A DNA stretch of 64,000 bases. Source: Terrabacter sp. Root181 (GTDB lineage Bacteria > Actinomycetota > Actinomycetes > Actinomycetales > Dermatophilaceae). The notes below the pieces were generated by a model that did not search any database, was not told where the DNA came from, and worked only from the letters and a program-made list of their open reading frames with translations. Below, piece after piece: positions 1 through 64,000 of the stretch. Each line of letters starts with the position of its first letter. The first letter of the stretch is position 1. The stretch covers positions 62,001 to 126,000 of the forward strand of contig NZ_LMHU01000009.1 of NCBI RefSeq assembly GCF_001428505.1, written 5' to 3'. Made by a program: the position numbers and the translations under genes.

Positions 1-910
1 CTATCCCCTGCCGGTGCACACCGGGGACGTACGCGTGGACGTCCAGTCCGCGCTCGCCATGCTCGCGCCGGTGTGGGGTTTCAAGCCGACGCTCGACATC
101 GACGCCGACGAGGTGCGCGACAACCTCGCCCGCGCCGCGGTCATGGCCCTGTCGTTCGTCGGGCAGTCGGCCCGGGGGCTCGACAAGCCGATGGTGCCGC
201 AGAGCGAGGTCGACAAGGCCCGCACCATCACCGAGCGGTTCATGATCCGGTGGCGCGGCGAGCCCGACCCGAGGCACGTCGAGGCCGTCGACGCCTACTG
301 GGTCTCGGCCGCCGAGCACGGCATGAACGCCTCGACGTTCACCGCCCGCGTCATCACCTCGACGGGCGCCGACGTCGCCGCCGCGCTCTCCGGCGCCGTC
401 GGTGCGATGTCCGGCCCGCTGCACGGCGGCGCGCCCTCGCGGGTGCTCCACATGCTCGACGGGGTCGAGCAGCAGGGCGACGCGACGGCCTACGTCAAGG
501 GCGTCCTCGACAAGGGCGAGCGCCTGATGGGCTTCGGCCACCGCGTCTACCGCGCCGAGGACCCGCGCGCCCGTGTGCTCCGGTCCGCCTGCGAGCGTCT
601 CGGGGCACCGCGCTACGAGGCCGCCGCGGCGCTCGAGAAGGCCGCCCTCGACGAGCTGCACGCCCGCCGGCCCGACCGCGTGCTCGCGACGAACGTCGAG
701 TTCTGGGCCGCGGTCATCCTGGACTTCGCCGAGGTGCCGCCGTCGATGTTCACGCCGATGTTCACGTGTGCGCGCACGGCCGGCTGGTCGGCGCACATCC
801 TCGAGCAGAAGCAGACCGGCCGGCTCATCCGGCCGTCCTCGCGCTACATCGGCGAAGGTCCGCGCAAGCCCGAGGACGTCGCCGGCTGGACGCCCGACAT
901 CTCCCACTGA
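1..910 (+). CDS. citA: Citrate synthase, CitA type (5' end outside window)
   Basis: Condenses oxaloacetate and acetyl-CoA to citrate at the entry of the TCA cycle. The reading frame is open from the first base, so the N-terminus lies upstream of the window; about 302 residues are visible. The two active-site histidine motifs are present: GPLHGGA near 415-435 and GFGHRVYR near 528-552. The third catalytic position reads NVEFW (near 691-706), with Glu where the classical enzyme has Asp; I recall the same in the mycobacterial CitA (citrate synthase 2) branch, so I do not treat it as a defect. The C-terminal region is complete. A methylcitrate synthase role cannot be excluded from sequence alone. 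Confidence 0.9.
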   Translation, partial: YPLPVHTGDVRVDVQSALAMLAPVWGFKPTLDIDADEVRDNLARAAVMALSFVGQSARGLDKPMVPQSEVDKARTITERFMIRWRGEPDPRHVEAVDAYWVSAAEHGMNASTFTARVITSTGADVAAALSGAVGAMSGPLHGGAPSRVLHMLDGVEQQGDATAYVKGVLDKGERLMGFGHRVYRAEDPRARVLRSACERLGAPRYEAAAALEKAALDELHARRPDRVLATNVEFWAAVILDFAEVPPSMFTPMFTCARTAGWSAHILEQKQTGRLIRPSSRYIGEGPRKPEDVAGWTPDISH

Positions 911-1036
911 GGGCACGCCCTCGGGGGCCGTATGCCGTCTCGAGCGTAGCCGGGACGTCGTGCACCCACGCTCCTATGCTGGGAAGCAGGCTGCGGCCGT
1001 CCGTCTGCCAACGTCGTGGCCACCCGAGGTGCCGCC

Positions 1037-1729
1037 ATGCCCGACTCATTCGTCCACGATCGCGACGTCAAGCGTCTGCTCGAAATCCTCGAGGACGCCC
1101 ACGAGCTGGACGCGGACGACCTGTTCTATGCATCCGTCCTCGACGAGATCAGCGAGCTCGTCCCAGCGGACCAGGTGACGTTCCAGGTCAATGCCTGGCA
1201 TCGAGGCTTCGGCTCGCTCGTCGAGGTCTCGTCAGGCCAACGTGACCAGTACTCCATCCAGGTCGAGGACATCGCGAACGACCCCCTGTTCGGGCCCGAC
1301 GGATGCGGTGCCCTGTCGGCGGTCCACGGCTACACGGGGGTGACCTGCGAGACCGATGCCGGCTCGACCGGTCCGGTTCACGAGCTCATCGCCTTCATGT
1401 CGCCGCTCGGTGAGTTCGACCGCCGCTCGCTGTTCTTCCGCCACGGCGGACCCGTCTTCTCGGACCGTGAGCAGGACCTCCTGCGGCTGGCCCGCCCTCA
1501 CCTCGCCGAGCTGCACCTGCGCCGGGTCTCGGAGCAGCGCGGGGCGCCGCGCCTGACCACCCGGCAGTGGGCCATCATGCGCCTCGTGGCCACCGGCGCG
1601 ACCAACGCGCAGGTGGCGCACCAGATGGGCATCGCCGAGGGAACGGTGCGCAAGCACCTCGAGAACGTCTTCGTCCGGCTCGAGGTCTCGAGCCGGATGG
1701 AGGCCGTGAACATGGTGTTCCCGCACTGA
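1037..1729 (+). CDS. LuxR-family transcriptional regulator
   Basis: A 230-residue regulator. The last 60 residues form a LuxR-type helix-turn-helix (LTTRQWAIMRLVATG, then NAQVAHQMGIAEGTVRKHL), the usual four-helix DNA-binding domain. The first 160 residues look like a GAF/PAS-like sensory domain with no receiver aspartate, so this is not a two-component response regulator. I chose the ATG at 1037 because GAGG lies seven bases upstream; an in-frame GTG at 1016 would add seven residues. It stands alone between citA and the small minus-strand gene at 1800-2081, and its target and ligand are not evident. Confidence 0.8.
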   Translation: MPDSFVHDRDVKRLLEILEDAHELDADDLFYASVLDEISELVPADQVTFQVNAWHRGFGSLVEVSSGQRDQYSIQVEDIANDPLFGPDGCGALSAVHGYTGVTCETDAGSTGPVHELIAFMSPLGEFDRRSLFFRHGGPVFSDREQDLLRLARPHLAELHLRRVSEQRGAPRLTTRQWAIMRLVATGATNAQVAHQMGIAEGTVRKHLENVFVRLEVSSRMEAVNMVFPH

Positions 1730-1799
1730 GAGGACGGCACGACCGGGCGATCGGCGATGTCCGGGGCAGCGGGCGCCGGACCGCTGCCCCCACCGACGA

Positions 1800-2081
1800 T
1801 CAGGCTGGCAGGTGGTGGTGGCTGTGCCGCCAGGCGACGGAGTACACGAGGCCCGCGGCCGCGACCACCGCGACGGCGAGCGCCAGCACGAGCATCCAGC
1901 TCACCGACCCGCTGTCGGCCGCGGGTCCGGTTGACGTCGTGCCCGCGTCCGGCCACAGACCCGAGCGACCTCGCGACTCGTCGCGGAACTTGCTTGCGAA
2001 CGCCTGCGTGGCGCCGACGACCGACCCCGCGAGGACTGCGCTGATCGCTGCGACCAGGCGTAGAACGTGGTGCTTGAACAT
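1800..2081 (-). CDS. Small exported, C-terminally membrane-anchored protein of unknown function
   Basis: A 93-residue protein not matched to any family I know. It begins with a classical signal peptide (MFKHHVLRLVAA, hydrophobic core, ATQAFA-S cleavage-like site near residue 28). A short polar stretch follows, then a second hydrophobic segment (about residues 62-83), ending in a basic, histidine-rich tail (WRHSHHH). The ATG at 2081 is supported by AGGAG eleven bases upstream; longer in-frame starts would put a charged leader before the signal peptide. The architecture suggests a small envelope protein with a brief extracytoplasmic loop. The gene is monocistronic. Confidence 0.6.
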   Translation of the reverse strand: MFKHHVLRLVAAISAVLAGSVVGATQAFASKFRDESRGRSGLWPDAGTTSTGPAADSGSVSWMLVLALAVAVVAAAGLVYSVAWRHSHHHLPA

Positions 2082-3577
<1,496 letters not shown>

Positions 3578-3606
3578 GTCCCGGGCCGCGTCGCCCAGCT
3601 CGTCCC

Positions 3607-3643
3607 GAGAGGGCCGGCTTCCGTGTGGGGGGCCGGCCCTCTC
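3607..3643 (+). terminator. Hairpin terminator after serC
   Basis: Perfect 12-bp inverted repeat, GAGAGGGCCGGC at 3607-3618 pairing with 3632-3643 across a 13-base loop, beginning 29 bases after the serC stop. There is no U-tract, as is common in high-GC actinobacteria. Confidence 0.8.
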
Positions 3644-3740
3644 GCACGGCCGCGCCGCACCGACGCGTGACCTTTCGGGACGTCCCTCGTTGATCCCGGC
3701 AGACCGCCAATGGGGGCGGCGTCGCATCCGAGGAGTCACC

Positions 3741-5081
3741 ATGGTCCGCATCGTCCGCGCAGGCACCACCGCGCGCCGGGTCGCTGCAGCCGTGCCGGTC
3801 ATCGCCCTGGCCACGGCCGGCATCGCGTTCGCCGCCACCCGCGGCACCGACACCGTCACCCCGACGTCGGCGATCACCGTGCCCGACAAGGCCATCACCG
3901 ACGGCAGCCCGCTCTACCCGCAGGCCGGTCCCGCGCCGGCGCCGATGCAGCTGCCCCCGATCTACCAGACGTTCACCGAGGACTACGCCCGAGTGGACGT
4001 CCGGGCGGCGTCGCGCGGTGCCATCTCGGCCATCGACTCTCTCGCCCCGGTCCGTTTGGACGCCAACGGCATACCGGCGGTGGCCGTCACGGCCTACCAG
4101 CGCGCGGCCGGCGTGCTCGGCAGCATCAAGCCCGGGTGCGGCATCGACTGGGCGGTGCTCGGCGCCATCGGTCGGGTCGAGAGCAACCACGCACGCTTCG
4201 GTGGCAACGTCCTCGACGCGAGCGGCATCGCCCGCCCGGGCATCATCGGCATCCCGCTCGACGGCTCGCGCGGGACAGCCCGCATCACCGACACCGACGG
4301 CGGGGCCCTCGACCGCGACGCCGTCTTCGACCGCGCCGTCGGCCCGATGCAGTTCATCCCGACGTCGTGGTCGATGGCCGGTCGCGACGGCGACGGTGAC
4401 GGCGTCGCCAACCCGCAGAGCCTGACCGACGCCGTCACCGGCGCGGGAGTGCTGCTGTGCTCGGGCGGTACCGACCTGCGACAGCCGGGTGCGGCCTACC
4501 GCGCCGTGCTGCGCTACAACCACTCCGACTCCTACGTGCGCACGGTCCTCTCCATCGCCGACGCGTACCGCCGCGGCGTGACCGTGGTGCCGATGAGCGC
4601 GATCCCCGCCGCCCGCCCCGCCGCCGGAAGCGGCTCGGCCACCCCCGATGGCTCGGGCTTCGCGTATGCCGGTTCGCCGGCTCCCCGTTCGACGGCTTCG
4701 CCGAGCGCACGCCCCACACCGAGCTCCTCGGCGAAGCCGTCACCCGCGCCGTCCAGCACCTCCAAGCCCTCAGCCTCACCGAAGCCGTCGGCACCGGCGA
4801 AGCCGAAGCCGAAGCCCGGATCCCCCGGTCTGCCGATCCCGCTGCCGTCGGTGCCCGGCGTGCCGCTCCCCTCGCTCACGGTGCCGCTCCCGTCCGTGAC
4901 GAAGCTGCCCGCGCCGACCCTGCCGGCCGAGATCGTGCGGCTGCTAGCGCTGCCGCACCTGCCGCTGCTCAGCGGCGACCCGAAGGACCTCGTCCGGGTG
5001 CTCGACCCGCTGACGGCCAAGGTCGTCTGCGTCCTCGACGCCACGGTCGTGACGTGTCCCACCGGAGGTCTGCTCGGCTGA
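3741..5081 (+). CDS. Secreted lytic murein transglycosylase (MltB/SLT_2-like)
   Basis: Cleaves the glycan strands of peptidoglycan outside the cell. 446 residues, starting at the ATG at 3741 with AGGAG five bases upstream. Order: signal peptide (about 1-35, hydrophobic core AAAVPVIALATAGIAFAA); lytic transglycosylase domain (about 110-290) with the catalytic glutamate in GRVESNHARFGG at residue 147; the diagnostic GPMQFIPTSW and YNHSDSYVRTVL segments; then a Pro/Ser/Lys-rich stretch (about 300-370), probably disordered or wall-spanning; then a Pro/Leu-rich C-terminal part with two cysteines (VVCVLDATVVTCP) that could form a disulfide. Its tail is longer than usual. Rpf-like wall remodelling is possible but not shown. 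Confidence 0.85.
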   Translation: MVRIVRAGTTARRVAAAVPVIALATAGIAFAATRGTDTVTPTSAITVPDKAITDGSPLYPQAGPAPAPMQLPPIYQTFTEDYARVDVRAASRGAISAIDSLAPVRLDANGIPAVAVTAYQRAAGVLGSIKPGCGIDWAVLGAIGRVESNHARFGGNVLDASGIARPGIIGIPLDGSRGTARITDTDGGALDRDAVFDRAVGPMQFIPTSWSMAGRDGDGDGVANPQSLTDAVTGAGVLLCSGGTDLRQPGAAYRAVLRYNHSDSYVRTVLSIADAYRRGVTVVPMSAIPAARPAAGSGSATPDGSGFAYAGSPAPRSTASPSARPTPSSSAKPSPAPSSTSKPSASPKPSAPAKPKPKPGSPGLPIPLPSVPGVPLPSLTVPLPSVTKLPAPTLPAEIVRLLALPHLPLLSGDPKDLVRVLDPLTAKVVCVLDATVVTCPTGGLLG

Positions 5082-5116
5082 CCGGGGCCCCCGTCGGTCG
5101 AGCAGCACCGCTCACG

Positions 5117-5150
5117 CGGAAGCGGCCACCCGTCCGGGCGGCTGCTTCCG
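5117..5150. terminator. Convergent terminator hairpin
   Basis: CGGAAGCGGCC at 5117-5127 pairs with 5140-5150 (one G-U-type mismatch) across a 12-base loop. It lies between the convergent transglycosylase and ferritin genes and can serve both. Confidence 0.65.
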
Positions 5151-5186
5151 TCGTCTCCGTTGGCCTGTCTCTGGGGGCGGGCGGGC

Positions 5187-5717
5187 TCAGGCGCCGGCGC
5201 CCGCGATCGGCGGCGCCGAGGCGTCCGCACCCGCGCTGCTCGCCTCACGACGGAGGTACTCCTCGATGTTCTCGACGTCGGCACGGTTGCGCTGGACGAC
5301 GGTCAGCAGGTCGGACATCGAGCTGACCTCCTCGACCTGCTCCTTGATAAACCACTGCATGAACTGGTCGGACGCGAAGTCGTGCTCCTCGCGGGCGACG
5401 GCGGTCAGCGCGTTGATCTGGTCGGTGACTCGCTTCTCCTGGGCCAGGGCCAGCTCGACCGGCTCGACGATGTCGGCGAAGGCGTTGGTCGGTGCGCCCA
5501 CCCCTGGGATCGCCACGGTCGAGTCCGTGTCGAGGAGGTACTGGACCATCATCATCGCGTGGTCGCGCTCCTCGAGCGCCTGACGGTAGAACAGCGCCGC
5601 CATCTGCGGCATCGTCAGGGTGTCGTAGTAGACCGCGATCGCGACGTACTGCTGGTGGGCGGCGTACTCGTGGCCGATCTGCTCGTTGAGCAGGTCGACG
5701 AACCTCTGGGCGGCCAT
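5187..5717 (-). CDS. Ferritin
   Basis: Iron-storage ferritin, 176 residues, the usual length for a non-haem bacterial or BfrB-type subunit that forms 24-mers. The ferroxidase ligands are visible: the E in NEQIGHEYAAHQQY, the ExxH pair in ALEERDHAMMMVQYL, and E/Q residues in REEHDFASDQFMQWFIKEQVEE. No methionine typical of bacterioferritin haem binding could be assigned, so I favour ferritin over Bfr. GGAGGAGC precedes the ATG at 5717. It lies 122 bases downstream of the MarR-MFS-small peptide block on the same strand, possibly in the same iron-responsive unit (see the operator-like element at 7692-7719). Confidence 0.9.
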   Translation of the reverse strand: MAAQRFVDLLNEQIGHEYAAHQQYVAIAVYYDTLTMPQMAALFYRQALEERDHAMMMVQYLLDTDSTVAIPGVGAPTNAFADIVEPVELALAQEKRVTDQINALTAVAREEHDFASDQFMQWFIKEQVEEVSSMSDLLTVVQRNRADVENIEEYLRREASSAGADASAPPIAGAGA

Positions 5718-5839
5718 GGTGGCTCCTCCGCACTGGTCTCGACGGGTGGGGCAGACGCCCATCCTAGGGACGCGGCGCCGACTGGTCCGCCGGCCGCCCA
5801 CCCGCCGGCCGCCCACCGCCCGCCCCATCGGCCGGTCGG

Positions 5840-5929
5840 TCAGCGGTTGACGAACGCGGCGATGACAGCGATCGCGATGAAGAGCACAAGCGCCGCGACG
5901 GTGATGCGGTGGCGGAACTTGAAGTTCAC
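5840..5929 (-). CDS. 29-residue single-pass membrane peptide coupled to the MFS gene
   Basis: A tiny gene whose GTG start overlaps the stop of the MFS transporter as GTGA (5926-5929), the same coupling used by real operon genes in this window. The peptide begins VNFKFRHRIT, continues with about 17 uninterrupted hydrophobic residues (VAALVLFIAIAVIAAFV) and ends NR. It has the positive-inside pattern of a single-helix membrane peptide, so it may be an accessory subunit or regulator of the adjacent transporter. Evidence is only the overlap and the clean amphipathic layout; I know no family. Confidence 0.5.
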   Translation of the reverse strand: MNFKFRHRITVAALVLFIAIAVIAAFVNR

Positions 5930-7212
5930 TTGGTCACCTCGGAGGTGGCGGGCACCACCGAGGCGAGCTGGATCCGGAGTCGGGGGCGCCGCTGGGTCTG
6001 GATGGTCACCGCGACATTCTGCCGACGTGCGACCCAGAGGCCAACCGCGACGAGGCTGAGGCCCACGGCGATGGTGCCGATGGCGATCGTCCAGCGCGGC
6101 CCCCAGGCGTCACCGATCCAGCCGATGACCGGTGCACCGACGGGCGTGCCACCCATGAAGATCGCCATGTAGAGCGCCATGACCCGCCCACGCATCATGG
6201 GGTCCACGCTGACCTGGACCATGGCGTTGGCCGTGGTCAGCGCCGTCAGGGCGGCGAGGCCCGTCGGCACGAGGTAGACGGCGAACATCACGTAGTTCGG
6301 CGCCGTGGAGAGCAGGGCCGTCGACACGGTGAAGCCGGCGAGGGCGACGAGGAGCACCCGCATCCGGGGCCGGGCGCGCCGGGCCGAGAGCAGGGCGGCG
6401 GTGAGCGAGCCGATGGCCATGATCGAGCCGAGCAGGCCGTACTCCCCCGGGCCCTTGTCGAAGACCTTCGTGGCCATCAGGGCCATCGTGAGCTGGAAGT
6501 TCATGCCGAACGTCCCGAGCACGAAGACGAGCGCCATGATGAGCACGAGGTCGGGCCGGCCCTTCACGTAGCGCAGGCCCTCGCGGATCTGGCCCTTGCC
6601 GCGGGCGCGCGGTGAGGGCGTCAGCAGGCTGGTGTTCATCCGCAGCAGCGCCACGAGCACGAAGACGAACGTCGCGGCGTTGACGTAGAGCGCGGGAGCG
6701 ATGCCGAACCACGCGATGACGAGGCCGGCGACGGCGGGGCCGACGAGTCGGCCGAGGTTGAACGACGCGCTGTTGAGGGCGACCGCGTTGGGCAGGTGCT
6801 CGGTGTCGACCATCTCGGAGACGAACGTCTGCCGGGCCGGGTTGTCGACGGCCGTCGCGACGCCCTGCAGGAACGCGAGGGCGTAGACGTGCCAGAGCTC
6901 GACGACGCCGGCCGCGGTGAGCACCGCGAGGAGCAGCGCCGTGACGAGCAGCGCGGTCTGGGTGAGGAAGAGGATGCGCCGCTTGGGGAAGCGGTCGACG
7001 AGCATCCCCGCGAACGGCGCGAGGATGAGGAAGGGCAGGAACTGCAGTCCCGTGACGATGCCGAGCGCCGTCGACGAGTGGTCGGTCAGGACCGTGAGGA
7101 CGAGCCAGTCCTGGGCCACGCGGCCCATCCACGTGCCGACGTTGGAGACGATCGCGCCGGAGGCGTAGATGCGGTAGTTCGGAATGGAGAGGGAGTGGAA
7201 GGTGGGGCTCAT
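5926..7212 (-). CDS. MFS transporter (MFS_3 / EntS-like)
   Basis: 428-residue, 12-helix major facilitator protein of the exporter-like MFS_3 group, which includes the enterobactin exporter EntS. Opening residues SIPNYRIYASGAIVSNVGTWM and the intracellular loop GMLVDRFPKRRILFLTQ (motif A) are typical, as is VDNPARQTFVSEMV. The ATG at 7212 overlaps the stop of the upstream MarR gene as ATGA, so the two are translationally coupled, and the GTG of a 29-residue peptide overlaps its own stop. The substrate is unknown; siderophore or drug export are both possible, and the ferritin downstream slightly favours an iron link. Confidence 0.85.
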   Translation of the reverse strand: MSPTFHSLSIPNYRIYASGAIVSNVGTWMGRVAQDWLVLTVLTDHSSTALGIVTGLQFLPFLILAPFAGMLVDRFPKRRILFLTQTALLVTALLLAVLTAAGVVELWHVYALAFLQGVATAVDNPARQTFVSEMVDTEHLPNAVALNSASFNLGRLVGPAVAGLVIAWFGIAPALYVNAATFVFVLVALLRMNTSLLTPSPRARGKGQIREGLRYVKGRPDLVLIMALVFVLGTFGMNFQLTMALMATKVFDKGPGEYGLLGSIMAIGSLTAALLSARRARPRMRVLLVALAGFTVSTALLSTAPNYVMFAVYLVPTGLAALTALTTANAMVQVSVDPMMRGRVMALYMAIFMGGTPVGAPVIGWIGDAWGPRWTIAIGTIAVGLSLVAVGLWVARRQNVAVTIQTQRRPRLRIQLASVVPATSEVTK

Positions 7213-7658
7213 TCGCTGGCCACCTTGGCCAGCACGTCGGCGGCCCGCTGGAGCAGCTCCCGCTCCTCGTCGGTGAGCTGCTCGAAGCGCGACAGCATCC
7301 ACTCGTCGCGGTGCCTGCGGATCCGCTTGAGTGCCTTGCGGCCCTCGGGGGTCAGCGACAGGATCACCTGCCGCCCGTCGGTGGGGTCGTCGGCCCGGGA
7401 GACGTAGGCACGCTCGACGAGCATGTTCGTCGTGCGCTTCATGCTCGGGGCCGAGACACGCTCGATGTCGGCGAGCTCGCTGTTGGTGCGGGCCGTGCTC
7501 TCGAGCCGGCAGAGCACCGAGAACTGGTGCGGCGGCAGCTCGCGGTCGGACTCGAAACGGACCCGCCGCGAGATGCGCATGCAGGCGAGTCGGATGTCGT
7601 TGGAGAGCGAGACGAGCTCGGCTCTGGAGAGCTGGCTGGTCGGGTGCTTGGAAGTCAA
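7209..7658 (-). CDS. MarR-family transcriptional regulator
   Basis: 149 residues, the normal MarR length. It contains the winged helix-turn-helix (PPHQFSVLCRLE, NSELADIERVSAPSMKRTTNMLVERAYVSR) and the wing DPTDGRQVILSLTPEGRKAL. No ATG is available at the expected place; the TTG at 7658 has GAGGA eight bases upstream and is the best start. It is followed by the MFS gene with an ATGA overlap. This is a classic regulator-transporter pair, so it probably represses its own operon by binding the inverted repeat at 7692-7717. Confidence 0.85.
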   Translation of the reverse strand: MTSKHPTSQLSRAELVSLSNDIRLACMRISRRVRFESDRELPPHQFSVLCRLESTARTNSELADIERVSAPSMKRTTNMLVERAYVSRADDPTDGRQVILSLTPEGRKALKRIRRHRDEWMLSRFEQLTDEERELLQRAADVLAKVASE

Positions 7659-7691
7659 GGGCGGATCCTCGGAAGTGCAGTCTGGTGATAC

Positions 7692-7719
7692 TTAGCCTAA
7701 CTCATTACCTCGGCTAACC
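7692..7719 (-). promoter_or_regulatory. Operator-like inverted repeat upstream of marR, with an IdeR/DtxR-like core
   Basis: Arms TTAGCC (7692-7697) and GGCTAA (7712-7717) are separated by 14 bases, 34 bases before the TTG start. Read on the minus strand, one half is GTTAGGCTAA, ten bases identical to the centre of the IdeR/DtxR iron box, and the other is GGTTAGCC. It is a plausible site for the MarR protein itself, or for an iron regulator given the ferritin downstream. The flanks of the iron-box match are poor. Confidence 0.45.
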
Positions 7720-7770
7720 ATTCCCAACCCTGGACAGACCGGGCACCGGCCGCGACGACGGTCGTACGCG

Positions 7771-7802
7771 GAAGGCCCCCTCCCGAGCGGGAGGGGGCCT
7801 TC
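7771..7802 (-). terminator. Strong hairpin terminator after the NCS2 permease
   Basis: Perfect 15-bp inverted repeat GAAGGCCCCCTCCCG / CGGGAGGGGGCCTTC (7771-7785 and 7788-7802) with a minimal loop, 57 bases past the permease stop. The overrepresented octamer occurs directly at its edge (7804-7811). Confidence 0.85.
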
Positions 7803-7858
7803 ACGGCATACGTTCTCGGGCGTTAGGCCGAGCGGACCGCCTGGTGCGGCAGCGTCGC

Positions 7859-9355
7859 TCAGGTGAGCATCGACTCGAGCGGAGCCTTGATGAAGTAGAC
7901 GACGAAGAACGCGGCGACGATCCACAGGAGCGGGTGGATCTCGCGCTGCTTGCCACGGGCCATCTTCACGAGCACCCAGGCGATGAAGCCCGCTCCGATG
8001 CCGACGGTGATGTTGTAGGTGAAGGGCATGAGCACGATGGTGAGGAACGCCGGCAGCGCGATCTCCATGTCGTCCCAGTCGATGTTCTTCACCTGGGTCA
8101 TCATGAGGAAGCCGACGATGACGAGCGCCGGTGCCGCCGCTTCGGAGGGGACGACCGCGAAGAGCGGGGCGAGGAACGTCGCGAGCAGGAAGAGCACGCC
8201 GGTCACGATCGACGCGAGGCCCGTGCGGGCGCCCTCCTCGACGCCCGACGCCGACTCGATGTAGGACGTGTTGCTGCTGACGCCACCGGCGCCACCCGCG
8301 ATCGCGGCGACCGAGTCGACGACGAGGATGCGGTCGGTGTGCGGCGGGTTGCCGTCCTCGTCGAGCAGCTTGGCCTCGGTGCCGATCGCGACGACCGTGC
8401 CCATCGTGTCGAAGAAGTCGGCGAGCAGGAGCGAGAAGACGAACATGAGGGCCGTGACGACGCCGATCTTCTCGAACGAGCCGAGCAGGCTGAACTGGCC
8501 GAGGATGCCGAGGTCCGGGGCGTTGGTGATCGAGTCGGGCAGCTTCGGCACGGTGAGGGCCCAGGCCGACGGGTTGGTCAGGGCGCCCTTGTCGTCGAAG
8601 ACGCGCGGACCGATGGCGAAGATCACCTCGAGGACCATGGCGAGCACGGTCGCCGCGACGATGCCGATGAGGATCGCGCCCTTGACCTTGCGGATGAGCA
8701 GGACCGCGATGAGGAAGACACCGAAGACGAAGACGAGGGTCGGCCAGCCGTCGAGGCTGCCGCCGATGCCGAGCTCGCTCGGGACCGACCCGGGTGTCGT
8801 GGGACGGCGGGCGAACCCGGCGTCGATGACACCGATGTAGGCGATGAACAGCCCGATGCCGACCGAGATCGCGACCTTGAGCGGTGCGGGGATCGCCTTG
8901 AAGACCGCCTTGCGGAAGCCGGTCAGCACGAGCACGAGGATGATGACGCCCTCGATGACGACGAGGCCCATGAGGTCGGCGAAGGTGATCTTGTCGGCCG
9001 AGTGGGTGATGACCATGCCGGTGATGAGGCCGTTGATGCCGAGCCCGGCGGCCAGCGCGATCGGGAAGTTCGCGACGAGGCCCATGAGGATCGACATGAC
9101 GCCGGCGATGACCGCCGTGCCGACCGCGACGAGCAGCTTGCTCTCGGTCAGGTCGGTCGTGCCACCGATCATGGTGCCCGAGCCGTCGACGACGCCCGAG
9201 AGGATGATGGGGTTGAGGACCACGATGTAGACCATCGTGAAGAAGGTGACGAAGCCGCCCCGGACCTCGCGAGCGACGGTCGACCCGCGCTCGGTGATCT
9301 TGAAGAAGCCGTCGAGCCCGGTCTGTGTGGGCGCTTTGCGTGTATCCGTCGACAT
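7859..9355 (-). CDS. NCS2-family purine permease (AzgA/PbuG-like)
   Basis: 498-residue nucleobase:cation symporter of the NCS2 AzgA branch, taking up adenine, guanine or hypoxanthine. Recognisable segments: EVRGGFVTFFTMVYIVVLNP at the first helix, NFPIALAAGLGINGL, the DFFDTMGTVVAIGTEA signature, and GGAGGVSSNTSYIESASGVEEGARTG. About 12-14 transmembrane helices are predicted by eye. It stands alone with its own terminator. The exact base specificity cannot be read from the sequence. Confidence 0.9.
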   Translation of the reverse strand: MSTDTRKAPTQTGLDGFFKITERGSTVAREVRGGFVTFFTMVYIVVLNPIILSGVVDGSGTMIGGTTDLTESKLLVAVGTAVIAGVMSILMGLVANFPIALAAGLGINGLITGMVITHSADKITFADLMGLVVIEGVIILVLVLTGFRKAVFKAIPAPLKVAISVGIGLFIAYIGVIDAGFARRPTTPGSVPSELGIGGSLDGWPTLVFVFGVFLIAVLLIRKVKGAILIGIVAATVLAMVLEVIFAIGPRVFDDKGALTNPSAWALTVPKLPDSITNAPDLGILGQFSLLGSFEKIGVVTALMFVFSLLLADFFDTMGTVVAIGTEAKLLDEDGNPPHTDRILVVDSVAAIAGGAGGVSSNTSYIESASGVEEGARTGLASIVTGVLFLLATFLAPLFAVVPSEAAAPALVIVGFLMMTQVKNIDWDDMEIALPAFLTIVLMPFTYNITVGIGAGFIAWVLVKMARGKQREIHPLLWIVAAFFVVYFIKAPLESMLT

Positions 9356-9414
9356 GGCGCACCACCCTAGTGGCGGCGCGTTTCGGCTGTGTGACGAGAC
9401 CCTAGGCTGTCTGC

Positions 9415-9681
9415 GTGACCGACGAGACCACCCCCGACCTGCCGCCCGCGTCCGACCCGACGCCCGAGCAGATCGCCCCGCTGCCCGTGCCGATGCTGCG
9501 GATCATCGAGGTCGGGATGGCTGCGTGGGTCGTCGCGCTCGTCGTCATCCTCGTCGTGCCCGCCCTCCACGAGGGTGACCGCGACTGGTGGCCGTGGACG
9601 TGCGTGGCCGGATTCGTGCTGGGCGTCATGGGCTGGGTCTACGTGTGGCGCGGGCGCGGCAACGCGAGCGACGCCGCCTGA
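9415..9681 (+). CDS. DUF2530-like small membrane protein
   Basis: 88 residues with two hydrophobic helices (about residues 28-50 and 61-80), the second flanked by tryptophans and arginines (WWPWT, VYVWRGRG). Length and layout match the actinobacterial DUF2530 family, which has no known function. The GTG start at 9415 lies in the divergent spacer of the permease gene. The neighbour on the other side is a convergent DUF3027 gene, as in other actinobacteria from memory. Confidence 0.7.
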   Translation: MTDETTPDLPPASDPTPEQIAPLPVPMLRIIEVGMAAWVVALVVILVVPALHEGDRDWWPWTCVAGFVLGVMGWVYVWRGRGNASDAA

Positions 9682-9711
9682 GACCCGGTCGCGCCCAGGG
9701 GCGGCAGCGGA

Positions 9712-9732
9712 CCACCCGGGTATGCCGGGTGG
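9712..9732. terminator. Convergent terminator hairpin with GTATG loop
   Basis: CCACCCGG (9712-9719) pairs with CCGGGTGG (9725-9732) around a GTATG loop; outer GGAC/GTCC can extend it. It lies between the convergent DUF2530 and DUF3027 genes. The loop and first stem bases form the overrepresented octamer GTATGCCG. Confidence 0.75.
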
Positions 9733-9754
9733 CCGTCCCGTGGTCGGGCGACTG

Positions 9755-10720
9755 TCAGTCGGTGACGGGGTCGTCCGAGCCGTGCGACTCCTCGGCGGGC
9801 GCCTCGGCCGGCTTCTCGTCCAGCTCGGCTGCCGGCAGCTCGCCCGGCTCGTCGGCCGACGGCTCGTCGGCCGACGGCTCGTCGACCGACTGCTCGTCGA
9901 CCGACTGCTCGTCGACCGACTGCTCGTTGGTGGCCGTCTCGTCCGTGACCGTGCCGGCCTGGGCCGCGCGCTCCGCCGGCTCGACGTCGACGGCGAACTC
10001 GTCGACGATCGGCTCGCCGATCGGCGGCGGCTCGGGGTGGTCCATGTCGGTCTCGGAGTGGGCCCCGCAGCCGTGGTCGAGCGAGACGACCCGGCCGTCG
10101 GAGGGGCTCCACTCGTTGGCGCAGACCCCGAAGGTCGCACGCAGCGCGCCCGCCATCGGCAGGAAGTAGCCGCACGTCGTGCAGCGCTCGGTCGCCTTGG
10201 TGGCGATCTCGGCCGTCGGACCGTTGTCGCCGGCGTACCACCGGCTCGCGGCGACCTCGCGACCCTCGGCCGACAGGACGCGGGGACGACCGAGTCCGAG
10301 CTCGAAGAAGGCCATCTGGTCGACGTCCTCCTCGCCCGTGGCCTCGAAACCGGCCTCGAGGTTGGGGTCGTCGTGACGGAAGGGCAGCACGTCGCCGGCA
10401 CCGAGGTCGCCGGGAGCGAGCCGGTCGGCATACGGCAGCCACTCGGGAGCCAGGACGGCGTCGGGACCGGGCAGCAGGTTGGTCTCGCAGACCGTCGCCA
10501 CCTTGGCGCGCGACACCCGGGCGACGCTGACGCCCCAGCGCCAGCCGCGGTAGCCCGGCGAGGTGCACTCGAACCAGTGCATGCCGAGGCGCTCCTCGAG
10601 CAGGTCCATGCCGAGGTGCGCGCCGACGGTTGCGGGCTCGGCGACCTCCTCGAGGACGCTGCGGGCGAGGTCGGACGCGGCCAGCAGCACGGCGTCCGTC
10701 TTGGGGGCGGTGACGGTCAT
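9755..10720 (-). CDS. DUF3027 domain protein with repetitive acidic tail
   Basis: 321 residues. The N-terminal 240 residues match the actinobacterial DUF3027 family: a conserved block around GMHWFECTSPGYRGWRWGVSVAR, then a likely zinc-binding element with RCTTCGYF and further cysteines in FGVCANEW and DHGCGAH. The tail (about 250-321) is acidic and contains five-residue repeats of SVDEQ and SADEP type encoded by a 15-bp tandem repeat (9846-9920). The start ATG at 10720 lies four bases after the stop of the cold-shock gene, so the two form an operon. The function is unknown; pairing with an RNA/DNA-binding protein suggests a nucleic-acid role. Confidence 0.8.
   Translation of the reverse strand: MTVTAPKTDAVLLAASDLARSVLEEVAEPATVGAHLGMDLLEERLGMHWFECTSPGYRGWRWGVSVARVSRAKVATVCETNLLPGPDAVLAPEWLPYADRLAPGDLGAGDVLPFRHDDPNLEAGFEATGEEDVDQMAFFELGLGRPRVLSAEGREVAASRWYAGDNGPTAEIATKATERCTTCGYFLPMAGALRATFGVCANEWSPSDGRVVSLDHGCGAHSETDMDHPEPPPIGEPIVDEFAVDVEPAERAAQAGTVTDETATNEQSVDEQSVDEQSVDEPSADEPSADEPGELPAAELDEKPAEAPAEESHGSDDPVTD
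9846..9920. repeat. 15-bp in-frame tandem repeat (five units) in the DUF3027 gene
   Basis: Five consecutive 15-bp units, variants of GGCTCGTCGGCCGAC and TGCTCGTCGACCGAC, encode SADEP and SVDEQ blocks on the minus strand. A sixth, degenerate unit follows. Because the unit length is a multiple of three, copy-number change would lengthen or shorten the acidic tail without a frameshift. Confidence 0.85.
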
Positions 10721-10724
10721 GAGC

Positions 10725-11120
10725 TCACTTCTCCAGCTCGTCCGCGAGGCCGCGCAGGGCGCGTGCGACGTTGGAGGCGAGCTTGCGGTCTGGGCGGCGT
10801 CCGGCGCGGTAGCCGTTGCCGACGCCGTCGAGGAGCTGCACGACGTCCTCGATGATGACGGTGAGCTCCTCCTGCGTCTTGCGGGTCTGTGCGGTCTTGT
10901 TGGCGGCGACGGACTGGACCGGGTCGAGCACCTTGACCGACAGCGCCTGGGCACCCTTGCGGCCCTCGACGATGCCGAACTCGACACGCACGCCCTTCTT
11001 CAGGGTCGTGATGCCCTCGGGAAGCGCGTTCGCGTGCAGGAAGACGTCCGCGCCGGAGTCCTCGGAGATGAATCCGAAGCCCTTGTCCGCGTCGTAGAAC
11101 CTGACCTTGCCAGTCGGCAC
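10725..11120 (-). CDS. Cold-shock-domain protein with C-terminal extension
   Basis: 131 residues. Residues 1-66 are a cold-shock domain: GKVRFYDADKGFGFISED contains RNP1 and DVFLHANAL contains RNP2, both used to bind single-stranded nucleic acid. The extra 65 residues (about 75-131) form a predicted helical tail rich in Lys/Arg/Asp, absent from ordinary 67-residue Csp proteins but typical of the actinobacterial long form. The GTG at 11120 is preceded by GAGG. It is coupled to the DUF3027 gene four bases downstream. Confidence 0.88.
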   Translation of the reverse strand: MPTGKVRFYDADKGFGFISEDSGADVFLHANALPEGITTLKKGVRVEFGIVEGRKGAQALSVKVLDPVQSVAANKTAQTRKTQEELTVIIEDVVQLLDGVGNGYRAGRRPDRKLASNVARALRGLADELEK

Positions 11121-11276
11121 AGTCCACCTCGTTCAGATCTCGGTCGGCCGCCTCACGGCACGACTCGATGGCGCTCCTTGCGCTCCGCTCCAGCCTAACG
11201 GCTCGGGGCAAGCCGGATTTCCCGCCGCGCAGGCGCCGGGCCCCCGATCGCGCGGGCCGCCGCCCTTCGCTGGGGC

Positions 11277-11753
11277 ATGCCCACGCCCCTGCACCTCGAG
11301 TCGTCCCGCGCCGTGCCCGTCGAGGTCGGCGACGCGTACGACCGCCTGCTCCCCCACCCGCTCACCGACCTCATGTCGCGGCGCTACGGGCTGCTCCCAC
11401 CGATCCGGGAGGTGCGCGACCAGGGCGGACCGTGGGGCGAGGTGGGGCAGACCCGGACCATCGCCCTGGCCGACGGCGGCACGATGCGCGAGCGCCTGAC
11501 CGAGGTCGTGCGGCCCGAGCGCTTCGACTACGTCCTCACCGACTTCACGGGGGCGTTCAGGCCCCTCGTGTCGCACGTCGACGGCCGGTGGGCCTTCGCG
11601 CCCGAGGGCACGGGCGTGCGCGTGACGTGGAGCTGGACGTTGCACCCGACGAGCACGTATGCCGCCCGCGTCCTGCCGCTCGTCGGCCGGATGTGGCAGG
11701 GCTACGCGCGACAGGCCCTCGAGCAGACGTCGGACGTGCTGCTCGGCCGCTGA
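11277..11753 (+). CDS. SRPBCC / polyketide-cyclase-like protein
   Basis: 158 residues with the pattern of the START/SRPBCC fold: an N-terminal strand with SRAVPVEVGDAYDRLLPHPL, a central VGQTRTIALADGGTMRERLTEV, VLTDFTGAFRPLVSHVDGRWAFAP and GTGVRVTWSWTLHP strands, and a long C-terminal helix. Such proteins bind hydrophobic ligands in a cleft; none can be named here. Single gene, divergent from the cold-shock operon. Confidence 0.65.
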   Translation: MPTPLHLESSRAVPVEVGDAYDRLLPHPLTDLMSRRYGLLPPIREVRDQGGPWGEVGQTRTIALADGGTMRERLTEVVRPERFDYVLTDFTGAFRPLVSHVDGRWAFAPEGTGVRVTWSWTLHPTSTYAARVLPLVGRMWQGYARQALEQTSDVLLGR

Positions 11754-11800
11754 GCCACCGGGCGGCCGGTCCGACCTTCCGAGCGGGCCCTGCGGTCCGG

Positions 11801-12742
11801 TCAGGACGGGGAGATGCCCCAGGTCCCGGTCCACTCCTCGCCCGGCGCGAGCACGACGAGACCGTCACCCGAGTTGAAGGCGTCGGCGGGGCAGCTCATC
11901 GGCTCGACGGCGATGCCGACCTCGCCCTTGCGGTCCTCGGCGATGGCGGTGAACACCTGGAGCCACGGGAAGGCCGCGTCGGCCCAGAGCGTCGTCGTGC
12001 GGTCGGCGGCGGCCACGGTGGCGCGCCACATGCCGTCGGCGTCGCGCAGGACATCGGTGTAGGCCGTGTCGAGGCGGGCACCGCCGACGGGGCGGCGCTC
12101 GCGGAAGTCGTAGGGCTCGCCCGAGACCGGGCGGTTCGCGGCGGGCAGGAGGCGCTCGTCGACCTGCACCCACGTCGCGGCCGGGATGCGCAGCTCGACG
12201 TCGGGCAGCAGGGTGTCGCCGACGGCGAGGTAGGGGTGCGCGCCGTAGCCGAACGGGGCGGCCGTCGGTCCGACGTTGCGGGCTGCCGCCGTCACGACGA
12301 GGCCCGACTCGTCGAGCAGGTAGGTCGTGCGCAGGTCGAGGAAGTGGTCCCAGCCGGGCTGCGGGTGCAGGCGATAGCCGACGGTCACGCGGTCGTCCTC
12401 GTGCTCGACGAGCTCCCAGAGCGCCCAGCGCACCAAGCCGTGGCTCGCGTTGCCGCGGGCGACCTCGGTGACCGACAGCTGGTGCTCGGTGCCCTCGAAC
12501 GTGTAGCGGCCGCCACGGATCCGGTTGGGCCACGGCATGAGCTGCTGGCCGCGGCCCGACGCACAGGTCTCGTCGGCGGCATAGCCGGCCACGACGTCGA
12601 CGCCGGCACGGGTCAGCGTGCGCAGCCCGCCGCCGACCTCGACGACGGTCGCCTCGAAGGGACCGTGCCCGATGGTCCACTGCTGCCCGGTCGGGTGGGC
12701 CGGGGCCGGCTCGGCGGGTGACGCCGGTGAGAGCGCGCTCAT
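11801..12742 (-). CDS. Aldose 1-epimerase family protein (galactose mutarotase-like)
   Basis: 313 residues of the aldose 1-epimerase beta-sandwich family, which interconverts the anomers of hexoses. Characteristic segments are QLMPWPNRIRGGRYTFEG near the N-terminus, NASHGLVRWALW (first catalytic histidine), the PFGYGAHPYL histidine motif, and a late glutamate in GIAVEPMSCPADAFNSG. The sugar is not predictable. The ATG at 12740-12742 has only a weak ribosome site, so the N-terminus could differ by a few residues. It is divergent from the helicase-associated gene. Confidence 0.85.
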   Translation of the reverse strand: MSALSPASPAEPAPAHPTGQQWTIGHGPFEATVVEVGGGLRTLTRAGVDVVAGYAADETCASGRGQQLMPWPNRIRGGRYTFEGTEHQLSVTEVARGNASHGLVRWALWELVEHEDDRVTVGYRLHPQPGWDHFLDLRTTYLLDESGLVVTAAARNVGPTAAPFGYGAHPYLAVGDTLLPDVELRIPAATWVQVDERLLPAANRPVSGEPYDFRERRPVGGARLDTAYTDVLRDADGMWRATVAAADRTTTLWADAAFPWLQVFTAIAEDRKGEVGIAVEPMSCPADAFNSGDGLVVLAPGEEWTGTWGISPS

Positions 12743-12812
12743 GGAGGCAACGCTAGCGGGCACGCGCCCGAGCGAGTCGGAGGCCACGTCAGGTGGGCAG
12801 TAGGTTGGGAGG

Positions 12813-15230
12813 ATGGCCACCCCGAGCCGGAGCCTCGCCGACGACATCCGCGGCCGGGGCGACGCAGAGCTCATCGACCTCGTGCTCGCGCGCCCGGATC
12901 TCGCGCGCCCCGCGCCGGCCGACCTGACGAGCCTCGCCGCCCGGGCGGGCACCCGGGCCAGCGTGCAGCGCGCCGTCGAGGCGCTCGACCGTGGCCACCT
13001 CCAGGTGCTCGAGGCCGTCGTCGTCGCGGGCGACGCCGCCGAGCGCAGCGTGCTGCTGCACCTGCTCGGCACCGACGACGCCGGGACGGTCGACGCCATC
13101 GTGCAGGACCTCTGGCGCTCGGCGCTGGTCTGGCGCGGCGTCGACGGCGACCACGTCGTGCGCACGGTGCCCGAGGTGCTCGGCACGGCGGTTGCCGGCC
13201 TGGGGGCGCCGATGCGCGAGCTGCGCCCCTCGTCGCCGCCCGAGCACGCCGACCCCGACCGCATCCGGGCGACAGTCGCCGAGGCGCCCGACGACTCGCG
13301 CGCCATGCTCGAGCGGATGACGTGGGGGCCCGCCTTCGGCGTCCTGCCCGCCGCCGCCCCGGGTCGCACGACAGCCCGCTGGCTGCTCGAGCACCACCTG
13401 CTCGTCCCCGTGTCGACCGACCGCGTCGCGCTGCCCCGCGAGGTCGGGCTCGTGCTGCGCGAGGGCCGGCTGCACCGGTCGACCGAGCTGACCCCGCCCG
13501 ACATCGAGGCCCGTCCCGTGTCGCTCGTCGACGCGGCCGCCGGCGGTGCCGCCAGCGAGTGCCTGACGCACGTCGACGAGCTCGCCGCCGCGTGGGGCGC
13601 CGACCCGCCCCGGGTGCTGCGCGCCGGCGGCCTGTCGGTCCGAGACCTCCGCGTCACCCAGATGTCCCTCGACCTCGACCCCGAGCACACCGCCTTCGTC
13701 GTCGAGCTCGCGTATGCCGCCGGGCTGGTCGCCGACGACGGCGAGGTCGTGCCGGTGTGGGCTCCCACGTCGGAGATCGACGAGTGGAGCTCGAGCGAGG
13801 CCGGGCACCGCTGGGCGACCTTGGCCGTGGCCTGGCTCGGGTCGACCCGGGCCCCGCACCTCGTGGGGCGACGTGGCACCGGCACCGGGCCGGCCAATGC
13901 GCTGGGCCCCGACGTCCAGTGGCCGGCGATCCGTGCGATCCGCCGCGAGGTGCTGCGAGAGCTCGCCTCGCTCGAGCCGGGCAGCGCGCCGGACCACGCC
14001 TCCCTGCGCGAGCGCCTGGCGTGGCGGCGGCCGAACCGGTCCGCTGCCGTGCTCGACGAGGCCGTCGAGGCGGTGCTGCGCGAGTCCGAGTGGCTCGGGG
14101 TCACCGGTCGCGGGGCCCTGTCCGAGGCCGGCCGCGCCCTCGTCGCCCCGCTCCTCCCCCTCCTCCCCGCGGTTCGAGGTGATCGCGCCACCCAGGCCGG
14201 TGGCGGGAACACCTCGAACGGCAAGCGCGCCGCCCGGGGTCGAGGTGATCGCGGGAGCGGCTCCGGTGGCGGCATCACCTCGACCGAGCAGACGCCGCCG
14301 GAGGCGGGAGCCGTGGCCGAGGGCGTCGCCGCGGCGATGTCGGCGCACCTGCCCTCCCCCGTCGACCACATCCTCGTCCAGGCCGACCTCACCGCCGTCG
14401 CCCCCGGGCCGCTCGTCGGCGGTCTCGGGTCGTTCATGCGCCTCGCCGCCGACGTCGAGTCCCGCGGCGGTGCCACGGTCTACCGCTTCACCCCCGAGTC
14501 GGTGCGCCGGGCGCTCGACGCGGGGTGGACCGCGGCCGACTTCACCGAGACGGTGCGCCGGTCGAGCCGCACGCCGGTCCCGCAGCCGCTCGAGTACCTC
14601 GTCGCCGACGTCGCCCGCAAGCACGGCCAGACACGCATCGGCGGCGCCGCAGCCTACATTCGCTCCGACGACGAGGCGGTCCTCGACACGATGCTCGCGT
14701 CCCGCGACCTCACTCCGCTGCGGCTCCGGCGTCTCGCGCCCACCGTGCTCGTGTCGTCGGCAGACCCCCGCGTCCTCGTCGACCTGTTGCGCGACAACGG
14801 TTTTGCACCCGTGCACGAGGGGCAGGACGGCACTGTCGTCCACGCCGAGACGCCTCGCCGGAGGGCCGGTTCACGCCGCCGCGGCCCCGGCCCGATGGTC
14901 TCGCCCGTCGACCGGCCCTACACGCAGACGCTCGTCGACGGGCTGCGCGCTGCCGAGGCGACGGCCGACCAGCGCCGCGTCGAGGACGAGACCCGTCCTG
15001 GTCCACGCATCCTGGCGATGGACCCGGTCGTGACGCTGTCGTTGCTGCGTGACGCGGTCGCCGACCGGCACGGCGTGTGGATCGGCTACTCCGACGGCCA
15101 CGGGGCCACGAGCCGCCACCTCATCCACCCCCAGAAGGTCGAGGGCGGACGGGTGCGGGCCACCGACGAGTCCGGCCACGAGAAGTCCTTCTCGGTGCAC
15201 CGCATCACCGGCGCGACGCTCGAGAGCTGA
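12813..15230 (+). CDS. Helicase-associated (XPB/Ssl2-like N-terminal) domain protein
   Basis: 805 residues of the actinobacterial family usually found next to the XPB helicase (the Rv0862c type, from memory). No Walker motifs are present, so it is not itself a helicase. The N-terminal half is predicted winged-helix and helical; the C-terminal part (about 510-805) resembles the helicase_C_3 / WYL-like module, including HILVQADLTAVAPGPL, YRFTPESVRRALDAGWTA and a terminal IGYSDGHGATSRHLIHPQKVEGG strand set. Residues about 453-495 are a low-complexity Gly/Arg/Ser insert encoded by two DNA hairpins (14173-14284). A role as XPB partner in DNA repair is an inference from gene neighbourhood. Confidence 0.75.
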   Translation: MATPSRSLADDIRGRGDAELIDLVLARPDLARPAPADLTSLAARAGTRASVQRAVEALDRGHLQVLEAVVVAGDAAERSVLLHLLGTDDAGTVDAIVQDLWRSALVWRGVDGDHVVRTVPEVLGTAVAGLGAPMRELRPSSPPEHADPDRIRATVAEAPDDSRAMLERMTWGPAFGVLPAAAPGRTTARWLLEHHLLVPVSTDRVALPREVGLVLREGRLHRSTELTPPDIEARPVSLVDAAAGGAASECLTHVDELAAAWGADPPRVLRAGGLSVRDLRVTQMSLDLDPEHTAFVVELAYAAGLVADDGEVVPVWAPTSEIDEWSSSEAGHRWATLAVAWLGSTRAPHLVGRRGTGTGPANALGPDVQWPAIRAIRREVLRELASLEPGSAPDHASLRERLAWRRPNRSAAVLDEAVEAVLRESEWLGVTGRGALSEAGRALVAPLLPLLPAVRGDRATQAGGGNTSNGKRAARGRGDRGSGSGGGITSTEQTPPEAGAVAEGVAAAMSAHLPSPVDHILVQADLTAVAPGPLVGGLGSFMRLAADVESRGGATVYRFTPESVRRALDAGWTAADFTETVRRSSRTPVPQPLEYLVADVARKHGQTRIGGAAAYIRSDDEAVLDTMLASRDLTPLRLRRLAPTVLVSSADPRVLVDLLRDNGFAPVHEGQDGTVVHAETPRRRAGSRRRGPGPMVSPVDRPYTQTLVDGLRAAEATADQRRVEDETRPGPRILAMDPVVTLSLLRDAVADRHGVWIGYSDGHGATSRHLIHPQKVEGGRVRATDESGHEKSFSVHRITGATLES
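14173..14284. repeat. Two 46-bp hairpins inside the helicase-associated gene
   Basis: Hairpin 1: 14173-14192 pairs with 14199-14218 in 18 of 20 positions (TTCGAGGTGATCGCGCCACC versus its complement). Hairpin 2: GTCGAGGTGAT from 14239 pairs with ATCACCTCGAC ending 14284. Their starts are 66 bases apart. They encode a Gly/Arg/Ser linker that looks foreign to the flanking protein, as expected for a mobile palindromic element inserted in a tolerant spot. Confidence 0.8.
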
Positions 15231-15239
15231 GCAGCCTCG

Positions 15240-15611
15240 GTGGGCAACGACATCCGCGGAGGCCACCGGCCGGCATACGTGCTCCATGACCACCGGAAGC
15301 CGCGGCCGCACTTCGACCTGCGGCTCGAGGAGGACGGCGTCCTGCGATCGTGGGCGGTGCCCAAGGGGCTGCCGACGACGAGCCGGCACGACCGCCTCGC
15401 CGTCGCGGTCGACGACCACGCCATGGACCACCTCGACTACACCGACGAGCACAAGTCGGTCGCCGACACCGGGTGGTGGGAGGAGGAGTCGCGTGACGAC
15501 CACCGGATCGTCTTCGTGCTCCACGGGCAGGACAGCTCGCGCCGCTACGCCCTGATCCGAACCGACCGCGACTGGCTGCTGCACCTCACCAAGGACCAGC
15601 CCCGGCCCTGA
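15240..15611 (+). CDS. Stand-alone LigD-type 3'-phosphoesterase domain protein
   Basis: 123 residues matching the phosphoesterase module of bacterial LigD, which trims 3'-phosphates and ribonucleotides at DNA ends during non-homologous end joining. The core is intact: HDHRKPRPHFDLRLEEDG (His16, His18, His24, Asp26, Arg28), LRSWAVPKG, and VAVDDHAMDHLDY with a second histidine at 60. No ligase or polymerase domain is attached. It is shorter than the roughly 160-residue module and lacks the usual N-terminal extension. It starts nine bases after the helicase-associated gene with a GTG, so the two are probably co-transcribed. Confidence 0.8.
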   Translation: MGNDIRGGHRPAYVLHDHRKPRPHFDLRLEEDGVLRSWAVPKGLPTTSRHDRLAVAVDDHAMDHLDYTDEHKSVADTGWWEEESRDDHRIVFVLHGQDSSRRYALIRTDRDWLLHLTKDQPRP

Positions 15612-15663
15612 CGCGCCGCCTCCTACTTCCCCCGGTTCGTGGCCCTTCGGCGGTTGGGGTGGG

Positions 15664-16596
15664 TCAGGCGCCGGCGAGGGCGCGCACGACGTTGCTCGGC
15701 GACGGACGGCCCAGCCGACCAGCCATCCAGACCGAGGTCTCGACGAGCGCGTCGAGGTCGACGCCGGTCTCGACCCCGGCCCCGTGCAGGGCCCACACGA
15801 GGTCCTCGGTGGCGAGGTTGCCCGTGGCGGACTTCGCGTAGGGACAGCCACCGAGGCCACCGGCCGCCGCGTCGACGACCGAGACGCCGTCGCGCAGGGC
15901 GGCCATCGTGTTGGCGAGCGCCTGGCCGTAGGTGTCGTGGAAGTGCACGGCGACACGGTCGGTGCCGATGCCACGCGCCCCGAGAGCCTCGAGGAGCCGG
16001 TGCACGTGGCCGGTCGTGCCGACGCCGATGGTGTCGCCGAGACTGAGCTCGTGGCAGCCGAGGTCCATGAGCCGCTCGGCGGTGTCGACGACCTGGTCGA
16101 TCGGCACCGGCCCCTCCCAAGGGTCGCCGAAGCACATCGAGACGTAGGCCCGCACCCACATGCCGTCGGCGAGCGAGCGCTTCACCACGGGCTCGAACAT
16201 GGCGTACTGCTCGGTGACCGACCGGTTGAGGTTCTTCTGCGCGAAGGTCTCGGTGGCCGACCCGAAGATCGCGATGGCCGTGAGACCGAGCTCCTCGGCG
16301 CGGTCGAGGCCGCGCTCGTTGGGCACGAGGGCGGGCCGGCGGCGTCCCAGCCCGTCGGCGCCGAGGCCGGCGAGCACCTCCTCGGCGTCACCCATCTGCG
16401 GCACCCACCTCGCCGGCACGAACGACGTCGTCTCGATGGTGCCGAGCCCCGCGGCCTCGAGGCGGCGGATGAACTCGACCTTCGTGGCAGCCGGGACGAC
16501 CGTCTTCTCGTTCTGCAGCCCGTCGCGAGGACCGACCTCGTAGATCGTCACCTTCGGGGGCAGCCCCGTCGCCGCCTCGACCTGTGGGGATCGCAT
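15664..16596 (-). CDS. mvaB: Hydroxymethylglutaryl-CoA lyase
   Basis: Cleaves HMG-CoA to acetyl-CoA and acetoacetate, the last step of leucine breakdown. 310 residues, normal length. The TIM-barrel catalytic start VGPRDGLQNE (Arg24, Asp25), the metal-binding HFHDTYGQALAN segment and the active-site cysteine loop GLGGCPYAKSATGNLATED are all present. It reads against the flanking repair genes, splitting helicase-associated and phosphoesterase genes from XPB. No other leucine-degradation gene is nearby. Confidence 0.92.
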   Translation of the reverse strand: MRSPQVEAATGLPPKVTIYEVGPRDGLQNEKTVVPAATKVEFIRRLEAAGLGTIETTSFVPARWVPQMGDAEEVLAGLGADGLGRRRPALVPNERGLDRAEELGLTAIAIFGSATETFAQKNLNRSVTEQYAMFEPVVKRSLADGMWVRAYVSMCFGDPWEGPVPIDQVVDTAERLMDLGCHELSLGDTIGVGTTGHVHRLLEALGARGIGTDRVAVHFHDTYGQALANTMAALRDGVSVVDAAAGGLGGCPYAKSATGNLATEDLVWALHGAGVETGVDLDALVETSVWMAGRLGRPSPSNVVRALAGA

Positions 16597-16633
16597 GCGC
16601 CCATACTGTCACCAGCACGCCCCACCCCCGGGC

Positions 16634-16673
16634 CGAGGTATCGGCTCGCACCGGGGCCCGACGGAATACCTCG
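16634..16673. repeat. 40-bp hairpin between mvaB and XPB
   Basis: CGAGGTAT at 16634-16641 pairs with ATACCTCG at 16666-16673. It lies in the divergent promoter spacer. The CGAGGT/ACCTCG ends recall the hairpins at 14173-14284. Confidence 0.6.
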
Positions 16674-16700
16674 ACCCACGCTCGGAGTTGTCCCCACACG

Positions 16701-18356
16701 ATGAATGACGGACCCCTGATCGTCCAGAGCGACAAGACCCTCCTCCTCGAGGTCGACCACCCGAACGCCGAGGCCGCACGCCGCGCCATCGCGCCGTTCG
16801 CCGAGCTCGAGCGCGCCCCCGAGCACGTGCACACCTACCGGATCACGCCGCTCGGTCTGTGGAACGCCCGCGCCGCCGGCCACGACGCCGAGCAGGTCGT
16901 CGACGCCCTCATCACCCACAGCAGGTATGCCGTCCCCAACGCGCTGCTCGTCGACGTGGCCGACACGATGGACCGGTACGGGCGCCTCACCCTCACCAAG
17001 GAGGGCCTCACCGACAGCCCGGAGGGGACCCGTCTCGTGCTGCGCACGACGGACCGCCCGGTGCTCGAGGAGGTGCTGCGGTACAAGAAGATCAAGCCGC
17101 TCACGGGCGAGCGCCTCGACGACCTCGCCGTCGTCGTCCACCCGAGCGAGCGCGGCACCCTGAAGCAGGAGCTGCTCAAGGTCGGCTGGCCGGCAGAAGA
17201 CCTGGCAGGCTACGTCGACGGCGAGGCCCACCCGATCGACCTCGACCAGGCCGACTGGCACCTGCGGCCCTACCAGCAGCACGCCGTCGACGGCTTCTGG
17301 CACGGCGGGTCGGGCGTCGTGGTGCTCCCCTGCGGTGCGGGAAAGACGCTCGTCGGCGCCGGCGCGATGGCCGCCGCCAAGGCGACGACCCTCATCCTCG
17401 TGACCAACACCGTCAGCGCGCGCCAATGGAAGGACGAGCTGATCAGGCGCACGACCCTGACCGAGGACGAGATCGGCGAGTACTCCGGCGCCCGCAAGGA
17501 GATCCGCCCGGTCACCATCGCGACCTACCAGGTGCTGACGACGAAGCGGAAGGGCGCCTACGCGCACCTCGACCTGCTCGACGCCCGCGACTGGGGCCTC
17601 ATCGTCTACGACGAGGTGCACCTGCTGCCGGCCCCGATCTTCCGCATGACCGCGGACCTGCAGGCACGCCGCCGCCTCGGCCTGACCGCGACGCTCGTGC
17701 GCGAGGACGGCCGCGAGGCCGACGTCTTCAGCCTCATCGGCCCGAAGCGCTTCGACGCGCCGTGGAAGGACATCGAGGCCCAGGGCTACATCGCTCCCGC
17801 GGACTGCGTCGAGGTGCGGGTCAGCCTCCCCGACGGCCAGCGGATGGCGTATGCCGTGAGCGAGCCGGAGGAGCGCTACCGCCTCGCGTCGTGCTCCGAC
17901 GCGAAGCTGCCCGTCATCGAGAAGCTGGCCGAGCAGCACGCCGGCGAGCCGACGCTCGTCATCGGGCAGTACCTCGACCAGCTCCACGAGGTGGCCGAGC
18001 GGCTCGGTGCCGAGGTCATCACCGGCGAGACGACGGTCAAGGAGCGCCAGCGCCTCTACGACGCGTTCCGCGTCGGCGAGATCACGACCCTCGTCGTCAG
18101 CAAGGTCGCGAACTTCTCCATCGACCTGCCCGAGGCCAGCGTCGCGATCCAGATCAGCGGCACCTTCGGCTCGCGCCAGGAGGAGGCCCAGCGGCTCGGT
18201 CGCGTCCTGCGGCCCAAGGGCGACGGGCGCACCGCGCACTTCTACACGATCGTGAGCCGGGACACCGTCGACGCCGACTTCGCCGCGCACCGCCAGCGCT
18301 TCCTCGCGGAGCAGGGGTACGCGTACCGGATCGTCGATGCGGATGACCTGATCTGA
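16701..18356 (+). CDS. XPB-type DNA repair helicase
   Basis: 551-residue superfamily 2 ATPase, the bacterial XPB (mycobacterial ercc3 type), a 3'-5' DNA helicase implicated in repair or transcription-linked DNA opening. The N-terminal damage-recognition-like domain (about 1-180) precedes helicase domain 1: Walker A CGAGKTLVGA (211-220), RQWKDEL motif Ia, DEVH box (304-307) and the XPB-specific RED motif (residues 334-336). Domain 2 ends with SRQEEAQRLGRVLRPKG (motif VI). The ATG at 16701 gives the family's typical N-terminus. A strong hairpin follows at 18389. Confidence 0.92.
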   Translation: MNDGPLIVQSDKTLLLEVDHPNAEAARRAIAPFAELERAPEHVHTYRITPLGLWNARAAGHDAEQVVDALITHSRYAVPNALLVDVADTMDRYGRLTLTKEGLTDSPEGTRLVLRTTDRPVLEEVLRYKKIKPLTGERLDDLAVVVHPSERGTLKQELLKVGWPAEDLAGYVDGEAHPIDLDQADWHLRPYQQHAVDGFWHGGSGVVVLPCGAGKTLVGAGAMAAAKATTLILVTNTVSARQWKDELIRRTTLTEDEIGEYSGARKEIRPVTIATYQVLTTKRKGAYAHLDLLDARDWGLIVYDEVHLLPAPIFRMTADLQARRRLGLTATLVREDGREADVFSLIGPKRFDAPWKDIEAQGYIAPADCVEVRVSLPDGQRMAYAVSEPEERYRLASCSDAKLPVIEKLAEQHAGEPTLVIGQYLDQLHEVAERLGAEVITGETTVKERQRLYDAFRVGEITTLVVSKVANFSIDLPEASVAIQISGTFGSRQEEAQRLGRVLRPKGDGRTAHFYTIVSRDTVDADFAAHRQRFLAEQGYAYRIVDADDLI

Positions 18357-18388
18357 CCTATTGCCGCACCTCACGAGTTCTGGGGTGA

Positions 18389-18427
18389 CCGCCCGGGGGC
18401 AAAGGCACGACACCGCACCCCGGGCGG
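18389..18427 (+). terminator. Terminator hairpin after XPB
   Basis: CCGCCCGGGG (18389-18398) pairs perfectly with CCCCGGGCGG (18418-18427) around a 19-base loop, starting 33 bases after the XPB stop. Confidence 0.75.
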
Positions 18428-18482
18428 CGTGCGGATGGTGGCCAGCACCCGTCTGAGGTGCGCCCGCGCGGCTTCGCCCGGG

Positions 18483-18731
18483 CTACTCGCCGCCGCCGCC
18501 CTGCTGAGCGGACTTTCTCCGCTCCAGCAGCCAGTGCGCCTCGTGGGTGTCCGGGTCCCGCCAATCGCGAAGGCGGTACTCGAAACCCGGCAGCAGCACG
18601 ATCGGGATCGGGTCCGGCGACGCTGGGGCCACCGCCCCTACGACGATCTTTGCGTTGATGGGGATGAACGGGGACTGTGCTACGACAGGTGCCGTCACGA
18701 TCTCTAACGGGTCTCCATAGGGTCTGGCCAT
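18483..18731 (-). CDS. Hypothetical protein, 82 residues
   Basis: Not recognised. Codon use and composition are plausible for a gene (MARPYGDPLEIVTAPVVAQS at the start, then a Pro/Ile/Val-rich middle and a short charged tail ERRKSAQQGGGGE). There is no ribosome binding site before the ATG, so a leaderless transcript would be needed. The upstream spacer is distinctly AT-rich for this window and contains promoter-like sequence on this strand (TTGCTA, 17 bases, TGATAT). It could also be a remnant or a non-coding frame. Confidence 0.35.
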   Translation of the reverse strand: MARPYGDPLEIVTAPVVAQSPFIPINAKIVVGAVAPASPDPIPIVLLPGFEYRLRDWRDPDTHEAHWLLERRKSAQQGGGGE

Positions 18732-18863
18732 CTGGCAAACGGTAGCACAGGTGCCTCATATCACACTGATAGTAGTCAGTTAGCAACCATATAGCGGTCT
18801 ACACTGATCTCAGCGTCGATCGCCAGTCGGGCGGCGGGGCAACCACAACTAGAGAGTCAACCC
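18732..18863. promoter_or_regulatory. AT-rich divergent promoter spacer
   Basis: The spacer between the 82-residue hypothetical gene and the secreted-protein gene is far less GC-rich than its surroundings. It contains the palindrome CTGATAGTAGTCAG and two copies of ACACTGAT about 40 bases apart, suggesting a bound regulator. On the minus strand TTGCTA and TGATAT are spaced 17 bases. For the plus strand TACACT is a possible -10, with no good -35. Confidence 0.4.
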
Positions 18864-19478
18864 ATGCGCAAGACCATCCTCGGCCTCGTGGCCATCGCCG
18901 CGCTCGCCACCCCGCTCGCCTTCGCCTCCTCGGCCAACGCCGCCACGACCGCCCAGGCCGTGCCGACCGGCCATGCGATCTTCCACGCCACCCAGCCCTC
19001 GGGCAGCGGCGGCAACTGGCTCCACACGTACGACGTGGACGTGGCGGCGGGCGGCGGGTTCAGCGGCACCAACGTGATCAAAGGCCTCGACGGCGCAACG
19101 ATGGTCACAGTCAACGAGACCGTCAGCGGCCAGATCACCGACAAGAACAACGACGGCGTCAAGGAGGTCACCCTCGTAGCGATCCGCACCAGCGGCCTCT
19201 ACACGTTCGAGTGGAGCGTGACGGACGCGCCGATGGACGGCACGATCGACTCGATGACCGCCGGCACCACCTCCTACGCGACGGCTGTCGCCTGGACCGG
19301 TGGCCTGCTGCCGATCACATTCACCGCCCCGGAATTCCCCGTTGCGGCCACGGAGCCGGTGGTCGACAAGGACAACCACGGCGAGTACGTCTCCGGTGCT
19401 GCGCACGCTGGCATCACGGGCAAGGACTTGGCCGCGATCGCCAAGGACAAGACCCTGGTCGGCCCGTACATGGGCTGA
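18864..19478 (+). CDS. Secreted protein of unknown function
   Basis: 204 residues starting with a classical Sec signal peptide (MRKTILGLVAIAALATPLAF, cleavage near ANAA at residue 27). The mature protein is rich in Thr, Gly and Val with alternating strands, suggesting an all-beta domain; DKNNDGVKEV (about 93-102) resembles a calcium-binding DxNxDG loop. Only one cysteine-free chain is seen, with no membrane anchor or sorting signal, so it is probably released. I do not recognise a family. An own terminator follows at 19494, so it is a single transcription unit in the most accessory-looking part of the window. Confidence 0.7.
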   Translation: MRKTILGLVAIAALATPLAFASSANAATTAQAVPTGHAIFHATQPSGSGGNWLHTYDVDVAAGGGFSGTNVIKGLDGATMVTVNETVSGQITDKNNDGVKEVTLVAIRTSGLYTFEWSVTDAPMDGTIDSMTAGTTSYATAVAWTGGLLPITFTAPEFPVAATEPVVDKDNHGEYVSGAAHAGITGKDLAAIAKDKTLVGPYMG

Positions 19479-19493
19479 TCCACCGCATCGCCC

Positions 19494-19526
19494 AGCAGCC
19501 CGTCCCGCTTCGCGGGGCGGGCTGCT
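19494..19526 (+). terminator. Terminator hairpin after the secreted protein
   Basis: AGCAGCCCGTCCCGC pairs with GCGGGGCGGGCTGCT (19494-19508 and 19512-19526, one mismatch), leaving a tight TTC loop, 16 bases after the stop codon. Confidence 0.8.
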
Positions 19527-19690
19527 CTCGTGCCCGCCCGGACCCGGTGAGCGAGCACCGCTCACCCGGGCGGAGTTCACAGGCCGCCCGCTCGTCTCAG
19601 GTGTGCCGACGGTGGTTCGGCTCCGGCGCGGGTCGCCGAGCGCGCCGACGACCTCTAAGAGCTCGGCTCTGTCTCATTCAGCGACTCAAT

Positions 19691-19712
19691 TAGGTCAGAT
19701 GCGCCTGACCTA
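19691..19712 (+). promoter_or_regulatory. Perfect 8-bp inverted repeat upstream of the cysteine-rich gene
   Basis: TAGGTCAG (19691-19698) and CTGACCTA (19705-19712) are separated by six bases, a 22-bp palindromic operator-like site. It ends 15 bases before the GTG of the 58-residue gene, in an AT-rich stretch that also holds the presumed -10 region. The position suits a repressor, for example a metal or thiol sensor. Confidence 0.55.
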
Positions 19713-19727
19713 TTTACCATCGTCGTC

Positions 19728-19904
19728 GTGGGCAAGCTCAAGGCCAAGGACGTGGCGACGCTCAAGCCGAAGTCCAAGTGCTGCAAGGACAGTCCGCGGT
19801 GCACGAAGTGCCCCGTGGTGATCAAGCGTCTGTGCGCGCAGGACTGCGCCTCGATGTGCGGCAAGGACTTCAAGAAGGCCTTGGCCAAGGCCCGCAAGCG
19901 CTGA
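19728..19904 (+). CDS. 58-residue cysteine-rich basic protein
   Basis: A short gene with a GTG start at 19728 and stop at 19902. The product is very basic (Lys/Arg at both ends) and has seven cysteines: Cys18, Cys19, Cys25, Cys28, Cys36, Cys40, Cys44, in the order CC-x5-CxxCP-x7-C-x3-C-x3-C. The clean cysteine pattern and helical, lysine-rich ends indicate a real protein that binds zinc, another metal or an Fe-S cluster. I recall similar small proteins in other actinobacteria but cannot name a family or function. The upstream palindrome at 19691 suggests its own regulation. It ends 51 bases before the response-regulator gene. Confidence 0.65.
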   Translation: MGKLKAKDVATLKPKSKCCKDSPRCTKCPVVIKRLCAQDCASMCGKDFKKALAKARKR

Positions 19905-19916
19905 GAACCGAGCCGT

Positions 19917-19938
19917 TCCCAGCGAACTCCCAGCGAAC
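19917..19938 (+). promoter_or_regulatory. Two exact 11-bp direct repeats before the response regulator
   Basis: TCCCAGCGAAC occurs twice in direct succession (19917-19927, 19928-19938), 17 bases before the GTG of the OmpR-family regulator. An 11-bp direct-repeat spacing, one helical turn, is the usual binding geometry of OmpR/PhoB-family regulators, so autoregulation is likely. Confidence 0.55.
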
Positions 19939-19955
19939 ACCCGGAGACTGGGACG

Positions 19956-20678
19956 GTGGACATTCAGACAGCGTCGACACCCGAGGCCCGTTTGCTCGTC
20001 GTCGAGGACGAGCCGAACATCCGCGAGCTGCTCGCGACGTCACTGCGCTTCGCCGGGTTCGAGGTCGAGACGGCCGGCGACGGCACGACCGCCCTCGCCA
20101 TGGCCGCCGAGTCCGAGCCCGACCTCGTCGTGCTCGACGTCATGCTCCCCGACGTCGACGGCTTCGAGGTGACCCGGCGCCTGCGCGACCGCGGCCGCCA
20201 GCAGCCCATCGTCTTCGTCACCGCACGCGACGCGACGGGCGACAAGATCCAGGGCCTCACCGTGGGCGGCGACGACTACGTCACCAAGCCGTTCAGCCTC
20301 GAGGAGGTCATCGCCCGCATCCGGGCCGTGCTGCGCCGCACCCGCGGACAGGCCGACGAGGGCGCGACGCTGCGCTTCCACGACCTCGAGCTCAACGAGG
20401 ACTCGCACGAGGTGCGTCGCGGCGGCCGGGTCATCGACCTGTCCCCCACCGAGTTCAAGCTCCTGCGCTACCTGCTGCTCAACCCCAACCGCGTGCTCTC
20501 GAAGCTGCAGATCCTCGACCACGTCTGGGACTACGACTTCCGTGGCGAGTCCGGCATCGTCGAGTCCTACATCTCCTACCTCCGGCGCAAGATCGACGCC
20601 GACGGTCCCTCGCTCATCCACACCAAGCGCGGCGTGGGTTACGTTCTCCGGGTGCCCCCAGAGCTGACCACCCCCTGA
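19956..20678 (+). CDS. OmpR-family response regulator (MprA-like)
   Basis: 240 residues. Receiver domain 1-125: acidic pair in VVEDEP, phosphoacceptor Asp61 (VVLDVMLPDVDGF), Thr in FVTARD, Lys111 in YVTKPFS. Winged-helix DNA-binding domain 145-233: LSPTEFKLLRYLLLNPNRVLSKLQILDHVW, the recognition helix, and RGVGYVL. The GTG start is followed four bases after its stop by the sensor kinase, and a PepD-like protease comes next, the same order as mprA-mprB-pepD in mycobacteria. An envelope-stress role is therefore an inference. Confidence 0.92.
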   Translation: MDIQTASTPEARLLVVEDEPNIRELLATSLRFAGFEVETAGDGTTALAMAAESEPDLVVLDVMLPDVDGFEVTRRLRDRGRQQPIVFVTARDATGDKIQGLTVGGDDYVTKPFSLEEVIARIRAVLRRTRGQADEGATLRFHDLELNEDSHEVRRGGRVIDLSPTEFKLLRYLLLNPNRVLSKLQILDHVWDYDFRGESGIVESYISYLRRKIDADGPSLIHTKRGVGYVLRVPPELTTP

Positions 20679-20682
20679 CCGG

Positions 20683-22224
20683 ATGGCCGACCTGACCGCC
20701 CCGGCGGAGGACGCACCCCGCCCCGACGGAGGCCCGCGCGGGCGTTCCCTGATGAGCCGCCTGCGGGCCATGCCGCTGCGCTGGCGTCTGCTCGGGGTGA
20801 CGCTCGGCCTCGTCGCGGCCGCCCTCGCCGTGACCGCGCTCGTCGTGAGCGCCCTCCTCCGCGTCTACCTCGTGAACCAGACCGAGCAGGAGCTCGAGGT
20901 GTACGCCACGAGCCTCGCATCCGTCGACCTCTCCGAGCTGCAGCTCACCGGCTCACGGATGCCCACGAACTTCACCGCGCGCGTTCTCGACCTCTCGACC
21001 GGCGTGGTCGATTCGCTCGGCGAGGCGGCCTTGGTCGAGCCGGCGGTTGCCGCGATCCCGGTACCGAAGATGACCGACGCAAATGTCATCAACGCGACGA
21101 CGTTCGAGGTCGGCTCGACGAGTGGCGAGGGCCAGTGGCTGGCACTGGCTCGTCCCAACGATGAAGGCAGCGCCATCGTCGTCGTGGCCCTGCCTCTCAG
21201 GCCGCTTGAGGCCACCGTCAACCAGTTCCTCCTCTATGCCGGCGGCATCGGTGCCATCACGTTGCTGCTGACCGGGATCTGCGGCTGGTACCTCGTCGCC
21301 CGCACCTTCCGTCCGCTGACCCGCATCGAGGACACCGCCGCCCAGATCGCCGTCGGCGACCTCACCCAGCGCGTCGACGTGCCCGACACCGACGACGAGG
21401 TCGCCTCCCTCTCACGTTCGCTCAACGCGATGCTCGCCCGCATCGAGCAGAGCTTCGCCGTGCGTCAGGCCAACGAGGCGAAGATGCGCCGCTTCATCGC
21501 CGACGCCTCGCACGAGCTGCGCACCCCGCTCGCGGCGGTGGGCGGCTACGCCGAGCTCTACCGCCAGGGTGCGCTGCCGACGGCCGACGCCGTGACCGGG
21601 GCGATGGGGCGCATCGAGTCCGAGGCGCACCGGATGAGCGGCCTCGTCGAGGACCTGCTGACCCTCGCGCGGCTCGACGGCGAGCGCCCGCTCGAGCTGC
21701 AGACCGTCGACCTCGCCGTCCTCGCGGCCGACGCCGCGCAGGACGCCCGGACCATCGCGCCCGTCCGACACGTCGTCGCGACCGGCATCAACGGGCCCAT
21801 CGAGCCGACCGAGCTCGAGGCCGACGAGCAGCAGCTGCGCCAGGTGGTCACCAACCTCGTCACCAACGCGCGCGTCCACACCCCAGACGGCACCTCGATC
21901 GAGATCCTCGTCGGCCGCGTCGACGTCGCCCACGTCGCCCTTCACGTGCGCGACCACGGCGTCGGCGTCCCGGAGGCGGACCGGCAGAGCGTCTTCGAGC
22001 GCTTCTACCGCGCCGACTGGTCCCGCAGTCGCGGCCAGGGTGGCGGCAACGGCCTCGGCCTCGCAATCGTGCAGGCGATCGTCCAGGCCCACGGAGGCGA
22101 GGTGACGGTCCAGGAGACCCCCGGTGGTGGGGCGACCTTCGTCGTCGTGCTCCCGCTGCGGCCTGCCACCAGCCGGGGTGACCGGCATCACATGGTCGCC
22201 CGACAAGGCACAGCCGATTCCTAG
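20683..22224 (+). CDS. Sensor histidine kinase (MprB-like)
   Basis: 513 residues. TM1 about 36-60, an extracytoplasmic sensor loop about 61-180, TM2 about 182-206, HAMP about 207-260, dimerisation/phosphoacceptor domain with His277 in DASHELRTPLAAVGGY, then the ATPase: N box NLVTNARVHTP, G1 DHGVGVP, F box VFERFYRAD and G2 GNGLGLAIVQAIVQAHGG. Every motif needed for kinase activity is present. The sensor loop shows no recognised fold. Coupled to the response regulator four bases upstream. Confidence 0.92.
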   Translation: MADLTAPAEDAPRPDGGPRGRSLMSRLRAMPLRWRLLGVTLGLVAAALAVTALVVSALLRVYLVNQTEQELEVYATSLASVDLSELQLTGSRMPTNFTARVLDLSTGVVDSLGEAALVEPAVAAIPVPKMTDANVINATTFEVGSTSGEGQWLALARPNDEGSAIVVVALPLRPLEATVNQFLLYAGGIGAITLLLTGICGWYLVARTFRPLTRIEDTAAQIAVGDLTQRVDVPDTDDEVASLSRSLNAMLARIEQSFAVRQANEAKMRRFIADASHELRTPLAAVGGYAELYRQGALPTADAVTGAMGRIESEAHRMSGLVEDLLTLARLDGERPLELQTVDLAVLAADAAQDARTIAPVRHVVATGINGPIEPTELEADEQQLRQVVTNLVTNARVHTPDGTSIEILVGRVDVAHVALHVRDHGVGVPEADRQSVFERFYRADWSRSRGQGGGNGLGLAIVQAIVQAHGGEVTVQETPGGGATFVVVLPLRPATSRGDRHHMVARQGTADS

Positions 22225-22292
22225 GAACACCACAACCGGGTCCAAAGCTGGGTCGATGTCATGGAGTCAACAGACCAGAGCGAGGAGGAGCC

Positions 22293-23579
22293 ATGACCCT
22301 GGCACCTGAGGACCACACCCAGCAGATCCCGCAGGGCGGCTACTACAGCCAGTCCTCACCCCCCATGCCGCCGGCCCCGCCGACGCCGCCCCTGGGCGAG
22401 GGCAGCCGCCCGGCACCCAAGCGCGAGAGCCGTCTCGGCCAGACCGTCGGCGTCGCGCTGCTCGCTGCCGTCCTCGCGAGCGGGGGCACGTATGCCGCCA
22501 CGCAGCTCGGCGACCAGGGCACCGCCAGTGCGACGACGTCCGCCTCCTCGACGACGAACCAGAACCAGGGATCGTCGCCGACGGTCGTGCAGGGCAACGC
22601 CACCGCACCCGACTGGTCCGCCGTCTCCGCCGCCGTGACGCCGAGCGTCGTCAGCATCGACGTGACGACCCAGCAGGGGTCGGGCGCCGGCTCGGGCGTC
22701 GTCTTCGACAAGAGCGGCCACATCCTGACCAACAACCACGTCGTCGGCGACGCGACCGGCAACGGCGCCATCACCGTGACGCTGAACGACGGGCGCACCT
22801 ACGGCGCGACCATCGTCGGCACGGACCCCTCGACCGACCTGGCCGTCATCAAGCTCACCGACGGGCCGAGCGACCTGACGCCGATCACCCTCGGGGACTC
22901 CGAGGCCCTCAAGGTCGGCGACCCGGCCATGGCCGTGGGCAACCCGCTCGGCCTCTCGGGCACCGTCACCACCGGCATCGTGTCGGCGCTCAACCGCCCG
23001 GTCAGCACCGGCACGTCGAGCGAGTCCCCTCTCGGTCAGCAGCAGGCGACCGGTGACGAGGTCGTGACCAACGCCATCCAGACGTCGGCCGCGATCAACC
23101 CCGGCAACTCCGGCGGCGCGCTCGTCAACGCCAAGGGCGAGCTCATCGGCATCAACAGCTCGATCGCCTCGCTGGGACAGAGCTCGAGCGGCAGCCAGAG
23201 CGGCAACATCGGCATCGGCTTCGCGATCCCGGTCAAGGAGGCCAAGTCGATCGCCGACCAGCTCATCAAGAGCGGCAAGGCCCAGCACGCCTTCCTCGGG
23301 GTCAGCACCCGCGACACGGTCGTCTCCGACGGCAGCGCCAAGCGGGCCGGAGCCCAGGTCGTCTCGGTCAGCAGTGGCACTCCCGCAGCCAACGCCGGCA
23401 TCAAGAACGGCGACGTCATCATCGCCGTCGACGGCCAGCGCATCGACTCCGCGACGGCCCTCGTCGCCCAGATCCGCGAGATGACGGCCGGCGACAAGAC
23501 CACCCTCACGGTGATCCGCGACGGCGCCCGCCAGGACGTCCCCGTGACGCTCGCGGTCAAGCCGGCCAGCTCCAACTGA
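22293..23579 (+). CDS. Membrane-anchored HtrA-family serine protease (PepD-like)
   Basis: 428 residues. Order: Pro-rich cytoplasmic N-terminus (1-47), one transmembrane helix (about 49-70), a Ser/Thr linker, trypsin-like protease domain with the full triad His149 (TNNHVV), Asp182 (PSTDLAVI) and Ser273 (INPGNSGGAL), and a single C-terminal PDZ domain (about 335-425; GTPAANAGIKNGDVIIAVDG). This is the DegP/PepD design for degrading or chaperoning misfolded exported proteins. GAGGAGGAG precedes the ATG. It lies 68 bases after the kinase gene and is likely controlled by that two-component system. Confidence 0.93.
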   Translation: MTLAPEDHTQQIPQGGYYSQSSPPMPPAPPTPPLGEGSRPAPKRESRLGQTVGVALLAAVLASGGTYAATQLGDQGTASATTSASSTTNQNQGSSPTVVQGNATAPDWSAVSAAVTPSVVSIDVTTQQGSGAGSGVVFDKSGHILTNNHVVGDATGNGAITVTLNDGRTYGATIVGTDPSTDLAVIKLTDGPSDLTPITLGDSEALKVGDPAMAVGNPLGLSGTVTTGIVSALNRPVSTGTSSESPLGQQQATGDEVVTNAIQTSAAINPGNSGGALVNAKGELIGINSSIASLGQSSSGSQSGNIGIGFAIPVKEAKSIADQLIKSGKAQHAFLGVSTRDTVVSDGSAKRAGAQVVSVSSGTPAANAGIKNGDVIIAVDGQRIDSATALVAQIREMTAGDKTTLTVIRDGARQDVPVTLAVKPASSN

Positions 23580-23663
23580 CCGACGCTTCCACTTCGCACC
23601 GGGACACGGACAGGGTGACGACACGCTGGACGTGACCCGGGCGAGGCCAGCTCCTCCGAAACC

Positions 23664-23738
23664 GTATGCCGTCGGGCTCGCGCCCGTCCCCGCCACCACA
23701 CTCCGGTGGCCCGGACGGTCGCCGGCCCGGCGGCATAC
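23664..23738. repeat. Inverted pair of GTATGCCG octamers downstream of the protease gene
   Basis: GTATGCCG at 23664-23671 and CGGCATAC at 23731-23738 face each other 59 bases apart, with GC-rich sequence between that can fold. The pair lies between the HtrA and SDR genes and may serve as terminator. Confidence 0.55.
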
Positions 23739-23800
23739 GCCGTCTCCCGGCCGGGACCGCGGATTGGGGAGGGAGCGAGTCGCCCGCGTACCCTTGCGCG

Positions 23801-25321
23801 GTGAGTGAGACCGAGAACGAGCTGGACCCCGCTGCCGTCGTGCACCTCGACCCCGAGGACGTCGCGACGGCCGTGCGTGTGCTGGCCCTCGCGCCCTCGC
23901 TCGAGATCGACGACCCGGACTTCGAGACCCTGAAGCGGGCCGCGTCGCTGATGTACAAGCGGCTCAAGAAGGACCGGCGCAACGCGAAGACGTGGGCCGA
24001 GCGCAAGGCCGACCGGCAGGTCATCGAGTCGACGGCCACCGGATCGCCGATGCGGATCGACGACGAGACCAAGGGAATCCCCTTGGTGTCCAACGCGACC
24101 GGCGCCTTCGCCGGGGAGCTGGTCAACCCGCGCGGGTGCTACATCTGCAAGAACGACTACACGCTCGTCGACGCGTTCTACCACTGGCTCTGCCCCGACT
24201 GCGCGGCCCGCTCGCACGCCAAGCGCGACCAGCGCACCGACCTCACCGGCAAGCGCGCCCTGCTCACCGGCGGCCGCGCGAAGATCGGGATGTACATCGC
24301 CCTTCGCCTGCTCCGCGACGGCGCCCACACGACGATCACGACGCGCTTCCCCAAGGACGCGATGCGCCGCTTCTCCGCCATGGAGGACTCGGCCGACTGG
24401 ATCCACCGGCTCAAGATCGTCGGCATCGACCTGCGCGACCCCACCCAGGTCGTCGCCCTCGCCGACGAGGTGACGGCTGCCGGCCCGCTCGACATCCTCA
24501 TCAACAACGCCGCCCAGACGGTGCGCCGCTCCCCCGGCGCCTACAGCAACCTCGTCGAGCTCGAGACGGCGCCGCTCCCCGACGGCGTCGCCCTGCCCGA
24601 GATGGTGACCTTCGACCGGATCAGCGAGGCGCACCCGGCCTCGATCGCCGGGGCCCTCGGCACCCACGCCGTCGCGCACCACGACGGCGAGTCCCTCGAG
24701 CACGCCATCGCCGCCCAGACGGCCGCGTCGATGACGGCACTCGCCCTCACCGCCGGCCACGCGAGCCTCGAGGCGCACCGGGCAGGCACCGCCGTCGACG
24801 CGGGTGGCCTGCTGCCCGACCTGCAGCGGACGAACTCGTGGACGCAGAAGGTCGAGGAGGTCGACCCGCTCGAGCTGCTCGAGGTGCAGCTGTGCAACTC
24901 GACGGCGCCCTTCATCCTCGTCTCGCGGCTGCGTCCGGCGATGCGGGCCGCGGTCGCAGGTGGCGCGCGCCGCGCGTACGTCGTCAACGTGTCCGCCATG
25001 GAGGGCCAGTTCTCCCGCCGCTACAAGGGGCCCGGCCACCCGCACACGAACATGGCCAAGGCGGCGCTCAACATGATGACCCGCACGAGCGCGGGCGAGA
25101 TGTTCGAGACCGACCGCATCCTCATGACGGCCGTCGACACGGGCTGGATCACCGACGAGCGCCCGCACGACGAGAAGCTGCGCATCGCGGCCGAGGGCTG
25201 GCACGCGCCGCTCGACCTCGTCGACGGCGCGGCGCGGGTCTACGACCCGATCGTGCGCGGCGAGGCCGGCGACGATCTTTACGGCTGCTTCGTCAAGGAC
25301 TACGAGCCCAGCCCCTGGTGA
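23801..25321 (+). CDS. SDR-family protein with N-terminal zinc-ribbon extension
   Basis: 506 residues. The N-terminal 140 residues are helical and end in a likely zinc site: CYIC (Cys113, Cys116) and CPDC (Cys131, Cys134). The Rossmann domain begins near 150 with ALLTGGRAKIG, continues with INNAAQTVRRSPG (NNAA motif) and NVSAMEGQF (catalytic-Ser position). The usual YxxxK is replaced: the lysine in HPHTNMAKAAL has Thr four residues before it, so the catalytic tyrosine is missing or displaced (a Tyr lies in RRYKG). It may be a non-canonical oxidoreductase or a binding protein. The GTG at 23801 was chosen because upstream residues are non-conserved and Pro-rich. Confidence 0.75.
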   Translation: MSETENELDPAAVVHLDPEDVATAVRVLALAPSLEIDDPDFETLKRAASLMYKRLKKDRRNAKTWAERKADRQVIESTATGSPMRIDDETKGIPLVSNATGAFAGELVNPRGCYICKNDYTLVDAFYHWLCPDCAARSHAKRDQRTDLTGKRALLTGGRAKIGMYIALRLLRDGAHTTITTRFPKDAMRRFSAMEDSADWIHRLKIVGIDLRDPTQVVALADEVTAAGPLDILINNAAQTVRRSPGAYSNLVELETAPLPDGVALPEMVTFDRISEAHPASIAGALGTHAVAHHDGESLEHAIAAQTAASMTALALTAGHASLEAHRAGTAVDAGGLLPDLQRTNSWTQKVEEVDPLELLEVQLCNSTAPFILVSRLRPAMRAAVAGGARRAYVVNVSAMEGQFSRRYKGPGHPHTNMAKAALNMMTRTSAGEMFETDRILMTAVDTGWITDERPHDEKLRIAAEGWHAPLDLVDGAARVYDPIVRGEAGDDLYGCFVKDYEPSPW

Positions 25322-25468
25322 CTTCCGTCTCCGGCACCTGAACGGTTCGTGGAGCTTCTCAGGCACCCGGTGCCGGTAGGACTCCTCCACCCTCCCGCTC
25401 CGCGCCCATGGGCCGGAAATGTCAGGGCCGGGGCGCGCGCACGCCCACAAACGCGACAGTCGGTGCAC

Positions 25469-25495
25469 CGCCGGACAGTGGTATGCCGTCCGGCG
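25469..25495. repeat. Hairpin with GTATGCCG across its loop
   Basis: CGCCGGAC (25469-25476) pairs with GTCCGGCG (25488-25495); the octamer GTATGCCG at 25481 overlaps the loop and stem. It lies between the SDR and VOC genes, downstream of the first. Confidence 0.6.
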
Positions 25496-25519
25496 CGCTT
25501 GGGGCGTAGCGTCCCGTCC

Positions 25520-25918
25520 ATGATCACTGCCGTCCACAACCTCGTGTACTCCGACGACGCGGCGGCGACGCGGGCCTTCTTCCGCGACGTCCTCCAGTGG
25601 CCCTTCGTCACCGACGACGACTCGGACGGGGCCGACGACACCGATGCCTGGCTCATCTTCGGGACGGGTCCGAGTGAGCTCGGGGTGCACCCGACCCGCG
25701 GCCCTCAGGGCTCGTCGTGGACCTCCCCACGGCACCATGCCATCTCGCTCATGTGCGACGACTTGCGCCTGACGATGGCTGAGCTCGTCTCGCGCGGAGC
25801 GGTCTTCACGACCGACCCCACCGACCACGGCTACGGCCTCGTCGTCATGATGGCGGTGCCCGGTGCGGACGACATCCAGCTCTACGAGCCCCGCCACACC
25901 ACCGCCTACGACCGCTGA
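25520..25918 (+). CDS. VOC-family (glyoxalase/bleomycin-resistance fold) protein
   Basis: 132 residues, a single vicinal-oxygen-chelate domain. It opens with the standard AVHNLVYSDDAAATRAFFRDVL and ends with PGADDIQLYEPRH, the position of the metal-binding glutamate. A central HHAISLMCDD block provides histidines. Could be a dioxygenase, isomerase or antibiotic-binding protein; the specificity is not readable. Confidence 0.8.
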   Translation: MITAVHNLVYSDDAAATRAFFRDVLQWPFVTDDDSDGADDTDAWLIFGTGPSELGVHPTRGPQGSSWTSPRHHAISLMCDDLRLTMAELVSRGAVFTTDPTDHGYGLVVMMAVPGADDIQLYEPRHTTAYDR

Positions 25919-25950
25919 CCTTCCGCGGACGCACGATCTCGGGACGCCGG

Positions 25951-25995
25951 GTCGTGGAGATCTGCCGGCGCCTGGTGCCGGAGGATCTCCACGAC
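25951..25995. terminator. Convergent terminator hairpin, perfect 12-bp outer stem
   Basis: GTCGTGGAGATC (25951-25962) pairs perfectly with GATCTCCACGAC (25984-25995). It lies between the convergent VOC and GNAT genes. Its 45-base size and TCG-GG-GATC ends resemble the hairpins at 14173-14284. Confidence 0.7.
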
Positions 25996-26089
25996 CTCGC
26001 CGGGTCGTCGGCCCTCGGCGAGTGGACGTCGCATGGTGCGCGGCTGCCGACGGACCGGGCCGTCCGACGCCGCGGAGTCGGGTGGACAC

Positions 26090-26632
26090 TCAGCCGGGCG
26101 AGCCGTCGCGTCGCGGTGCGGCCAGCCGCTTGGCGTACCAGACCTCGGCGTAGTCGCCCTCGTTGAAGGCCGGCACCTCGACGAAGCCGTGGCGCAGGTA
26201 CAACGCCCGGGCCTCGACGAGGTCGAGCCGGGTGTCGAGCCGGACCGTCGTCGCACCCAGGTCGCGCGCGGCCTCCTCCGCCGCGGCCAGCAGCGCAGCC
26301 GCGAGACCGGAGCCCCTGACCTCCGGCCGCACGAACATCCGCTTGACCTCGGCGACGTCGGGCCGGTCGGGCACGAGCCGCACTCCCACGCAGCCGACGA
26401 GCCGTTCGCCGGACCGGGCGACGACGAAGGCACCGGTCGGCGGCGCGAGGTCGTCGCTCGGCATCTCGGCGAGGCTCTGCTCGATCTCCTCCGGTGTCGA
26501 GTCGCGGTCCTCGTGCAGCCGGAACCAGCGGTCGCTGACGTCGACGAGGTAGTCGCGCAGCAGGACGGCCGACTCCGCCGACGCGACGTCGGCGCGCTCG
26601 ACGGCCCACCCGGCCCCGGACGCCCGGCTCAC
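26090..26632 (-). CDS. GNAT-family N-acetyltransferase
   Basis: 180 residues with a GNAT core: GAFVVARSGERLVGCVGVRLV, the acetyl-CoA pyrophosphate loop VRPEVRGSGLAAALL (R/Q-x-x-G-x-G/A-like), and ARALYLRHGFVEVPAFN. The substrate is unknown. The GTG start overlaps the stop of the upstream nucleotidyltransferase gene by GTGA, so they form an operon; paired GNAT and nucleotidyltransferase genes often act on small molecules or antibiotics, but nothing here proves it. Confidence 0.8.
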   Translation of the reverse strand: MSRASGAGWAVERADVASAESAVLLRDYLVDVSDRWFRLHEDRDSTPEEIEQSLAEMPSDDLAPPTGAFVVARSGERLVGCVGVRLVPDRPDVAEVKRMFVRPEVRGSGLAAALLAAAEEAARDLGATTVRLDTRLDLVEARALYLRHGFVEVPAFNEGDYAEVWYAKRLAAPRRDGSPG

Positions 26633-27453
26633 CGCTCGGCGGGACCGGGCACCGCGACGCCGTCGGCGATGACCTCCGTCATGAACGCGATGAGGTCGCG
26701 GCGACGCCGGTCGGGGTCGGCGGCATACGTCGACGGGTCGTCGGGGCGCTCCCGCACCCGAAGGCCCTCCTCGACGATCTCGCGGTGGTGCGGGTAGGCC
26801 TCACGCGCCCACCGCCCGGCCCCGCTCTTGGACGTGGGCCGACCCGTCACGAGCAGGTGGACGAGCCGCGGCGCACCGAGGGCACCCCACTCGGCCGCCT
26901 GCGGCAACGACGCCTCCCGCGGGTGGTGCTCCATCGCCTCGAGCTGCGAGCGCCAGAACGTGTCGAGGTTCTCGCGGGTCGACGCGTGCAACGCGGCGTC
27001 GTCGCTCCAGATCATCAGGTCACGAAGGTCCTTGCCGCGCAAAGTGATCCCGTGGTCACGCAGCTCGCGCCACGTGATGTGCTTGACATCGCAGTGCGTG
27101 CCGACGTCGAACCACTGGTGCAGCACGCCGGGTCCGTCGGGCACGACGTCGGGACTGCCCGCCAGGTCGTCGGCCGTGACGTAGAAGCCGTCGTGGTGCG
27201 GCTCCGGCCACCGCTTGTCGATCTCGGCGTGGATCCCGCGCAGCGCGTCGGTCTCGACCTGCGTGGGACGCCTGCTGGTGACCGCGACGAAGTCGATGTC
27301 GCTGCCGCCGTGGAACTCCCCGTCGAAACCGAGCGAGCCGTGCAGGTAGAGCCCGTCGACCAGCCCCGGCACGCGCTCGTCGAGGAGCGCGAGGTGCGAG
27401 CCGCACACGTCGCGGACGACGTCGGGCAGCTCGTCGCGGGTCGGGACGCCCAC
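26629..27453 (-). CDS. Nucleotidyltransferase, aminoglycoside-adenylyltransferase-like
   Basis: 274 residues. The nucleotidyltransferase core LYLHGSLGFDGEFHGGSDIDFVAV gives the GS-x(n)-DxD metal and nucleotide site; a C-terminal helical DUF4111-like domain follows. It resembles AadA-type aminoglycoside adenylyltransferases in layout, but drug modification is not established. GTG at 27451. It ends in a GTGA overlap with the acetyltransferase gene and starts six bases after the aminopeptidase N stop, so the three may be co-transcribed. Confidence 0.7.
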   Translation of the reverse strand: MGVPTRDELPDVVRDVCGSHLALLDERVPGLVDGLYLHGSLGFDGEFHGGSDIDFVAVTSRRPTQVETDALRGIHAEIDKRWPEPHHDGFYVTADDLAGSPDVVPDGPGVLHQWFDVGTHCDVKHITWRELRDHGITLRGKDLRDLMIWSDDAALHASTRENLDTFWRSQLEAMEHHPREASLPQAAEWGALGAPRLVHLLVTGRPTSKSGAGRWAREAYPHHREIVEEGLRVRERPDDPSTYAADPDRRRRDLIAFMTEVIADGVAVPGPAER

Positions 27454-27458
27454 CGCCG

Positions 27459-29957
27459 TCAGACGGCCGCGCCGAACGTCGCCCGCGACGCGAGGGCCTC
27501 GCGCAGCTCGGCGTCGGCATCGACGAGGGAGCGGTGGACCGCCGGGGTGAGGTCGTCGCGCTCGATGGTCTCGGCACTGAGCCGGGCCGTCTCGTCGGCG
27601 AAGACCCGCGGGAAGGCGACGAGGACGACGCGAGACAGGGCGTCCTCACCCACCCAGGCCGACATCGCCGGCACATCGGTGAAGTAGCGCGGCACGTAGT
27701 CGGCGACGAGCGAGTCGTCGGGCGCGACCCAGAAGCCGCGGGCCAGGTGCACCATCTCGTAGTTGGAGCGCCCCTGGCGGCCGGTCAGCTGCTCCCACGC
27801 CCAGGCCTTGGCCTCCGCGTCGGGCAGGCTGGCCCGGCACATGAGCGCGTTGAGGCCGCCCTGGAGGGTGTCGTCCTTGGCACGGAACGCCTCGACCTCG
27901 GCGACACCGACGAGCCCGCGCGCCGCGAGGTTGCGCACGACGATCCAGCGGAAGTCGCCGTCGTCCTCGAGGCCGGCCGGCAGGCCCTGCCCGTCGGCCC
28001 AGGCGCGCAGCAGCGCCTCGTCGTCGCTCGTGCCGGCGACGAGACGCGCCGCGGCCAGCGACTCCGTCGTGCCGGCGGTGGCGCGCTCGAGGAGCCCGGC
28101 TGCGGCCCGGTTGAGGCGGGCTGTCGCCGCCTCCTGCGACGCGCGCGGCACGAAGTAGGGCACGATCCGGTGCTCGGCGTAGGCCGCCACCCGGGTGAGG
28201 ATCGAGGAGTTCGTCTCGCGGGGCCACGCGGCGTCGAAGACGTCGAGGAAGGCCTCCGGTGACACCGTGGAGCCGTGCACGCCGTCGATGAGGGCGGACC
28301 ACACGACCGCGCGGGCCTGCTCGTCGGGGATCTGCCCGAGCTGGGACGGCAGCGCGGCCACCGTCGAGTCGGAGAGGCGTACGTGCGCCCACGTCAGGTC
28401 GGACGCGTTCGGCACGACGACGGCGGGCTCCGGGGTGCCCTCGAGCTCGCCGAGGCTCGTCTCGGGTCCGGTGACGGTCACCCGGACGCGCCCGAGCTCG
28501 CGCCCGTCGGTCCACCCCGCGATGTCGAAGGCGTGGGGCCGGTCCGCCGGTCGGTCGGCCGGCGCCTCGCGGTGCACCACCGCGGACTCGACGACGCCCG
28601 CCTGCTCCTCGACCTCGACCGAGATCGTGTCGCGGTCGGCCGTGAGCAGCCAGGCCCGCGACCAGGACTCGAGGTCCTTGCCGCTCGCCGTCTCGATGGC
28701 GGCGAGGAAGTCGGCGAGGGTGCCGTTCCCGTAGGACTTGTCGGTCAGGTAGGCGCGCACGCCGGCGATGAACTCGTCGTCGCCGACGTACGCGATGAGC
28801 TGGCGCAGCGTGGCGGCGCCCTTGGCGTACGAGATGCCGTCGAAGTTCTGCAGCGCGCTCTGCGCGTCGAGCGCCTCCACGCCGGCGACCGGGTGGGTCG
28901 ACGGGGAGCGCTCGGCGCCGTAGCCCCACACCTTGCGCACGATCGAGGAGTCGACCCAGGCGTCGGTGTAGTCGGTGGCGTCGACGAGGCACCGGTGCGA
29001 CATGTACTCGGCGAACGACTCGTTGAGCCAGAGGTCGTCCCACCACTTCATCGTCACGATGTCGCCGAACCACATGTGCGACATCTCGTGGCTGACCGTG
29101 TTGGCCCGCGTCAGCAGCTCGTCGCGCGTCGCGGCGCCCCGGTAGAGGTACTGGTCGCGGAAGGTCACGCAGCCGGGGTTCTCCATCGCGCCGGCGTTGA
29201 ACTCCGGCACGAAGACCTGGTGGTACTCCCCGAAGGGGTAGCGGATGCCGAAGAGACCGTGGAAGTAGTCGAACGACCGCTTCGTCACGTCGAACAGCTC
29301 GGCGGCGTGTCGCTCGAGCGGCTCGCGGAGCGAGGCCCGTGCGTGGATGCCCAGCGGTATGCCGTCGTGCTCGTCGTGGACGGAGACGTAGGGTCCGGCG
29401 CACACCGTCACGAAGTACGTCGCGAGCGGCTTCGTCGTCGCGAGGGTCCAGGTGCCGGCGCCCTCCTGCGAGGCGGCGCCGTTGCCGATGACGGTCCAGT
29501 CGAGCGGCGTGTGGACCGTGACGTCGTAGGGCGCCTTGAGGTCGGGCTGGTCGAAGCACGCGTAGACGCTCGGGGCGGCGTCGAGGAAGAGGTGGCCGTA
29601 GACGTAGTCGAGGTCGTCGGCGGGGTCCGTGGCCCGGTGCAGACCCTGTCCGTCGTGGCTGTAGGCCATCGTCGCGGCGACGACGAGCTCGTTGTCGGCG
29701 GCGAGGCTCGGGAGCGCGAGGCGTCCGTCGACGACGTCGGCCGGGTCGAGCGGGGCACCGTTGAGCGAGATCGTCTCGACGGAGCGCGCCTTGAGGTCGA
29801 CCCAGGAGCCGACCCCGGGCTCGGCGCACGAGAACCGGACCCGGGTGCGCGAGCCGAAGACCTCCGCGCCCTGGTCGAGGTCGAGCTCGACGGCATACGA
29901 CGTGACGGTGATCAGCGAGGATCGCTCGCGGGCTTCGGCCAGGGTGAGACTGCGCAT
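27459..29957 (-). CDS. pepN: Aminopeptidase N (M1 family)
   Basis: Zinc aminopeptidase removing N-terminal residues from peptides in the cytoplasm. 832 residues, normal for the actinobacterial form. GAMEN exopeptidase motif at 256-260, zinc site HEMSH at 290-294 with the third ligand Glu313 (LNESFAEY), and the catalytic-tyrosine region in GISYAKGAATLRQL. The ERAP1-like helical C-terminal domain fills the last 400 residues. The ATG at 29957 has no strong ribosome site. Confidence 0.93.
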   Translation of the reverse strand: MRSLTLAEARERSSLITVTSYAVELDLDQGAEVFGSRTRVRFSCAEPGVGSWVDLKARSVETISLNGAPLDPADVVDGRLALPSLAADNELVVAATMAYSHDGQGLHRATDPADDLDYVYGHLFLDAAPSVYACFDQPDLKAPYDVTVHTPLDWTVIGNGAASQEGAGTWTLATTKPLATYFVTVCAGPYVSVHDEHDGIPLGIHARASLREPLERHAAELFDVTKRSFDYFHGLFGIRYPFGEYHQVFVPEFNAGAMENPGCVTFRDQYLYRGAATRDELLTRANTVSHEMSHMWFGDIVTMKWWDDLWLNESFAEYMSHRCLVDATDYTDAWVDSSIVRKVWGYGAERSPSTHPVAGVEALDAQSALQNFDGISYAKGAATLRQLIAYVGDDEFIAGVRAYLTDKSYGNGTLADFLAAIETASGKDLESWSRAWLLTADRDTISVEVEEQAGVVESAVVHREAPADRPADRPHAFDIAGWTDGRELGRVRVTVTGPETSLGELEGTPEPAVVVPNASDLTWAHVRLSDSTVAALPSQLGQIPDEQARAVVWSALIDGVHGSTVSPEAFLDVFDAAWPRETNSSILTRVAAYAEHRIVPYFVPRASQEAATARLNRAAAGLLERATAGTTESLAAARLVAGTSDDEALLRAWADGQGLPAGLEDDGDFRWIVVRNLAARGLVGVAEVEAFRAKDDTLQGGLNALMCRASLPDAEAKAWAWEQLTGRQGRSNYEMVHLARGFWVAPDDSLVADYVPRYFTDVPAMSAWVGEDALSRVVLVAFPRVFADETARLSAETIERDDLTPAVHRSLVDADAELREALASRATFGAAV

Positions 29958-30027
29958 AGGGGCGAGCCTGCCAGATGGAGCCGCTCGCCGTCGCTCGGGT
30001 TGCCCTCGGCGCGACGGACGGCCGGGA

Positions 30028-30903
30028 TCAGCGGTGGAGCGGGCCGCCCGCCATGCTCTCGAGACGAGCGATGCGCTGGTCCATCGGCGGGTGCGTCGAC
30101 AGGAACCGGGTGACGTCCTGAGCCCGGAAGGGGCTCGCGATCATCATGTGGCTGGCGTTGACGATGTCCTGCGACGGGGCCAGCGGCGCGCGAGCGACGC
30201 CGGCCTCGAGCTTGCGCAGGGCCGAGGCCAGGGCGAGGGGGTCGCCCGTCAGCTTCGCGCCGTCCTCGTCGGCGTCGTACTCGCGGGTGCGGCTGATGGC
30301 CATCTGGATCATCATCGCGGCGAGCGGCGCGAGCAGGCTCATCGCGAGCAGCGCGAAGGGGTTGGGCCGGTCCTCGTCGGAGCCGCCGCCACCGAAGATG
30401 CTCGTGAACATGAGCATCTGGCCGATCGAGGTGATGACTCCGGCGACCGCAGCGGCGACCGAGCTCGTCAGGATGTCGCGGTTGTAGACGTGCATGAGCT
30501 CGTGGCCGAGGACGCCCCGCAGCTCTCGCTCGTCGAGCAGGCCGAGGATGCCCTCGGTGCAGCAGACGGCGGCGTTCTGCGGGTTGCGACCGGTCGCGAA
30601 GGCGTTGGGCGCCTGGGTGGGGCTGATGTAGAGGCGTGGCATCGGCTTGCCGGCGGCCGTGGAGAGCTCGCGCACGATGCGGTACATGACGGGCGCCTGG
30701 GCCTCGGAGACCGGGTAGGCGTGCATGGCGCGGATGGCGAGCTTGTCGCTGTTCCAGTAGCCGTAGAAGGTCATCGCGACACCCATGAGGGCGAAGAGCC
30801 AGATGAAGCGCCCGCCACCGACGAGCGCGCCGATCCCGAGCAGGAGGGCCCAGATGCCGCCGAAGAGGGCGGCGGTCTTGAGCCCGTTGAAGTGGTTGTG
30901 CAT
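30028..30903 (-). CDS. htpX: HtpX membrane metalloprotease (M48)
   Basis: Membrane quality-control protease. 291 residues starting [13 protein letters not shown], the standard actinobacterial HtpX N-terminus; an ATG at 30996 would add 31 unusual residues. Two N-terminal helices (about 11-48), catalytic HELMH at 134-138 facing the cytoplasm, two further helices (about 145-215), and the third zinc ligand in [12 protein letters not shown]. The ATG at 30903 has no ribosome site, so it may be leaderless. It flanks the second nuo operon, as I recall for Streptomyces too. Confidence 0.9.
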
Positions 30904-31029
30904 GTCGGGTGAACGACCGGCCCGCAACGCGTGTTCCCACTGAGAGATCGCTGGGAGCCCACTGGACGCACTCTCGGCATCTTCTGTGACCCACATCTCG
31001 CGGCCGACCCGGTTGAAGCGGCAACTTGT

Positions 31030-31048
31030 CTACTACACGCGGTAGTAG
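31030..31048. promoter_or_regulatory. 7-bp inverted repeat operator in the htpX/membrane-protein divergent spacer
   Basis: CTACTAC (31030-31036) and GTAGTAG (31042-31048) with five bases between. The TACTAC/GTAGTA core resembles BlaI/MecI-family operators, as I remember them. It lies 48 bases before the plus-strand start at 31096 and about 127 bases before htpX. Confidence 0.5.
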
Positions 31049-31095
31049 TTTGGCGGTGTTGGGGAACCCGACATCCCATCCGATGAAAGAAGCGA

Positions 31096-31698
31096 ATGAT
31101 GCGCAAGACACTCGACCGGTTGATCTCGTGGACGGGCCTCGTCATGGCCGTCGTGCTGGCCGTGGCCGGCGCGCTGCTGATCTACGCGAGCAGCTTCGTG
31201 GCCGACAACGTCAAGGAGCAGCTGAGCCAGCAGAACATCACGATGCCGGTGGCCGCCGCGCTCGAGACCCAGGACCAGAAGGACGCGCTGCTGCAGTACG
31301 CCGGCCAGACGATGGAGAACGGCGCCCAGGCCAAGGCCTTCGCCGACCACTACATCCTCGTGCACATGAACACCCAGTCGAACAACAAGACCTACTCCGA
31401 GGTCTCGGGTGAGTACCTCAAGGCCGTCAAGGACCCCAACGCGGACCCGGCCCAGGTCAAGGCGCTCGGCGACCTGCGCCAGAGCCTCTTCATGGGCAAC
31501 ACCCTGCGCGGCCTCCTGCTCAACGCCTACGCCTTCGGCACGATGGGCACGATCGCCCTCTACGCCGGCATCGCCTCCCTCATCGGCGCGACCATCCTGC
31601 TCGTGCTCTCGCTGCTCGGCCTGCGCCACGCCAAGACTGCCGAGGACGTGAGCGCCCAGCCCGCCCCGGAGACCCCGATGGTGCCCCAGACCGTCTGA
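31096..31698 (+). CDS. Two-helix membrane protein of unknown function
   Basis: 200 residues (199 if the second of two adjacent ATGs is used). TM1 about 11-32, an extracytoplasmic loop of about 110 residues rich in Gln/Asn/Asp with no cysteines, then a second hydrophobic region about 142-176 and a short Pro-rich tail. There is no recognised domain. It is divergent from htpX with a palindromic operator between, and converges on nuoN. It may be a substrate, partner or co-regulated envelope protein of HtpX, an inference from position only. Confidence 0.65.
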   Translation: MMRKTLDRLISWTGLVMAVVLAVAGALLIYASSFVADNVKEQLSQQNITMPVAAALETQDQKDALLQYAGQTMENGAQAKAFADHYILVHMNTQSNNKTYSEVSGEYLKAVKDPNADPAQVKALGDLRQSLFMGNTLRGLLLNAYAFGTMGTIALYAGIASLIGATILLVLSLLGLRHAKTAEDVSAQPAPETPMVPQTV

Positions 31699-31713
31699 CC
31701 TCATCGTCCGTCC

Positions 31714-31754
31714 GACGACGACCCCGATCCCTCCGCGGGCTCGGGGTCGTCGTC
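31714..31754. terminator. Convergent terminator, perfect 14-bp stem
   Basis: GACGACGACCCCGA (31714-31727) pairs with TCGGGGTCGTCGTC (31741-31754). It closes both the membrane-protein gene and the second nuo operon; its left arm as read from nuoN overlaps the nuoN stop codon. Confidence 0.85.
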
Positions 31755-33336
31755 AGCCGAGGAGGCGCAGGAGCAGGTCGGGCTGGACGCTGACGACGAC
31801 GAGCACGGCCGAGGCGAGGACGAGCCCGGCCACCATGACCGGGCGTCGGCGCGCCACGGCGACGGGCGCAGCGGTAGGGGCAGTGCCTGCCGGGGCGCCG
31901 ACGGCCGCGGCAGGAGCGGTGATCACCGCACGCAGCCAGCGCAGGTAGACGGCGACGCCGATGACGGCGTTGACCGCGGCGACGACCGCGAGCCAGACCC
32001 AGCCCTCGGCGACGACGGGCCGCAGCGCCGTGATCTTGCCGACGAGGCCGATGACGCCGGGAGGGAGCCCCGCGAGCGACGTCAGCGCGAGGGCGAGGGC
32101 CCCGGCGCGCCACGGGCTGCGCTGCCACAGGCCCTCGTACGCGGCGATGGAGCGTCCCTGACCCGGCCGTTCGCGCACGGTGACCGCGACGACGGCGAAG
32201 GCGACGAGCGTCGCGACGACGTAGGTGAGCAGGTAGGTGGCGCTGGCGCCGACACCGAGCGCGGAGATGCTGACGAGCGGGAGCACGACCCAGCCGGCCT
32301 GCGCGACCGTCGACCACGCGAGCAGGCGCACGACGTCGTCCTGGCGCAGGGCCATGACGTTGCCGAGCGTCATGCTGAGCGACGCGAGCAGCGCGATCGA
32401 CAGCAGCGCAGGGGTCCCGAGGGCGGCGACCGCCCGGAGCACGACGAGCAGCGCCGCGAGCGCGGCGATCTTGGAGACCGTCGCGAGGAAGGTCGCGACG
32501 GGCACCGACGAGCCGGCGTACGCCGTGGGCGTCCACGCGTGGAAGGGCACGAGCGAGAGCTTGAAGCCGACACCGGCGACGACGAGGACCGTGGCGAGGG
32601 CGACGACCCCGCCCGAGACGGACGGGAAGACGACGGTCGTCGGGGCCCCCGGCGCCGCGGAGAACGCACCACCCGAGGCGAGCGCAGCGTCCGGGGTGAG
32701 GAACGGGCTGCCCGTCGCCGCGAACCACAGCGCCACACCCAGCACGAGCAGGGCGAAGGACACGAGGGACGTCACGAGCAGCTGCGTCGCTCCCGCGACC
32801 GCCGACCGCCGGCCCGAGAGGGCGACCAGCGCGATGACGGGCAGGGTCGCGAGCTCGAGGGCGACGAGCCAGGTGCCGACGTCGCGGCTGGCCGCGACGA
32901 CGACGGTGCCGGCCAGGGCGGCGAGGAGCAGCACGGCCTCGACCGGCTCGCGGGTGCAGTCGGCCGGACGACGACGGTGGGCACCCGGCCAGGCGAGGGC
33001 GATGCAGACGAGGGCGGAGACCGCCGCCGCCAGCTGGAGGGTGCCACCGAGGGCGTCGGCCTGCCAGAGGCACACCTGCGGCAGCCCGTCGACGGTCGGT
33101 GCCGTCCCGGCGAGCTCGCGGCCGGTCAGGCAGAACGTCTCGCGCGTCGACCCACCACCCAGCCCGAGCCCCGGCACGGTGGCGGCCGCGGACCCGAGGG
33201 CCGCCAGCCCGGCGATGGCGTAGGGCACGCGCCGCAGGCGCGGGTTGACGAGGTCGGCGACGAGCACGAGGACGAGACCCGCGACGGGCAGGAGCGCCGG
33301 GAGCAGGATCGCGTAGTCGATGGCGAGGCCCTTCAC
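31753..33336 (-). CDS. nuoN: Second complex I, antiporter-like subunit NuoN
   Basis: 527 residues, a Mrp-antiporter-like proton-channel subunit in the membrane arm. Hydrophobic throughout, about 14 helices; recognisable SLVPFHAWTPTAYAGSSVPVATFLATVSKIAA (helix 7-8 region with the conserved lysine). The GTG at 33336 overlaps the nuoM stop as GTGA. It is the last gene of the nuoABCHIJKLMN operon and ends at a strong hairpin. The sequence diverges clearly from the nuoN at 55822-57435, so this is an old second copy rather than a recent duplication. Confidence 0.88.
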   Translation of the reverse strand: MKGLAIDYAILLPALLPVAGLVLVLVADLVNPRLRRVPYAIAGLAALGSAAATVPGLGLGGGSTRETFCLTGRELAGTAPTVDGLPQVCLWQADALGGTLQLAAAVSALVCIALAWPGAHRRRPADCTREPVEAVLLLAALAGTVVVAASRDVGTWLVALELATLPVIALVALSGRRSAVAGATQLLVTSLVSFALLVLGVALWFAATGSPFLTPDAALASGGAFSAAPGAPTTVVFPSVSGGVVALATVLVVAGVGFKLSLVPFHAWTPTAYAGSSVPVATFLATVSKIAALAALLVVLRAVAALGTPALLSIALLASLSMTLGNVMALRQDDVVRLLAWSTVAQAGWVVLPLVSISALGVGASATYLLTYVVATLVAFAVVAVTVRERPGQGRSIAAYEGLWQRSPWRAGALALALTSLAGLPPGVIGLVGKITALRPVVAEGWVWLAVVAAVNAVIGVAVYLRWLRAVITAPAAAVGAPAGTAPTAAPVAVARRRPVMVAGLVLASAVLVVVSVQPDLLLRLLG

Positions 33337-34838
33337 GGCGACACCCCCAGACCGGAGAGCAGGCCCGTCGTCGCGGCGTCCGAGAGGCCGAGCAGCAGGC
33401 CCGGCAGGACCCCGAGGGTGACGATGACGACGACGAGCGTCATGACAACGGCCCAGCGGGCACCACGGGCGTCGGCCACCGGCTCTGCCGCGGCCCCCTC
33501 CGCGGCATCGCTGCCCTCGCCGGCCCAGACGATCCGGGCGACCCGGAGCGCATAGGCGGCCGCGAGTGCGAGGCCCACGGCGCCGAGCACGACGCACACG
33601 CGCAGCAGCGTGACGGGACGGTCGGGCGCGGGCGACCACGCGGCATACAACGCGAGGAACTCACCCCAGAAGCTCACGAGGCCCGGGAGCCCGAGGGCCG
33701 CGGCGAGACCCACGACGAGCACGAGCCCGAAGCGAGGAGCCTTGTCGCGCAGGGCGGCCCGCGCAACGTGCAGGTCGGACGACCCCCACTGCTCCTTGAG
33801 GTCGCCGACGACGAAGAAGAGCAGGGCCGCGACGACGCCGTGCGCGATGTTGCCGAAGAGTGCGGCCTGCAGGCCCGTCTCGCTGCCGGACGCGATGGCG
33901 AGGGCGACGAAGCCCATGTGTGCGACGGAGCTGTAGGCGATGAGGCGCTTGAGGTCGCGCTCGACGAGGCAGGCCAGGCCTCCCCAGAGGATCCCGACGA
34001 CGCCCAGCATGGCCAGGACCGGGCTCAGCTGCGCCACGCCTACGGGCACCGTGGCGACGGCGAGCCTGACGATGCCGTAGGTGCCCATCTTGAGCAGCAC
34101 CGCGGCGAGCAGCACCGAACCGGCGGTGGGAGCGATGGTGTGCGCCGAGGGCAGCCACGTGTGCAGCGGCCACAGGGGCACCTTGATCCCGAGGCCGAGC
34201 AGCAGGATCGCGGCGATCGCGACCTGCAGCGGGCGGGACAGGCCGACGCCGTGGCGCTCGGCGAGGACGGTGAGGTCGCTCGTGCCCTGGTGGTGGACGA
34301 GGAAGAGGATGCCGACGAGCATCAGCGTCGAGCCCAGCACCGTGAAGAGGACGAAGCGACCAGCGGCGTCGGCGCGCGTCTCGTCGGGCACGTGGTCGTC
34401 GCCGAACCGACGCACGAGCACCCACATCGGCACGAGGACGACCTCGAACGCGATGAAGAAGAGGATCGCGTCTCGCGCCATGAAGGTCGCGAGCGCCCCG
34501 GCCTCCACGAGCAGGATGCAGCCGAGGAAGGTCGAACCGGTGCCCCCCTTGGGGATCGGGCCCGACAGGGTGTGCGCCACGACGGCGACGGTCAGCAGGG
34601 CGGTGAGGAGCACGAGCGCGGCCGAGATGCCGTCCACGCCGAAGTGCCACCGAACGCCGAGCGAGCGGATCCACGGCACGTCGACCTCGTGGCGGCCCCA
34701 GACCACGACGACGGCGAGCACCGCCGTGACGACGGAGGACCCGAGCGCGATGCCGCGCTCGACCGTCGACTCGCCGGGGATCGCGATGAGCGCGATCGCC
34801 GCGAGCAGGGGCAGCAGGAGCATGAGGGTCAGCGCCAC
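33333..34838 (-). CDS. nuoM: Second complex I, antiporter-like subunit NuoM
   Basis: 501 residues, proton-channel subunit of the membrane arm. It carries the NuoM-type glutamate helix (ILFFIAFEVVLVPMWVLV), the GIKVPLWPLHTWLPSAHTIAPTAGSVLLAA block with its conserved lysine, and ERDLKRLIAYSSVAHMGFV. The GTG start at 34838 overlaps the nuoL end by ten bases; an ATG 15 bases further in is an alternative. NuoN follows with a GTGA overlap. Confidence 0.88.
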   Translation of the reverse strand: MALTLMLLLPLLAAIALIAIPGESTVERGIALGSSVVTAVLAVVVVWGRHEVDVPWIRSLGVRWHFGVDGISAALVLLTALLTVAVVAHTLSGPIPKGGTGSTFLGCILLVEAGALATFMARDAILFFIAFEVVLVPMWVLVRRFGDDHVPDETRADAAGRFVLFTVLGSTLMLVGILFLVHHQGTSDLTVLAERHGVGLSRPLQVAIAAILLLGLGIKVPLWPLHTWLPSAHTIAPTAGSVLLAAVLLKMGTYGIVRLAVATVPVGVAQLSPVLAMLGVVGILWGGLACLVERDLKRLIAYSSVAHMGFVALAIASGSETGLQAALFGNIAHGVVAALLFFVVGDLKEQWGSSDLHVARAALRDKAPRFGLVLVVGLAAALGLPGLVSFWGEFLALYAAWSPAPDRPVTLLRVCVVLGAVGLALAAAYALRVARIVWAGEGSDAAEGAAAEPVADARGARWAVVMTLVVVIVTLGVLPGLLLGLSDAATTGLLSGLGVSP

Positions 34839-36742
34839 GCGGCCACCCCCAGGACGGCGACGACCATGACGCCCACGAGCAGGCTGAGCAGGGACAGCGA
34901 GGGCACCGCTCGGTGGCCGCGCTCCCCCGCCCGACCGGCGGCGCGCGCGACGACCGCCGTCGCCCGCGGGTAGGCGTCGACGACGTCACGGTCGAGCGCG
35001 ACGACGAGACGCGCGACCGCGGTGACCGCCCGACCGAAGCCGACGTATGCCGTGTCGACGCCGAAGCCGCGCACCGCTGACTCCCGGACGCGGCCCGGGA
35101 CACGGTCGGCGACGTCGACCCGGCCGCGGTCGCTGAGGGACCACACGGCATACGCGGCGCCGGCGACGAGCAGGATGGACAGCAGGGCACTGAACAGCCC
35201 GATATGCACGCCCCCGCTGAAGCTCGTGAGGAAGAGGGTGCCGACGACGGTGAGCGCCGCGAGCACGGACACGACGAGCGCCGCCGACAGCGTGATGCCC
35301 GGGTGGCCGTGGGCGTGGACGCGCTCGACCTCGGCGTCGTCGGCGCTGTCTGCGGCGGTCACGACGGCGACGTCCTCCTCGGTGACGACGGCGGGATGCG
35401 GATCGGGCAGGTCGCCCGTCGCGGCCACCGGGGTGTCGAGGAGCAGCCAGGCGCGGGTGCAGTACGCGGCGGTGAGCACGACGGTGACGAAGAGCGCGAC
35501 GACGACGATCCAGGCCCGCGGGCCGCCTCCGCCCGTCGCACCCTCGAGCGCGGCGTCGATGACGGTGTCCTTGGTGAAGAAGCCGATGAGCGGCGGCACC
35601 CCGGCCAGGGCGGCGAGGCCGATCCCCATCGACCAGCGCAGGCCGCCCGTCGGCCGCAGCCGGCCGCGGAGGCCGGCGAGGGCCGTCGCGCCGGCGAGCA
35701 CCGCGAGCCAGCCGGCCCCGAGGAAGAGCAGCGCCTTGAAGAACGCGTGGCCGATGAGGTGCGAGATGCCGGCGCCGGGCCCGAGCTCGGCGGGTGCCGC
35801 GGCCAGCGCCGAGAGCATGATCGCGATCTGGCTCAGGGTCGAGTAGGCGAGCATCCGCTTGAGGTCGGTCTGCGCGAGCGCGAGCAGGGCGGCGTAGACC
35901 ATCGTCACGGCGGTGAGGACGGCGAGCAGCGTTCGGGCACCGTCGTGCCCGGCGTAGAGCGAGAAGAGGCGCGCGATGACGTAGGTGCCGGCCGCGACCA
36001 TCGTGGCCGCGTGGATGAGGGCCGATGCCGGCGTCGGGCCCTCCATCGCGTCGGGCAGCCAGTCGTGGAACGGCACGAGACCCGACTTGCCCGCGACGCC
36101 GATGACGACGCCGACGAGCCCGATCGTCAGCAGCGTGCCGTCGCCCGTCGCCGTGAGCACCGCCATGAGGTCGGTCGAGCGGGCCCGTGCCGAGAGGGCG
36201 ACGATGCCCACGACCATGGCGATGTCGGCGACCCGCGTGACGATGAACGCCTTGTAGGCCGCCCGGCGGGCCGCTGCACGCTCGCTGTCGTGGCCGATGA
36301 GCAGCCACGAGCACCAGCCCATGACCTCCCAGCCGACGAGCATGAGGACGAGGTCGCCCGACTGGACGAGGAGCAGCATGCCGGCCGCGAAGAGCGAGAC
36401 GGTCGCGGCGAACTGGCCGTAGCGCGGGTCGTCGCGGAGGTACCACACCGTGAAGACCTGGATGCAGACCACGACGAGCGCCACGACGAACGACACGAGT
36501 CCGGAGACACGGTCGGACAGCAGGTGCAGCGGGACCGAGAGATCACCCAGCGGGAGGCTGCCGATGGTGTCGATGTCGGCCGTCCGCGAGGGCGCGATCC
36601 ACTGGATGAGCCCGAGCATCGCGACGTAGGCAGAGACCGCGACGGCGACGGCTGCCGCCAGGGCGCGCTGGCGCCGCGCGAGCAGTCCCACCAGGGCGGC
36701 GAGCGCCGGGAGCAGGACGATCATCCGCACGATCCAGCTCAC
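34829..36742 (-). CDS. nuoL: Second complex I, antiporter-like subunit NuoL
   Basis: 637 residues, distal proton channel of the membrane arm. It contains [60 protein letters not shown] and the C-terminal extra helices. Histidine-rich and acidic residues lie in a cytoplasmic-looking loop (HAHGHPG, about 485). The GTG at 36742 overlaps the nuoK stop as GTGA. It lacks nothing needed for a pump subunit by eye. Confidence 0.88.
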   Translation of the reverse strand: MSWIVRMIVLLPALAALVGLLARRQRALAAAVAVAVSAYVAMLGLIQWIAPSRTADIDTIGSLPLGDLSVPLHLLSDRVSGLVSFVVALVVVCIQVFTVWYLRDDPRYGQFAATVSLFAAGMLLLVQSGDLVLMLVGWEVMGWCSWLLIGHDSERAAARRAAYKAFIVTRVADIAMVVGIVALSARARSTDLMAVLTATGDGTLLTIGLVGVVIGVAGKSGLVPFHDWLPDAMEGPTPASALIHAATMVAAGTYVIARLFSLYAGHDGARTLLAVLTAVTMVYAALLALAQTDLKRMLAYSTLSQIAIMLSALAAAPAELGPGAGISHLIGHAFFKALLFLGAGWLAVLAGATALAGLRGRLRPTGGLRWSMGIGLAALAGVPPLIGFFTKDTVIDAALEGATGGGGPRAWIVVVALFVTVVLTAAYCTRAWLLLDTPVAATGDLPDPHPAVVTEEDVAVVTAADSADDAEVERVHAHGHPGITLSAALVVSVLAALTVVGTLFLTSFSGGVHIGLFSALLSILLVAGAAYAVWSLSDRGRVDVADRVPGRVRESAVRGFGVDTAYVGFGRAVTAVARLVVALDRDVVDAYPRATAVVARAAGRAGERGHRAVPSLSLLSLLVGVMVVAVLGVAAWR

Positions 36743-37167
36743 GAGACGCCCTCCCCTGCCGCCGCCGGCTCACGTCGGGCGTCTGCGGCCTCGGAGGCCT
36801 CGGGCGGGTCGTTCGGGCCGGGCAGGTCGGCCCGCCCATCGTCCGTGGGCTCGTCGGGGTCGTCGGTCAGGTCGGGGACCGCCGTGAGGTCGATGTGTCC
36901 CGTGCGGCGGAACATCACGAGGATGATCGCGAGCGCCACGGTGATCTCGGCTGCCGCGATGGTGATGACGAAGAGGGTCAGCACCGGGCCGGCGGAGAGG
37001 GGCGCACCGGGGCGTGACCCGGCGGTGACGAGAAGCAGGTTGGCGGCGTTGAGGATGAGCTCGACGCCGATGAGCACGAGGACGGCGTTGCGACGCGCGA
37101 GGACGCCGTAGACACCGATCCCGGCGAGCAGGGCCGCGAGGGCGGCGGGCAGCGACAGGTGGATCAT
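36739..37167 (-). CDS. nuoK: Second complex I, subunit NuoK, with C-terminal extension
   Basis: 142 residues; the core three-helix NuoK (about 100) is complete, including both buried acidic residues in LIGVELILNAANL and TIAAAEITVALAII. An additional 40-residue tail rich in Asp, Pro and Glu (DLTDDPDEPTDDG) is not seen in the conventional copy at 61043-61342. Start and stop overlap its neighbours by four bases (ATGA and GTGA). The tail probably protrudes into the cytoplasm or periplasm; its role is unknown. Confidence 0.85.
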   Translation of the reverse strand: MIHLSLPAALAALLAGIGVYGVLARRNAVLVLIGVELILNAANLLLVTAGSRPGAPLSAGPVLTLFVITIAAAEITVALAIILVMFRRTGHIDLTAVPDLTDDPDEPTDDGRADLPGPNDPPEASEAADARREPAAAGEGVS

Positions 37168-37739
37168 CCGCGGCCGCCCGCCGGTGCGTCCGAGGTCACG
37201 GTGCGCCGCGGGCTGACCGGGTCGGCGCCCTCACGGTGCAGGACGAGGCGCGACACGGCGAAGGCGCCGACGAGCGCGACGAGGAGCAGCACCGAGAGCA
37301 GCTCGAAGGGCCACACCCACGTGCCGAAGACGGCCTGCGCCACCTGAGGTGTGGTCGTCGTCGGGGTGTCGAGGTCCGCCGTGGCCCCGGCGAAGAGCGG
37401 GAGCAGCAGGGACGCGAGCAGCGTGGTCGTCGCGGCGCCGAGGAGAGCACCGGCGACCCGCTGCCACGCCGGGGTGTCGATCTCGGCGTGGGGACCGATC
37501 GGCGCGCGGGTCAGCATGAGCGCGAAGAGGACGAGCACGACGATGGCGCCGACGTAGACGAGCAGCTGGACGAGGCCGACGAGCTCCTGGCCGAGGACGA
37601 GGTAGGCACCCGCGAGCGAGCCGAGCGACACGAGCAGCCACAGTGCGGCGTGCACGACCTGCTTCGTCGTCACCGACAGCAACGCCGACAGGGCCGTCAC
37701 GGCCCCCACGGCGGTGAAGACGAGGTCGCGGGTCGTCAC
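37164..37739 (-). CDS. nuoJ: Second complex I, subunit NuoJ
   Basis: 191 residues, five predicted helices including the mobile TM3-type segment with [22 protein letters not shown]. Shorter than the conventional NuoJ at 61339-62127 (262 residues), which has a long tail. The GTG start overlaps nuoI and its stop overlaps nuoK. In complex I this subunit carries the pi-bulge helix that couples quinone chemistry to pumping. Confidence 0.85.
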
Positions 37740-38647
37740 TCGCGACCCTCCTCGTCGGTGGACACGGTCGGCAGCACCTGCGTCGAGTCCCCTTGTGCCG
37801 CAGCCTCATCGGCCGCCTGCTCGGCCTCGGCGCCGTCGGCCGGCGGCAGGACCGAGGTCTGCTCCGCAGCGGGGAGGGTCGCCGTGCGCTCGGCGACGGG
37901 CAGCGCCGCCGTGCGCTCGGCAGCCGGCATGACCCGGGTCTGATCGCCCGCGGGCTCGGTCGTGGGCGCGGCCTCGGTCGCGGGCTCGGCCTCGGTCGCG
38001 GGCTGGGGCTGGGCCGTCGGAGCAGCAGTCGGTGCGGGCGGGGTCGTCGCCGTGGCGGTCTCGCGGCGCACGCGGGTCGGCAACCCGACCCCACGCGTAC
38101 CACCAGCGGCGCCGGCGGCGCCGGCGGCGCCCGCCGAGCCGCGGGCCGGCTTCGCCGCCGCGGTCACCTCGGCGGGATCGGCACTGCCCGGGTCGAGGGC
38201 CGGGGGCGCCGGGACGGTGGCCATCCAGGCGCCGAGGCGGTCCTTCTCGTGGAGCAGGTCGCGGATGTCGACCTCGGCGTACTCGAACTCGGGGCTCCAG
38301 TGCAGGGCGTCGAACGGGCAGACCTCGATGCAGATGCCGCAGTACATGCAGAGCGAGAAGTCGATGGCGAAGCGGTCGAGGACGTTGCGCTGGCGGGCGC
38401 GCCCACCGGGCGTCGTCGCGGGCAGCTCCTCCTTGTGCGAGTCGATGTAGATGCACCAGTCAGGGCACTCGCGCGCGCAGAGCATGCACGAGGTGCAGTT
38501 CTCCTCGGTGAGCGCGATGACGCCGCGCGACCGCGGAGGCAGGGCGGGCGAGACGTCGGGGTACTCGGCCGTGTGGGTGTGCCGCGTCAGCGACCTCGCG
38601 GTGGTCGCGAGCCCCCTGACGAGCCCGGGGATCATGCCGTCAGCCAC
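37736..38647 (-). CDS. nuoI: Second complex I, 2x[4Fe-4S] subunit NuoI, with long repetitive C-terminal tail
   Basis: 303 residues. Both ferredoxin-type cluster motifs are intact: Cys51-Cys54-Cys57-Cys61 and Cys100-Cys103-Cys106-Cys110, the latter with the crossover proline. The tail (about 165-303) is Ala/Pro/Thr/Glu-rich and repeats ERTxxLP-like units ([24 protein letters not shown], then STQVLP). This is unlike the conventional NuoI. GTG at 38647, or ATG at 38635. A 270-base repeat-filled gap separates it from nuoH, the only break in the operon. The protein can pass electrons from a soluble donor toward NuoB. Confidence 0.85.
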
Positions 38648-38670
38648 GAGTCCTCACCTCCCCTTCCACC

Positions 38671-38894
38671 GTCGAAAGGCCACGTCTGGCCCAGTCCCTG
38701 CGGTCGAAAGGCCACGTCTGGCCCAGCCCCTGCGGTCGAAAGGCCAGGTGTTGCCGTATGCCGTGGGTCGAGAGGGCGACCAGAGGTGGCCTTTCGACGG
38801 GTGAGTGGGGCCCACACGTGGCCTCTCGACGCGCGGGAGGCGGCACGACCTGGCCTCTCGACGGTGGAGTGGGGGCCGCACGTGGCCTTTCGAC
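38671..38894. repeat. Seven-unit 32-bp array with central orientation flip
   Basis: Seven consecutive 32-bp units. Units start at 38671, 38703, 38735 with GTCGAAAGGCCACGT (or AGGT), then the central unit 38767-38798 has GTCGAGAGG at one end and CCTTTCGAC at the other, then units ending 38830, 38862 and 38894 carry the same 15-mer on the opposite strand. The remaining 17 bases per unit vary. The spacing is exactly 32 throughout, about three helical turns. A GTATGCCG octamer lies within (38756). It fills the only sizeable gap in the second nuo operon, between nuoI and nuoH. Confidence 0.9.
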
Positions 38895-38917
38895 GTTCGG
38901 GGGGGTGGGGGTGGGGG

Positions 38918-39886
38918 TCATGGGAAGACCACCACCCCGACGGCGGTGAGGGCGAGCTGGAGGAGCGCCATCGGCACGAGCCACACCCAGGCGAGGCGCT
39001 GGAGCTGGTCCTCGCGCATGCGCGGCCACGAGACGCGCAGCCAGATGACGACGACGGCGACGAGGAAGCCCTTGAGCACCGTCCAGAGCCAGCCGAGCCA
39101 CTGCTCGAACGGACCGGACCAGCCGCCGAGGTAGAGCACCGCGAAGAGCAGCGACATGACGACGATGCCGGCGTACTCGGCGAGCAGGAAGAACGCGAAG
39201 CGCAGGCCGGTGTACTCGGTGAACGCGCCGAAGACGATCTCGGAGTCGGCGAGGGGCATGTCGAAGGGCGGACGCTGGAGCTCGGCGAGGGCGGCGACGA
39301 GGAAGACGACCGCGCCGGGCAGCTGCCACAGCAGCCACCACGGTTTCCAGGCCTCGGCGATGGAGACGAGCGAGAGGCTCCCGGCGGCGAGCGCGACGGA
39401 GGCGACGGCGAGCACCATCGGCAGCTCGTAGGACACGAGCTGGGCGCCGGCGCGCATCGCCCCGAGCAGGGAGTACTTGTTGGCCGAGGCCCACCCGGCC
39501 ATGAGCGTGCCGATGATGCCGACCCCGATGACGGCGAGCACGAGCACCGCGCTCGCGTCGACGTCGGCCCCGACGACCGTCGGTGACAGGGGGATGACGG
39601 CGAGCGCCACGAGGTAGGGGATGAGCGCGACGAACGGGGCGAGGCGGAAGACCCACCGGTCGGCCCGGGCCGGGGTGATGTCCTCCTTCTGCACGAACTT
39701 CACGCCGTCGGCGACGAGCTGGGCCCACCCGTGGAAGCCACCGGCATACATCGGCCCGAGCCGGCCCTGCATGTGCGCCATGACCTTGTGCTCGGTCTGG
39801 CCCACGATCAGCGGCAGCACGAGGAAGGCGGCGAGCACGGCCACGGCGCGCAGCACCACCTCGACCCAGGGCGCCAGGTCGCTCAT
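38918..39886 (-). CDS. nuoH: Second complex I, membrane subunit NuoH
   Basis: 322 residues, the quinone-channel-forming membrane subunit. It has the family's conserved cytoplasmic loops: QTEHKVMAHMQGRLGPMYAG (first helix and loop), ADGVKFVQKEDITP, AELQRPPFDMPLADSEIV (PFDxxxA/E loop) and EYTGLRFAFFLLAEYAG. It starts with an ATGA overlap with nuoC, so nothing has been deleted between C and H. It lies downstream of NuoC and would normally be preceded by nuoD-G. Confidence 0.9.
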   Translation of the reverse strand: MSDLAPWVEVVLRAVAVLAAFLVLPLIVGQTEHKVMAHMQGRLGPMYAGGFHGWAQLVADGVKFVQKEDITPARADRWVFRLAPFVALIPYLVALAVIPLSPTVVGADVDASAVLVLAVIGVGIIGTLMAGWASANKYSLLGAMRAGAQLVSYELPMVLAVASVALAAGSLSLVSIAEAWKPWWLLWQLPGAVVFLVAALAELQRPPFDMPLADSEIVFGAFTEYTGLRFAFFLLAEYAGIVVMSLLFAVLYLGGWSGPFEQWLGWLWTVLKGFLVAVVVIWLRVSWPRMREDQLQRLAWVWLVPMALLQLALTAVGVVVFP

Positions 39887-40407
39887 CGCGGCCCCCACTC
39901 GGGGCCGGGGACGCCGGGCGCCTGCACGCGCCGACGGCCCGGCGCGCGGGCGGAGTCGTGGCCCTCGCCGGGCTCCTTGGCACCGGGCCACGCCTTCGAG
40001 GCGCGCGCGGCGAGGACGAAGGACTTGCGCAGCGGAGTGCCCTCGAAGCCGTCGGGCAGCAGCAGGGGGCGCAGCCCCAGCCCGGAGCCGTCGTCGAAGC
40101 CGTCGAACTCGATGCCGAACATCTCGTGCGTCTCGCGCTCGTGCCACGCCGCACCGCGGAAGATCCCCGTCAGCGACGGCACCGGGAGCCCGTCGGCGAC
40201 CCGGGTGCGCAGCAGGACCGACGCCAGGGAGCCCGGCTCGCGGGTGTCGAGCAGGTGGCACACGATGTCGAAGCCCGCGTCGGTCTCACGGTCGGTCTCG
40301 TCGACGGCCGTCAGCCAGTCGAAGTACGCGTAGCCCTCCTCGCGGAGCGACAGCACGGTGCTCGACCACTCCCCGAAAGGCACGTCCCGCACGTCGGTGA
40401 CCTTCAC
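39883..40407 (-). CDS. nuoC: Second complex I, subunit NuoC
   Basis: 174 residues. The conserved block [20 protein letters not shown] matches the NuoC/30-kDa signature, and [19 protein letters not shown] its C-terminal part. The last 35 residues are basic and Pro-rich and not conserved. It is not fused to NuoD. GTG start overlapping the nuoB stop; its own stop overlaps nuoH as ATGA. Confidence 0.85.
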
Positions 40408-41084
40408 TGGCCGCCCTCCCCCGGCTTCGCGCCACGGCGCAGGAGGGGGCGACGGACGTCACCGGCGCTGCCGACGCGGTTGCCGGCATACCTCCCCTTG
40501 AGCTTCTGGGTCGAGAGCCGTTCGGTCGCGATCTGCTCCTGGAGGCGGATGATGCCGTGCAGCAGCGCCTCGGGACGCGGCGGGCAGCCGGGCACGTAGA
40601 CGTCGACGGGGACGATCTGGTCGACGCCCTTGGTGACGGAGTAGGAGTCCCAGTAGGGCCCGCCGGAGTTGGAGCAGGCGCCGAAGGAGATGACGTACTT
40701 CGGCTCGGGCATCTGGTCGTAGAGCCGGCGGATGGCCGGGGCCATCTTGTCGGTGACCGTGCCGGAGACGATCATGAGGTCGGCCTGGCGCGGGCCCGGG
40801 GCGAACGGGATGACGCCGAGGCGGATGAAGTCATGGCGGCCCATCGAGGCGGCGATGAACTCGATGGCGCAGCAGGCGAGCCCGAAGTTGAAGACCCACA
40901 GCGAGTAGCGCCGGCCCCAGTTGAGGACGACCTTGATCGGCTTGGGCGCGTGGCCGCCGAGGACGCCCATCGAGGCCGGCCCGATGGTCGGCATGGGCAG
41001 GCTGACCGGCTGGCTGACCGGCTGGCTGACCGGCTGGCTGACCGGCTGGCTCGCCGGTGCGTCGGGTCGTCCCGGCTGCTCCAT
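40404..41084 (-). CDS. nuoB: Second complex I, N2-cluster subunit NuoB
   Basis: 226 residues. All four N2 [4Fe-4S] ligands are present: Cys71-Cys72 (GLACCAIEF), Cys137 ([12 protein letters not shown]) and Cys167 ([10 protein letters not shown]). N-terminally extended by about 40 residues containing four SQPV repeats encoded by perfect 12-bp units (41001-41048). The ATG at 41084 overlaps the nuoA stop as ATGA. NuoB normally makes the quinone pocket together with NuoD, which this operon lacks. Confidence 0.9.
41001..41048. repeat. Four perfect 12-bp tandem repeats at the nuoB 5' end
   Basis: GCTGACCGGCTG occurs four times in a row without error, encoding (SQPV)n on the minus strand near the NuoB N-terminus. 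In-frame, so copy number can change without disrupting the gene. Confidence 0.9.
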
Positions 41085-41443
41085 CACACCCACCTCAGCA
41101 GGCCGCGGCGTCCCGCGTGGGCCAGGCCCAGCACGATGACGCCGATGAAGATGCCCATCTCGACGAGGCTCGCGCGGCCGAGGTCGGCGTCGCGGATGAC
41201 GGTCGCCCACGGGAAGAGGTAGATCGCGTCGACGGCGAAGATGACGTAGAGGAAGGAGAAGACGAAGTAGCGGACCTTCGTCTGGGCCCAGCCCTCGCCG
41301 ACGGGGTCGACACCGGACTCGTACGTCGTCAGCTTCGCCGCGTGCGGAGCGCGCGGTGCGAGCAGTCGTCGCACGACCATCGCCGCCGTGACGAGCAGGA
41401 CGCCCGCCCCCAGCACCGCTGCGACGGCCACGTACCCGGACAT
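41084..41443 (-). CDS. nuoA: Second complex I, subunit NuoA
   Basis: 119 residues, three helices. The conserved [40 protein letters not shown] segment is clear; the acidic position of the family's DVE motif reads AVD here. First gene of the minus-strand operon; the ATG at 41443 is preferred, with another in-frame ATG at 41461. Divergent from korA across a 283-base spacer. Confidence 0.88.
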
Positions 41444-41726
41444 GACGGCCAGCCTATCCATGCCGGTACGCGAGTGGCGCCGTCCCCCGGGGCGGCTTGG
41501 CGCAGCCGCGCTCTCGCCGGGCGCTTCGTGCCGGGCCGGCTCCGGCGGGGCGGCCGACGGAATACGCCCTCGGTGGCCGCCGCGTGCCCGAGGCCGAGCG
41601 CGGCGCGCCTGTCCACGTGATGGCAACCTGCGCAATTGTGCTCGCAGAGCGACATAGCATGGAAGTTGCCCGCCGCACAGGGCCCCGGGCAGTGAATCGT
41701 ATGGAAGTTCGAGGACGTCGCAGAGC
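41444..41726. promoter_or_regulatory. Divergent spacer between nuoA and korA
   Basis: About 280 bases that must hold both promoters. Near korA there are two direct-repeat pairs: CGCAGAGC at 41644 and 41719, and ATGGAAGTT at 41659 and 41701. An AT-richer patch (GCAATTGTG near 41632) may be promoter core. No confident -10/-35 was identified. The shared spacer would allow nuo2 and korAB to be co-regulated. Confidence 0.45.
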
Positions 41727-43625
41727 ATGAGCGCCAAACTGGTCCAGAAGCTCGATCGCGTGGTCATCCGATTCGCCGGGGACTCCGGCGACGGCATGCA
41801 GCTCACCGGAGACCGCTTTACGTCGCAGACGGCGCTGCTCGGCAACGACCTGTCGACGCTGCCCAACTTCCCCGCTGAGATCCGGGCGCCCCAGGGCACG
41901 CTGCCCGGCGTCTCGAGCTTCCAGCTGCACTTCGCCGACCACGCCGTGCTGACGCCGGGTGACGCCCCCGACGTGCTCGTCGCGATGAACCCGGCGGCCC
42001 TCAAGGCCAACCTGCGCGACCTGCCCCGCGGTGCGGCGATCATCGTCAACACCGACGAGTTCAGCAAGCGCAACCTCTCCAAGGTCGGCTACGCCGAGAG
42101 CCCGCTCGAGGACGGCTCGCTGGGGAGCTACGACGTGCACCCGGTCGCGCTGACCTCGATCGCGGTCGAAGCCCTCGCCTCGTTCACCGACCTGACCCGC
42201 AAGGAGAAGGAGCGCGCCAAGAACATGTTCGCGCTCGGGCTGCTGTCGTGGCTCTACACCCGTCCGATGGACGGCACCGAGGCGTTCCTCAAGGCGAAGT
42301 TCGCCGACAAGCCCGACATCCTCGAGGCCAACCTCGCCGCCCTGCGCGCGGGCTTCAACTACGGCGAGACGACCGAGGACTTCGCGGTGGCCTACGAGGT
42401 CGCGCCGGCCACGATGCCCGCCGGCACCTACCGCAACGTCACCGGCAACGTCGCGCTGTCGCTCGGCCTCGTCGCGGCGGCCCACCGCGCGCACCTGCCG
42501 CTCTTCCTCGGCAGCTACCCGATCACGCCGGCCTCCGACATCCTGCACACGCTCGCGGGGCTCAAGCGCTACGGCGTCGCGACGATGCAGGCCGAGGACG
42601 AGATCGCTGGTGTCGGCGCCGCGCTCGGCGCGTCCTTCGGCGGGGCGCTCGGTGTCACGACGACGTCGGGCCCGGGCCTCGCGCTCAAGGCCGAGACCAT
42701 CGGGCTCGCCGTGTCGCTCGAGCTGCCGCTCATCGTCTGCGACATCCAGCGCGGCGGCCCGTCGACCGGTCTGCCCACCAAGACCGAGCAGGCCGACCTC
42801 CTCCAGGCCCTCTTCGGCCGCAACGGCGAGTCACCGGTCGCCGTCGTCGCGCCGGCGACCCCGGCCGACTGCTTCGACATCGCCGTCGAGGCCGTGCGCA
42901 TCGCGACGACCTACCGCACGCCCGTCATCGTGCTCTCCGACGGCTACCTCGCCAACGGCTCCGAGCCGTGGCGGCTGCCGCGCACGGCCGAGCTGCCCGA
43001 CATCGTCGTGGAGTTCGCGACCGAGCCGAACGCCGTGGACGACAAGGGGCAGCCGACCTTCCACCCCTACCTGCGCGACCCCGAGACCCTGGCCCGGCCG
43101 TGGGCGATCCCGGGCACTCCCGGACTCGAGCACCGCGTCGGCGGCATCGAGAAGGCCGACGTCACCGGCAACATCTCCTACGACCCCGACAACCACGACC
43201 ACATGACGCGGCTGCGCCAGGCCAAGATCGACGGGATCGCCGACACCATCGAGCCGCTCGTCGTCGACGACCCGACCGGCGACGCCGACGTGCTCGTCCT
43301 CGGCTGGGGCTCGACCTTCGGGCCGATCGCCGCGGCCGTACGCCTCGCGCGGGCCACCGGCGCCCGCGTCGCCCAGGCGCACCTGCGCCACCTCAACCCG
43401 TTCCCCGCCAACACCGGCGAGGTCCTGCGCCCCTACCAGCGCGTCATCGTGCCCGAGATGAACCTCGGCCAGCTCGCGATGCTGCTGCGCGCCAAGTACC
43501 TCGTCGACGTCGAGTCCCACACGTCGGTCCGCGGCCTGCCGTTCCAGGCCGGCGAGCTCGCCGACGTCATCGCGACCGCCGTGGCGTCCGTCTCCGACGT
43601 GCCCCTGAAGGAGGCCGCGAAGTGA
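41727..43625 (+). CDS. korA: 2-oxoacid:ferredoxin oxidoreductase, fused gamma-alpha subunit
   Basis: 632 residues combining the gamma domain (about 1-200; RFAGDSGDGMQLTGDRF) with the alpha domain (about 210-600; GSYPITPASDILHTL, ATMQAEDEIAGVGAALGASF, TTSGPGLALK). With KorB it oxidises 2-oxoglutarate (or a related 2-oxoacid) to the acyl-CoA and CO2, reducing ferredoxin. In actinobacteria the KorAB type substitutes for 2-oxoglutarate dehydrogenase. Start ATG at 41727 with GAGG upstream; stop overlaps korB as GTGA. Confidence 0.93.
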   Translation: MSAKLVQKLDRVVIRFAGDSGDGMQLTGDRFTSQTALLGNDLSTLPNFPAEIRAPQGTLPGVSSFQLHFADHAVLTPGDAPDVLVAMNPAALKANLRDLPRGAAIIVNTDEFSKRNLSKVGYAESPLEDGSLGSYDVHPVALTSIAVEALASFTDLTRKEKERAKNMFALGLLSWLYTRPMDGTEAFLKAKFADKPDILEANLAALRAGFNYGETTEDFAVAYEVAPATMPAGTYRNVTGNVALSLGLVAAAHRAHLPLFLGSYPITPASDILHTLAGLKRYGVATMQAEDEIAGVGAALGASFGGALGVTTTSGPGLALKAETIGLAVSLELPLIVCDIQRGGPSTGLPTKTEQADLLQALFGRNGESPVAVVAPATPADCFDIAVEAVRIATTYRTPVIVLSDGYLANGSEPWRLPRTAELPDIVVEFATEPNAVDDKGQPTFHPYLRDPETLARPWAIPGTPGLEHRVGGIEKADVTGNISYDPDNHDHMTRLRQAKIDGIADTIEPLVVDDPTGDADVLVLGWGSTFGPIAAAVRLARATGARVAQAHLRHLNPFPANTGEVLRPYQRVIVPEMNLGQLAMLLRAKYLVDVESHTSVRGLPFQAGELADVIATAVASVSDVPLKEAAK

Positions 43626-44701
43626 CCACCGACCTGGGTATGCCGTCCCGCTCACCGGGTGCCACCGGCACCGCGGGCGTCCCGCACCTCACCGACGGCA
43701 CCGCCCTGACGAAGAAGGACTTCACGTCCGACCAGGAGGTGCGCTGGTGCCCCGGCTGCGGCGACTACGCGATCCTCGCTGCGGTGCAGGGCTTCCTGCC
43801 CGAGCTCGGCCTCAAGCGCGAGAACATCGTCTTCGTCTCGGGCATCGGGTGCAGCTCGCGCTTCCCCTACTACCTCGACACCTACGGCATGCACTCGATC
43901 CACGGCCGCGCCCCCGCCATCGCGACCGGGCTGGCCGCGACGCGCGAGGACCTCTCGGTCTGGGTCGTCACCGGTGACGGCGACGCCCTCTCGATCGGCG
44001 GCAACCACCTCATCCACGCGCTGCGCCGCAACGTCAACCTCAAGATCCTGCTCTTCAACAACGAGATCTACGGCCTGACGAAGGGGCAGTACTCCCCCAC
44101 CTCGCACGTCGGCCAGGTGACGAAGTCGACGCCGCTCGGCTCGCTCGACACGCCCTTCAACCCGGTGTCGCTCGCGCTCGGGGCCGAGGCGAGCTTCGTG
44201 GCCCGCACGATGGACTCCGACCGTCAGCACCTGACGTCGGTGCTGCGTGCCGCGGCCGAGCACCGCGGGTCGGCGCTGGTCGAGATCTACCAGAACTGCC
44301 CGATCTTCAACGACGGCGTTTTCGACGTGCTCAAGGACCGCACCGAGGCCGCCGCCCGCATCCTGCACCTCGCCGACGGCGAGGAGGTCGGCACGGCCGA
44401 GACCGTCGTCGTGCGCGACGACCGCGGGTCGCTCGACGTCGTGCCGCGGGGCGAGGCCGACCCGGCCCGCATCGTGCGCCACGACATCTCGGCGACCGAC
44501 CCGTCGGCGGCGTTCGCCCTCTCGCGGCTCGACAGCCCCGACCTCGGCCACGTGCCGATGGGGATCTTCCGCAACGTGCAGCGCCCGACCTACGACGACT
44601 CGCTGCGCGAGCAGATCGCCTCGGCCCGCACGGGCGAGGTCACCGATGCCGACATCGACGCCCTGCTCGCCGGTCGGGACACCTGGACCGTGGGGGCGTG
44701 A
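43622..44701 (+). CDS. korB: 2-oxoacid:ferredoxin oxidoreductase, beta subunit
   Basis: 359 residues, the thiamine-diphosphate and Fe-S subunit. TPP/Mg site GDGDALSIGGNHLIHALRRNVNLKILLFNN. Four cysteines for the [4Fe-4S] cluster: Cys43, Cys46 (WCPGCGDY), Cys77 (GIGCSSR) and Cys226 (YQNCPIFND). The extended C-terminal region (about 230-359) is typical of the actinobacterial long form. The GTG overlaps korA, and the next gene (rarD) overlaps its stop. Confidence 0.93.
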   Translation: MTTDLGMPSRSPGATGTAGVPHLTDGTALTKKDFTSDQEVRWCPGCGDYAILAAVQGFLPELGLKRENIVFVSGIGCSSRFPYYLDTYGMHSIHGRAPAIATGLAATREDLSVWVVTGDGDALSIGGNHLIHALRRNVNLKILLFNNEIYGLTKGQYSPTSHVGQVTKSTPLGSLDTPFNPVSLALGAEASFVARTMDSDRQHLTSVLRAAAEHRGSALVEIYQNCPIFNDGVFDVLKDRTEAAARILHLADGEEVGTAETVVVRDDRGSLDVVPRGEADPARIVRHDISATDPSAAFALSRLDSPDLGHVPMGIFRNVQRPTYDDSLREQIASARTGEVTDADIDALLAGRDTWTVGA

Positions 44702-45699
44702 CCGCCCGCGAGACCGTCTCGTCCGTCGCGCCCACCGGGCCCGACACGCGTGCAGCCGGATCGAGCGCGCCGCACGGCGAGGTCGGGCGGGGCACCCTCC
44801 TCGGCTTCGCGGCATACGGCCTCTGGGGGCTCTTCCCGCTCTACTTCGACGCGCTCAAGCCCGCCGGACCGTGGGAGATCCTCGCCCACCGCATCCTCTG
44901 GACCCTGCTCTTCTGCGTCGTCGTGCTGCTCGTCATGCGCGACCTCGGCTGGATCCGCCCGCTCCTGCGACGGCCGCGGCTGCTCGCTGGCACGGCGGTC
45001 GCGGCCGTGCTCATCGCGGTCAACTGGGTCGTCTACGTCGCGGCCGTCACCTCGGGCAACACCTCCGAGGCGGCCCTCGGATACTTCCTCAACCCCCTCG
45101 TCACCGTGGCGCTGGGCGTCGTCGTGCTCGGCGAGCGCCTGCGCGTGCTCCAGTGGGTGGCCGTCGGGATCGGTGTCGTGGCCGGTGTCTACCTCGGGGT
45201 CTCGGGTGGACGCATACCCTGGGTGGCGCTGACCCTCGCGGTGTCCTTCGCGCTCTACGGCCTGACGAAGAAGAAGGTCGGCGTCAGCCTCGACGCGATC
45301 CACGGCCTCACCGTCGAGACCGTCGTGCTCGCCCCGGTCGCCGTCGTGCTGCTGCTCGTCGTCGGCGCGCAGGGCGGCCTCGAGTTCGGCCTGCACGGAG
45401 GCGTGCACACGTCGCTGCTCGTCCTCTCCGGACTGGTCACCGCGGTGCCGCTGCTCTGCTTCGCCGCCGCCGCCCGCCGCATCCCTCTCGTCACGATCGG
45501 GCTCATCCAGTTCATCACCCCGGTCATGCAGCTGCTCTGCGCGGTGGTCCTGCTCGACGAGCACATGCCGTCCGAGCGGTGGATCGGCTTCGGCATCGTC
45601 TGGCTCGCGCTCATCGTGCTCACGGTCGACTCGCTCGTCAGCCTGCGGGGCGCCCGCGCCGCACGACGCGACCTGCCGGTCGACGACTGCCCGCGCTGA
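44698..45699 (+). CDS. rarD: RarD-like EamA transporter
   Basis: 333 residues, ten helices in two EamA halves. RarD features: FAAYGLWGLFPLYFDALKP at the start, EILAHRILWT, YVAAVTSGNTSEAALGYFLNPLVTVALGVVVLGERL, and the C-terminal IQFITPVMQLLCAVVLLDE. Substrate unknown (chloramphenicol sensitivity was reported for the E. coli relative). It overlaps the korB stop as GTGA, so it is transcribed with korAB. Confidence 0.85.
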   Translation: MTARETVSSVAPTGPDTRAAGSSAPHGEVGRGTLLGFAAYGLWGLFPLYFDALKPAGPWEILAHRILWTLLFCVVVLLVMRDLGWIRPLLRRPRLLAGTAVAAVLIAVNWVVYVAAVTSGNTSEAALGYFLNPLVTVALGVVVLGERLRVLQWVAVGIGVVAGVYLGVSGGRIPWVALTLAVSFALYGLTKKKVGVSLDAIHGLTVETVVLAPVAVVLLLVVGAQGGLEFGLHGGVHTSLLVLSGLVTAVPLLCFAAAARRIPLVTIGLIQFITPVMQLLCAVVLLDEHMPSERWIGFGIVWLALIVLTVDSLVSLRGARAARRDLPVDDCPR

Positions 45700-45702
45700 C
45701 CA

Positions 45703-45757
45703 GCCGCACGCGTCGGAGCCGTTCGCCGCACGCGCTGGAGCCGTTCGCCGCGCGCCC
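45703..45757. repeat. 22-bp tandem repeat, about 2.5 copies
   Basis: Two near-identical 22-bp units (starting GCCGCACGCG and containing GGAGCCGTTC) at 45703 and 45725, with a partial third. Located in the short gap between rarD and the DHA2 transporter; may affect transcription between them. Confidence 0.75.
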
Positions 45758-45776
45758 GCGGTGACAGACTGCCGGT

Positions 45777-47339
45777 GTGAGCGACATCGTCCTCGGCTCC
45801 CGCACCGGTCGGTTCGTCATCGCGGCCGCCGTGCTCGGCTCGGGCATGGCCCTGCTCGACGGGACCGTCGTCAACGTCGCCCTCGTGCGGATCGGCGAGG
45901 AGCTCGGCGCGAGCCTCGCCGAGCTGCAGTGGATCACCAACGGCTACCTGCTCGCGCTCGCCTCGCTCATCCTGCTGGGCGGCTCGCTCGGTGACCGCTT
46001 CGGGCGGCGCCGCGTCTTCGTCGTCGGGGTCGTGTGGTTCACGGTCGCCTCCGCCGCGTGCGGCCTCGCCCAGTCGCCCGTCCAGCTCATCGTCGGGCGG
46101 GTGCTGCAGGGCGTCGGTGGCGCCCTGCTGACGCCCGGCAGCCTGTCGATGATCCAGGCCTCGTTCCGTCCCGACGACCGCGGCAAGGCCATCGGCACGT
46201 GGTCGGGACTCGGCGGCATCGCCTCCGCCCTCGGGCCGTTCGTCGGTGGATGGCTGGTGCAGTACGCCAGCTGGCGCTGGGCCTTCCTCGTCAACCTGCC
46301 GCTCGGCGCCGCGACGGTGTGGATCGCCCAGCTGCACGTCCCCGAGACGCGCGACGAGAAGGCCGACCACCGGTTCGACGTGGCCGGCGCCGTGCTGGCG
46401 ACGCTCGCCCTGGGCACGACGACCTTCGCCCTGATCCAGCACGAGCCACTGGGTGCGGTGGCCGCCACCGGCGTCGGCCTGCTCGGCCTCGCCATCGGCG
46501 CGGCCTTCGTCGTCGTCGAGCGTCGCACCTCGCACCCGATGGTGCCGCCGGCCCTCTTCGCGTCCCGGCAGTTCAGCGCGGCCAACGCGATGACGCTGCT
46601 CGTGTATGCCGCCCTCGGCGCGGTCTTCTTCTTCCTCACCCTCCAGCTCCAGACGGTCCTCGGCTACGGTCCGCTGCTCGCCGGCATGGCCTCGCTCCCG
46701 GTGACCGTCCTCATGCTGCTCCTCGCCGCCCGGGGCGGAGAGCTCGCGTCACGCATCGGACCGCGCCTGCCGATGACGGTCGGGCCGGTCGTCTGCGGCG
46801 TCGGCGCCCTGCTCCTGTCGGGCGTCGACGAGGGCTCGACCTACTGGACCGGCGTACTGCCCGGCATCTCCGTCTTCGGCCTCGGGCTCACGCTGCTCGT
46901 CGCACCCCTGACGGCCACCGTCCTCGCCGCCGCACCGGACCGCTACGCCGGGGTCGCCAGCGGGGTCAACAACGCCGTCGCCCGGGCGGGCAGCCTCCTC
47001 GCCGTCGCCGCACTACCGGCTGTCGTGGGCCTCAGCGGCTCGGACTACGCCGTCCCCGAGGCCTTCTCGTCGGCCTACCGGACGGCGATGCTCATCTGTG
47101 CCGGACTGCTCGCTGCCGGCGGCGTCGTGTCGTGGCTGCTCATCCGCAACCCCTCCCGCGAGCCGTCGGCCGCCGCCGCGACCGGTGCCGAGCGGGAGGG
47201 CCGCGCGGTCGCAGCGGGCACCACACGGCATACGCGAACGGCACCCGCCGGGTGGTCGTGCGCGGGATCGGAGGGATGCCCGGGCACGAGCCACCACGCC
47301 GGCGACCTGCCCGCGGGCGAGGTTCCGGCCGGGCGCTGA
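45777..47339 (+). CDS. DHA2-family MFS drug transporter (EmrB/QacA-like)
   Basis: 520 residues, 14 helices. It has the DHA2 signature LDGTVVNVALVRIGEELGASLAELQWITNGYLLALA, motif A GDRFGRRRVFV, and antiporter motif C-like GLGGIASALGPFVGGWL. The last 60 residues are hydrophilic, basic and Gly/Arg/Ala-rich, longer than usual and of uncertain meaning. Proton-driven efflux of drugs or metabolites. The GTG at 45777 follows the rarD gene after a tandem repeat. Confidence 0.88.
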   Translation: MSDIVLGSRTGRFVIAAAVLGSGMALLDGTVVNVALVRIGEELGASLAELQWITNGYLLALASLILLGGSLGDRFGRRRVFVVGVVWFTVASAACGLAQSPVQLIVGRVLQGVGGALLTPGSLSMIQASFRPDDRGKAIGTWSGLGGIASALGPFVGGWLVQYASWRWAFLVNLPLGAATVWIAQLHVPETRDEKADHRFDVAGAVLATLALGTTTFALIQHEPLGAVAATGVGLLGLAIGAAFVVVERRTSHPMVPPALFASRQFSAANAMTLLVYAALGAVFFFLTLQLQTVLGYGPLLAGMASLPVTVLMLLLAARGGELASRIGPRLPMTVGPVVCGVGALLLSGVDEGSTYWTGVLPGISVFGLGLTLLVAPLTATVLAAAPDRYAGVASGVNNAVARAGSLLAVAALPAVVGLSGSDYAVPEAFSSAYRTAMLICAGLLAAGGVVSWLLIRNPSREPSAAAATGAEREGRAVAAGTTRHTRTAPAGWSCAGSEGCPGTSHHAGDLPAGEVPAGR

Positions 47340-47392
47340 GCGCGTCCCCGCCGAGAGTCGGGGCGAGTCAGCGTGTCCGGCCGGCCCCGTCG

Positions 47393-49132
47393 TCACGGTG
47401 TGGGGTCGGGCCAGCTCCCTCCGCGAATGTCGCTGTTGCCGAACGTGTTCGGGCACGCGACGAGCACGTTGGGCGGGCTGGTCGGCGTCGCCGTGTAGAG
47501 CGAGGCGCGGTACGCGTCGATCGCCGGGCAGTCGGCCGCGTGCGAGGCGTCGTTCCACACTCCGACGACGGCGTCACGCGTCGCGCTGGCATACACGTAG
47601 TCGCCGAGGAACTCGGCGGTCAGGCCGTTCTGGCTCGTCCCGCGCGGGTCGCCGACGGCGCTGCGGTCGAGCGACGACCACCCGCTCGGCACGCCGGCCA
47701 CGACGTTCGCGTGCCACACCTGACCGACGAGGCCGCGAGGCGACGACGTGTCGTGCCGGAAGGGCGTCGTGAAGGCGTTGTCGACGACGTAGAGGTCGGT
47801 GCCGTCAGGAGACAGCGCCGGTGCGGTGTAGAACGGGCGGTCCCCGGTGGGGAGCGCGAGCGCCGCCGGCGCGGTCCAGCTGGCACCGGCCGTGGTGGAG
47901 CTCGTCCACAGCAGCCGCTCGTGGTCCAGCCCCGACGCACCGTCGGCCCAGGTCATGACGATCTGGTTCGTGGCGCCGGCCCCGCTCGGGGCCCCGTTGG
48001 CGATGTCGACGTTCGGCCCGGAGGCCAGGTCGACGCGGGCTCCCGCGATGCCGTCCATCGTCGGCCGGCCGAGCACGGGGTCGAAGACCCCGGGCGACGT
48101 GACCGGAGCGACCATCGTCGGACCCGTCCAGTGGGCGCCGCCGTCGGTCGAGCGGTACATGAGCTGGAGATCGGCGCCCGCACGCCTGCCGATGCCGAAG
48201 ACGTAGACGTTGCCGTGGCTGTCGGTGCGGACCGTGCAGCCATCAGGTTGCCCGTTGATCCCGTTGTCGGTGGCGGGACCGACCTGCTTCGTCGTCCACG
48301 TGGCTCCGCCGTTCGTCGACCGCGCGACGATGAGCGGCGTCGGGAAGGCGTTGCCGTGGCTGTTGCTCCGGAACGAGGCCCAGCAGACGTAGACGTTGCC
48401 GAAGAACCGGCTCGACTGCGCGTTGTCGGCCCACACCTGCTCCTTGTCGGAGAAGGTTGTCGACGACTGCTTCGAGATGATCACCGGGTCCTTCCACGCG
48501 CTGGCGTGGCCCGCAGCAGCGGCACGCACGTCGTCGGTCCTGGACACGGCGATCGCCTCGAAGCCCTTGAAGGTCGCGGACTCCTTGTCCGCCGACACGT
48601 TCGAGGTGAGGTTGGCGTAGTAGAGACGTGAGCCGTTGTCCCACGAGAACGACCCGTCGGAGCCCGGTCGCGGTCCGAAGGCGACGGCCGGGTCACCGTC
48701 GGACACGAGGCCCTTGGCGGCGTATCCCGGGAGGGTGCCGATCGGACCGGTGTGGGCGGTGCAGGCCACGGGGCCGAGGCAGTCGCGAGCCGTGAGGCCG
48801 GTGTACGTCGGCTGGGTCCAGCTCGAGCCTCCCGTGAACGAGAAGTACACGCCGGACACCCCGACGCCGGGGGTGAAGGGACACGTGGTCGGGTCGCCGG
48901 CCGCGCACGACTCCTCGTCGATCTCGTCGTTGGACCCGGCGACGACGACGCCCGGTTCATGCGCGTCGATCGCGACGGCGGGCTCGTTCTGCTTGTTCTG
49001 CGAGAAGGGCCCGGGCGGACTGGCGACGCTGACGATGCCGTCGGTCGCCGGCGAGGCCACCGCTACCGCCGCTCCGGCGAGGGCGGTCGCGACGGACACG
49101 ATGCACGCAGTGAGAACTCGACGGTGAGCCAT
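47393..49132 (-). CDS. Secreted sialidase-like (Asp-box) beta-propeller protein
   Basis: 579 residues, signal peptide 1-27 ([24 protein letters not shown]). Asp-box-like repeats are visible: [24 protein letters not shown] and a degenerate STTAGASW, spread across the chain as in BNR propellers. Cysteine pairs ([25 protein letters not shown]) are likely disulfides. No complete sialidase active-site set could be confirmed, so enzymatic activity is open. Probably secreted; no wall anchor. Confidence 0.7.
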
Positions 49133-49282
49133 GACCTCTCCTCAGGTGATACGGCAAAGGATCGCGTCGGCGCCCGCACCCACCAGAGTGCGCCCGCGCC
49201 ACGGCGTACGACAAGGCCCGCAGCCGAAATGGCCACAGGCGTCCACGGCGCGACACCTCACCGCCCCGTGGATGATGGGGGC

Positions 49283-50695
49283 ATGAGCGACGTCGCAGCG
49301 CAGGGCTTCCGGACCGAGCACGACTCGATGGGCGAGGTGCAGGTGCCCGCCGACGCCTTGTGGGGCGCGCAGACGGCGCGGGCGGTCGAGAACTTCCCGA
49401 TCAGCGGCCAGCCGGTGCCGTCCGGCGTCGTGCACGCGCTCGCGCGCCTCAAGGCCGCCGCCGCCGACGTCAACGCCGAGCTCGGGGTGCTCGACGCCGG
49501 CCGCGCCCGAGCGATCGCGCAGGCGGCCGGGGAGGTCGCCGACGGCGACCACGACGACGAGTTCCCGATCGACGTCTTCCAGACCGGCTCCGGCACGTCG
49601 ACCAACATGAACGTCAACGAGGTCGTGGCGCGGCTCGCGCACCTCGCGAGCGACCTCGACGTGCACCCCAACGACCACGTCAACGCCGGGCAGTCGAGCA
49701 ACGACACGTTCCCCAGCGCCCTGCGCATCGCAGCCACGTCGGCGGCCGTGCTCGACCTCGTGCCGGCGCTCGAGCACCTCGCGCTCGCCCTGGCCCGCAA
49801 GGAGGCGGAGTTCGTCGACGTCGTCAAGGCCGGACGCACCCACCTCATGGATGCCGTGCCCGTGACCCTCGGGCAGGAGTTCGGCGGCTACCGGCGCCAG
49901 GTCGAGCTCGGGGCGAGCCGGGTGCGCGCCGCCGCCGAGGCGACGAGCGAGCTGCCCCTGGGCGGCACGGCCGCGGGGACCGGGCTCAACGCGGCACCGG
50001 GCTTCGCCCGCAGGGTGATCGAGCGCGTGTCAGGAGTCACCGGCATCCCGTTCCGGGAGGCGGCCAACCACTTCGAGGCGCAGTCGGCGCAGGACGCCGT
50101 CGTCGAGCTGTCGGGGGCGCTCAAGGTCGTCGCCGTGAGCCTGACGAAGATCTGCAACGACCTGCGCTGGATGAGCTCCGGGCCGCGCACCGGGCTCGGC
50201 GAGATCCACCTGCCCGACCTGCAGCCCGGATCGAGCATCATGCCCGGCAAGGTCAACCCGGTCGTGCCCGAGGCGACGCTCATGGCCTGCGCGCAGGTCA
50301 TCGGCAACGACGTCACCATCACGACCGCGGGCGCCGCAGGCAACTTCGAGCTCAACGTCATGCTGCCCGTCCTAGCGAAGAACATCCTCGAGTCGATCGG
50401 CCTGCTCGCCTCGACGAGCAGACTGCTCGCCGATCGGTGCGTCGACGGCATCACCGCCGAGGTCGAGCACGCCCGGGCCCTCGCCGAGGGGTCGCCGTCG
50501 ATCGTGACGCCGCTCAACCGCTACCTCGGCTACGAGGCCGCTGCCGCGGTGGTCAAGCAGGCCGTCCGGGAGCGCCGGACGATTCGCGACGTCGTCGTCG
50601 CGCAGGGTCACGTCGCCGAGGGGAGGCTCACGGAGCAGCAGCTCGACGAGGCCCTCGACGTGCTCTCGATGACGCGGCCGGACGCCGGCGCCTGA
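49283..50695 (+). CDS. fumC: Fumarase class II
   Basis: Fumarate hydratase of the TCA cycle, oxygen-stable class II. 470 residues, normal length. Signature [12 protein letters not shown] (about 316-327), catalytic-base SS loop (GSSIM), NPGQS-like [27 protein letters not shown], and [20 protein letters not shown] with the conserved histidine. ATG at 49283 with GGGG upstream. Read from the same strand as korAB, 3.6 kb away. Confidence 0.95.
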
Positions 50696-50726
50696 CCGGC
50701 CGCCCACGCCGAGGACGTATGCCGCC

Positions 50727-50747
50727 GGGCCGGGTCGCGCCCGGCCC
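50727..50747. terminator. Convergent terminator between fumC and the VOC gene
   Basis: GGGCCGGG (50727-50734) pairs with CCCGGCCC (50740-50747) around a TCGCG loop. The GTATGCCG octamer directly precedes it (50717). Confidence 0.75.
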
Positions 50748-50752
50748 CGCGG

Positions 50753-51619
50753 TCACCCGAGGAACTGGCTGACCGTGAATTCGGCGCCCTGCGGGTCGCG
50801 GACGACAGCCGTGCGCGTCCAGTCGCTGTCGCCGGTGCGGACCAGGGACCCGCCGAGCCGCACGACCCGGTCGGCCGCCGCGTCGCGCTCGGCGACGGTG
50901 AACGTCACGTGCCACCCCGGCTCGGCGCGGGGCGCGACGGGCACGACCCAGCCGATGGCGTCGGCGAAGCCCGGTGGCACCTTGGCCCCGGACTGTCGCT
51001 CGTGGATGTCGGGGTCGACCGTCGACGCGAGGTGGTCGCCGTAGCCGGGCACTCGGATCATCGTGGCGAAGCCGACGTCGGCGAACACCCAGCCGAAGGC
51101 CCGGGCGTAGAACTGCTGCGCGGCTGCTGGCTCGTCGGTGTGCAGGTCGCTGAAGTTCCACGCCCCGGGGACGTTGGTCACCTGCGAGCCCAGACGCCGC
51201 TTGGCCTCCCAGAGGCGCACCTCGAGCCCCTGCGGGTCACGCACGACCACCGACCGACCACCTTCACCGGCAGCCGTCGGCGGCTGGACCACCGCTCCCC
51301 CGGCCTGCTCGACACGTCGGGCCGTCGCGTCGGCGTCGTCCACGGCGACGTAGGTGTGCCACCGCGCAGCACTCTCGCGACCCGCGTCACCGCTCTGGCC
51401 GGCAGGCGTCGCCGGGCCACCGAGCCCACCGACGTCGCGGCCGTCGAGCTGGGCGATGAGGTAGCGGAACGGCACCCCGGGCGGGGTCGCCTCGCTGAAG
51501 GTCCAGCCGAAGACGCCGCTGTAGAAGTCCGCGGCGGCATCGACGTCGTCCTGCTCGGTGTCGACCCACGAGGTCACGCCCTCGGGGTAGGTCCTCGGCT
51601 CGGTTGCCTGCTGGTTCAT
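50753..51619 (-). CDS. Two-domain VOC (glyoxalase-fold) protein
   Basis: 288 residues, two VOC modules in tandem: about 10-142 (FYSGVFGWTFSEA, WHTYVAVDDADATARRVEQAGG, VRDPQGLEVRLWEA) and about 150-285 (FYARAFGWVFADV, GWHVTFTVAERDAAADRV, VVRDPQGAEFTVSQF). This is the form seen in actinobacterial proteins resembling hydroxylase or resistance proteins; substrate unknown. ATG at 51619 with AGGAGGATGGG upstream. Confidence 0.8.
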   Translation of the reverse strand: MNQQATEPRTYPEGVTSWVDTEQDDVDAAADFYSGVFGWTFSEATPPGVPFRYLIAQLDGRDVGGLGGPATPAGQSGDAGRESAARWHTYVAVDDADATARRVEQAGGAVVQPPTAAGEGGRSVVVRDPQGLEVRLWEAKRRLGSQVTNVPGAWNFSDLHTDEPAAAQQFYARAFGWVFADVGFATMIRVPGYGDHLASTVDPDIHERQSGAKVPPGFADAIGWVVPVAPRAEPGWHVTFTVAERDAAADRVVRLGGSLVRTGDSDWTRTAVVRDPQGAEFTVSQFLG

Positions 51620-51736
51620 CCCATCCTCCTCGATGTCGGTCGGTCCCCATCCACCGTAGGCAGGGCCGCCGACAGCCGCCGCGGGTCGGCGCGACCGAAG
51701 CCCCAGGTCGGCGGCGGCCCGGTCTACGGTCGGTGG

Positions 51737-52051
51737 ATGACCCTCGACGACGTCGACGCCTACCTCGCCACCCTGGAGGGCTGCCGTGCCCGCCGCACCG
51801 GCGGCCGCCGCGCGTGGTACGTCGACGGGTTGCTCGTGGCCCGCGCCGACGAGGCCGGCACCGTGCTCGTCCGGCTCGGGGGCCGCGACCGCGAGGAGCT
51901 CGTGACGGCCCACCCCGACACGTTCGGCGTGCCGCCCCGGTGGGAGGCGCACACCAAGCTGCAGGCCGACCTCGCCGGCGACGCCGACGCGGTCCGGCGC
52001 GCCCTGCGCCTCGCCTGGGAGCGGCAACGCACGGCGCGCACCGGCGCCTGA
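51737..52051 (+). CDS. MmcQ/YjbR-family protein
   Basis: 104 residues. Pattern of the MmcQ/YjbR fold: N-terminal helix TLDDVDAYLATLEG, a WYVDGLLVARADEAGTVLVRLG beta region, and an ending WEAHTKLQADLAGDADAVRRALRLAWERQR helix. YjbR proteins bind DNA in a non-specific way in some studies; the function here is unknown. Single gene divergent from the VOC gene. Confidence 0.7.
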   Translation: MTLDDVDAYLATLEGCRARRTGGRRAWYVDGLLVARADEAGTVLVRLGGRDREELVTAHPDTFGVPPRWEAHTKLQADLAGDADAVRRALRLAWERQRTARTGA

Positions 52052-52072
52052 CGCGGCACACGGCATACGGGC

Positions 52073-53395
52073 TCAGGACCCGAGGACCCGCTCGAGGTAG
52101 GGGTTGCCGAAGCGGCGCTCCGGGTCGACGCGGTCGCGCACGGCGAGGAAGTCGTCGAACCGCGGGTAGACGCTGCGCAGGTAGTCGGCGTCGCGCGTGT
52201 GCATCTTGCCCCAGTGCGGACGCCCGCCGTGGTTGACGGCGATGGCCTCGAAGGCCTCGAAGTAGGCGCCCCGCTCCTGCCGGTGGTACTTGTGGATCGC
52301 GATGTAGCAGCTCTGGCGCTCGTAGGCCGTCGAGAGCCACACGTCATCGGCCGCAGCAACGCGGCACTCGACCGGGAAGGAGATGTGCTCGTCGTGGGTG
52401 TCGACCCACTCGCGCAGCTCGAGCAGCACCTCCGAGAGGCTCGCGCGCGGGAACGCCCACTCCGACTCCATGAAGCGCACCTCGCGCGGCGTGACGAAGA
52501 CCTTGTGCGAGCTGTCGGTGAACTGCCGCTCGCTCAGGGCCCGTGACGCGATCGCGTTGATGCTCCGCGTCGAGCGGGGCATCCGGGTGGCGACCCGGTT
52601 GGTCAGCTCGAAGAAGCGGTTGCTCAGCAGGTCGTCGTCGAGCTTCTCGCGCCACCCCGGCAACGGGCGCTTCGCCGTGCCCTCGGGGACGCGGTTGTTG
52701 CGCTTGGTCTGGGCCCGGTCGGTGTGCGGGAACCAGTAGAACTCGAAGTGGTCGTTGGCCTCCGCCGACACCTCCGCGTGGGCCAGCACGTCGGTCAGCG
52801 ACTCCGGGCGCTCGACGGCGTGGAGCAGGAAGGCAGGCACGACGGCGACGGTGATCTCGGTGACGATGCCCAGCGCGCCGAGCCCGAGGCGGGCGGCCTG
52901 GAAGAGCGCCGGCTCGCGCGTCGGAGAGCACTCGACCACCGAGCCGTCCGCGAGGACGATGCGCAGTGCCCGGATGCCCGCGGACAGGCCCGTGAGCCGA
53001 AGTCCGGTGCCGTGCGTGCCGGTGCCGGTGGCGCCCGCGAGACTCTGCCGGTCGATGTCGCCGAGGTTGGGCAGGGCGTAGCCGAAGGCCGCGAGCTCCT
53101 CGTTGAGGACGTGCAGGGGCGTGCCCGCGCGCACCGTGGCCTCACCGCGCGTCGAGTCGATCGAGGTGACGCCGCTGAGGGCGCCGAGGCGCAGCTGGAC
53201 GCCGTCGGTCACCGCGACACCGGTGAACGAGTGGCCGGCGCCGATCGCCTTGACGCGCAGCCCTCGGTCGGCGGCCCGCAGGACCTCCTCGACCACCTCC
53301 GCCTCGCTGCGCGGGGTCGCGACCCGCGCGAGCTTCGAGGACTCGGTGCCGGCCCAGTTGGACCAGTCGATGCTGCGTACGACGCGACGTGTCAC
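52073..53395 (-). CDS. FAD-linked sugar-lactone oxidase (D-arabinono/L-gulono-1,4-lactone oxidase-like)
   Basis: 440 residues. N-terminal FAD-binding PCMH domain with the flavin-attachment motif IGAGHSFTGVAVTDG, GDIDRQSLAGATGTGTHGTG, and VTEITVAVVPAFLLHAVE. C-terminal ALO domain with HWGKMHTRDADYLRSVYPRFDDFLAVRDRVDPERRFGNPYLERVL. Oxidises an aldonolactone; which one is uncertain. The GTG at 53395 was chosen because residues upstream are non-conserved and the upstream gene ends at 53409. Confidence 0.85.
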   Translation of the reverse strand: MTRRVVRSIDWSNWAGTESSKLARVATPRSEAEVVEEVLRAADRGLRVKAIGAGHSFTGVAVTDGVQLRLGALSGVTSIDSTRGEATVRAGTPLHVLNEELAAFGYALPNLGDIDRQSLAGATGTGTHGTGLRLTGLSAGIRALRIVLADGSVVECSPTREPALFQAARLGLGALGIVTEITVAVVPAFLLHAVERPESLTDVLAHAEVSAEANDHFEFYWFPHTDRAQTKRNNRVPEGTAKRPLPGWREKLDDDLLSNRFFELTNRVATRMPRSTRSINAIASRALSERQFTDSSHKVFVTPREVRFMESEWAFPRASLSEVLLELREWVDTHDEHISFPVECRVAAADDVWLSTAYERQSCYIAIHKYHRQERGAYFEAFEAIAVNHGGRPHWGKMHTRDADYLRSVYPRFDDFLAVRDRVDPERRFGNPYLERVLGS

Positions 53396-53408
53396 GCCGC
53401 CAACGCTG

Positions 53409-54590
53409 TCAGCCAAAACACTGCCCTTCCCCACGATAGGTCGCGGCCCGTCCGACGACCCGGTCGCCTCCGTCGCTGCTGACGAGCGCGAACTCCGTGA
53501 AGCGCTCGGCCAGCTCCCCCGCCTTGGCGTGCCGGAACCATATCCGATCACCCAGTGAGAGCCGGTCGGCCCCGGCTCCCTCGAGGGGCGTCTGGACCTC
53601 ACCGGCGCCCTCCCGTCGGATCAGCGCGAGGTCGTGCTCGGGCAGCGGGCTCGGGACCCGGGACCACCCGGGCGGACCGGACGCGACGTAGCCGCCGCCG
53701 TATGCCGTCACCATCCCCTCGCCGGGCCGGCGCACGACCGGGGCGGCGAAGTAGGCGGCCGGCCGCAGGGAGAGGGCGTCGTAGCCGTCGAAGAGCGTGG
53801 GTGCGAAGAGCCCCGACCCGGCGGCGAGCTCGGTCAGGGCGGGGTCGAGGTGGGTGACGTGGAGGCTGCCGGTGCCGCCGCCGTTGACGACCTCGAGGTC
53901 GGCGAGCGAGCGCGCGGCAGCGACGACCTCGGCGCGGCGGGTGCGCAGCTCGGCGTCCGAGACCTTCTTCATCCGGCGCACGACCGGCGACGAGTCGGGC
54001 AGGCCCGCGATCTGGGCGTCGTAGAACATCAGCCCGGCGACGACGAGACCGCGCTCCTGGGCGCGCCGGACGACCGTCTCCACGTCCGCGGGGGTCCGGG
54101 TCGGCGAGCGGCGAACTCCCAGGTGGGCCGGGCCGACCCGAAGCGACGCGTCGACGTCGATCGCCACGCGCAGCCCCTCGTGACCGGGCACCTCGCGGGC
54201 GATGAAGTCGACGTGCTCGACGCTGTCGATCATGACGATGACGGCCCGGGTCAGCGCCGGGTCGGCGGCGAGCTCGGCCAGGGCCGGGACGTCGACGCTC
54301 GGGTAGGCGACGAGGACGTCGTCGTGGCCGGCACGCGCCCACCACAGCCCCTCGCGCACGGCGTAGCACATGAGGCCCTGGAAGCCGTCGCGCCCGAGCG
54401 CCCGCTCGATGAGGGGCCGGCTGCGCAGCGACTTGGTCGCGATCCGGATCGGGAGCCCGGCGGCCAGGTCGACGAGCGTGGCGGCGTTCGCGTCGAAGGC
54501 GTCGAGGTCGACGACGGCGAGCGGACCGGGGAGGTCGGCGGTCGCCGCCGAGAGGCGCGCCGCGACCGGCGGCGACAGGCGACGATGCAT
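53409..54590 (-). CDS. Alanine-racemase-fold amino acid deaminase/aldolase
   Basis: 393 residues. An alanine-racemase-like TIM barrel with the PLP lysine in IRIATKSLRSRP (about 50), and the metal-dependent D-threonine-aldolase/D-serine-dehydratase-like C-terminal domain (RHAKAGELAERFTEFALV). Likely acts on a D-amino acid or a D-3-hydroxy acid. It lies 13 bases upstream of the sugar-lactone oxidase; a functional link between them is possible but not evident. ATG at 54590. Confidence 0.8.
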   Translation of the reverse strand: MHRRLSPPVAARLSAATADLPGPLAVVDLDAFDANAATLVDLAAGLPIRIATKSLRSRPLIERALGRDGFQGLMCYAVREGLWWARAGHDDVLVAYPSVDVPALAELAADPALTRAVIVMIDSVEHVDFIAREVPGHEGLRVAIDVDASLRVGPAHLGVRRSPTRTPADVETVVRRAQERGLVVAGLMFYDAQIAGLPDSSPVVRRMKKVSDAELRTRRAEVVAAARSLADLEVVNGGGTGSLHVTHLDPALTELAAGSGLFAPTLFDGYDALSLRPAAYFAAPVVRRPGEGMVTAYGGGYVASGPPGWSRVPSPLPEHDLALIRREGAGEVQTPLEGAGADRLSLGDRIWFRHAKAGELAERFTEFALVSSDGGDRVVGRAATYRGEGQCFG

Positions 54591-54660
54591 GCCCTGCACC
54601 CTACCCAGCGTCACCCCACCCCCACCTGGGAGTCGCCCACACTCTTTCTCCCTCCCCCTC

Positions 54661-54745
54661 GAGTGAGCGCCCGGTCCCACTCGGCTGAGCGCCCCGTCCC
54701 AATCGAGTGGCGGAGCGCTCGGTCGACTGTGGCGGGCGCTCACTC
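54661..54745. repeat. Palindromic array with 22-bp period
   Basis: GAGTGAGCGCCCG (54661-54673) is a perfect inverted repeat of 54733-54745. Between them the TGAGCGCC core recurs at 54664 and 54686 and, inverted, ends at 54720 and 54742, so units step by exactly 22 bases and flip at the centre, as in the larger array at 38671-38894. Located between the deaminase gene and the polyprenyl synthase stop. Confidence 0.75.
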
Positions 54746-54767
54746 CCCGGGGTGTGAGGCGAGTGGG

Positions 54768-55787
54768 TCAGCCGACGCGGTCGACGACGGAGAGGGCGAG
54801 GGCCTGCAGGGCCGCCTTCGCGTCGCTGTCGGGCAGCGGGTCGAGCAGGGCCTGCGCCTCGCGGGCGACGGCATACGTCTCGTCGCGCGCCAGCGCGAGG
54901 GCCGGATGGGCCCGCAGGAGCCCCAGCGCCTCGGCCAGGGCGGCGTCGTCGGTCGACAGGTCGGCGTCGAGCAGCTCGAGCAGACGCACGTCCGAGGCGT
55001 CGTCGCGGTCGGCCATGGCCCGGAAGCGCAGCACGGCGAGCGTGTCGACACCCTCGCGCAGGTCGGTGCCGGGGATCTTGCCGCTGTCGTCGGCGTCGGA
55101 CGCGATGTCGATGAGGTCGTCGGCGAGCTGGAAGGCCACGCCGACCTTCTCGCCGTAGGAGCGCATGGTCTCGACCGCCGCGGGCGACCCACCGCTGAAC
55201 ATGACGCCGTAGCGCCCGGCCGTCGCGATGAGCACGCCGGTCTTGTCGGCGAGGACACCGAGGTAGTAGTCGACGGGATCGACACCCTCGGGGCACGCCC
55301 GGTCGTCGCGGATCTGACCGGAGCACAGCCGCACGAACGTCTGCGCCTGGATGAGCACGGCCTCGGCGCCGAGACCGGCGACGAGCTCGGACGCCTTGCC
55401 GAAGAGCAGGTCGCCGACGAGGATCGCCGTCGAGTTGTCGTAGGCGGCGTTGACCGACGCGACCCCGCGGCGCACGCTCGCCTCGTCCATGACGTCGTCG
55501 TGGTAGAGCGAGGCGAGGTGGGTCAGCTCGACGCCGGCGGCGGCACTGACGACGTCGTCGTTGATGCCCTCACCGAGCTCGGCCGCGAGGAGGGTCAGCA
55601 GCGGCCGGAACCGCTTGCCGCCCGCCTCGACGAGGTGCCCCGAGGCCCGGGCGATGAACGGGTCGTCGTGGTCGACGACCTGCGTCAGCAGCGCGTCGAC
55701 CCGGGCCAGCCCGTCACGCAGGCGTGCCGACAGGTCCGCGGTGGCCCCGGGGATCCCGAGGACCGGCGGGGTGGCGTGTGTCGTCAT
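54768..55787 (-). CDS. Polyprenyl diphosphate synthase (menaquinone side chain, probable)
   Basis: 339 residues, all-alpha isoprenyl synthase. First aspartate-rich motif DDVMD at 97-101 with YH before it (typical of long-chain enzymes) and second motif DDLID at 223-227. Produces the C40-C45 isoprenoid used for menaquinone in actinobacteria; the exact chain length is not predictable. It lies 34 bases beyond the nuoN stop, on the same strand as the conventional nuo operon, so it may be read with it. Confidence 0.88.
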   Translation of the reverse strand: MTTHATPPVLGIPGATADLSARLRDGLARVDALLTQVVDHDDPFIARASGHLVEAGGKRFRPLLTLLAAELGEGINDDVVSAAAGVELTHLASLYHDDVMDEASVRRGVASVNAAYDNSTAILVGDLLFGKASELVAGLGAEAVLIQAQTFVRLCSGQIRDDRACPEGVDPVDYYLGVLADKTGVLIATAGRYGVMFSGGSPAAVETMRSYGEKVGVAFQLADDLIDIASDADDSGKIPGTDLREGVDTLAVLRFRAMADRDDASDVRLLELLDADLSTDDAALAEALGLLRAHPALALARDETYAVAREAQALLDPLPDSDAKAALQALALSVVDRVG

Positions 55788-55821
55788 CGAGCCCCGTGAC
55801 CGTGCAGCCGTGCGCGAGCCG

Positions 55822-57435
55822 TCATCGGACGAACTGGGAGGCCCGGTCGGCCAGGTCGAGCAGCGCCGACGGCAGGACGCCGAGGGCGAGCGTGGCCAGG
55901 GTGCCGATGGCGATCGAGAACGTCGTCGACACCGACGGGATGACGACCTCGACGGCGTCGTCGGGGGCGTCGCTGAAGAACATCAGGACGATGACCCGGG
56001 CGTAGACGAAGACCGTGATCGCGCTGCACAGGACACCGACGACGGCCAGGACCGTGCCGGTCGCGCCACCCGTGCCGATCGCCGCCGAGAAGACGCCGAA
56101 CTTCGCGACGAAGCCCGAGGTCAGCGGGATGCCGGCGAAGGCGAGCATGAGGAAGGCGAACGCGCCGGCCACCACCGGGAAGCGCTTGCCGAGCCCGGCC
56201 CACTGCGACAGGTGCGTGGCCTCGGCGCCGTTCTGTCGCACGAGCGAGACGATGGCGAAGGCCGCGATCGTCGAGAAGCCGTAGGCGACGAGGTAGAAGA
56301 GCACCGCGCCGACGCCCTTGCGGTCGAAGGCGAGCACACCGACGAGGATGAAGCCCGCGTGCGCGATCGAGGAGTAGGCGAGCAGGCGCTTCATGTCGGT
56401 CTGCGTGACCGCGAGCACCGACCCGACGACCATCGTCAGCAGGGCGACGAGGACGAGCGCGTTGGTCCACTCCCAGCGACCGGTGTCGAGGCCGACGTAG
56501 GCCAGGCGCAGGATCGCGCCGAAGGCAGCGGCCTTCGTGCAGGCGGCCATGAAGCCGGTGACCGGCGTCGGGGCGCCCTGGTAGACGTCGGGCGTCCACG
56601 CGTGGAACGGCACCGCACCGACCTTGAAGAGCAGGCCGACGAAGACGAGGAACGCGCCCGGCACGAGCAGGCCGTTCATGGCGAGCGGCCCGGAGGCGAT
56701 GGCCTTGCTCAGGTCACCGAAGTAGACCGAGCCGGCGTAGCCGTAGAGCAGGGCCGTGCCGAAGAGGAAGAAGGCCGAGCTGAAGGCGCCGAGCAGGAAG
56801 TACTTCAGCGACGCCTCCTGCGAGAGCAGGCGACGGCGGCGGGCCAGCCCCGAGAGGATGTAGAGCGGCAGTGAGAGCACCTCGAGCGCGACGAACATGC
56901 CGATGAGGTCGTTCGTCGTGGGGAAGAGCATCATGCCGAAGATCGCGAACATCGTCAGCGGGAAGACCTCGGACGTCAGCGCACCCGCACGGGCGGCCGC
57001 CGTCTCGGTGGCCGAGCCCGGCGTCGACGCCCCGCTCGGGGTGAACGCGTCGGGGCCCACTCCGCCGAAGCGCTCCGCCATCGTCAGGACACCGAGGACA
57101 CCCATGAGCAGGATCGCAGCCTGCATGAACAGGGCCGGGCCGTCGACGGCGAGGGCGAAGAGCTGCCGGTTGGTCGAGCCGTCCGTCAGACCCATGGTCA
57201 GGCCCTGGTGCTTGGCCGCGACGATGATCGACGCGGCGGCCGCGAGCAGGCCCACGACCGAGAGCGTCACCTGGATCGCGTGGCGACGCTCGCGCGCGGC
57301 GAACGCCTCGACGAGGACGCCGATCAGGGCCGTGCCGAAGACGATGAGCAACGGCAGGATCGCGAGGTAGTCGACGGTCGACTGCTGGAACGCTGCGGGA
57401 AGCGTGGGCAGCGCCAGCGGAGCGACGGCGGTCAC
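55822..57435 (-). CDS. nuoN: NADH:quinone oxidoreductase subunit N (conventional operon)
   Basis: 537 residues, proton channel. Recognisable FVALEVLSLPLYILSGLARRRRLLSQEASLKYFLLGAFSSAFFLFG and GAVPFHAWTPDVYQGAPTPVTGFMAACTKAA. GTG start overlaps the nuoM stop as GTGA. Last nuo gene of the conventional operon, and clearly different in sequence from the one at 31753-33336. Confidence 0.93.
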   Translation of the reverse strand: MTAVAPLALPTLPAAFQQSTVDYLAILPLLIVFGTALIGVLVEAFAARERRHAIQVTLSVVGLLAAAASIIVAAKHQGLTMGLTDGSTNRQLFALAVDGPALFMQAAILLMGVLGVLTMAERFGGVGPDAFTPSGASTPGSATETAAARAGALTSEVFPLTMFAIFGMMLFPTTNDLIGMFVALEVLSLPLYILSGLARRRRLLSQEASLKYFLLGAFSSAFFLFGTALLYGYAGSVYFGDLSKAIASGPLAMNGLLVPGAFLVFVGLLFKVGAVPFHAWTPDVYQGAPTPVTGFMAACTKAAAFGAILRLAYVGLDTGRWEWTNALVLVALLTMVVGSVLAVTQTDMKRLLAYSSIAHAGFILVGVLAFDRKGVGAVLFYLVAYGFSTIAAFAIVSLVRQNGAEATHLSQWAGLGKRFPVVAGAFAFLMLAFAGIPLTSGFVAKFGVFSAAIGTGGATGTVLAVVGVLCSAITVFVYARVIVLMFFSDAPDDAVEVVIPSVSTTFSIAIGTLATLALGVLPSALLDLADRASQFVR

Positions 57436-59042
57436 TTCGAGCTCCCTTCGGCCACGGTGCCGGCCGGGTTGAGGGTCGGAACGGCTTGCTGGACGTGCGC
57501 CAGGGTCTTGTCGACGGCCGGGTTGATCACGTTGAGCGCGATGTTCGGCAGGACGCCGAGCACGACGAACGCAGCGATCAGCGGTGCGGCGACGAGCTTC
57601 TCGCGCGTCGTCAGGTCACGCACGGCGGTGAGCCCGCGACGGCCGGGCTCGTCGAGCCGGTCGTGCTCGCGCTCGCCGACGAGGCCCTCGGGCTTCGGGC
57701 CGGTCATGACCCTCTTGTACATGAGCAGGATATAGAGCGCGGCGAGGATGATGCCGGTCGTCGCGATGACGGTGGCCACCGGCTGAGTCGGGAAGCTGCC
57801 CACGAGCACGGTGAACTCGGAGACGAAGGTCGCCAGACCCGGGAGGCCGAGGCCGGAGAGGCCCGCGACGAGGAAGATTCCGGCCAGGGCAGGCGTGATC
57901 CGCTGCCAGCCGCCGTAGTCGGGGATCCGCTTGCTGCCGCGACGGCGTACGAGCATGGCCGCGAAGAGGAAGAGCGCCGCCGTCGAGAAGCCGTGGTTGA
58001 CCATGTAGAGCGTGGAGCCCGCGTGGCCGACGTTGGTGAAGGCGAAGATGCCCAGCACGATGAAGCCGAAGTGGCTCACCGACGTGTAGGACACGAGGCG
58101 CATCATGTCGGTCTGGCCGATCGCGAGCAGCGCACCGTAGATGACGGAGAGCACCGCGAGGGCCACGACGACGGGCGTCGCCCACGTGCTCGCCTCCGGG
58201 AAGAGCTGGAGGCAGAAGCGGATCATCCCGAACGTGCCGACCTTGTCGAGCACGCCGACGAGCAGCGTCGCCGTCGCGGGCGAGGACTCGGTGGCGGCGT
58301 CGGGCAGCCAGGTGTGGAACGGCACCATCGGCGCCTTCACCGCGAAGGCGAAGAAGAAGCCGACGAAGAGCAGCCGCTCGGTGGTGGGGTCGAGCGAGAG
58401 ACCGGTGAGGCGCTCGATGAGGAAGCCGTCGGTGCCGCCCGGGCCCTGCAGGTAGAGGGCGATGACGGCGACGAGCATGACGAGCCCACCGGCCAGCGAG
58501 AAGAGCAGGAACTTCATCGCGGCGTACTGCCTGCGCGGGCCGCCGAAGCGACCGATGAGGAAGTAGACCGGGATGAGCATGGCCTCGAAGAAGACGTAGA
58601 AGAGGAACACGTCGGTGGCGGCGAACACCCCGACCATGAACGTCTCGAGCACGAGGATGAGCGCGAAGTACGTCTTGACGCGCTGGCCGCCGCGGGCGCC
58701 GGCCTCCTCGGGCACGTCGTGCCAGGCCGCTAGCAGGCAGATCGGGGTCAGCACGAGCGCCATGAGGATGAGCACGAGCGCGATGCCGTCGACGCCGAGC
58801 GCGTAGCTGACACCGAACTGCGGGATCCACGAGTGCTGCTCACCGAGCTGGAACTGCGCGCTCGAGGCACGGTCGAACTGCGTCGCGGCAATGATGCCGA
58901 CGACGAGCGTGACGAGGGAGAACCCGATCGCCATCCGCTTGGCGTTCTCGGCGCTGCCCGGCACGAAGGCGACGACGAGCGCGCCCACGAGGGGGATGAG
59001 GCCGAGGATCGTCAGCCAGGGGACGGTGGACATTGCGGTCAT
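57432..59042 (-). CDS. nuoM: NADH:quinone oxidoreductase subunit M (conventional operon)
   Basis: 536 residues, proton channel. It contains FLFYVFFEAMLIPVYFLIGRFGGPRRQYAAMKFLLFSLAGG, VKAPMVPFHTWLPDAATESSPATATLLVGVLDKVG and LRF/YGALLAIGQTDMMRLVSYTSVSHFGF. ATG at 59042 overlaps the nuoL stop as ATGA. Normal length and composition. Confidence 0.94.
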   Translation of the reverse strand: MTAMSTVPWLTILGLIPLVGALVVAFVPGSAENAKRMAIGFSLVTLVVGIIAATQFDRASSAQFQLGEQHSWIPQFGVSYALGVDGIALVLILMALVLTPICLLAAWHDVPEEAGARGGQRVKTYFALILVLETFMVGVFAATDVFLFYVFFEAMLIPVYFLIGRFGGPRRQYAAMKFLLFSLAGGLVMLVAVIALYLQGPGGTDGFLIERLTGLSLDPTTERLLFVGFFFAFAVKAPMVPFHTWLPDAATESSPATATLLVGVLDKVGTFGMIRFCLQLFPEASTWATPVVVALAVLSVIYGALLAIGQTDMMRLVSYTSVSHFGFIVLGIFAFTNVGHAGSTLYMVNHGFSTAALFLFAAMLVRRRGSKRIPDYGGWQRITPALAGIFLVAGLSGLGLPGLATFVSEFTVLVGSFPTQPVATVIATTGIILAALYILLMYKRVMTGPKPEGLVGEREHDRLDEPGRRGLTAVRDLTTREKLVAAPLIAAFVVLGVLPNIALNVINPAVDKTLAHVQQAVPTLNPAGTVAEGSSK

Positions 59043-61027
59043 CAGGACATCACCCAAAGAGCACCGAGGATGGCGACGACACCAGCGAGCATCGTCAGGG
59101 CATAGGAGCGCGCGAAGCCGTTCTGCAGCTTGCGCAGTCGGGAGCTCGTCCCGCCGACGAGGGCGGCGAGGCCACCGGCCGCACCGTCCACGCCCTTGCT
59201 GTCGGCGAAGACGAGCGAGCGCGTGAGGTGGATGCCGGGTCGCATGAGGAGGGCCTCGTTGACCTGGTCCTGGTAGAGGTCCTTGCGCGCGGCCTGCGTG
59301 AGCAGGGAACCGGCAGGCGCCGTGACCGGCACGTCGTCTCGCCAGTAGCGCAGCCACGCGAGGGCGGCGCCAGCGGCGACGAGGACGAGGGTCAGGGCCA
59401 TGAGGACCGGCACGGGGATGACCGGGTGGGCACCCTCGGGCTCGGCGCCGGTGACCGGCTCGAGCCACGTGGTGAACATGCCCGTCGGGCCGAGGATGAG
59501 ACCGAGGAAGGCCGAGCCCACCGCGAGGACGATCATCGGGACGGTCATGAGCCTGCCCGACTCGTGCGGGTGCACGTCGTCGGTCCAGCGCTTCTTGCCG
59601 TGGAAGGTCATGAAGAACAGACGCGACATGTAGAAGGCCGTGATGCCGGCGCCGATGAGGGCGGCCATGCCGAAGACCCATGGGCGCCAGCCCTCGCCGA
59701 TGAAGGCGGCCTCGATGATCTTGTCCTTGGACCAGAAGCCCGAGAACGGCGGCACCCCGAGGATGGCGAGCCAGCCGACGGCGAACGTCGCCCACGTGAT
59801 CTTCATGGCACCGGACAGGCCGCCGAAGCGGCGCATGTCGACCTGGTCGTTCATGCCGTGCATGACCGAGCCGGCCCCGAGGAACATGCCGGCCTTGAAG
59901 AAGCCGTGCATGAGCAGGTGGAAGATCGCGAAGGCGTAGCCGACCGGGCCGAGGCCCGCGGCGAGCATCATGTAGCCGATCTGGCTCATCGTCGAGGCCG
60001 CGAGGGCCTTCTTGATGTCGTCCTTCGCGCACCCGACGATCGCGCCGAAGAGCAGCGTGATGGCGCCGACGATGACGACGACGAGCTGCGCCGTGGGCGC
60101 CGCCTCGAAGATCGGCGCCGAGCGCACGACGAGGTAGACGCCGGCCGTGACCATGGTCGCGGCGTGGATCAGCGCCGACACCGGGGTCGGGCCGGCCATG
60201 GCGTCACCGAGCCAGCTCTGGAGCGGGAACTGCGCCGACTTGCCGCAGGCACCGAGCAGCAGCATCAGGCCGATGGCCGTCATGAAGCCCTCGTTGGCGT
60301 TGCTGCCGGCCTCACCGAGCACCGTCGCGAAGTCGACGGCGCCGAAGTGGAAGAACATCACCATGATCGCGATGGACAGACCGAAGTCACCGACGCGGTT
60401 GGCGACGAACGCCTTGTTGGCCGCGGTCGCGTAGGCCGGGTTGTAGTTCCAGAAGCCGATGAGCAGGTAGCTCGCGAGGCCCACGCCCTCCCAGCCGACG
60501 TAGAGCAGCAGGTAGGAGTTGGCGAGGACGAGCAGGAGCATCGCCGCGACGAAGAGGTTGAGGTAGGCGAAGAAGCGCCGCCGGTCGGGGTCGTGCTCCA
60601 TGTACCCGATGGAGTACACGTGGATGAGCGAGCCGACGAAGGTGATGAGCAGCACGAAGACCATGGACAGCTGGTCGACGAGCAGCCCCGCACTCACCTT
60701 GAACGACCCGGCAGCGATCCAGTCGAACAGGTCGATGCCGACCGCGCGGTCCTCGGCGCCACGGCCGAGCATCGCGAGGAAGACGAGTGCGCCGACGACG
60801 AAGGCACCCCACGAGAGGGCGGTCGCGAGCACGGGCCCGAACTTGTCGGTGCGGCGGCCGCCGAGGAGGAGCACGGCGGCACCGAGCAGCGGCAGCGCGA
60901 CGAGCAGCCACGCGTATGCCGTCACCCCGGTGGCGGCGTGCGCCTCACCTTCGTGCGTGGCGAGGCCCGCGGCATACGTGCTCAGCGTGCTCGACGAGCT
61001 CGTGAGCGTCTGGACGAGAGTTCCCAT
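59042..61027 (-). CDS. nuoL: NADH:quinone oxidoreductase subunit L (conventional operon)
   Basis: 661 residues, including the long C-terminal helix that runs along the membrane arm. [60 protein letters not shown] and [18 protein letters not shown] are typical. Starts 16 bases after the nuoK stop, the only non-overlapping junction in this stretch. Confidence 0.94.
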
Positions 61028-61042
61028 TCTGGCCGGCGCTCC

Positions 61043-61342
61043 TTACAGCTTCAGCAGGTTGGCGTCGTCGACCGAGGCCGAGCGGCGGGCGCGGAAGATC
61101 GCCATGATGATGGCGAGTCCCACGACGACCTCCGCGGCTGCGACGACCATGACGAACAGGGCCATGACCTGCCCGTCGAGGGCGCCGTGCATCCGGGAGA
61201 AGGTGACGAGGGAGAGGTTCGTCGCGTTGAGCATGAGCTCGACGCCCATGAAGACGATGATCGCGTTGCGGCGCACCAGCACGGCTGCCGCGCCGATGGC
61301 GAAGAGCAGTACCGAGAGGTAGACGTAGTGCATCGGGCTCAC
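61043..61342 (-). CDS. nuoK: NADH:quinone oxidoreductase subunit K (conventional operon)
   Basis: 99 residues, the normal three-helix NuoK with the two buried glutamates in [13 protein letters not shown] and [16 protein letters not shown] at 61342 overlapping nuoJ; no extension, unlike the second copy at 36739-37167. Confidence 0.94.
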
Positions 61343-62127
61343 TTGGACCGACCCTCCTCGATCTCGCGCTCCATGTGGCGCTCGACGTCCTTGAGGCCCT
61401 CGGCGGTCGCGACCTGGTCACGGGCCACGAGGACCCGCGAGACGGACAGGGCGCTCGGCGTGCCGTCGGGCAGCAGCGCCGGGGTGTCGACCGCGTTGTG
61501 GCGGGCGTAGACACCCGGCGCGGGCAGGCCCGCGACGTTCTTGTTGTCGCGGACGCGCTTGGCGGCCCACTCGGCCTGCGTGATGCGGGGCGTGAGTCGC
61601 TCGCGGTGCGCGAGCACCATGGCGCCGAGGGCGGCCGTGATGAGCAGCGCGGAGGTGACCTCGAAGATCCAGACGTACTGGCCGAAGATCAGCTCGGCGA
61701 TGCCGGTCACGTTGCCCGTGTCGGTGTTGGTCGAGACGACCTTGTCCATGCCGGCCTGCACGCTCTGCTCGTCCAGGACGACCTGGCCGAGCGAGAAGAT
61801 CAGGATGCCGGCGAGGCCGATGACGAGCAGCAGCGAGGCCCAACGCTGACCCTTGATCGTCTCGACCATCGAGTCGGAGGAGTCGACGCCGACGAGCATG
61901 AGGACGAAGAGGAAGAGCATCATCACGGCGCCGGTGTAGACGAAGATCTGCACGATCCCGAGGAAGTCGGCCTTCTGCATGATGTAGAAGACGCCGAGGA
62001 TGCACATGACGAGGGCCATGCCGAGCGCGGCATGGACGGCCTTCCTCGCGAAGAGCAGCCCCAGTGCGGCGAGGACCGCGATCGGGGCGAGCACCCAGAA
62101 GCCGACGGCTTCGGCGGTGGAGGTCAC
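61339..62127 (-). CDS. nuoJ: NADH:quinone oxidoreductase subunit J (conventional operon)
   Basis: 262 residues: five helices (about 1-170) plus a 90-residue soluble tail with [23 protein letters not shown]. The TM3 segment [21 protein letters not shown] is present. GTG start overlaps the nuoI stop (GTGA). Confidence 0.93.
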
Positions 62128-62939
62128 GGGTTGGCCCCTTCCCTGGTCTCGGGCGCGGTCGGGTGGGTGGAGTGCACGAGGTCGTGGACCCCGGGCACCG
62201 AGGCCCCGACGTTGCCGGGCCCGCCGGCGAAGTCGTCCTCGTCGTCGTCGACCGCGTCACGGGCGTCGACGTAGGCACGCTGCGCGTCGGTCGGCTCGCT
62301 GACCTTGCCCTGGTAGTAGTCGCGCTCCTCGAGCCCGTCGGACATCGGGAAGGGCGTCTGGAGCATGCCGCCCTGGAGCGGCGCGAGGAGCTGGTCCTTG
62401 GTGAAGATCAGCTTGCCGCGGTCGTTGTCGGCGAGCTCGTAGAAGTTCGTCATCGTCAGGGCGCGCGTCGGGCACGCCTCGATGCACAGGCCGCAGAAGA
62501 TGCAGCGCAGGTAGTTGATCTGATAGACGCGGCCGTAGCGCTCACCGGGGCTGAAGCGGCCCTTGCCACCCTGGTCGAGCGGGGTGTCGTCGTTGTCGGC
62601 ACCCTCGACGAGGATCGCGTCGGCCGGGCAGGCCCAGGCGCACAGCTCGCAGCCGATGCACTTCTCGAGGCCGTCCGGGTAGCGGTTGAGCTGGTGGCGA
62701 CCGTGGAAGCGCGGCGCCGTGGGGCGCGGCTTCTCGGGGTACTCCTCGGTCGCGACCTTGCGGAACATCGTGGAGAACGACACCCCGAAACCGGCCACAG
62801 GCGCGAAGAGCTCGGACAGGAAGCCCTTCTCGCGCTGGTCCTCGCCGGATCGCTGGTCGCGTGGCGCGCCGACCTCCGAGCCCGTGGTGCTGCTGGGGCT
62901 CTGGGGCGACACGTCCTTGCCGACGGTGTCGTCAGCCAT
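62124..62939 (-). CDS. nuoI: NADH:quinone oxidoreductase subunit I (conventional operon)
   Basis: 271 residues. Two [4Fe-4S] motifs: Cys94-Cys97-Cys100-Cys104 and Cys146-Cys149-Cys152-Cys156. N-terminal 50 residues are hydrophilic and variable, and an acidic tail follows (about 235-271). ATG at 62939 lies within the nuoH end, an eight-base overlap. Confidence 0.94.
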
Positions 62940-64000
62940 GGTCCTCCTCCTTGACGGCGGTCGAGGTGCTCGGGCTGCTCGAGGCGCCGGCGGTCGTGAG
63001 CACGGGCTCGCGCGACGCGGCCAGGCGCGGGGTCGGCTCGGTCAGGCGCTGGCCGGGCAGCGGCGGGACGGGGTAGCCGTCCTGGAAGGGGTCGATCTCC
63101 TCGGGCGGGGTCTCGTCCTCCGCGGCGGCGCGGGCGGCGCGCTTGTCGTCCCAGATCCACGCCGCGGCGAGCGCGATGACGGCGACGACGCTGACGATGA
63201 CGACGGTCGCGACCGAGAGCTCCCGGCCGGCAAAGGTCAGCTTGCTGTCACCGAGGAAGCCGAGCTGCGCACCGCGGATGAACGCCACGGCGACGACCCA
63301 GGCCAGGGTGATCGGGATGAGGAACTTCCAGCCGAAGCGCATGAACTGGTCGTAGCGGACGCGCGGCAGCGAGCCACGCAGCCAGACGAACACGAACATG
63401 AAGAGCCACAGCTTGACGGTGAACCACAGCAGGCCCCACCAGCCGCCGCCGAACATGTTGTCGTTGATCGCCGAGATCAACGGCGGAGCCTGCCAGCCAC
63501 CGAGGAAGAGCGTGGTGGCGAGGGCGGCGACCGTGAACATGTTGACGTACTCGCCGAGGAAGAACATCGCGAAGCGCATCGAGGAGTACTCGGTGTGGAA
63601 GCCACCGGTGAGCTCGCCCTCGCCCTCGGCGAGGTCGAAGGGCAGACGGTTGGTCTCGCCGACCATGGTGATGACGTAGACGGCGAAGCTGAAGAACGCG
63701 GGGAGGATGTACCAGAGCGAGCTCTGCGCCGAGACGATCGCCGAGGTCGACATCGACCCGCTGTAGAGGAAGATCGCGACGAGCGAGAGGCCCATGGCGA
63801 TCTCGTAGCTGATGACCTGGGCGGTCGAGCGCAGGCCACCGAGCAGCGGGTAGGTCGAGCCCGAGCTCCACCCGGCGAGGATGATGCCGTAGACGCCGAC
63901 CGACGCGACGGCGAGCACGAGCAGGACGGCGACGGGCACGTCGGTGACCTGCAGCGGCGTCACGTGGCCGAACATCGACACGGTGCCGCCGACCGGGATG
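62932..64000 (-). CDS. nuoH: NADH:quinone oxidoreductase subunit H (conventional operon; 5' end outside window)
   Basis: The frame is open through the last base of the window, continuing upstream of [11 protein letters not shown], so the N-terminus is missing; about 355 residues are visible. Conserved: [69 protein letters not shown], and [23 protein letters not shown] soluble C-terminal tail (about 280-355) carries charged and Pro-rich residues. nuoA-G would lie beyond the window. Confidence 0.94.

Follow-up and report, generated by a model that had tools for sequence, protein, structure and literature searches.

The octamer GTATGCCG is enriched on both strands of a 4.94-Mb Terrabacter genome, which holds 2231 copies of it, roughly one every 2.2 kb (1135 on the forward and 1096 on the reverse strand), against 250 copies (124 and 126) of its letter-reversed control. 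This enrichment is real, and it bears out the original prediction of a genome-wide signal. The most likely reading, to which we give somewhat better than even odds, is that GTATGCCG is a genome-wide self-recognition word of the DNA-uptake type that is read on DNA. For the wider proposal we put the chances at evens: the family Dermatophilaceae may have an uptake self-recognition code of at least four dialects (GTATGCCG, GGATGCCG, CGAAGGGG and GGTCTACG) which turn over within genera, with GTATGCCG filling about half of the synonymously usable Tyr-Ala slots of the present genome. We know of no uptake word in Gram-positives and none was met in the open-licence literature searched; such a word would be new, if true.

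Abundance and placement of the octamer

The window, which is the whole stretch of 64 kb that was analyzed, contains the exact octamer 34 times, with 18 copies on the forward strand and 16 on the reverse (Table 1); 100 dinucleotide shuffles gave a mean of 1.13 and a largest count of 4. All the copies of the original prediction were reproduced at their positions, and the nine which it had called intergenic are exactly the nine outside our gene calls. In a sample of 464 kb (the window plus C1:1-400000) there were 232 copies against 11.8 expected under a third-order Markov model, an expectation which is itself inflated by GTATGCCG, and the count is thus far from the Markov level. On ranking the 8-mers of this sample by z-score the overlapping TATGCCGT came first and GTATGCCG second, and the top 9-mer and 10-mer were the extensions GTATGCCGT and CGTATGCCGT.

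Table 1. Positions, strands and gene context of the GTATGCCG copies in the 64-kb window
Positions	Strand	Context
930..937	+	intergenic, 20 bp past gene end
4067..4074	-	in predicted gene, opposite strand
4664..4671	+	in predicted gene, same strand
7804..7811	-	intergenic, downstream of gene end, adjoins strong hairpin
9720..9727	+	intergenic, convergent genes; loop and part of stem of hairpin (z -2.62)
10426..10433	-	in predicted gene, same strand
11657..11664	+	in predicted gene, same strand
13712..13719	+	in predicted gene, same strand
15271..15278	-	in predicted gene, opposite strand
16925..16932	+	in predicted gene, same strand
17849..17856	+	in predicted gene, same strand
22490..22497	+	in predicted gene, same strand
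23664..23671	+	intergenic; left arm, inverted pair closing long stem-loop (z -7.75)
23731..23738	-	intergenic; right arm, inverted pair with 23664
25481..25488	+	intergenic; hairpin no stronger than shuffles
26721..26728	-	in predicted gene, same strand
29357..29364	+	in predicted gene, opposite strand
29891..29898	-	in predicted gene, same strand
33641..33648	-	in predicted gene, same strand
35045..35052	+	in predicted gene, opposite strand; inverted partner at 35146
35146..35153	-	in predicted gene, same strand; inverted partner at 35045
38756..38763	+	intergenic, downstream of gene end
39742..39749	-	in predicted gene, same strand
40484..40491	-	in predicted gene, same strand
43638..43645	+	in predicted gene, same strand
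44810..44817	-	in predicted gene, opposite strand
46604..46611	+	in predicted gene, same strand
47226..47233	-	in predicted gene, opposite strand
50717..50724	+	intergenic, convergent genes
52061..52068	-	intergenic, few bases past gene end
53700..53707	+	in predicted gene, opposite strand
54869..54876	-	in predicted gene, same strand
60914..60921	+	in predicted gene, opposite strand; inverted partner at 60970
60970..60977	-	in predicted gene, same strand; inverted partner at 60914

The intergenic DNA (42 kb) holds 64 copies against 0.81 expected, and the 24 single-base variants taken together stay near their expectation (36 in total, where 29.7 are expected; the most enriched variants reach 9 against 4.5 and 3 against 0.4). 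All eight bases are needed. The flanks show a soft preference for C before and T after the word, which spans only a base or so per side, plus the codon periodicity.

Predicted genes contain 162 of the 232 copies, in both orientations; the genes were called by a simple script with a coding share of 0.82-0.96, so the split into in-gene and intergenic copies is subject to error. The density is 0.42 per kb within genes, and between genes it is 2.8 per kb for convergent (16 copies), 1.8 for tandem (35 copies) and 0.8 for divergent neighbours (11 copies). Many in-gene copies use the Tyr-Ala frame. The word occupies 98 of 174 permissive Tyr-Ala slots, and in the 464-kb sample it accounts for 99 of the 202 TAT codons and 10 of the 22 ATA codons. 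These are two of the three rare codons named in the original prediction; for GCA, the third, the share is only 44 of 886.

Of 42 close pairs (less than 60 bp apart) in five genomes, 38 are inverted and can form stem-loops. Eight intergenic stretches of the window were folded. The inverted pair at 23655-23745 makes an outstanding hairpin (z -7.75), a good one lies at 9700-9745 (z -2.62) and at 7775-7835 a copy adjoins a hairpin (z -2.17), whereas the other five stretches fold no better than shuffles. The predicted closeness to gene ends and terminators is borne out in part. The longest gap without a copy in the 400 kb of C1 is 28 kb long, has a GC content of 0.623 against 0.710 and holds an ISL3-type transposase.

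These data leave very little room for two explanations. That the word belongs to terminators of transcription or to some other element acting at the RNA level would fit the preference for gene ends and the stem-loops, but this reading is largely refuted by the copies inside genes, which lie in both orientations, and the five stretches folding like shuffles also speak against it; we regard it as very improbable. Still less credible is a functionless product of codon usage, mutational bias or dispersed repeats, for which the many copies in the Tyr-Ala frame could be cited, and which is refuted by the intergenic excess, by the use of rare and not common codons, by the short flanks and by the retention of noncoding sites given below.

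Retention of sites and dialect words

Retention was measured at a single locus, com, with about 19 kb per genome. Terrabacter congeners keep the noncoding GTATGCCG sites in 129 of 145 cells against a control of 0.285; the sites are thus conserved among close relatives. Here and in the comparisons with other genera the cells are not independent, the nine Terrabacter queries being related to each other. Two genomes of Humibacillus, which uses the same word, keep 31 of 41 and 45 of 68 sites (76 of 109 together; control 0.26-0.28) at 79% identity. Intrasporangium flavum, which is without GTATGCCG, keeps 0 of 35 at 80% identity, and a genome with GGATGCCG keeps 1 of 30. Site retention follows the lineage's own word. 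At 74-76% identity it nears the control even between same-word genomes (4 of 23 against 0.20 and 7 of 28 against 0.18). A site-by-site switch of dialect was looked for and rejected: among ten Terrabacter sites aligned to genome G194 none was kept and one reads GGATGCCG.

The word reaches at least 400 copies in 106 of the 186 Dermatophilaceae genomes and shows no excess elsewhere in the order, where none of 362 genomes from 19 other families has more than 180 copies. In some lineages of the family other words replace it. All 19 genomes of two genera (g51 and g58) carry 1198-3180 copies of CGAAGGGG, which is unrelated to GTATGCCG, and at most 41 copies of GTATGCCG itself. GGATGCCG is the replacement word in seven genomes, and two of these hold both words in quantity (2195 and 1217 in G070, 2099 and 1189 in G071), which resembles a switch in progress. 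GGTCTACG is found in quantity in G045 only (1183 copies; at most 454 in other genomes), while four congeners of G045 use GTATGCCG. By our tally, about 55 of the 186 genomes are rich in none of the four words, and several of these have intermediate GTATGCCG counts, such as 293 in G041 and 322 in G062.

From the word lists, CGATGSGG in G113 is a possible further dialect. GTACGGCG, which rose in the lists of G114, and GTACGCCG, in G050, G051 and G120 (in G050 in the form of the overlapping GGCGTACG), are not claimed as dialects because they combine TAC with GCC or GGC, which are common codons. GAGTAGGTG (G199), CCGATATC (G050) and GTGAATCCG (G045) were found outside genes only and look like short repeats.

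The uptake reading and its rivals

In the favoured reading, a sequence-specific protein would read GTATGCCG on DNA. This reader may be a part of the natural-transformation machinery, namely a receptor that sits either on a Tad/Flp-type pilus or in the ComEA/ComEC path. Fragments with the word would be taken up preferentially, and their recombination would spread the word and keep it wherever protein sequence and gene ends allow. A shift in receptor preference could then let a new dialect word displace the old one. Another genome-wide reader would be compatible with all the evidence for uptake as well.

The USS of Pasteurellaceae is a genome-wide word on both strands, as is GTATGCCG, with a different sequence and host. 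PMC7811141 names Pasteurellaceae and Neisseriaceae as families with uptake words. The DUS of Neisseriaceae is, as presented in PMC3630211, an abundant short non-palindromic word with one dialect per lineage, sited within and between genes and in inverted pairs able to form stem-loops, and in all of this GTATGCCG is like it; strict-position single-base variants are few in both (PMC3868556, for DUS). The two differ in that DUS has a CTG core and the type IVa pilus protein ComP, whereas GTATGCCG is without CTG, its host family is actinobacterial, and a candidate dialect replacement may be an unrelated word (CGAAGGGG). The likeness to DUS suggested by the original prediction is strengthened because of the dialects, the inverted pairs in stem-loops, the gene-end placement and the lack of polarity, and the uptake role remains a candidate. 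A text search of the literature for GTATGCCG gave unrelated titles among the matches listed.

The uptake apparatus of the host is known here from genes alone. In the present genome (G000) an open comEC adjoins a gene for a ComEA-like protein (SLBB and helix-hairpin-helix), and one locus has Flp pilins. According to PMC6370729, Micrococcus luteus, also an actinobacterium, carries homologues of comEA and comEC and needs Flp pili for transformation. Narrow literature searches found no report of transformation in the present genera.

Among comEC, PilM and the T2SSE-type, Flp-type and Tad-type ATPases, none stands out as a candidate for the receptor. comEC (PF03772) does not serve as a discriminator, being present in 180 of 186 genomes, including nearly all of those without GTATGCCG. 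At 13 of the 14 loci that were checked it is open in a single frame, whether the genome has the word or not, and since a frame change was seen only in G114, which has lost the word, comEC loss is not the general cause of word loss. A Neisseria-like receptor on a type IVa pilus was rejected, PilM, the mark of this pilus, being found in just 7 of 186 genomes and not found in the present one. The number of T2SSE-type ATPases showed by eye no association with the word, with ten candidates at most scored in each genome. The Flp-type ATPase of G000 has high-scoring counterparts in only three of the nine other genomes examined, and four word-rich genomes (G096, G110, G122 and G194) lack one. ATPases scoring like that of a second, Tad-type locus of G000 were found in ten of ten genomes, both word-bearing and wordless, when every candidate was scored. 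At the loci examined this second locus has a blastp match in seven of nine other genomes and is unmatched in G110 and G101, perhaps through missing gene calls. Its small proteins matched DUF4244 and, weakly and below the cut-off, TadE and Tad families. The Flp pilins of G000 sit apart from it, at a place whose ATPase type is not general.

The strongest rival, which we hold to be possible and still unlikely, is a chromosome-organisation or methylation word similar to HIP1, read by a nucleoid protein or an orphan methyltransferase and kept by selection for folding, repair or marking. The HIP words of cyanobacteria are, as described in PMC4390886, likewise octamers in heavy excess with lineage-specific replacements, and selection for a function that is still in use would suit both the strong retention and the large fraction of slots that are filled. 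HIP words, however, are palindromic and linked to methyltransferases, whereas GTATGCCG and its three dialects are not palindromic, and the excess between convergent genes and the inverted stem-loop pairs are not obviously predicted by such a word.

A Chi-like recombination signal of a RecBCD, AddAB or AdnAB-type helicase-nuclease, the alternative named in the original prediction, is weakened, and we consider it improbable. The octamer length, the density, the non-palindromic letters and the island without copies would fit, and Chi of E. coli and relatives is likewise an octamer found once per few kb. E. coli Chi is described as polarised (PMC8022716), but GTATGCCG is unpolarised: over the 400 kb that surround the inferred origin 97 copies are leading and 101 lagging, other origin splits give 97-99 to 99-101, and a GC-skew split of G110 gives 146 to 115, a slight bias at most. 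RecC (PF04257), present in 89 of the 186 family genomes, was not found in eight of nine Terrabacter genomes, the present one included. Chi of the RecBCD type is set aside because polarity is absent and RecC was not found in the present genome. With these results the earlier interpretation as a whole is partly supported, its genome-wide signal being supported, its uptake likeness strengthened and its Chi alternative weakened.

Significance for the family

Should another protein be the reader of GTATGCCG, the word would nonetheless be a genome-wide signal that has dialects and shapes codon choice, as the TAT codons illustrate. If it is an uptake word, it predicts natural transformation in many actinobacteria of soil and wastewater, and the genomes with two words would be a natural experiment on the switching of uptake specificity. 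The right word added to donor DNA could then make these genera genetically tractable.

Abundance and placement of the octamer

All 34 copies of GTATGCCG (the word) counted in the original prediction, 18 forward and 16 reverse, were recovered at their positions in the window, against a mean of 1.13 in 100 dinucleotide-preserving shuffles. In the assembly of the studied genome, G000 (4.94 Mb in 12 contigs), 1135 copies lie on the forward strand and 1096 on the reverse, and the letter-reversed control word was counted 250 times. A genome-wide excess over a Markov model was likewise borne out, as 232 copies were observed against 11.8 expected by the third-order model in a 464-kb sample made up of the window and positions 1-400000 of contig C1. 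In the z-score ranking of this sample TATGCCGT, which overlaps the word, is the first 8-mer and GTATGCCG the second, and the top 9-mer and 10-mer are GTATGCCGT and CGTATGCCGT. The flanks show a slight preference for C on the 5′ side and for T on the 3′ side, beyond which mostly codon periodicity is seen.

In 42 kb of intergenic sequence 64 copies were found against 0.81 expected, and the 24 single-base variants together gave 36 against 29.7; in G110, a genome of a different genus, the intergenic count was 58 against 0.76. The density per kb in genes, divergent, tandem and convergent intergenic regions was 0.42, 0.77, 1.77 and 2.8 in G000 and 0.51, 0.69, 1.84 and 2.26 in G110. Pairs of words less than 60 bp apart are inverted in 9 of 11 cases in G000 and 17 of 19 in G110, as are all close pairs of G096 (4), G122 (3) and G194 (5), and several of the inverted pairs over these five genomes have perfect or near-perfect stems. 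Of the 162 genic copies, 99 lie on the coding strand and encode Tyr-Ala and 43 lie on the opposite strand and correspond to Ala-Tyr; the Tyr-Ala form occupies 98 of the 174 slots that the protein permits, and the Ala-Tyr form 43 of 142. The claim that rare codons are forced by it is borne out for TAT and ATA, as 99 of 202 TAT and 10 of 22 ATA codons sit within copies of the word.

Retention and replacement of the word among genomes

The word was surveyed in 186 genomes of the family Dermatophilaceae/Intrasporangiaceae, of which 106, including all nine of Terrabacter, reach 400 copies or more and the remaining 80 stay below that; in an order-wide draw of 396 genomes, the 362 outside the family (19 families; 34 were from it) have at most 180. 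Single genomes depart from their genera: copies number 19 in G114 but 3681 and 1062 in the other two members of its genus, 37 in G045 but 1251–1660 in four congeners, and 50 in G140 but at least 394 in the rest of its genus. Intermediate counts were seen in G041 (293), G060 (295) and G062 (322).

In samples of genomes without the word, other octamers (dialects) are overrepresented in some and no clear word in others. CGAAGGGG reaches 1198–3180 copies in all 16 genomes of genus g51 and all three of g58; none of the others among the 186 exceeds 396. Genus g51 is probably Janibacter, because CGAAGGGG is present 2 to 16 times in each of the eight loci that bear this name and GTATGCCG is missing from all of them. 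Seven genomes contain 2099–4480 copies of GGATGCCG, one base from GTATGCCG, and no other has more than 1336; in genus g41 two genomes use mainly GGATGCCG (4480 and 3619, alongside 361 and 288 of GTATGCCG) and two have both words (2195 and 2099 of GGATGCCG, 1217 and 1189 of GTATGCCG). GGTCTACG has 1183 copies in G045 and at most 454 in the other family genomes. It is the least secure dialect, because it is not much denser outside genes (0.53 per kb against 0.42 inside), unlike the words of G194, G096 and G122 (3.0–4.6 against 0.75–0.80). In about 55 of the 186 genomes all four words are absent in quantity, some being intermediate for GTATGCCG.

Some further words were observed. CGATGSGG, with 63 genic and intergenic copies in 40 kb of G113 (L078-L079), is a possible further dialect. 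GTATGGCG and GTATGACG are overrepresented alongside GTATGCCG in L043-L046 (genus g33; L043 is Arsenicicoccus), and in Flexivirga (L164) GTATGVCG was counted 31 times against 16 for GTATGCCG, as if position 6 were relaxed in these loci. GAGTAGGTG (14/14; L082-L083, G199), CCGATATC (10/10; L092-L093, G050) and GTGAATCCG (8/8; L064-L068, G045) are strictly intergenic and look like short repeats of a kind distinct from the dialects.

Sites were expected to be conserved among relatives, and they are retained above the control (other octamers having three A or T) within Terrabacter and in the nearer genomes using the same word. The eight G000 sites of the com locus keep all eight bases in 49 of 53 aligned cells of eight other Terrabacter (81–91% identical), and comparison of all Terrabacter com loci with each other gave 275/352 genic cells kept (control 0.43) and 129/145 noncoding cells (control 0.285). 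For distant comparisons the queries were the nine Terrabacter loci, which are mutually non-independent. Two Humibacillus xanthopallidus genomes with the word (79% identity) keep 31/41 and 45/68 (control 0.26–0.28) and Intrasporangium oryzae, also with it (78%), 13/28 (control 0.24), whereas I. flavum, without it (80%), keeps 0/35 (control 0.27) and a Humibacillus using GGATGCCG (76%) 1/30. At 74–76% identity, retention in same-word genomes runs from slightly under control to about twice control (controls 0.17–0.20): I. chromatireducens 10/29, an Intrasporangium MAG 4/23, Knoellia koreensis 8/28, Pedococcus cremeus 7/28 and Phycicoccus 10/28. Other-word or no-word genomes at 73–74% keep none (Nostocoides 0/31; Janibacter 0/21 and 0/22), and G194 keeps 0/10 at other loci. 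Retention thus tracks the word in use by the lineage, which argues for a genome-wide rather than a local cause.

Uptake machinery and known uptake sequences

The comEC gene was found in 180 of the 186 genomes, including G000, where it lies beside the gene for a ComEA-like protein (SLBB and helix-hairpin-helix domains). In G114 (L047), the sole genome of its genus to have lost the word, comEC spans two frames, which could reflect either a genuine frameshift or an error in sequencing. The type IVa pilus marker PilM was found in 7 of 186. Three T2SSE-type ATPases of G000 exceed the family cut-off; none of them tracks the word across genomes, and no receptor was found.

Positions and context of the T2SSE-type ATPases of G000 and of the inverted pair in the window
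Feature	Position	Strand	Context
T2SSE-type ATPase 1			Locus with Flp pilins
T2SSE-type ATPase 2			Locus encoding small proteins, DUF4244 or weakly similar to TadE
T2SSE-type ATPase 3	C8:359492-360166 (L199:9079-10380)		Matches only 5-236 of 370 profile positions
Inverted GTATGCCG pair	23664/23731 (window)	+/-	Closes stem-loop, z -7.75

Counterparts of the third, Tad-type ATPase (L202, L204, L206, L208, L211, L213, L215) match most of the profile in most other genomes examined, except G096 and G101. The genes beside the partial G000 copy have no counterparts at the other loci, and this gene looks interrupted by an island.

The word with its flanks in the window, GTATGCCGTC, has ATGCCGTC in common with the Neisseria DNA uptake sequence (DUS), which is probably a coincidence because the CTG core is missing. 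In placement the nearest match is the DUS of Neisseriaceae, for which dialects and inverted pairs forming stem-loops are described in PMC3630211. In PMC3868556 perfect DUS number 1474 and one-base variants 682, with 72% of the variants falling at the five peripheral positions, so that each perfect copy is matched by about 0.13 variants over the inner seven; the excess for GTATGCCG outside genes is about 0.1 per perfect copy (36 against 29.7, beside 64), which on these figures is of the same order. Fixed-word searching of the open-licence literature returned no report of GTATGCCG or of actinobacterial uptake sequences. A reader belonging to the nucleoid or to methylation is also possible.

Strand polarity, word-free regions and the reader

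A Chi-type reader is unlikely. RecC was detected in 89 of the 186 genomes but not in G000, and the word shows no replication polarity, with 97 leading and 101 lagging copies when C1 is split at 100 kb and 97–99 against 99–101 for splits at 72, 110, 117 and 195 kb. A GC-skew split of G110, a single contig, gave 146 against 115, and no placement tried exceeds 56%. The origin was placed near C1:103-117 kb by DnaA-like boxes and a parS-like cluster; DnaA-like boxes also occur at 16, 72 and 195 kb. Seven parS-like sites (five perfect) lie at C1:110710-116805 and one more at 92562, and together with the accompanying DnaA-like boxes at 103–112 kb they suggest the origin. Near it, the word is absent from 11 kb (C1:108583-119851), possibly by chance.

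The longest word-free gap in the 400 kb, C1:312141-340561 (L024-L026; 28.4 kb), has a GC of 0.623 against 0.710 and carries an ISL3-type transposase and QueC; it is probably an acquired island.

The word is maintained genome-wide by some reader, with lineage-specific replacement in the family, and we infer that this reader would act at DNA uptake.
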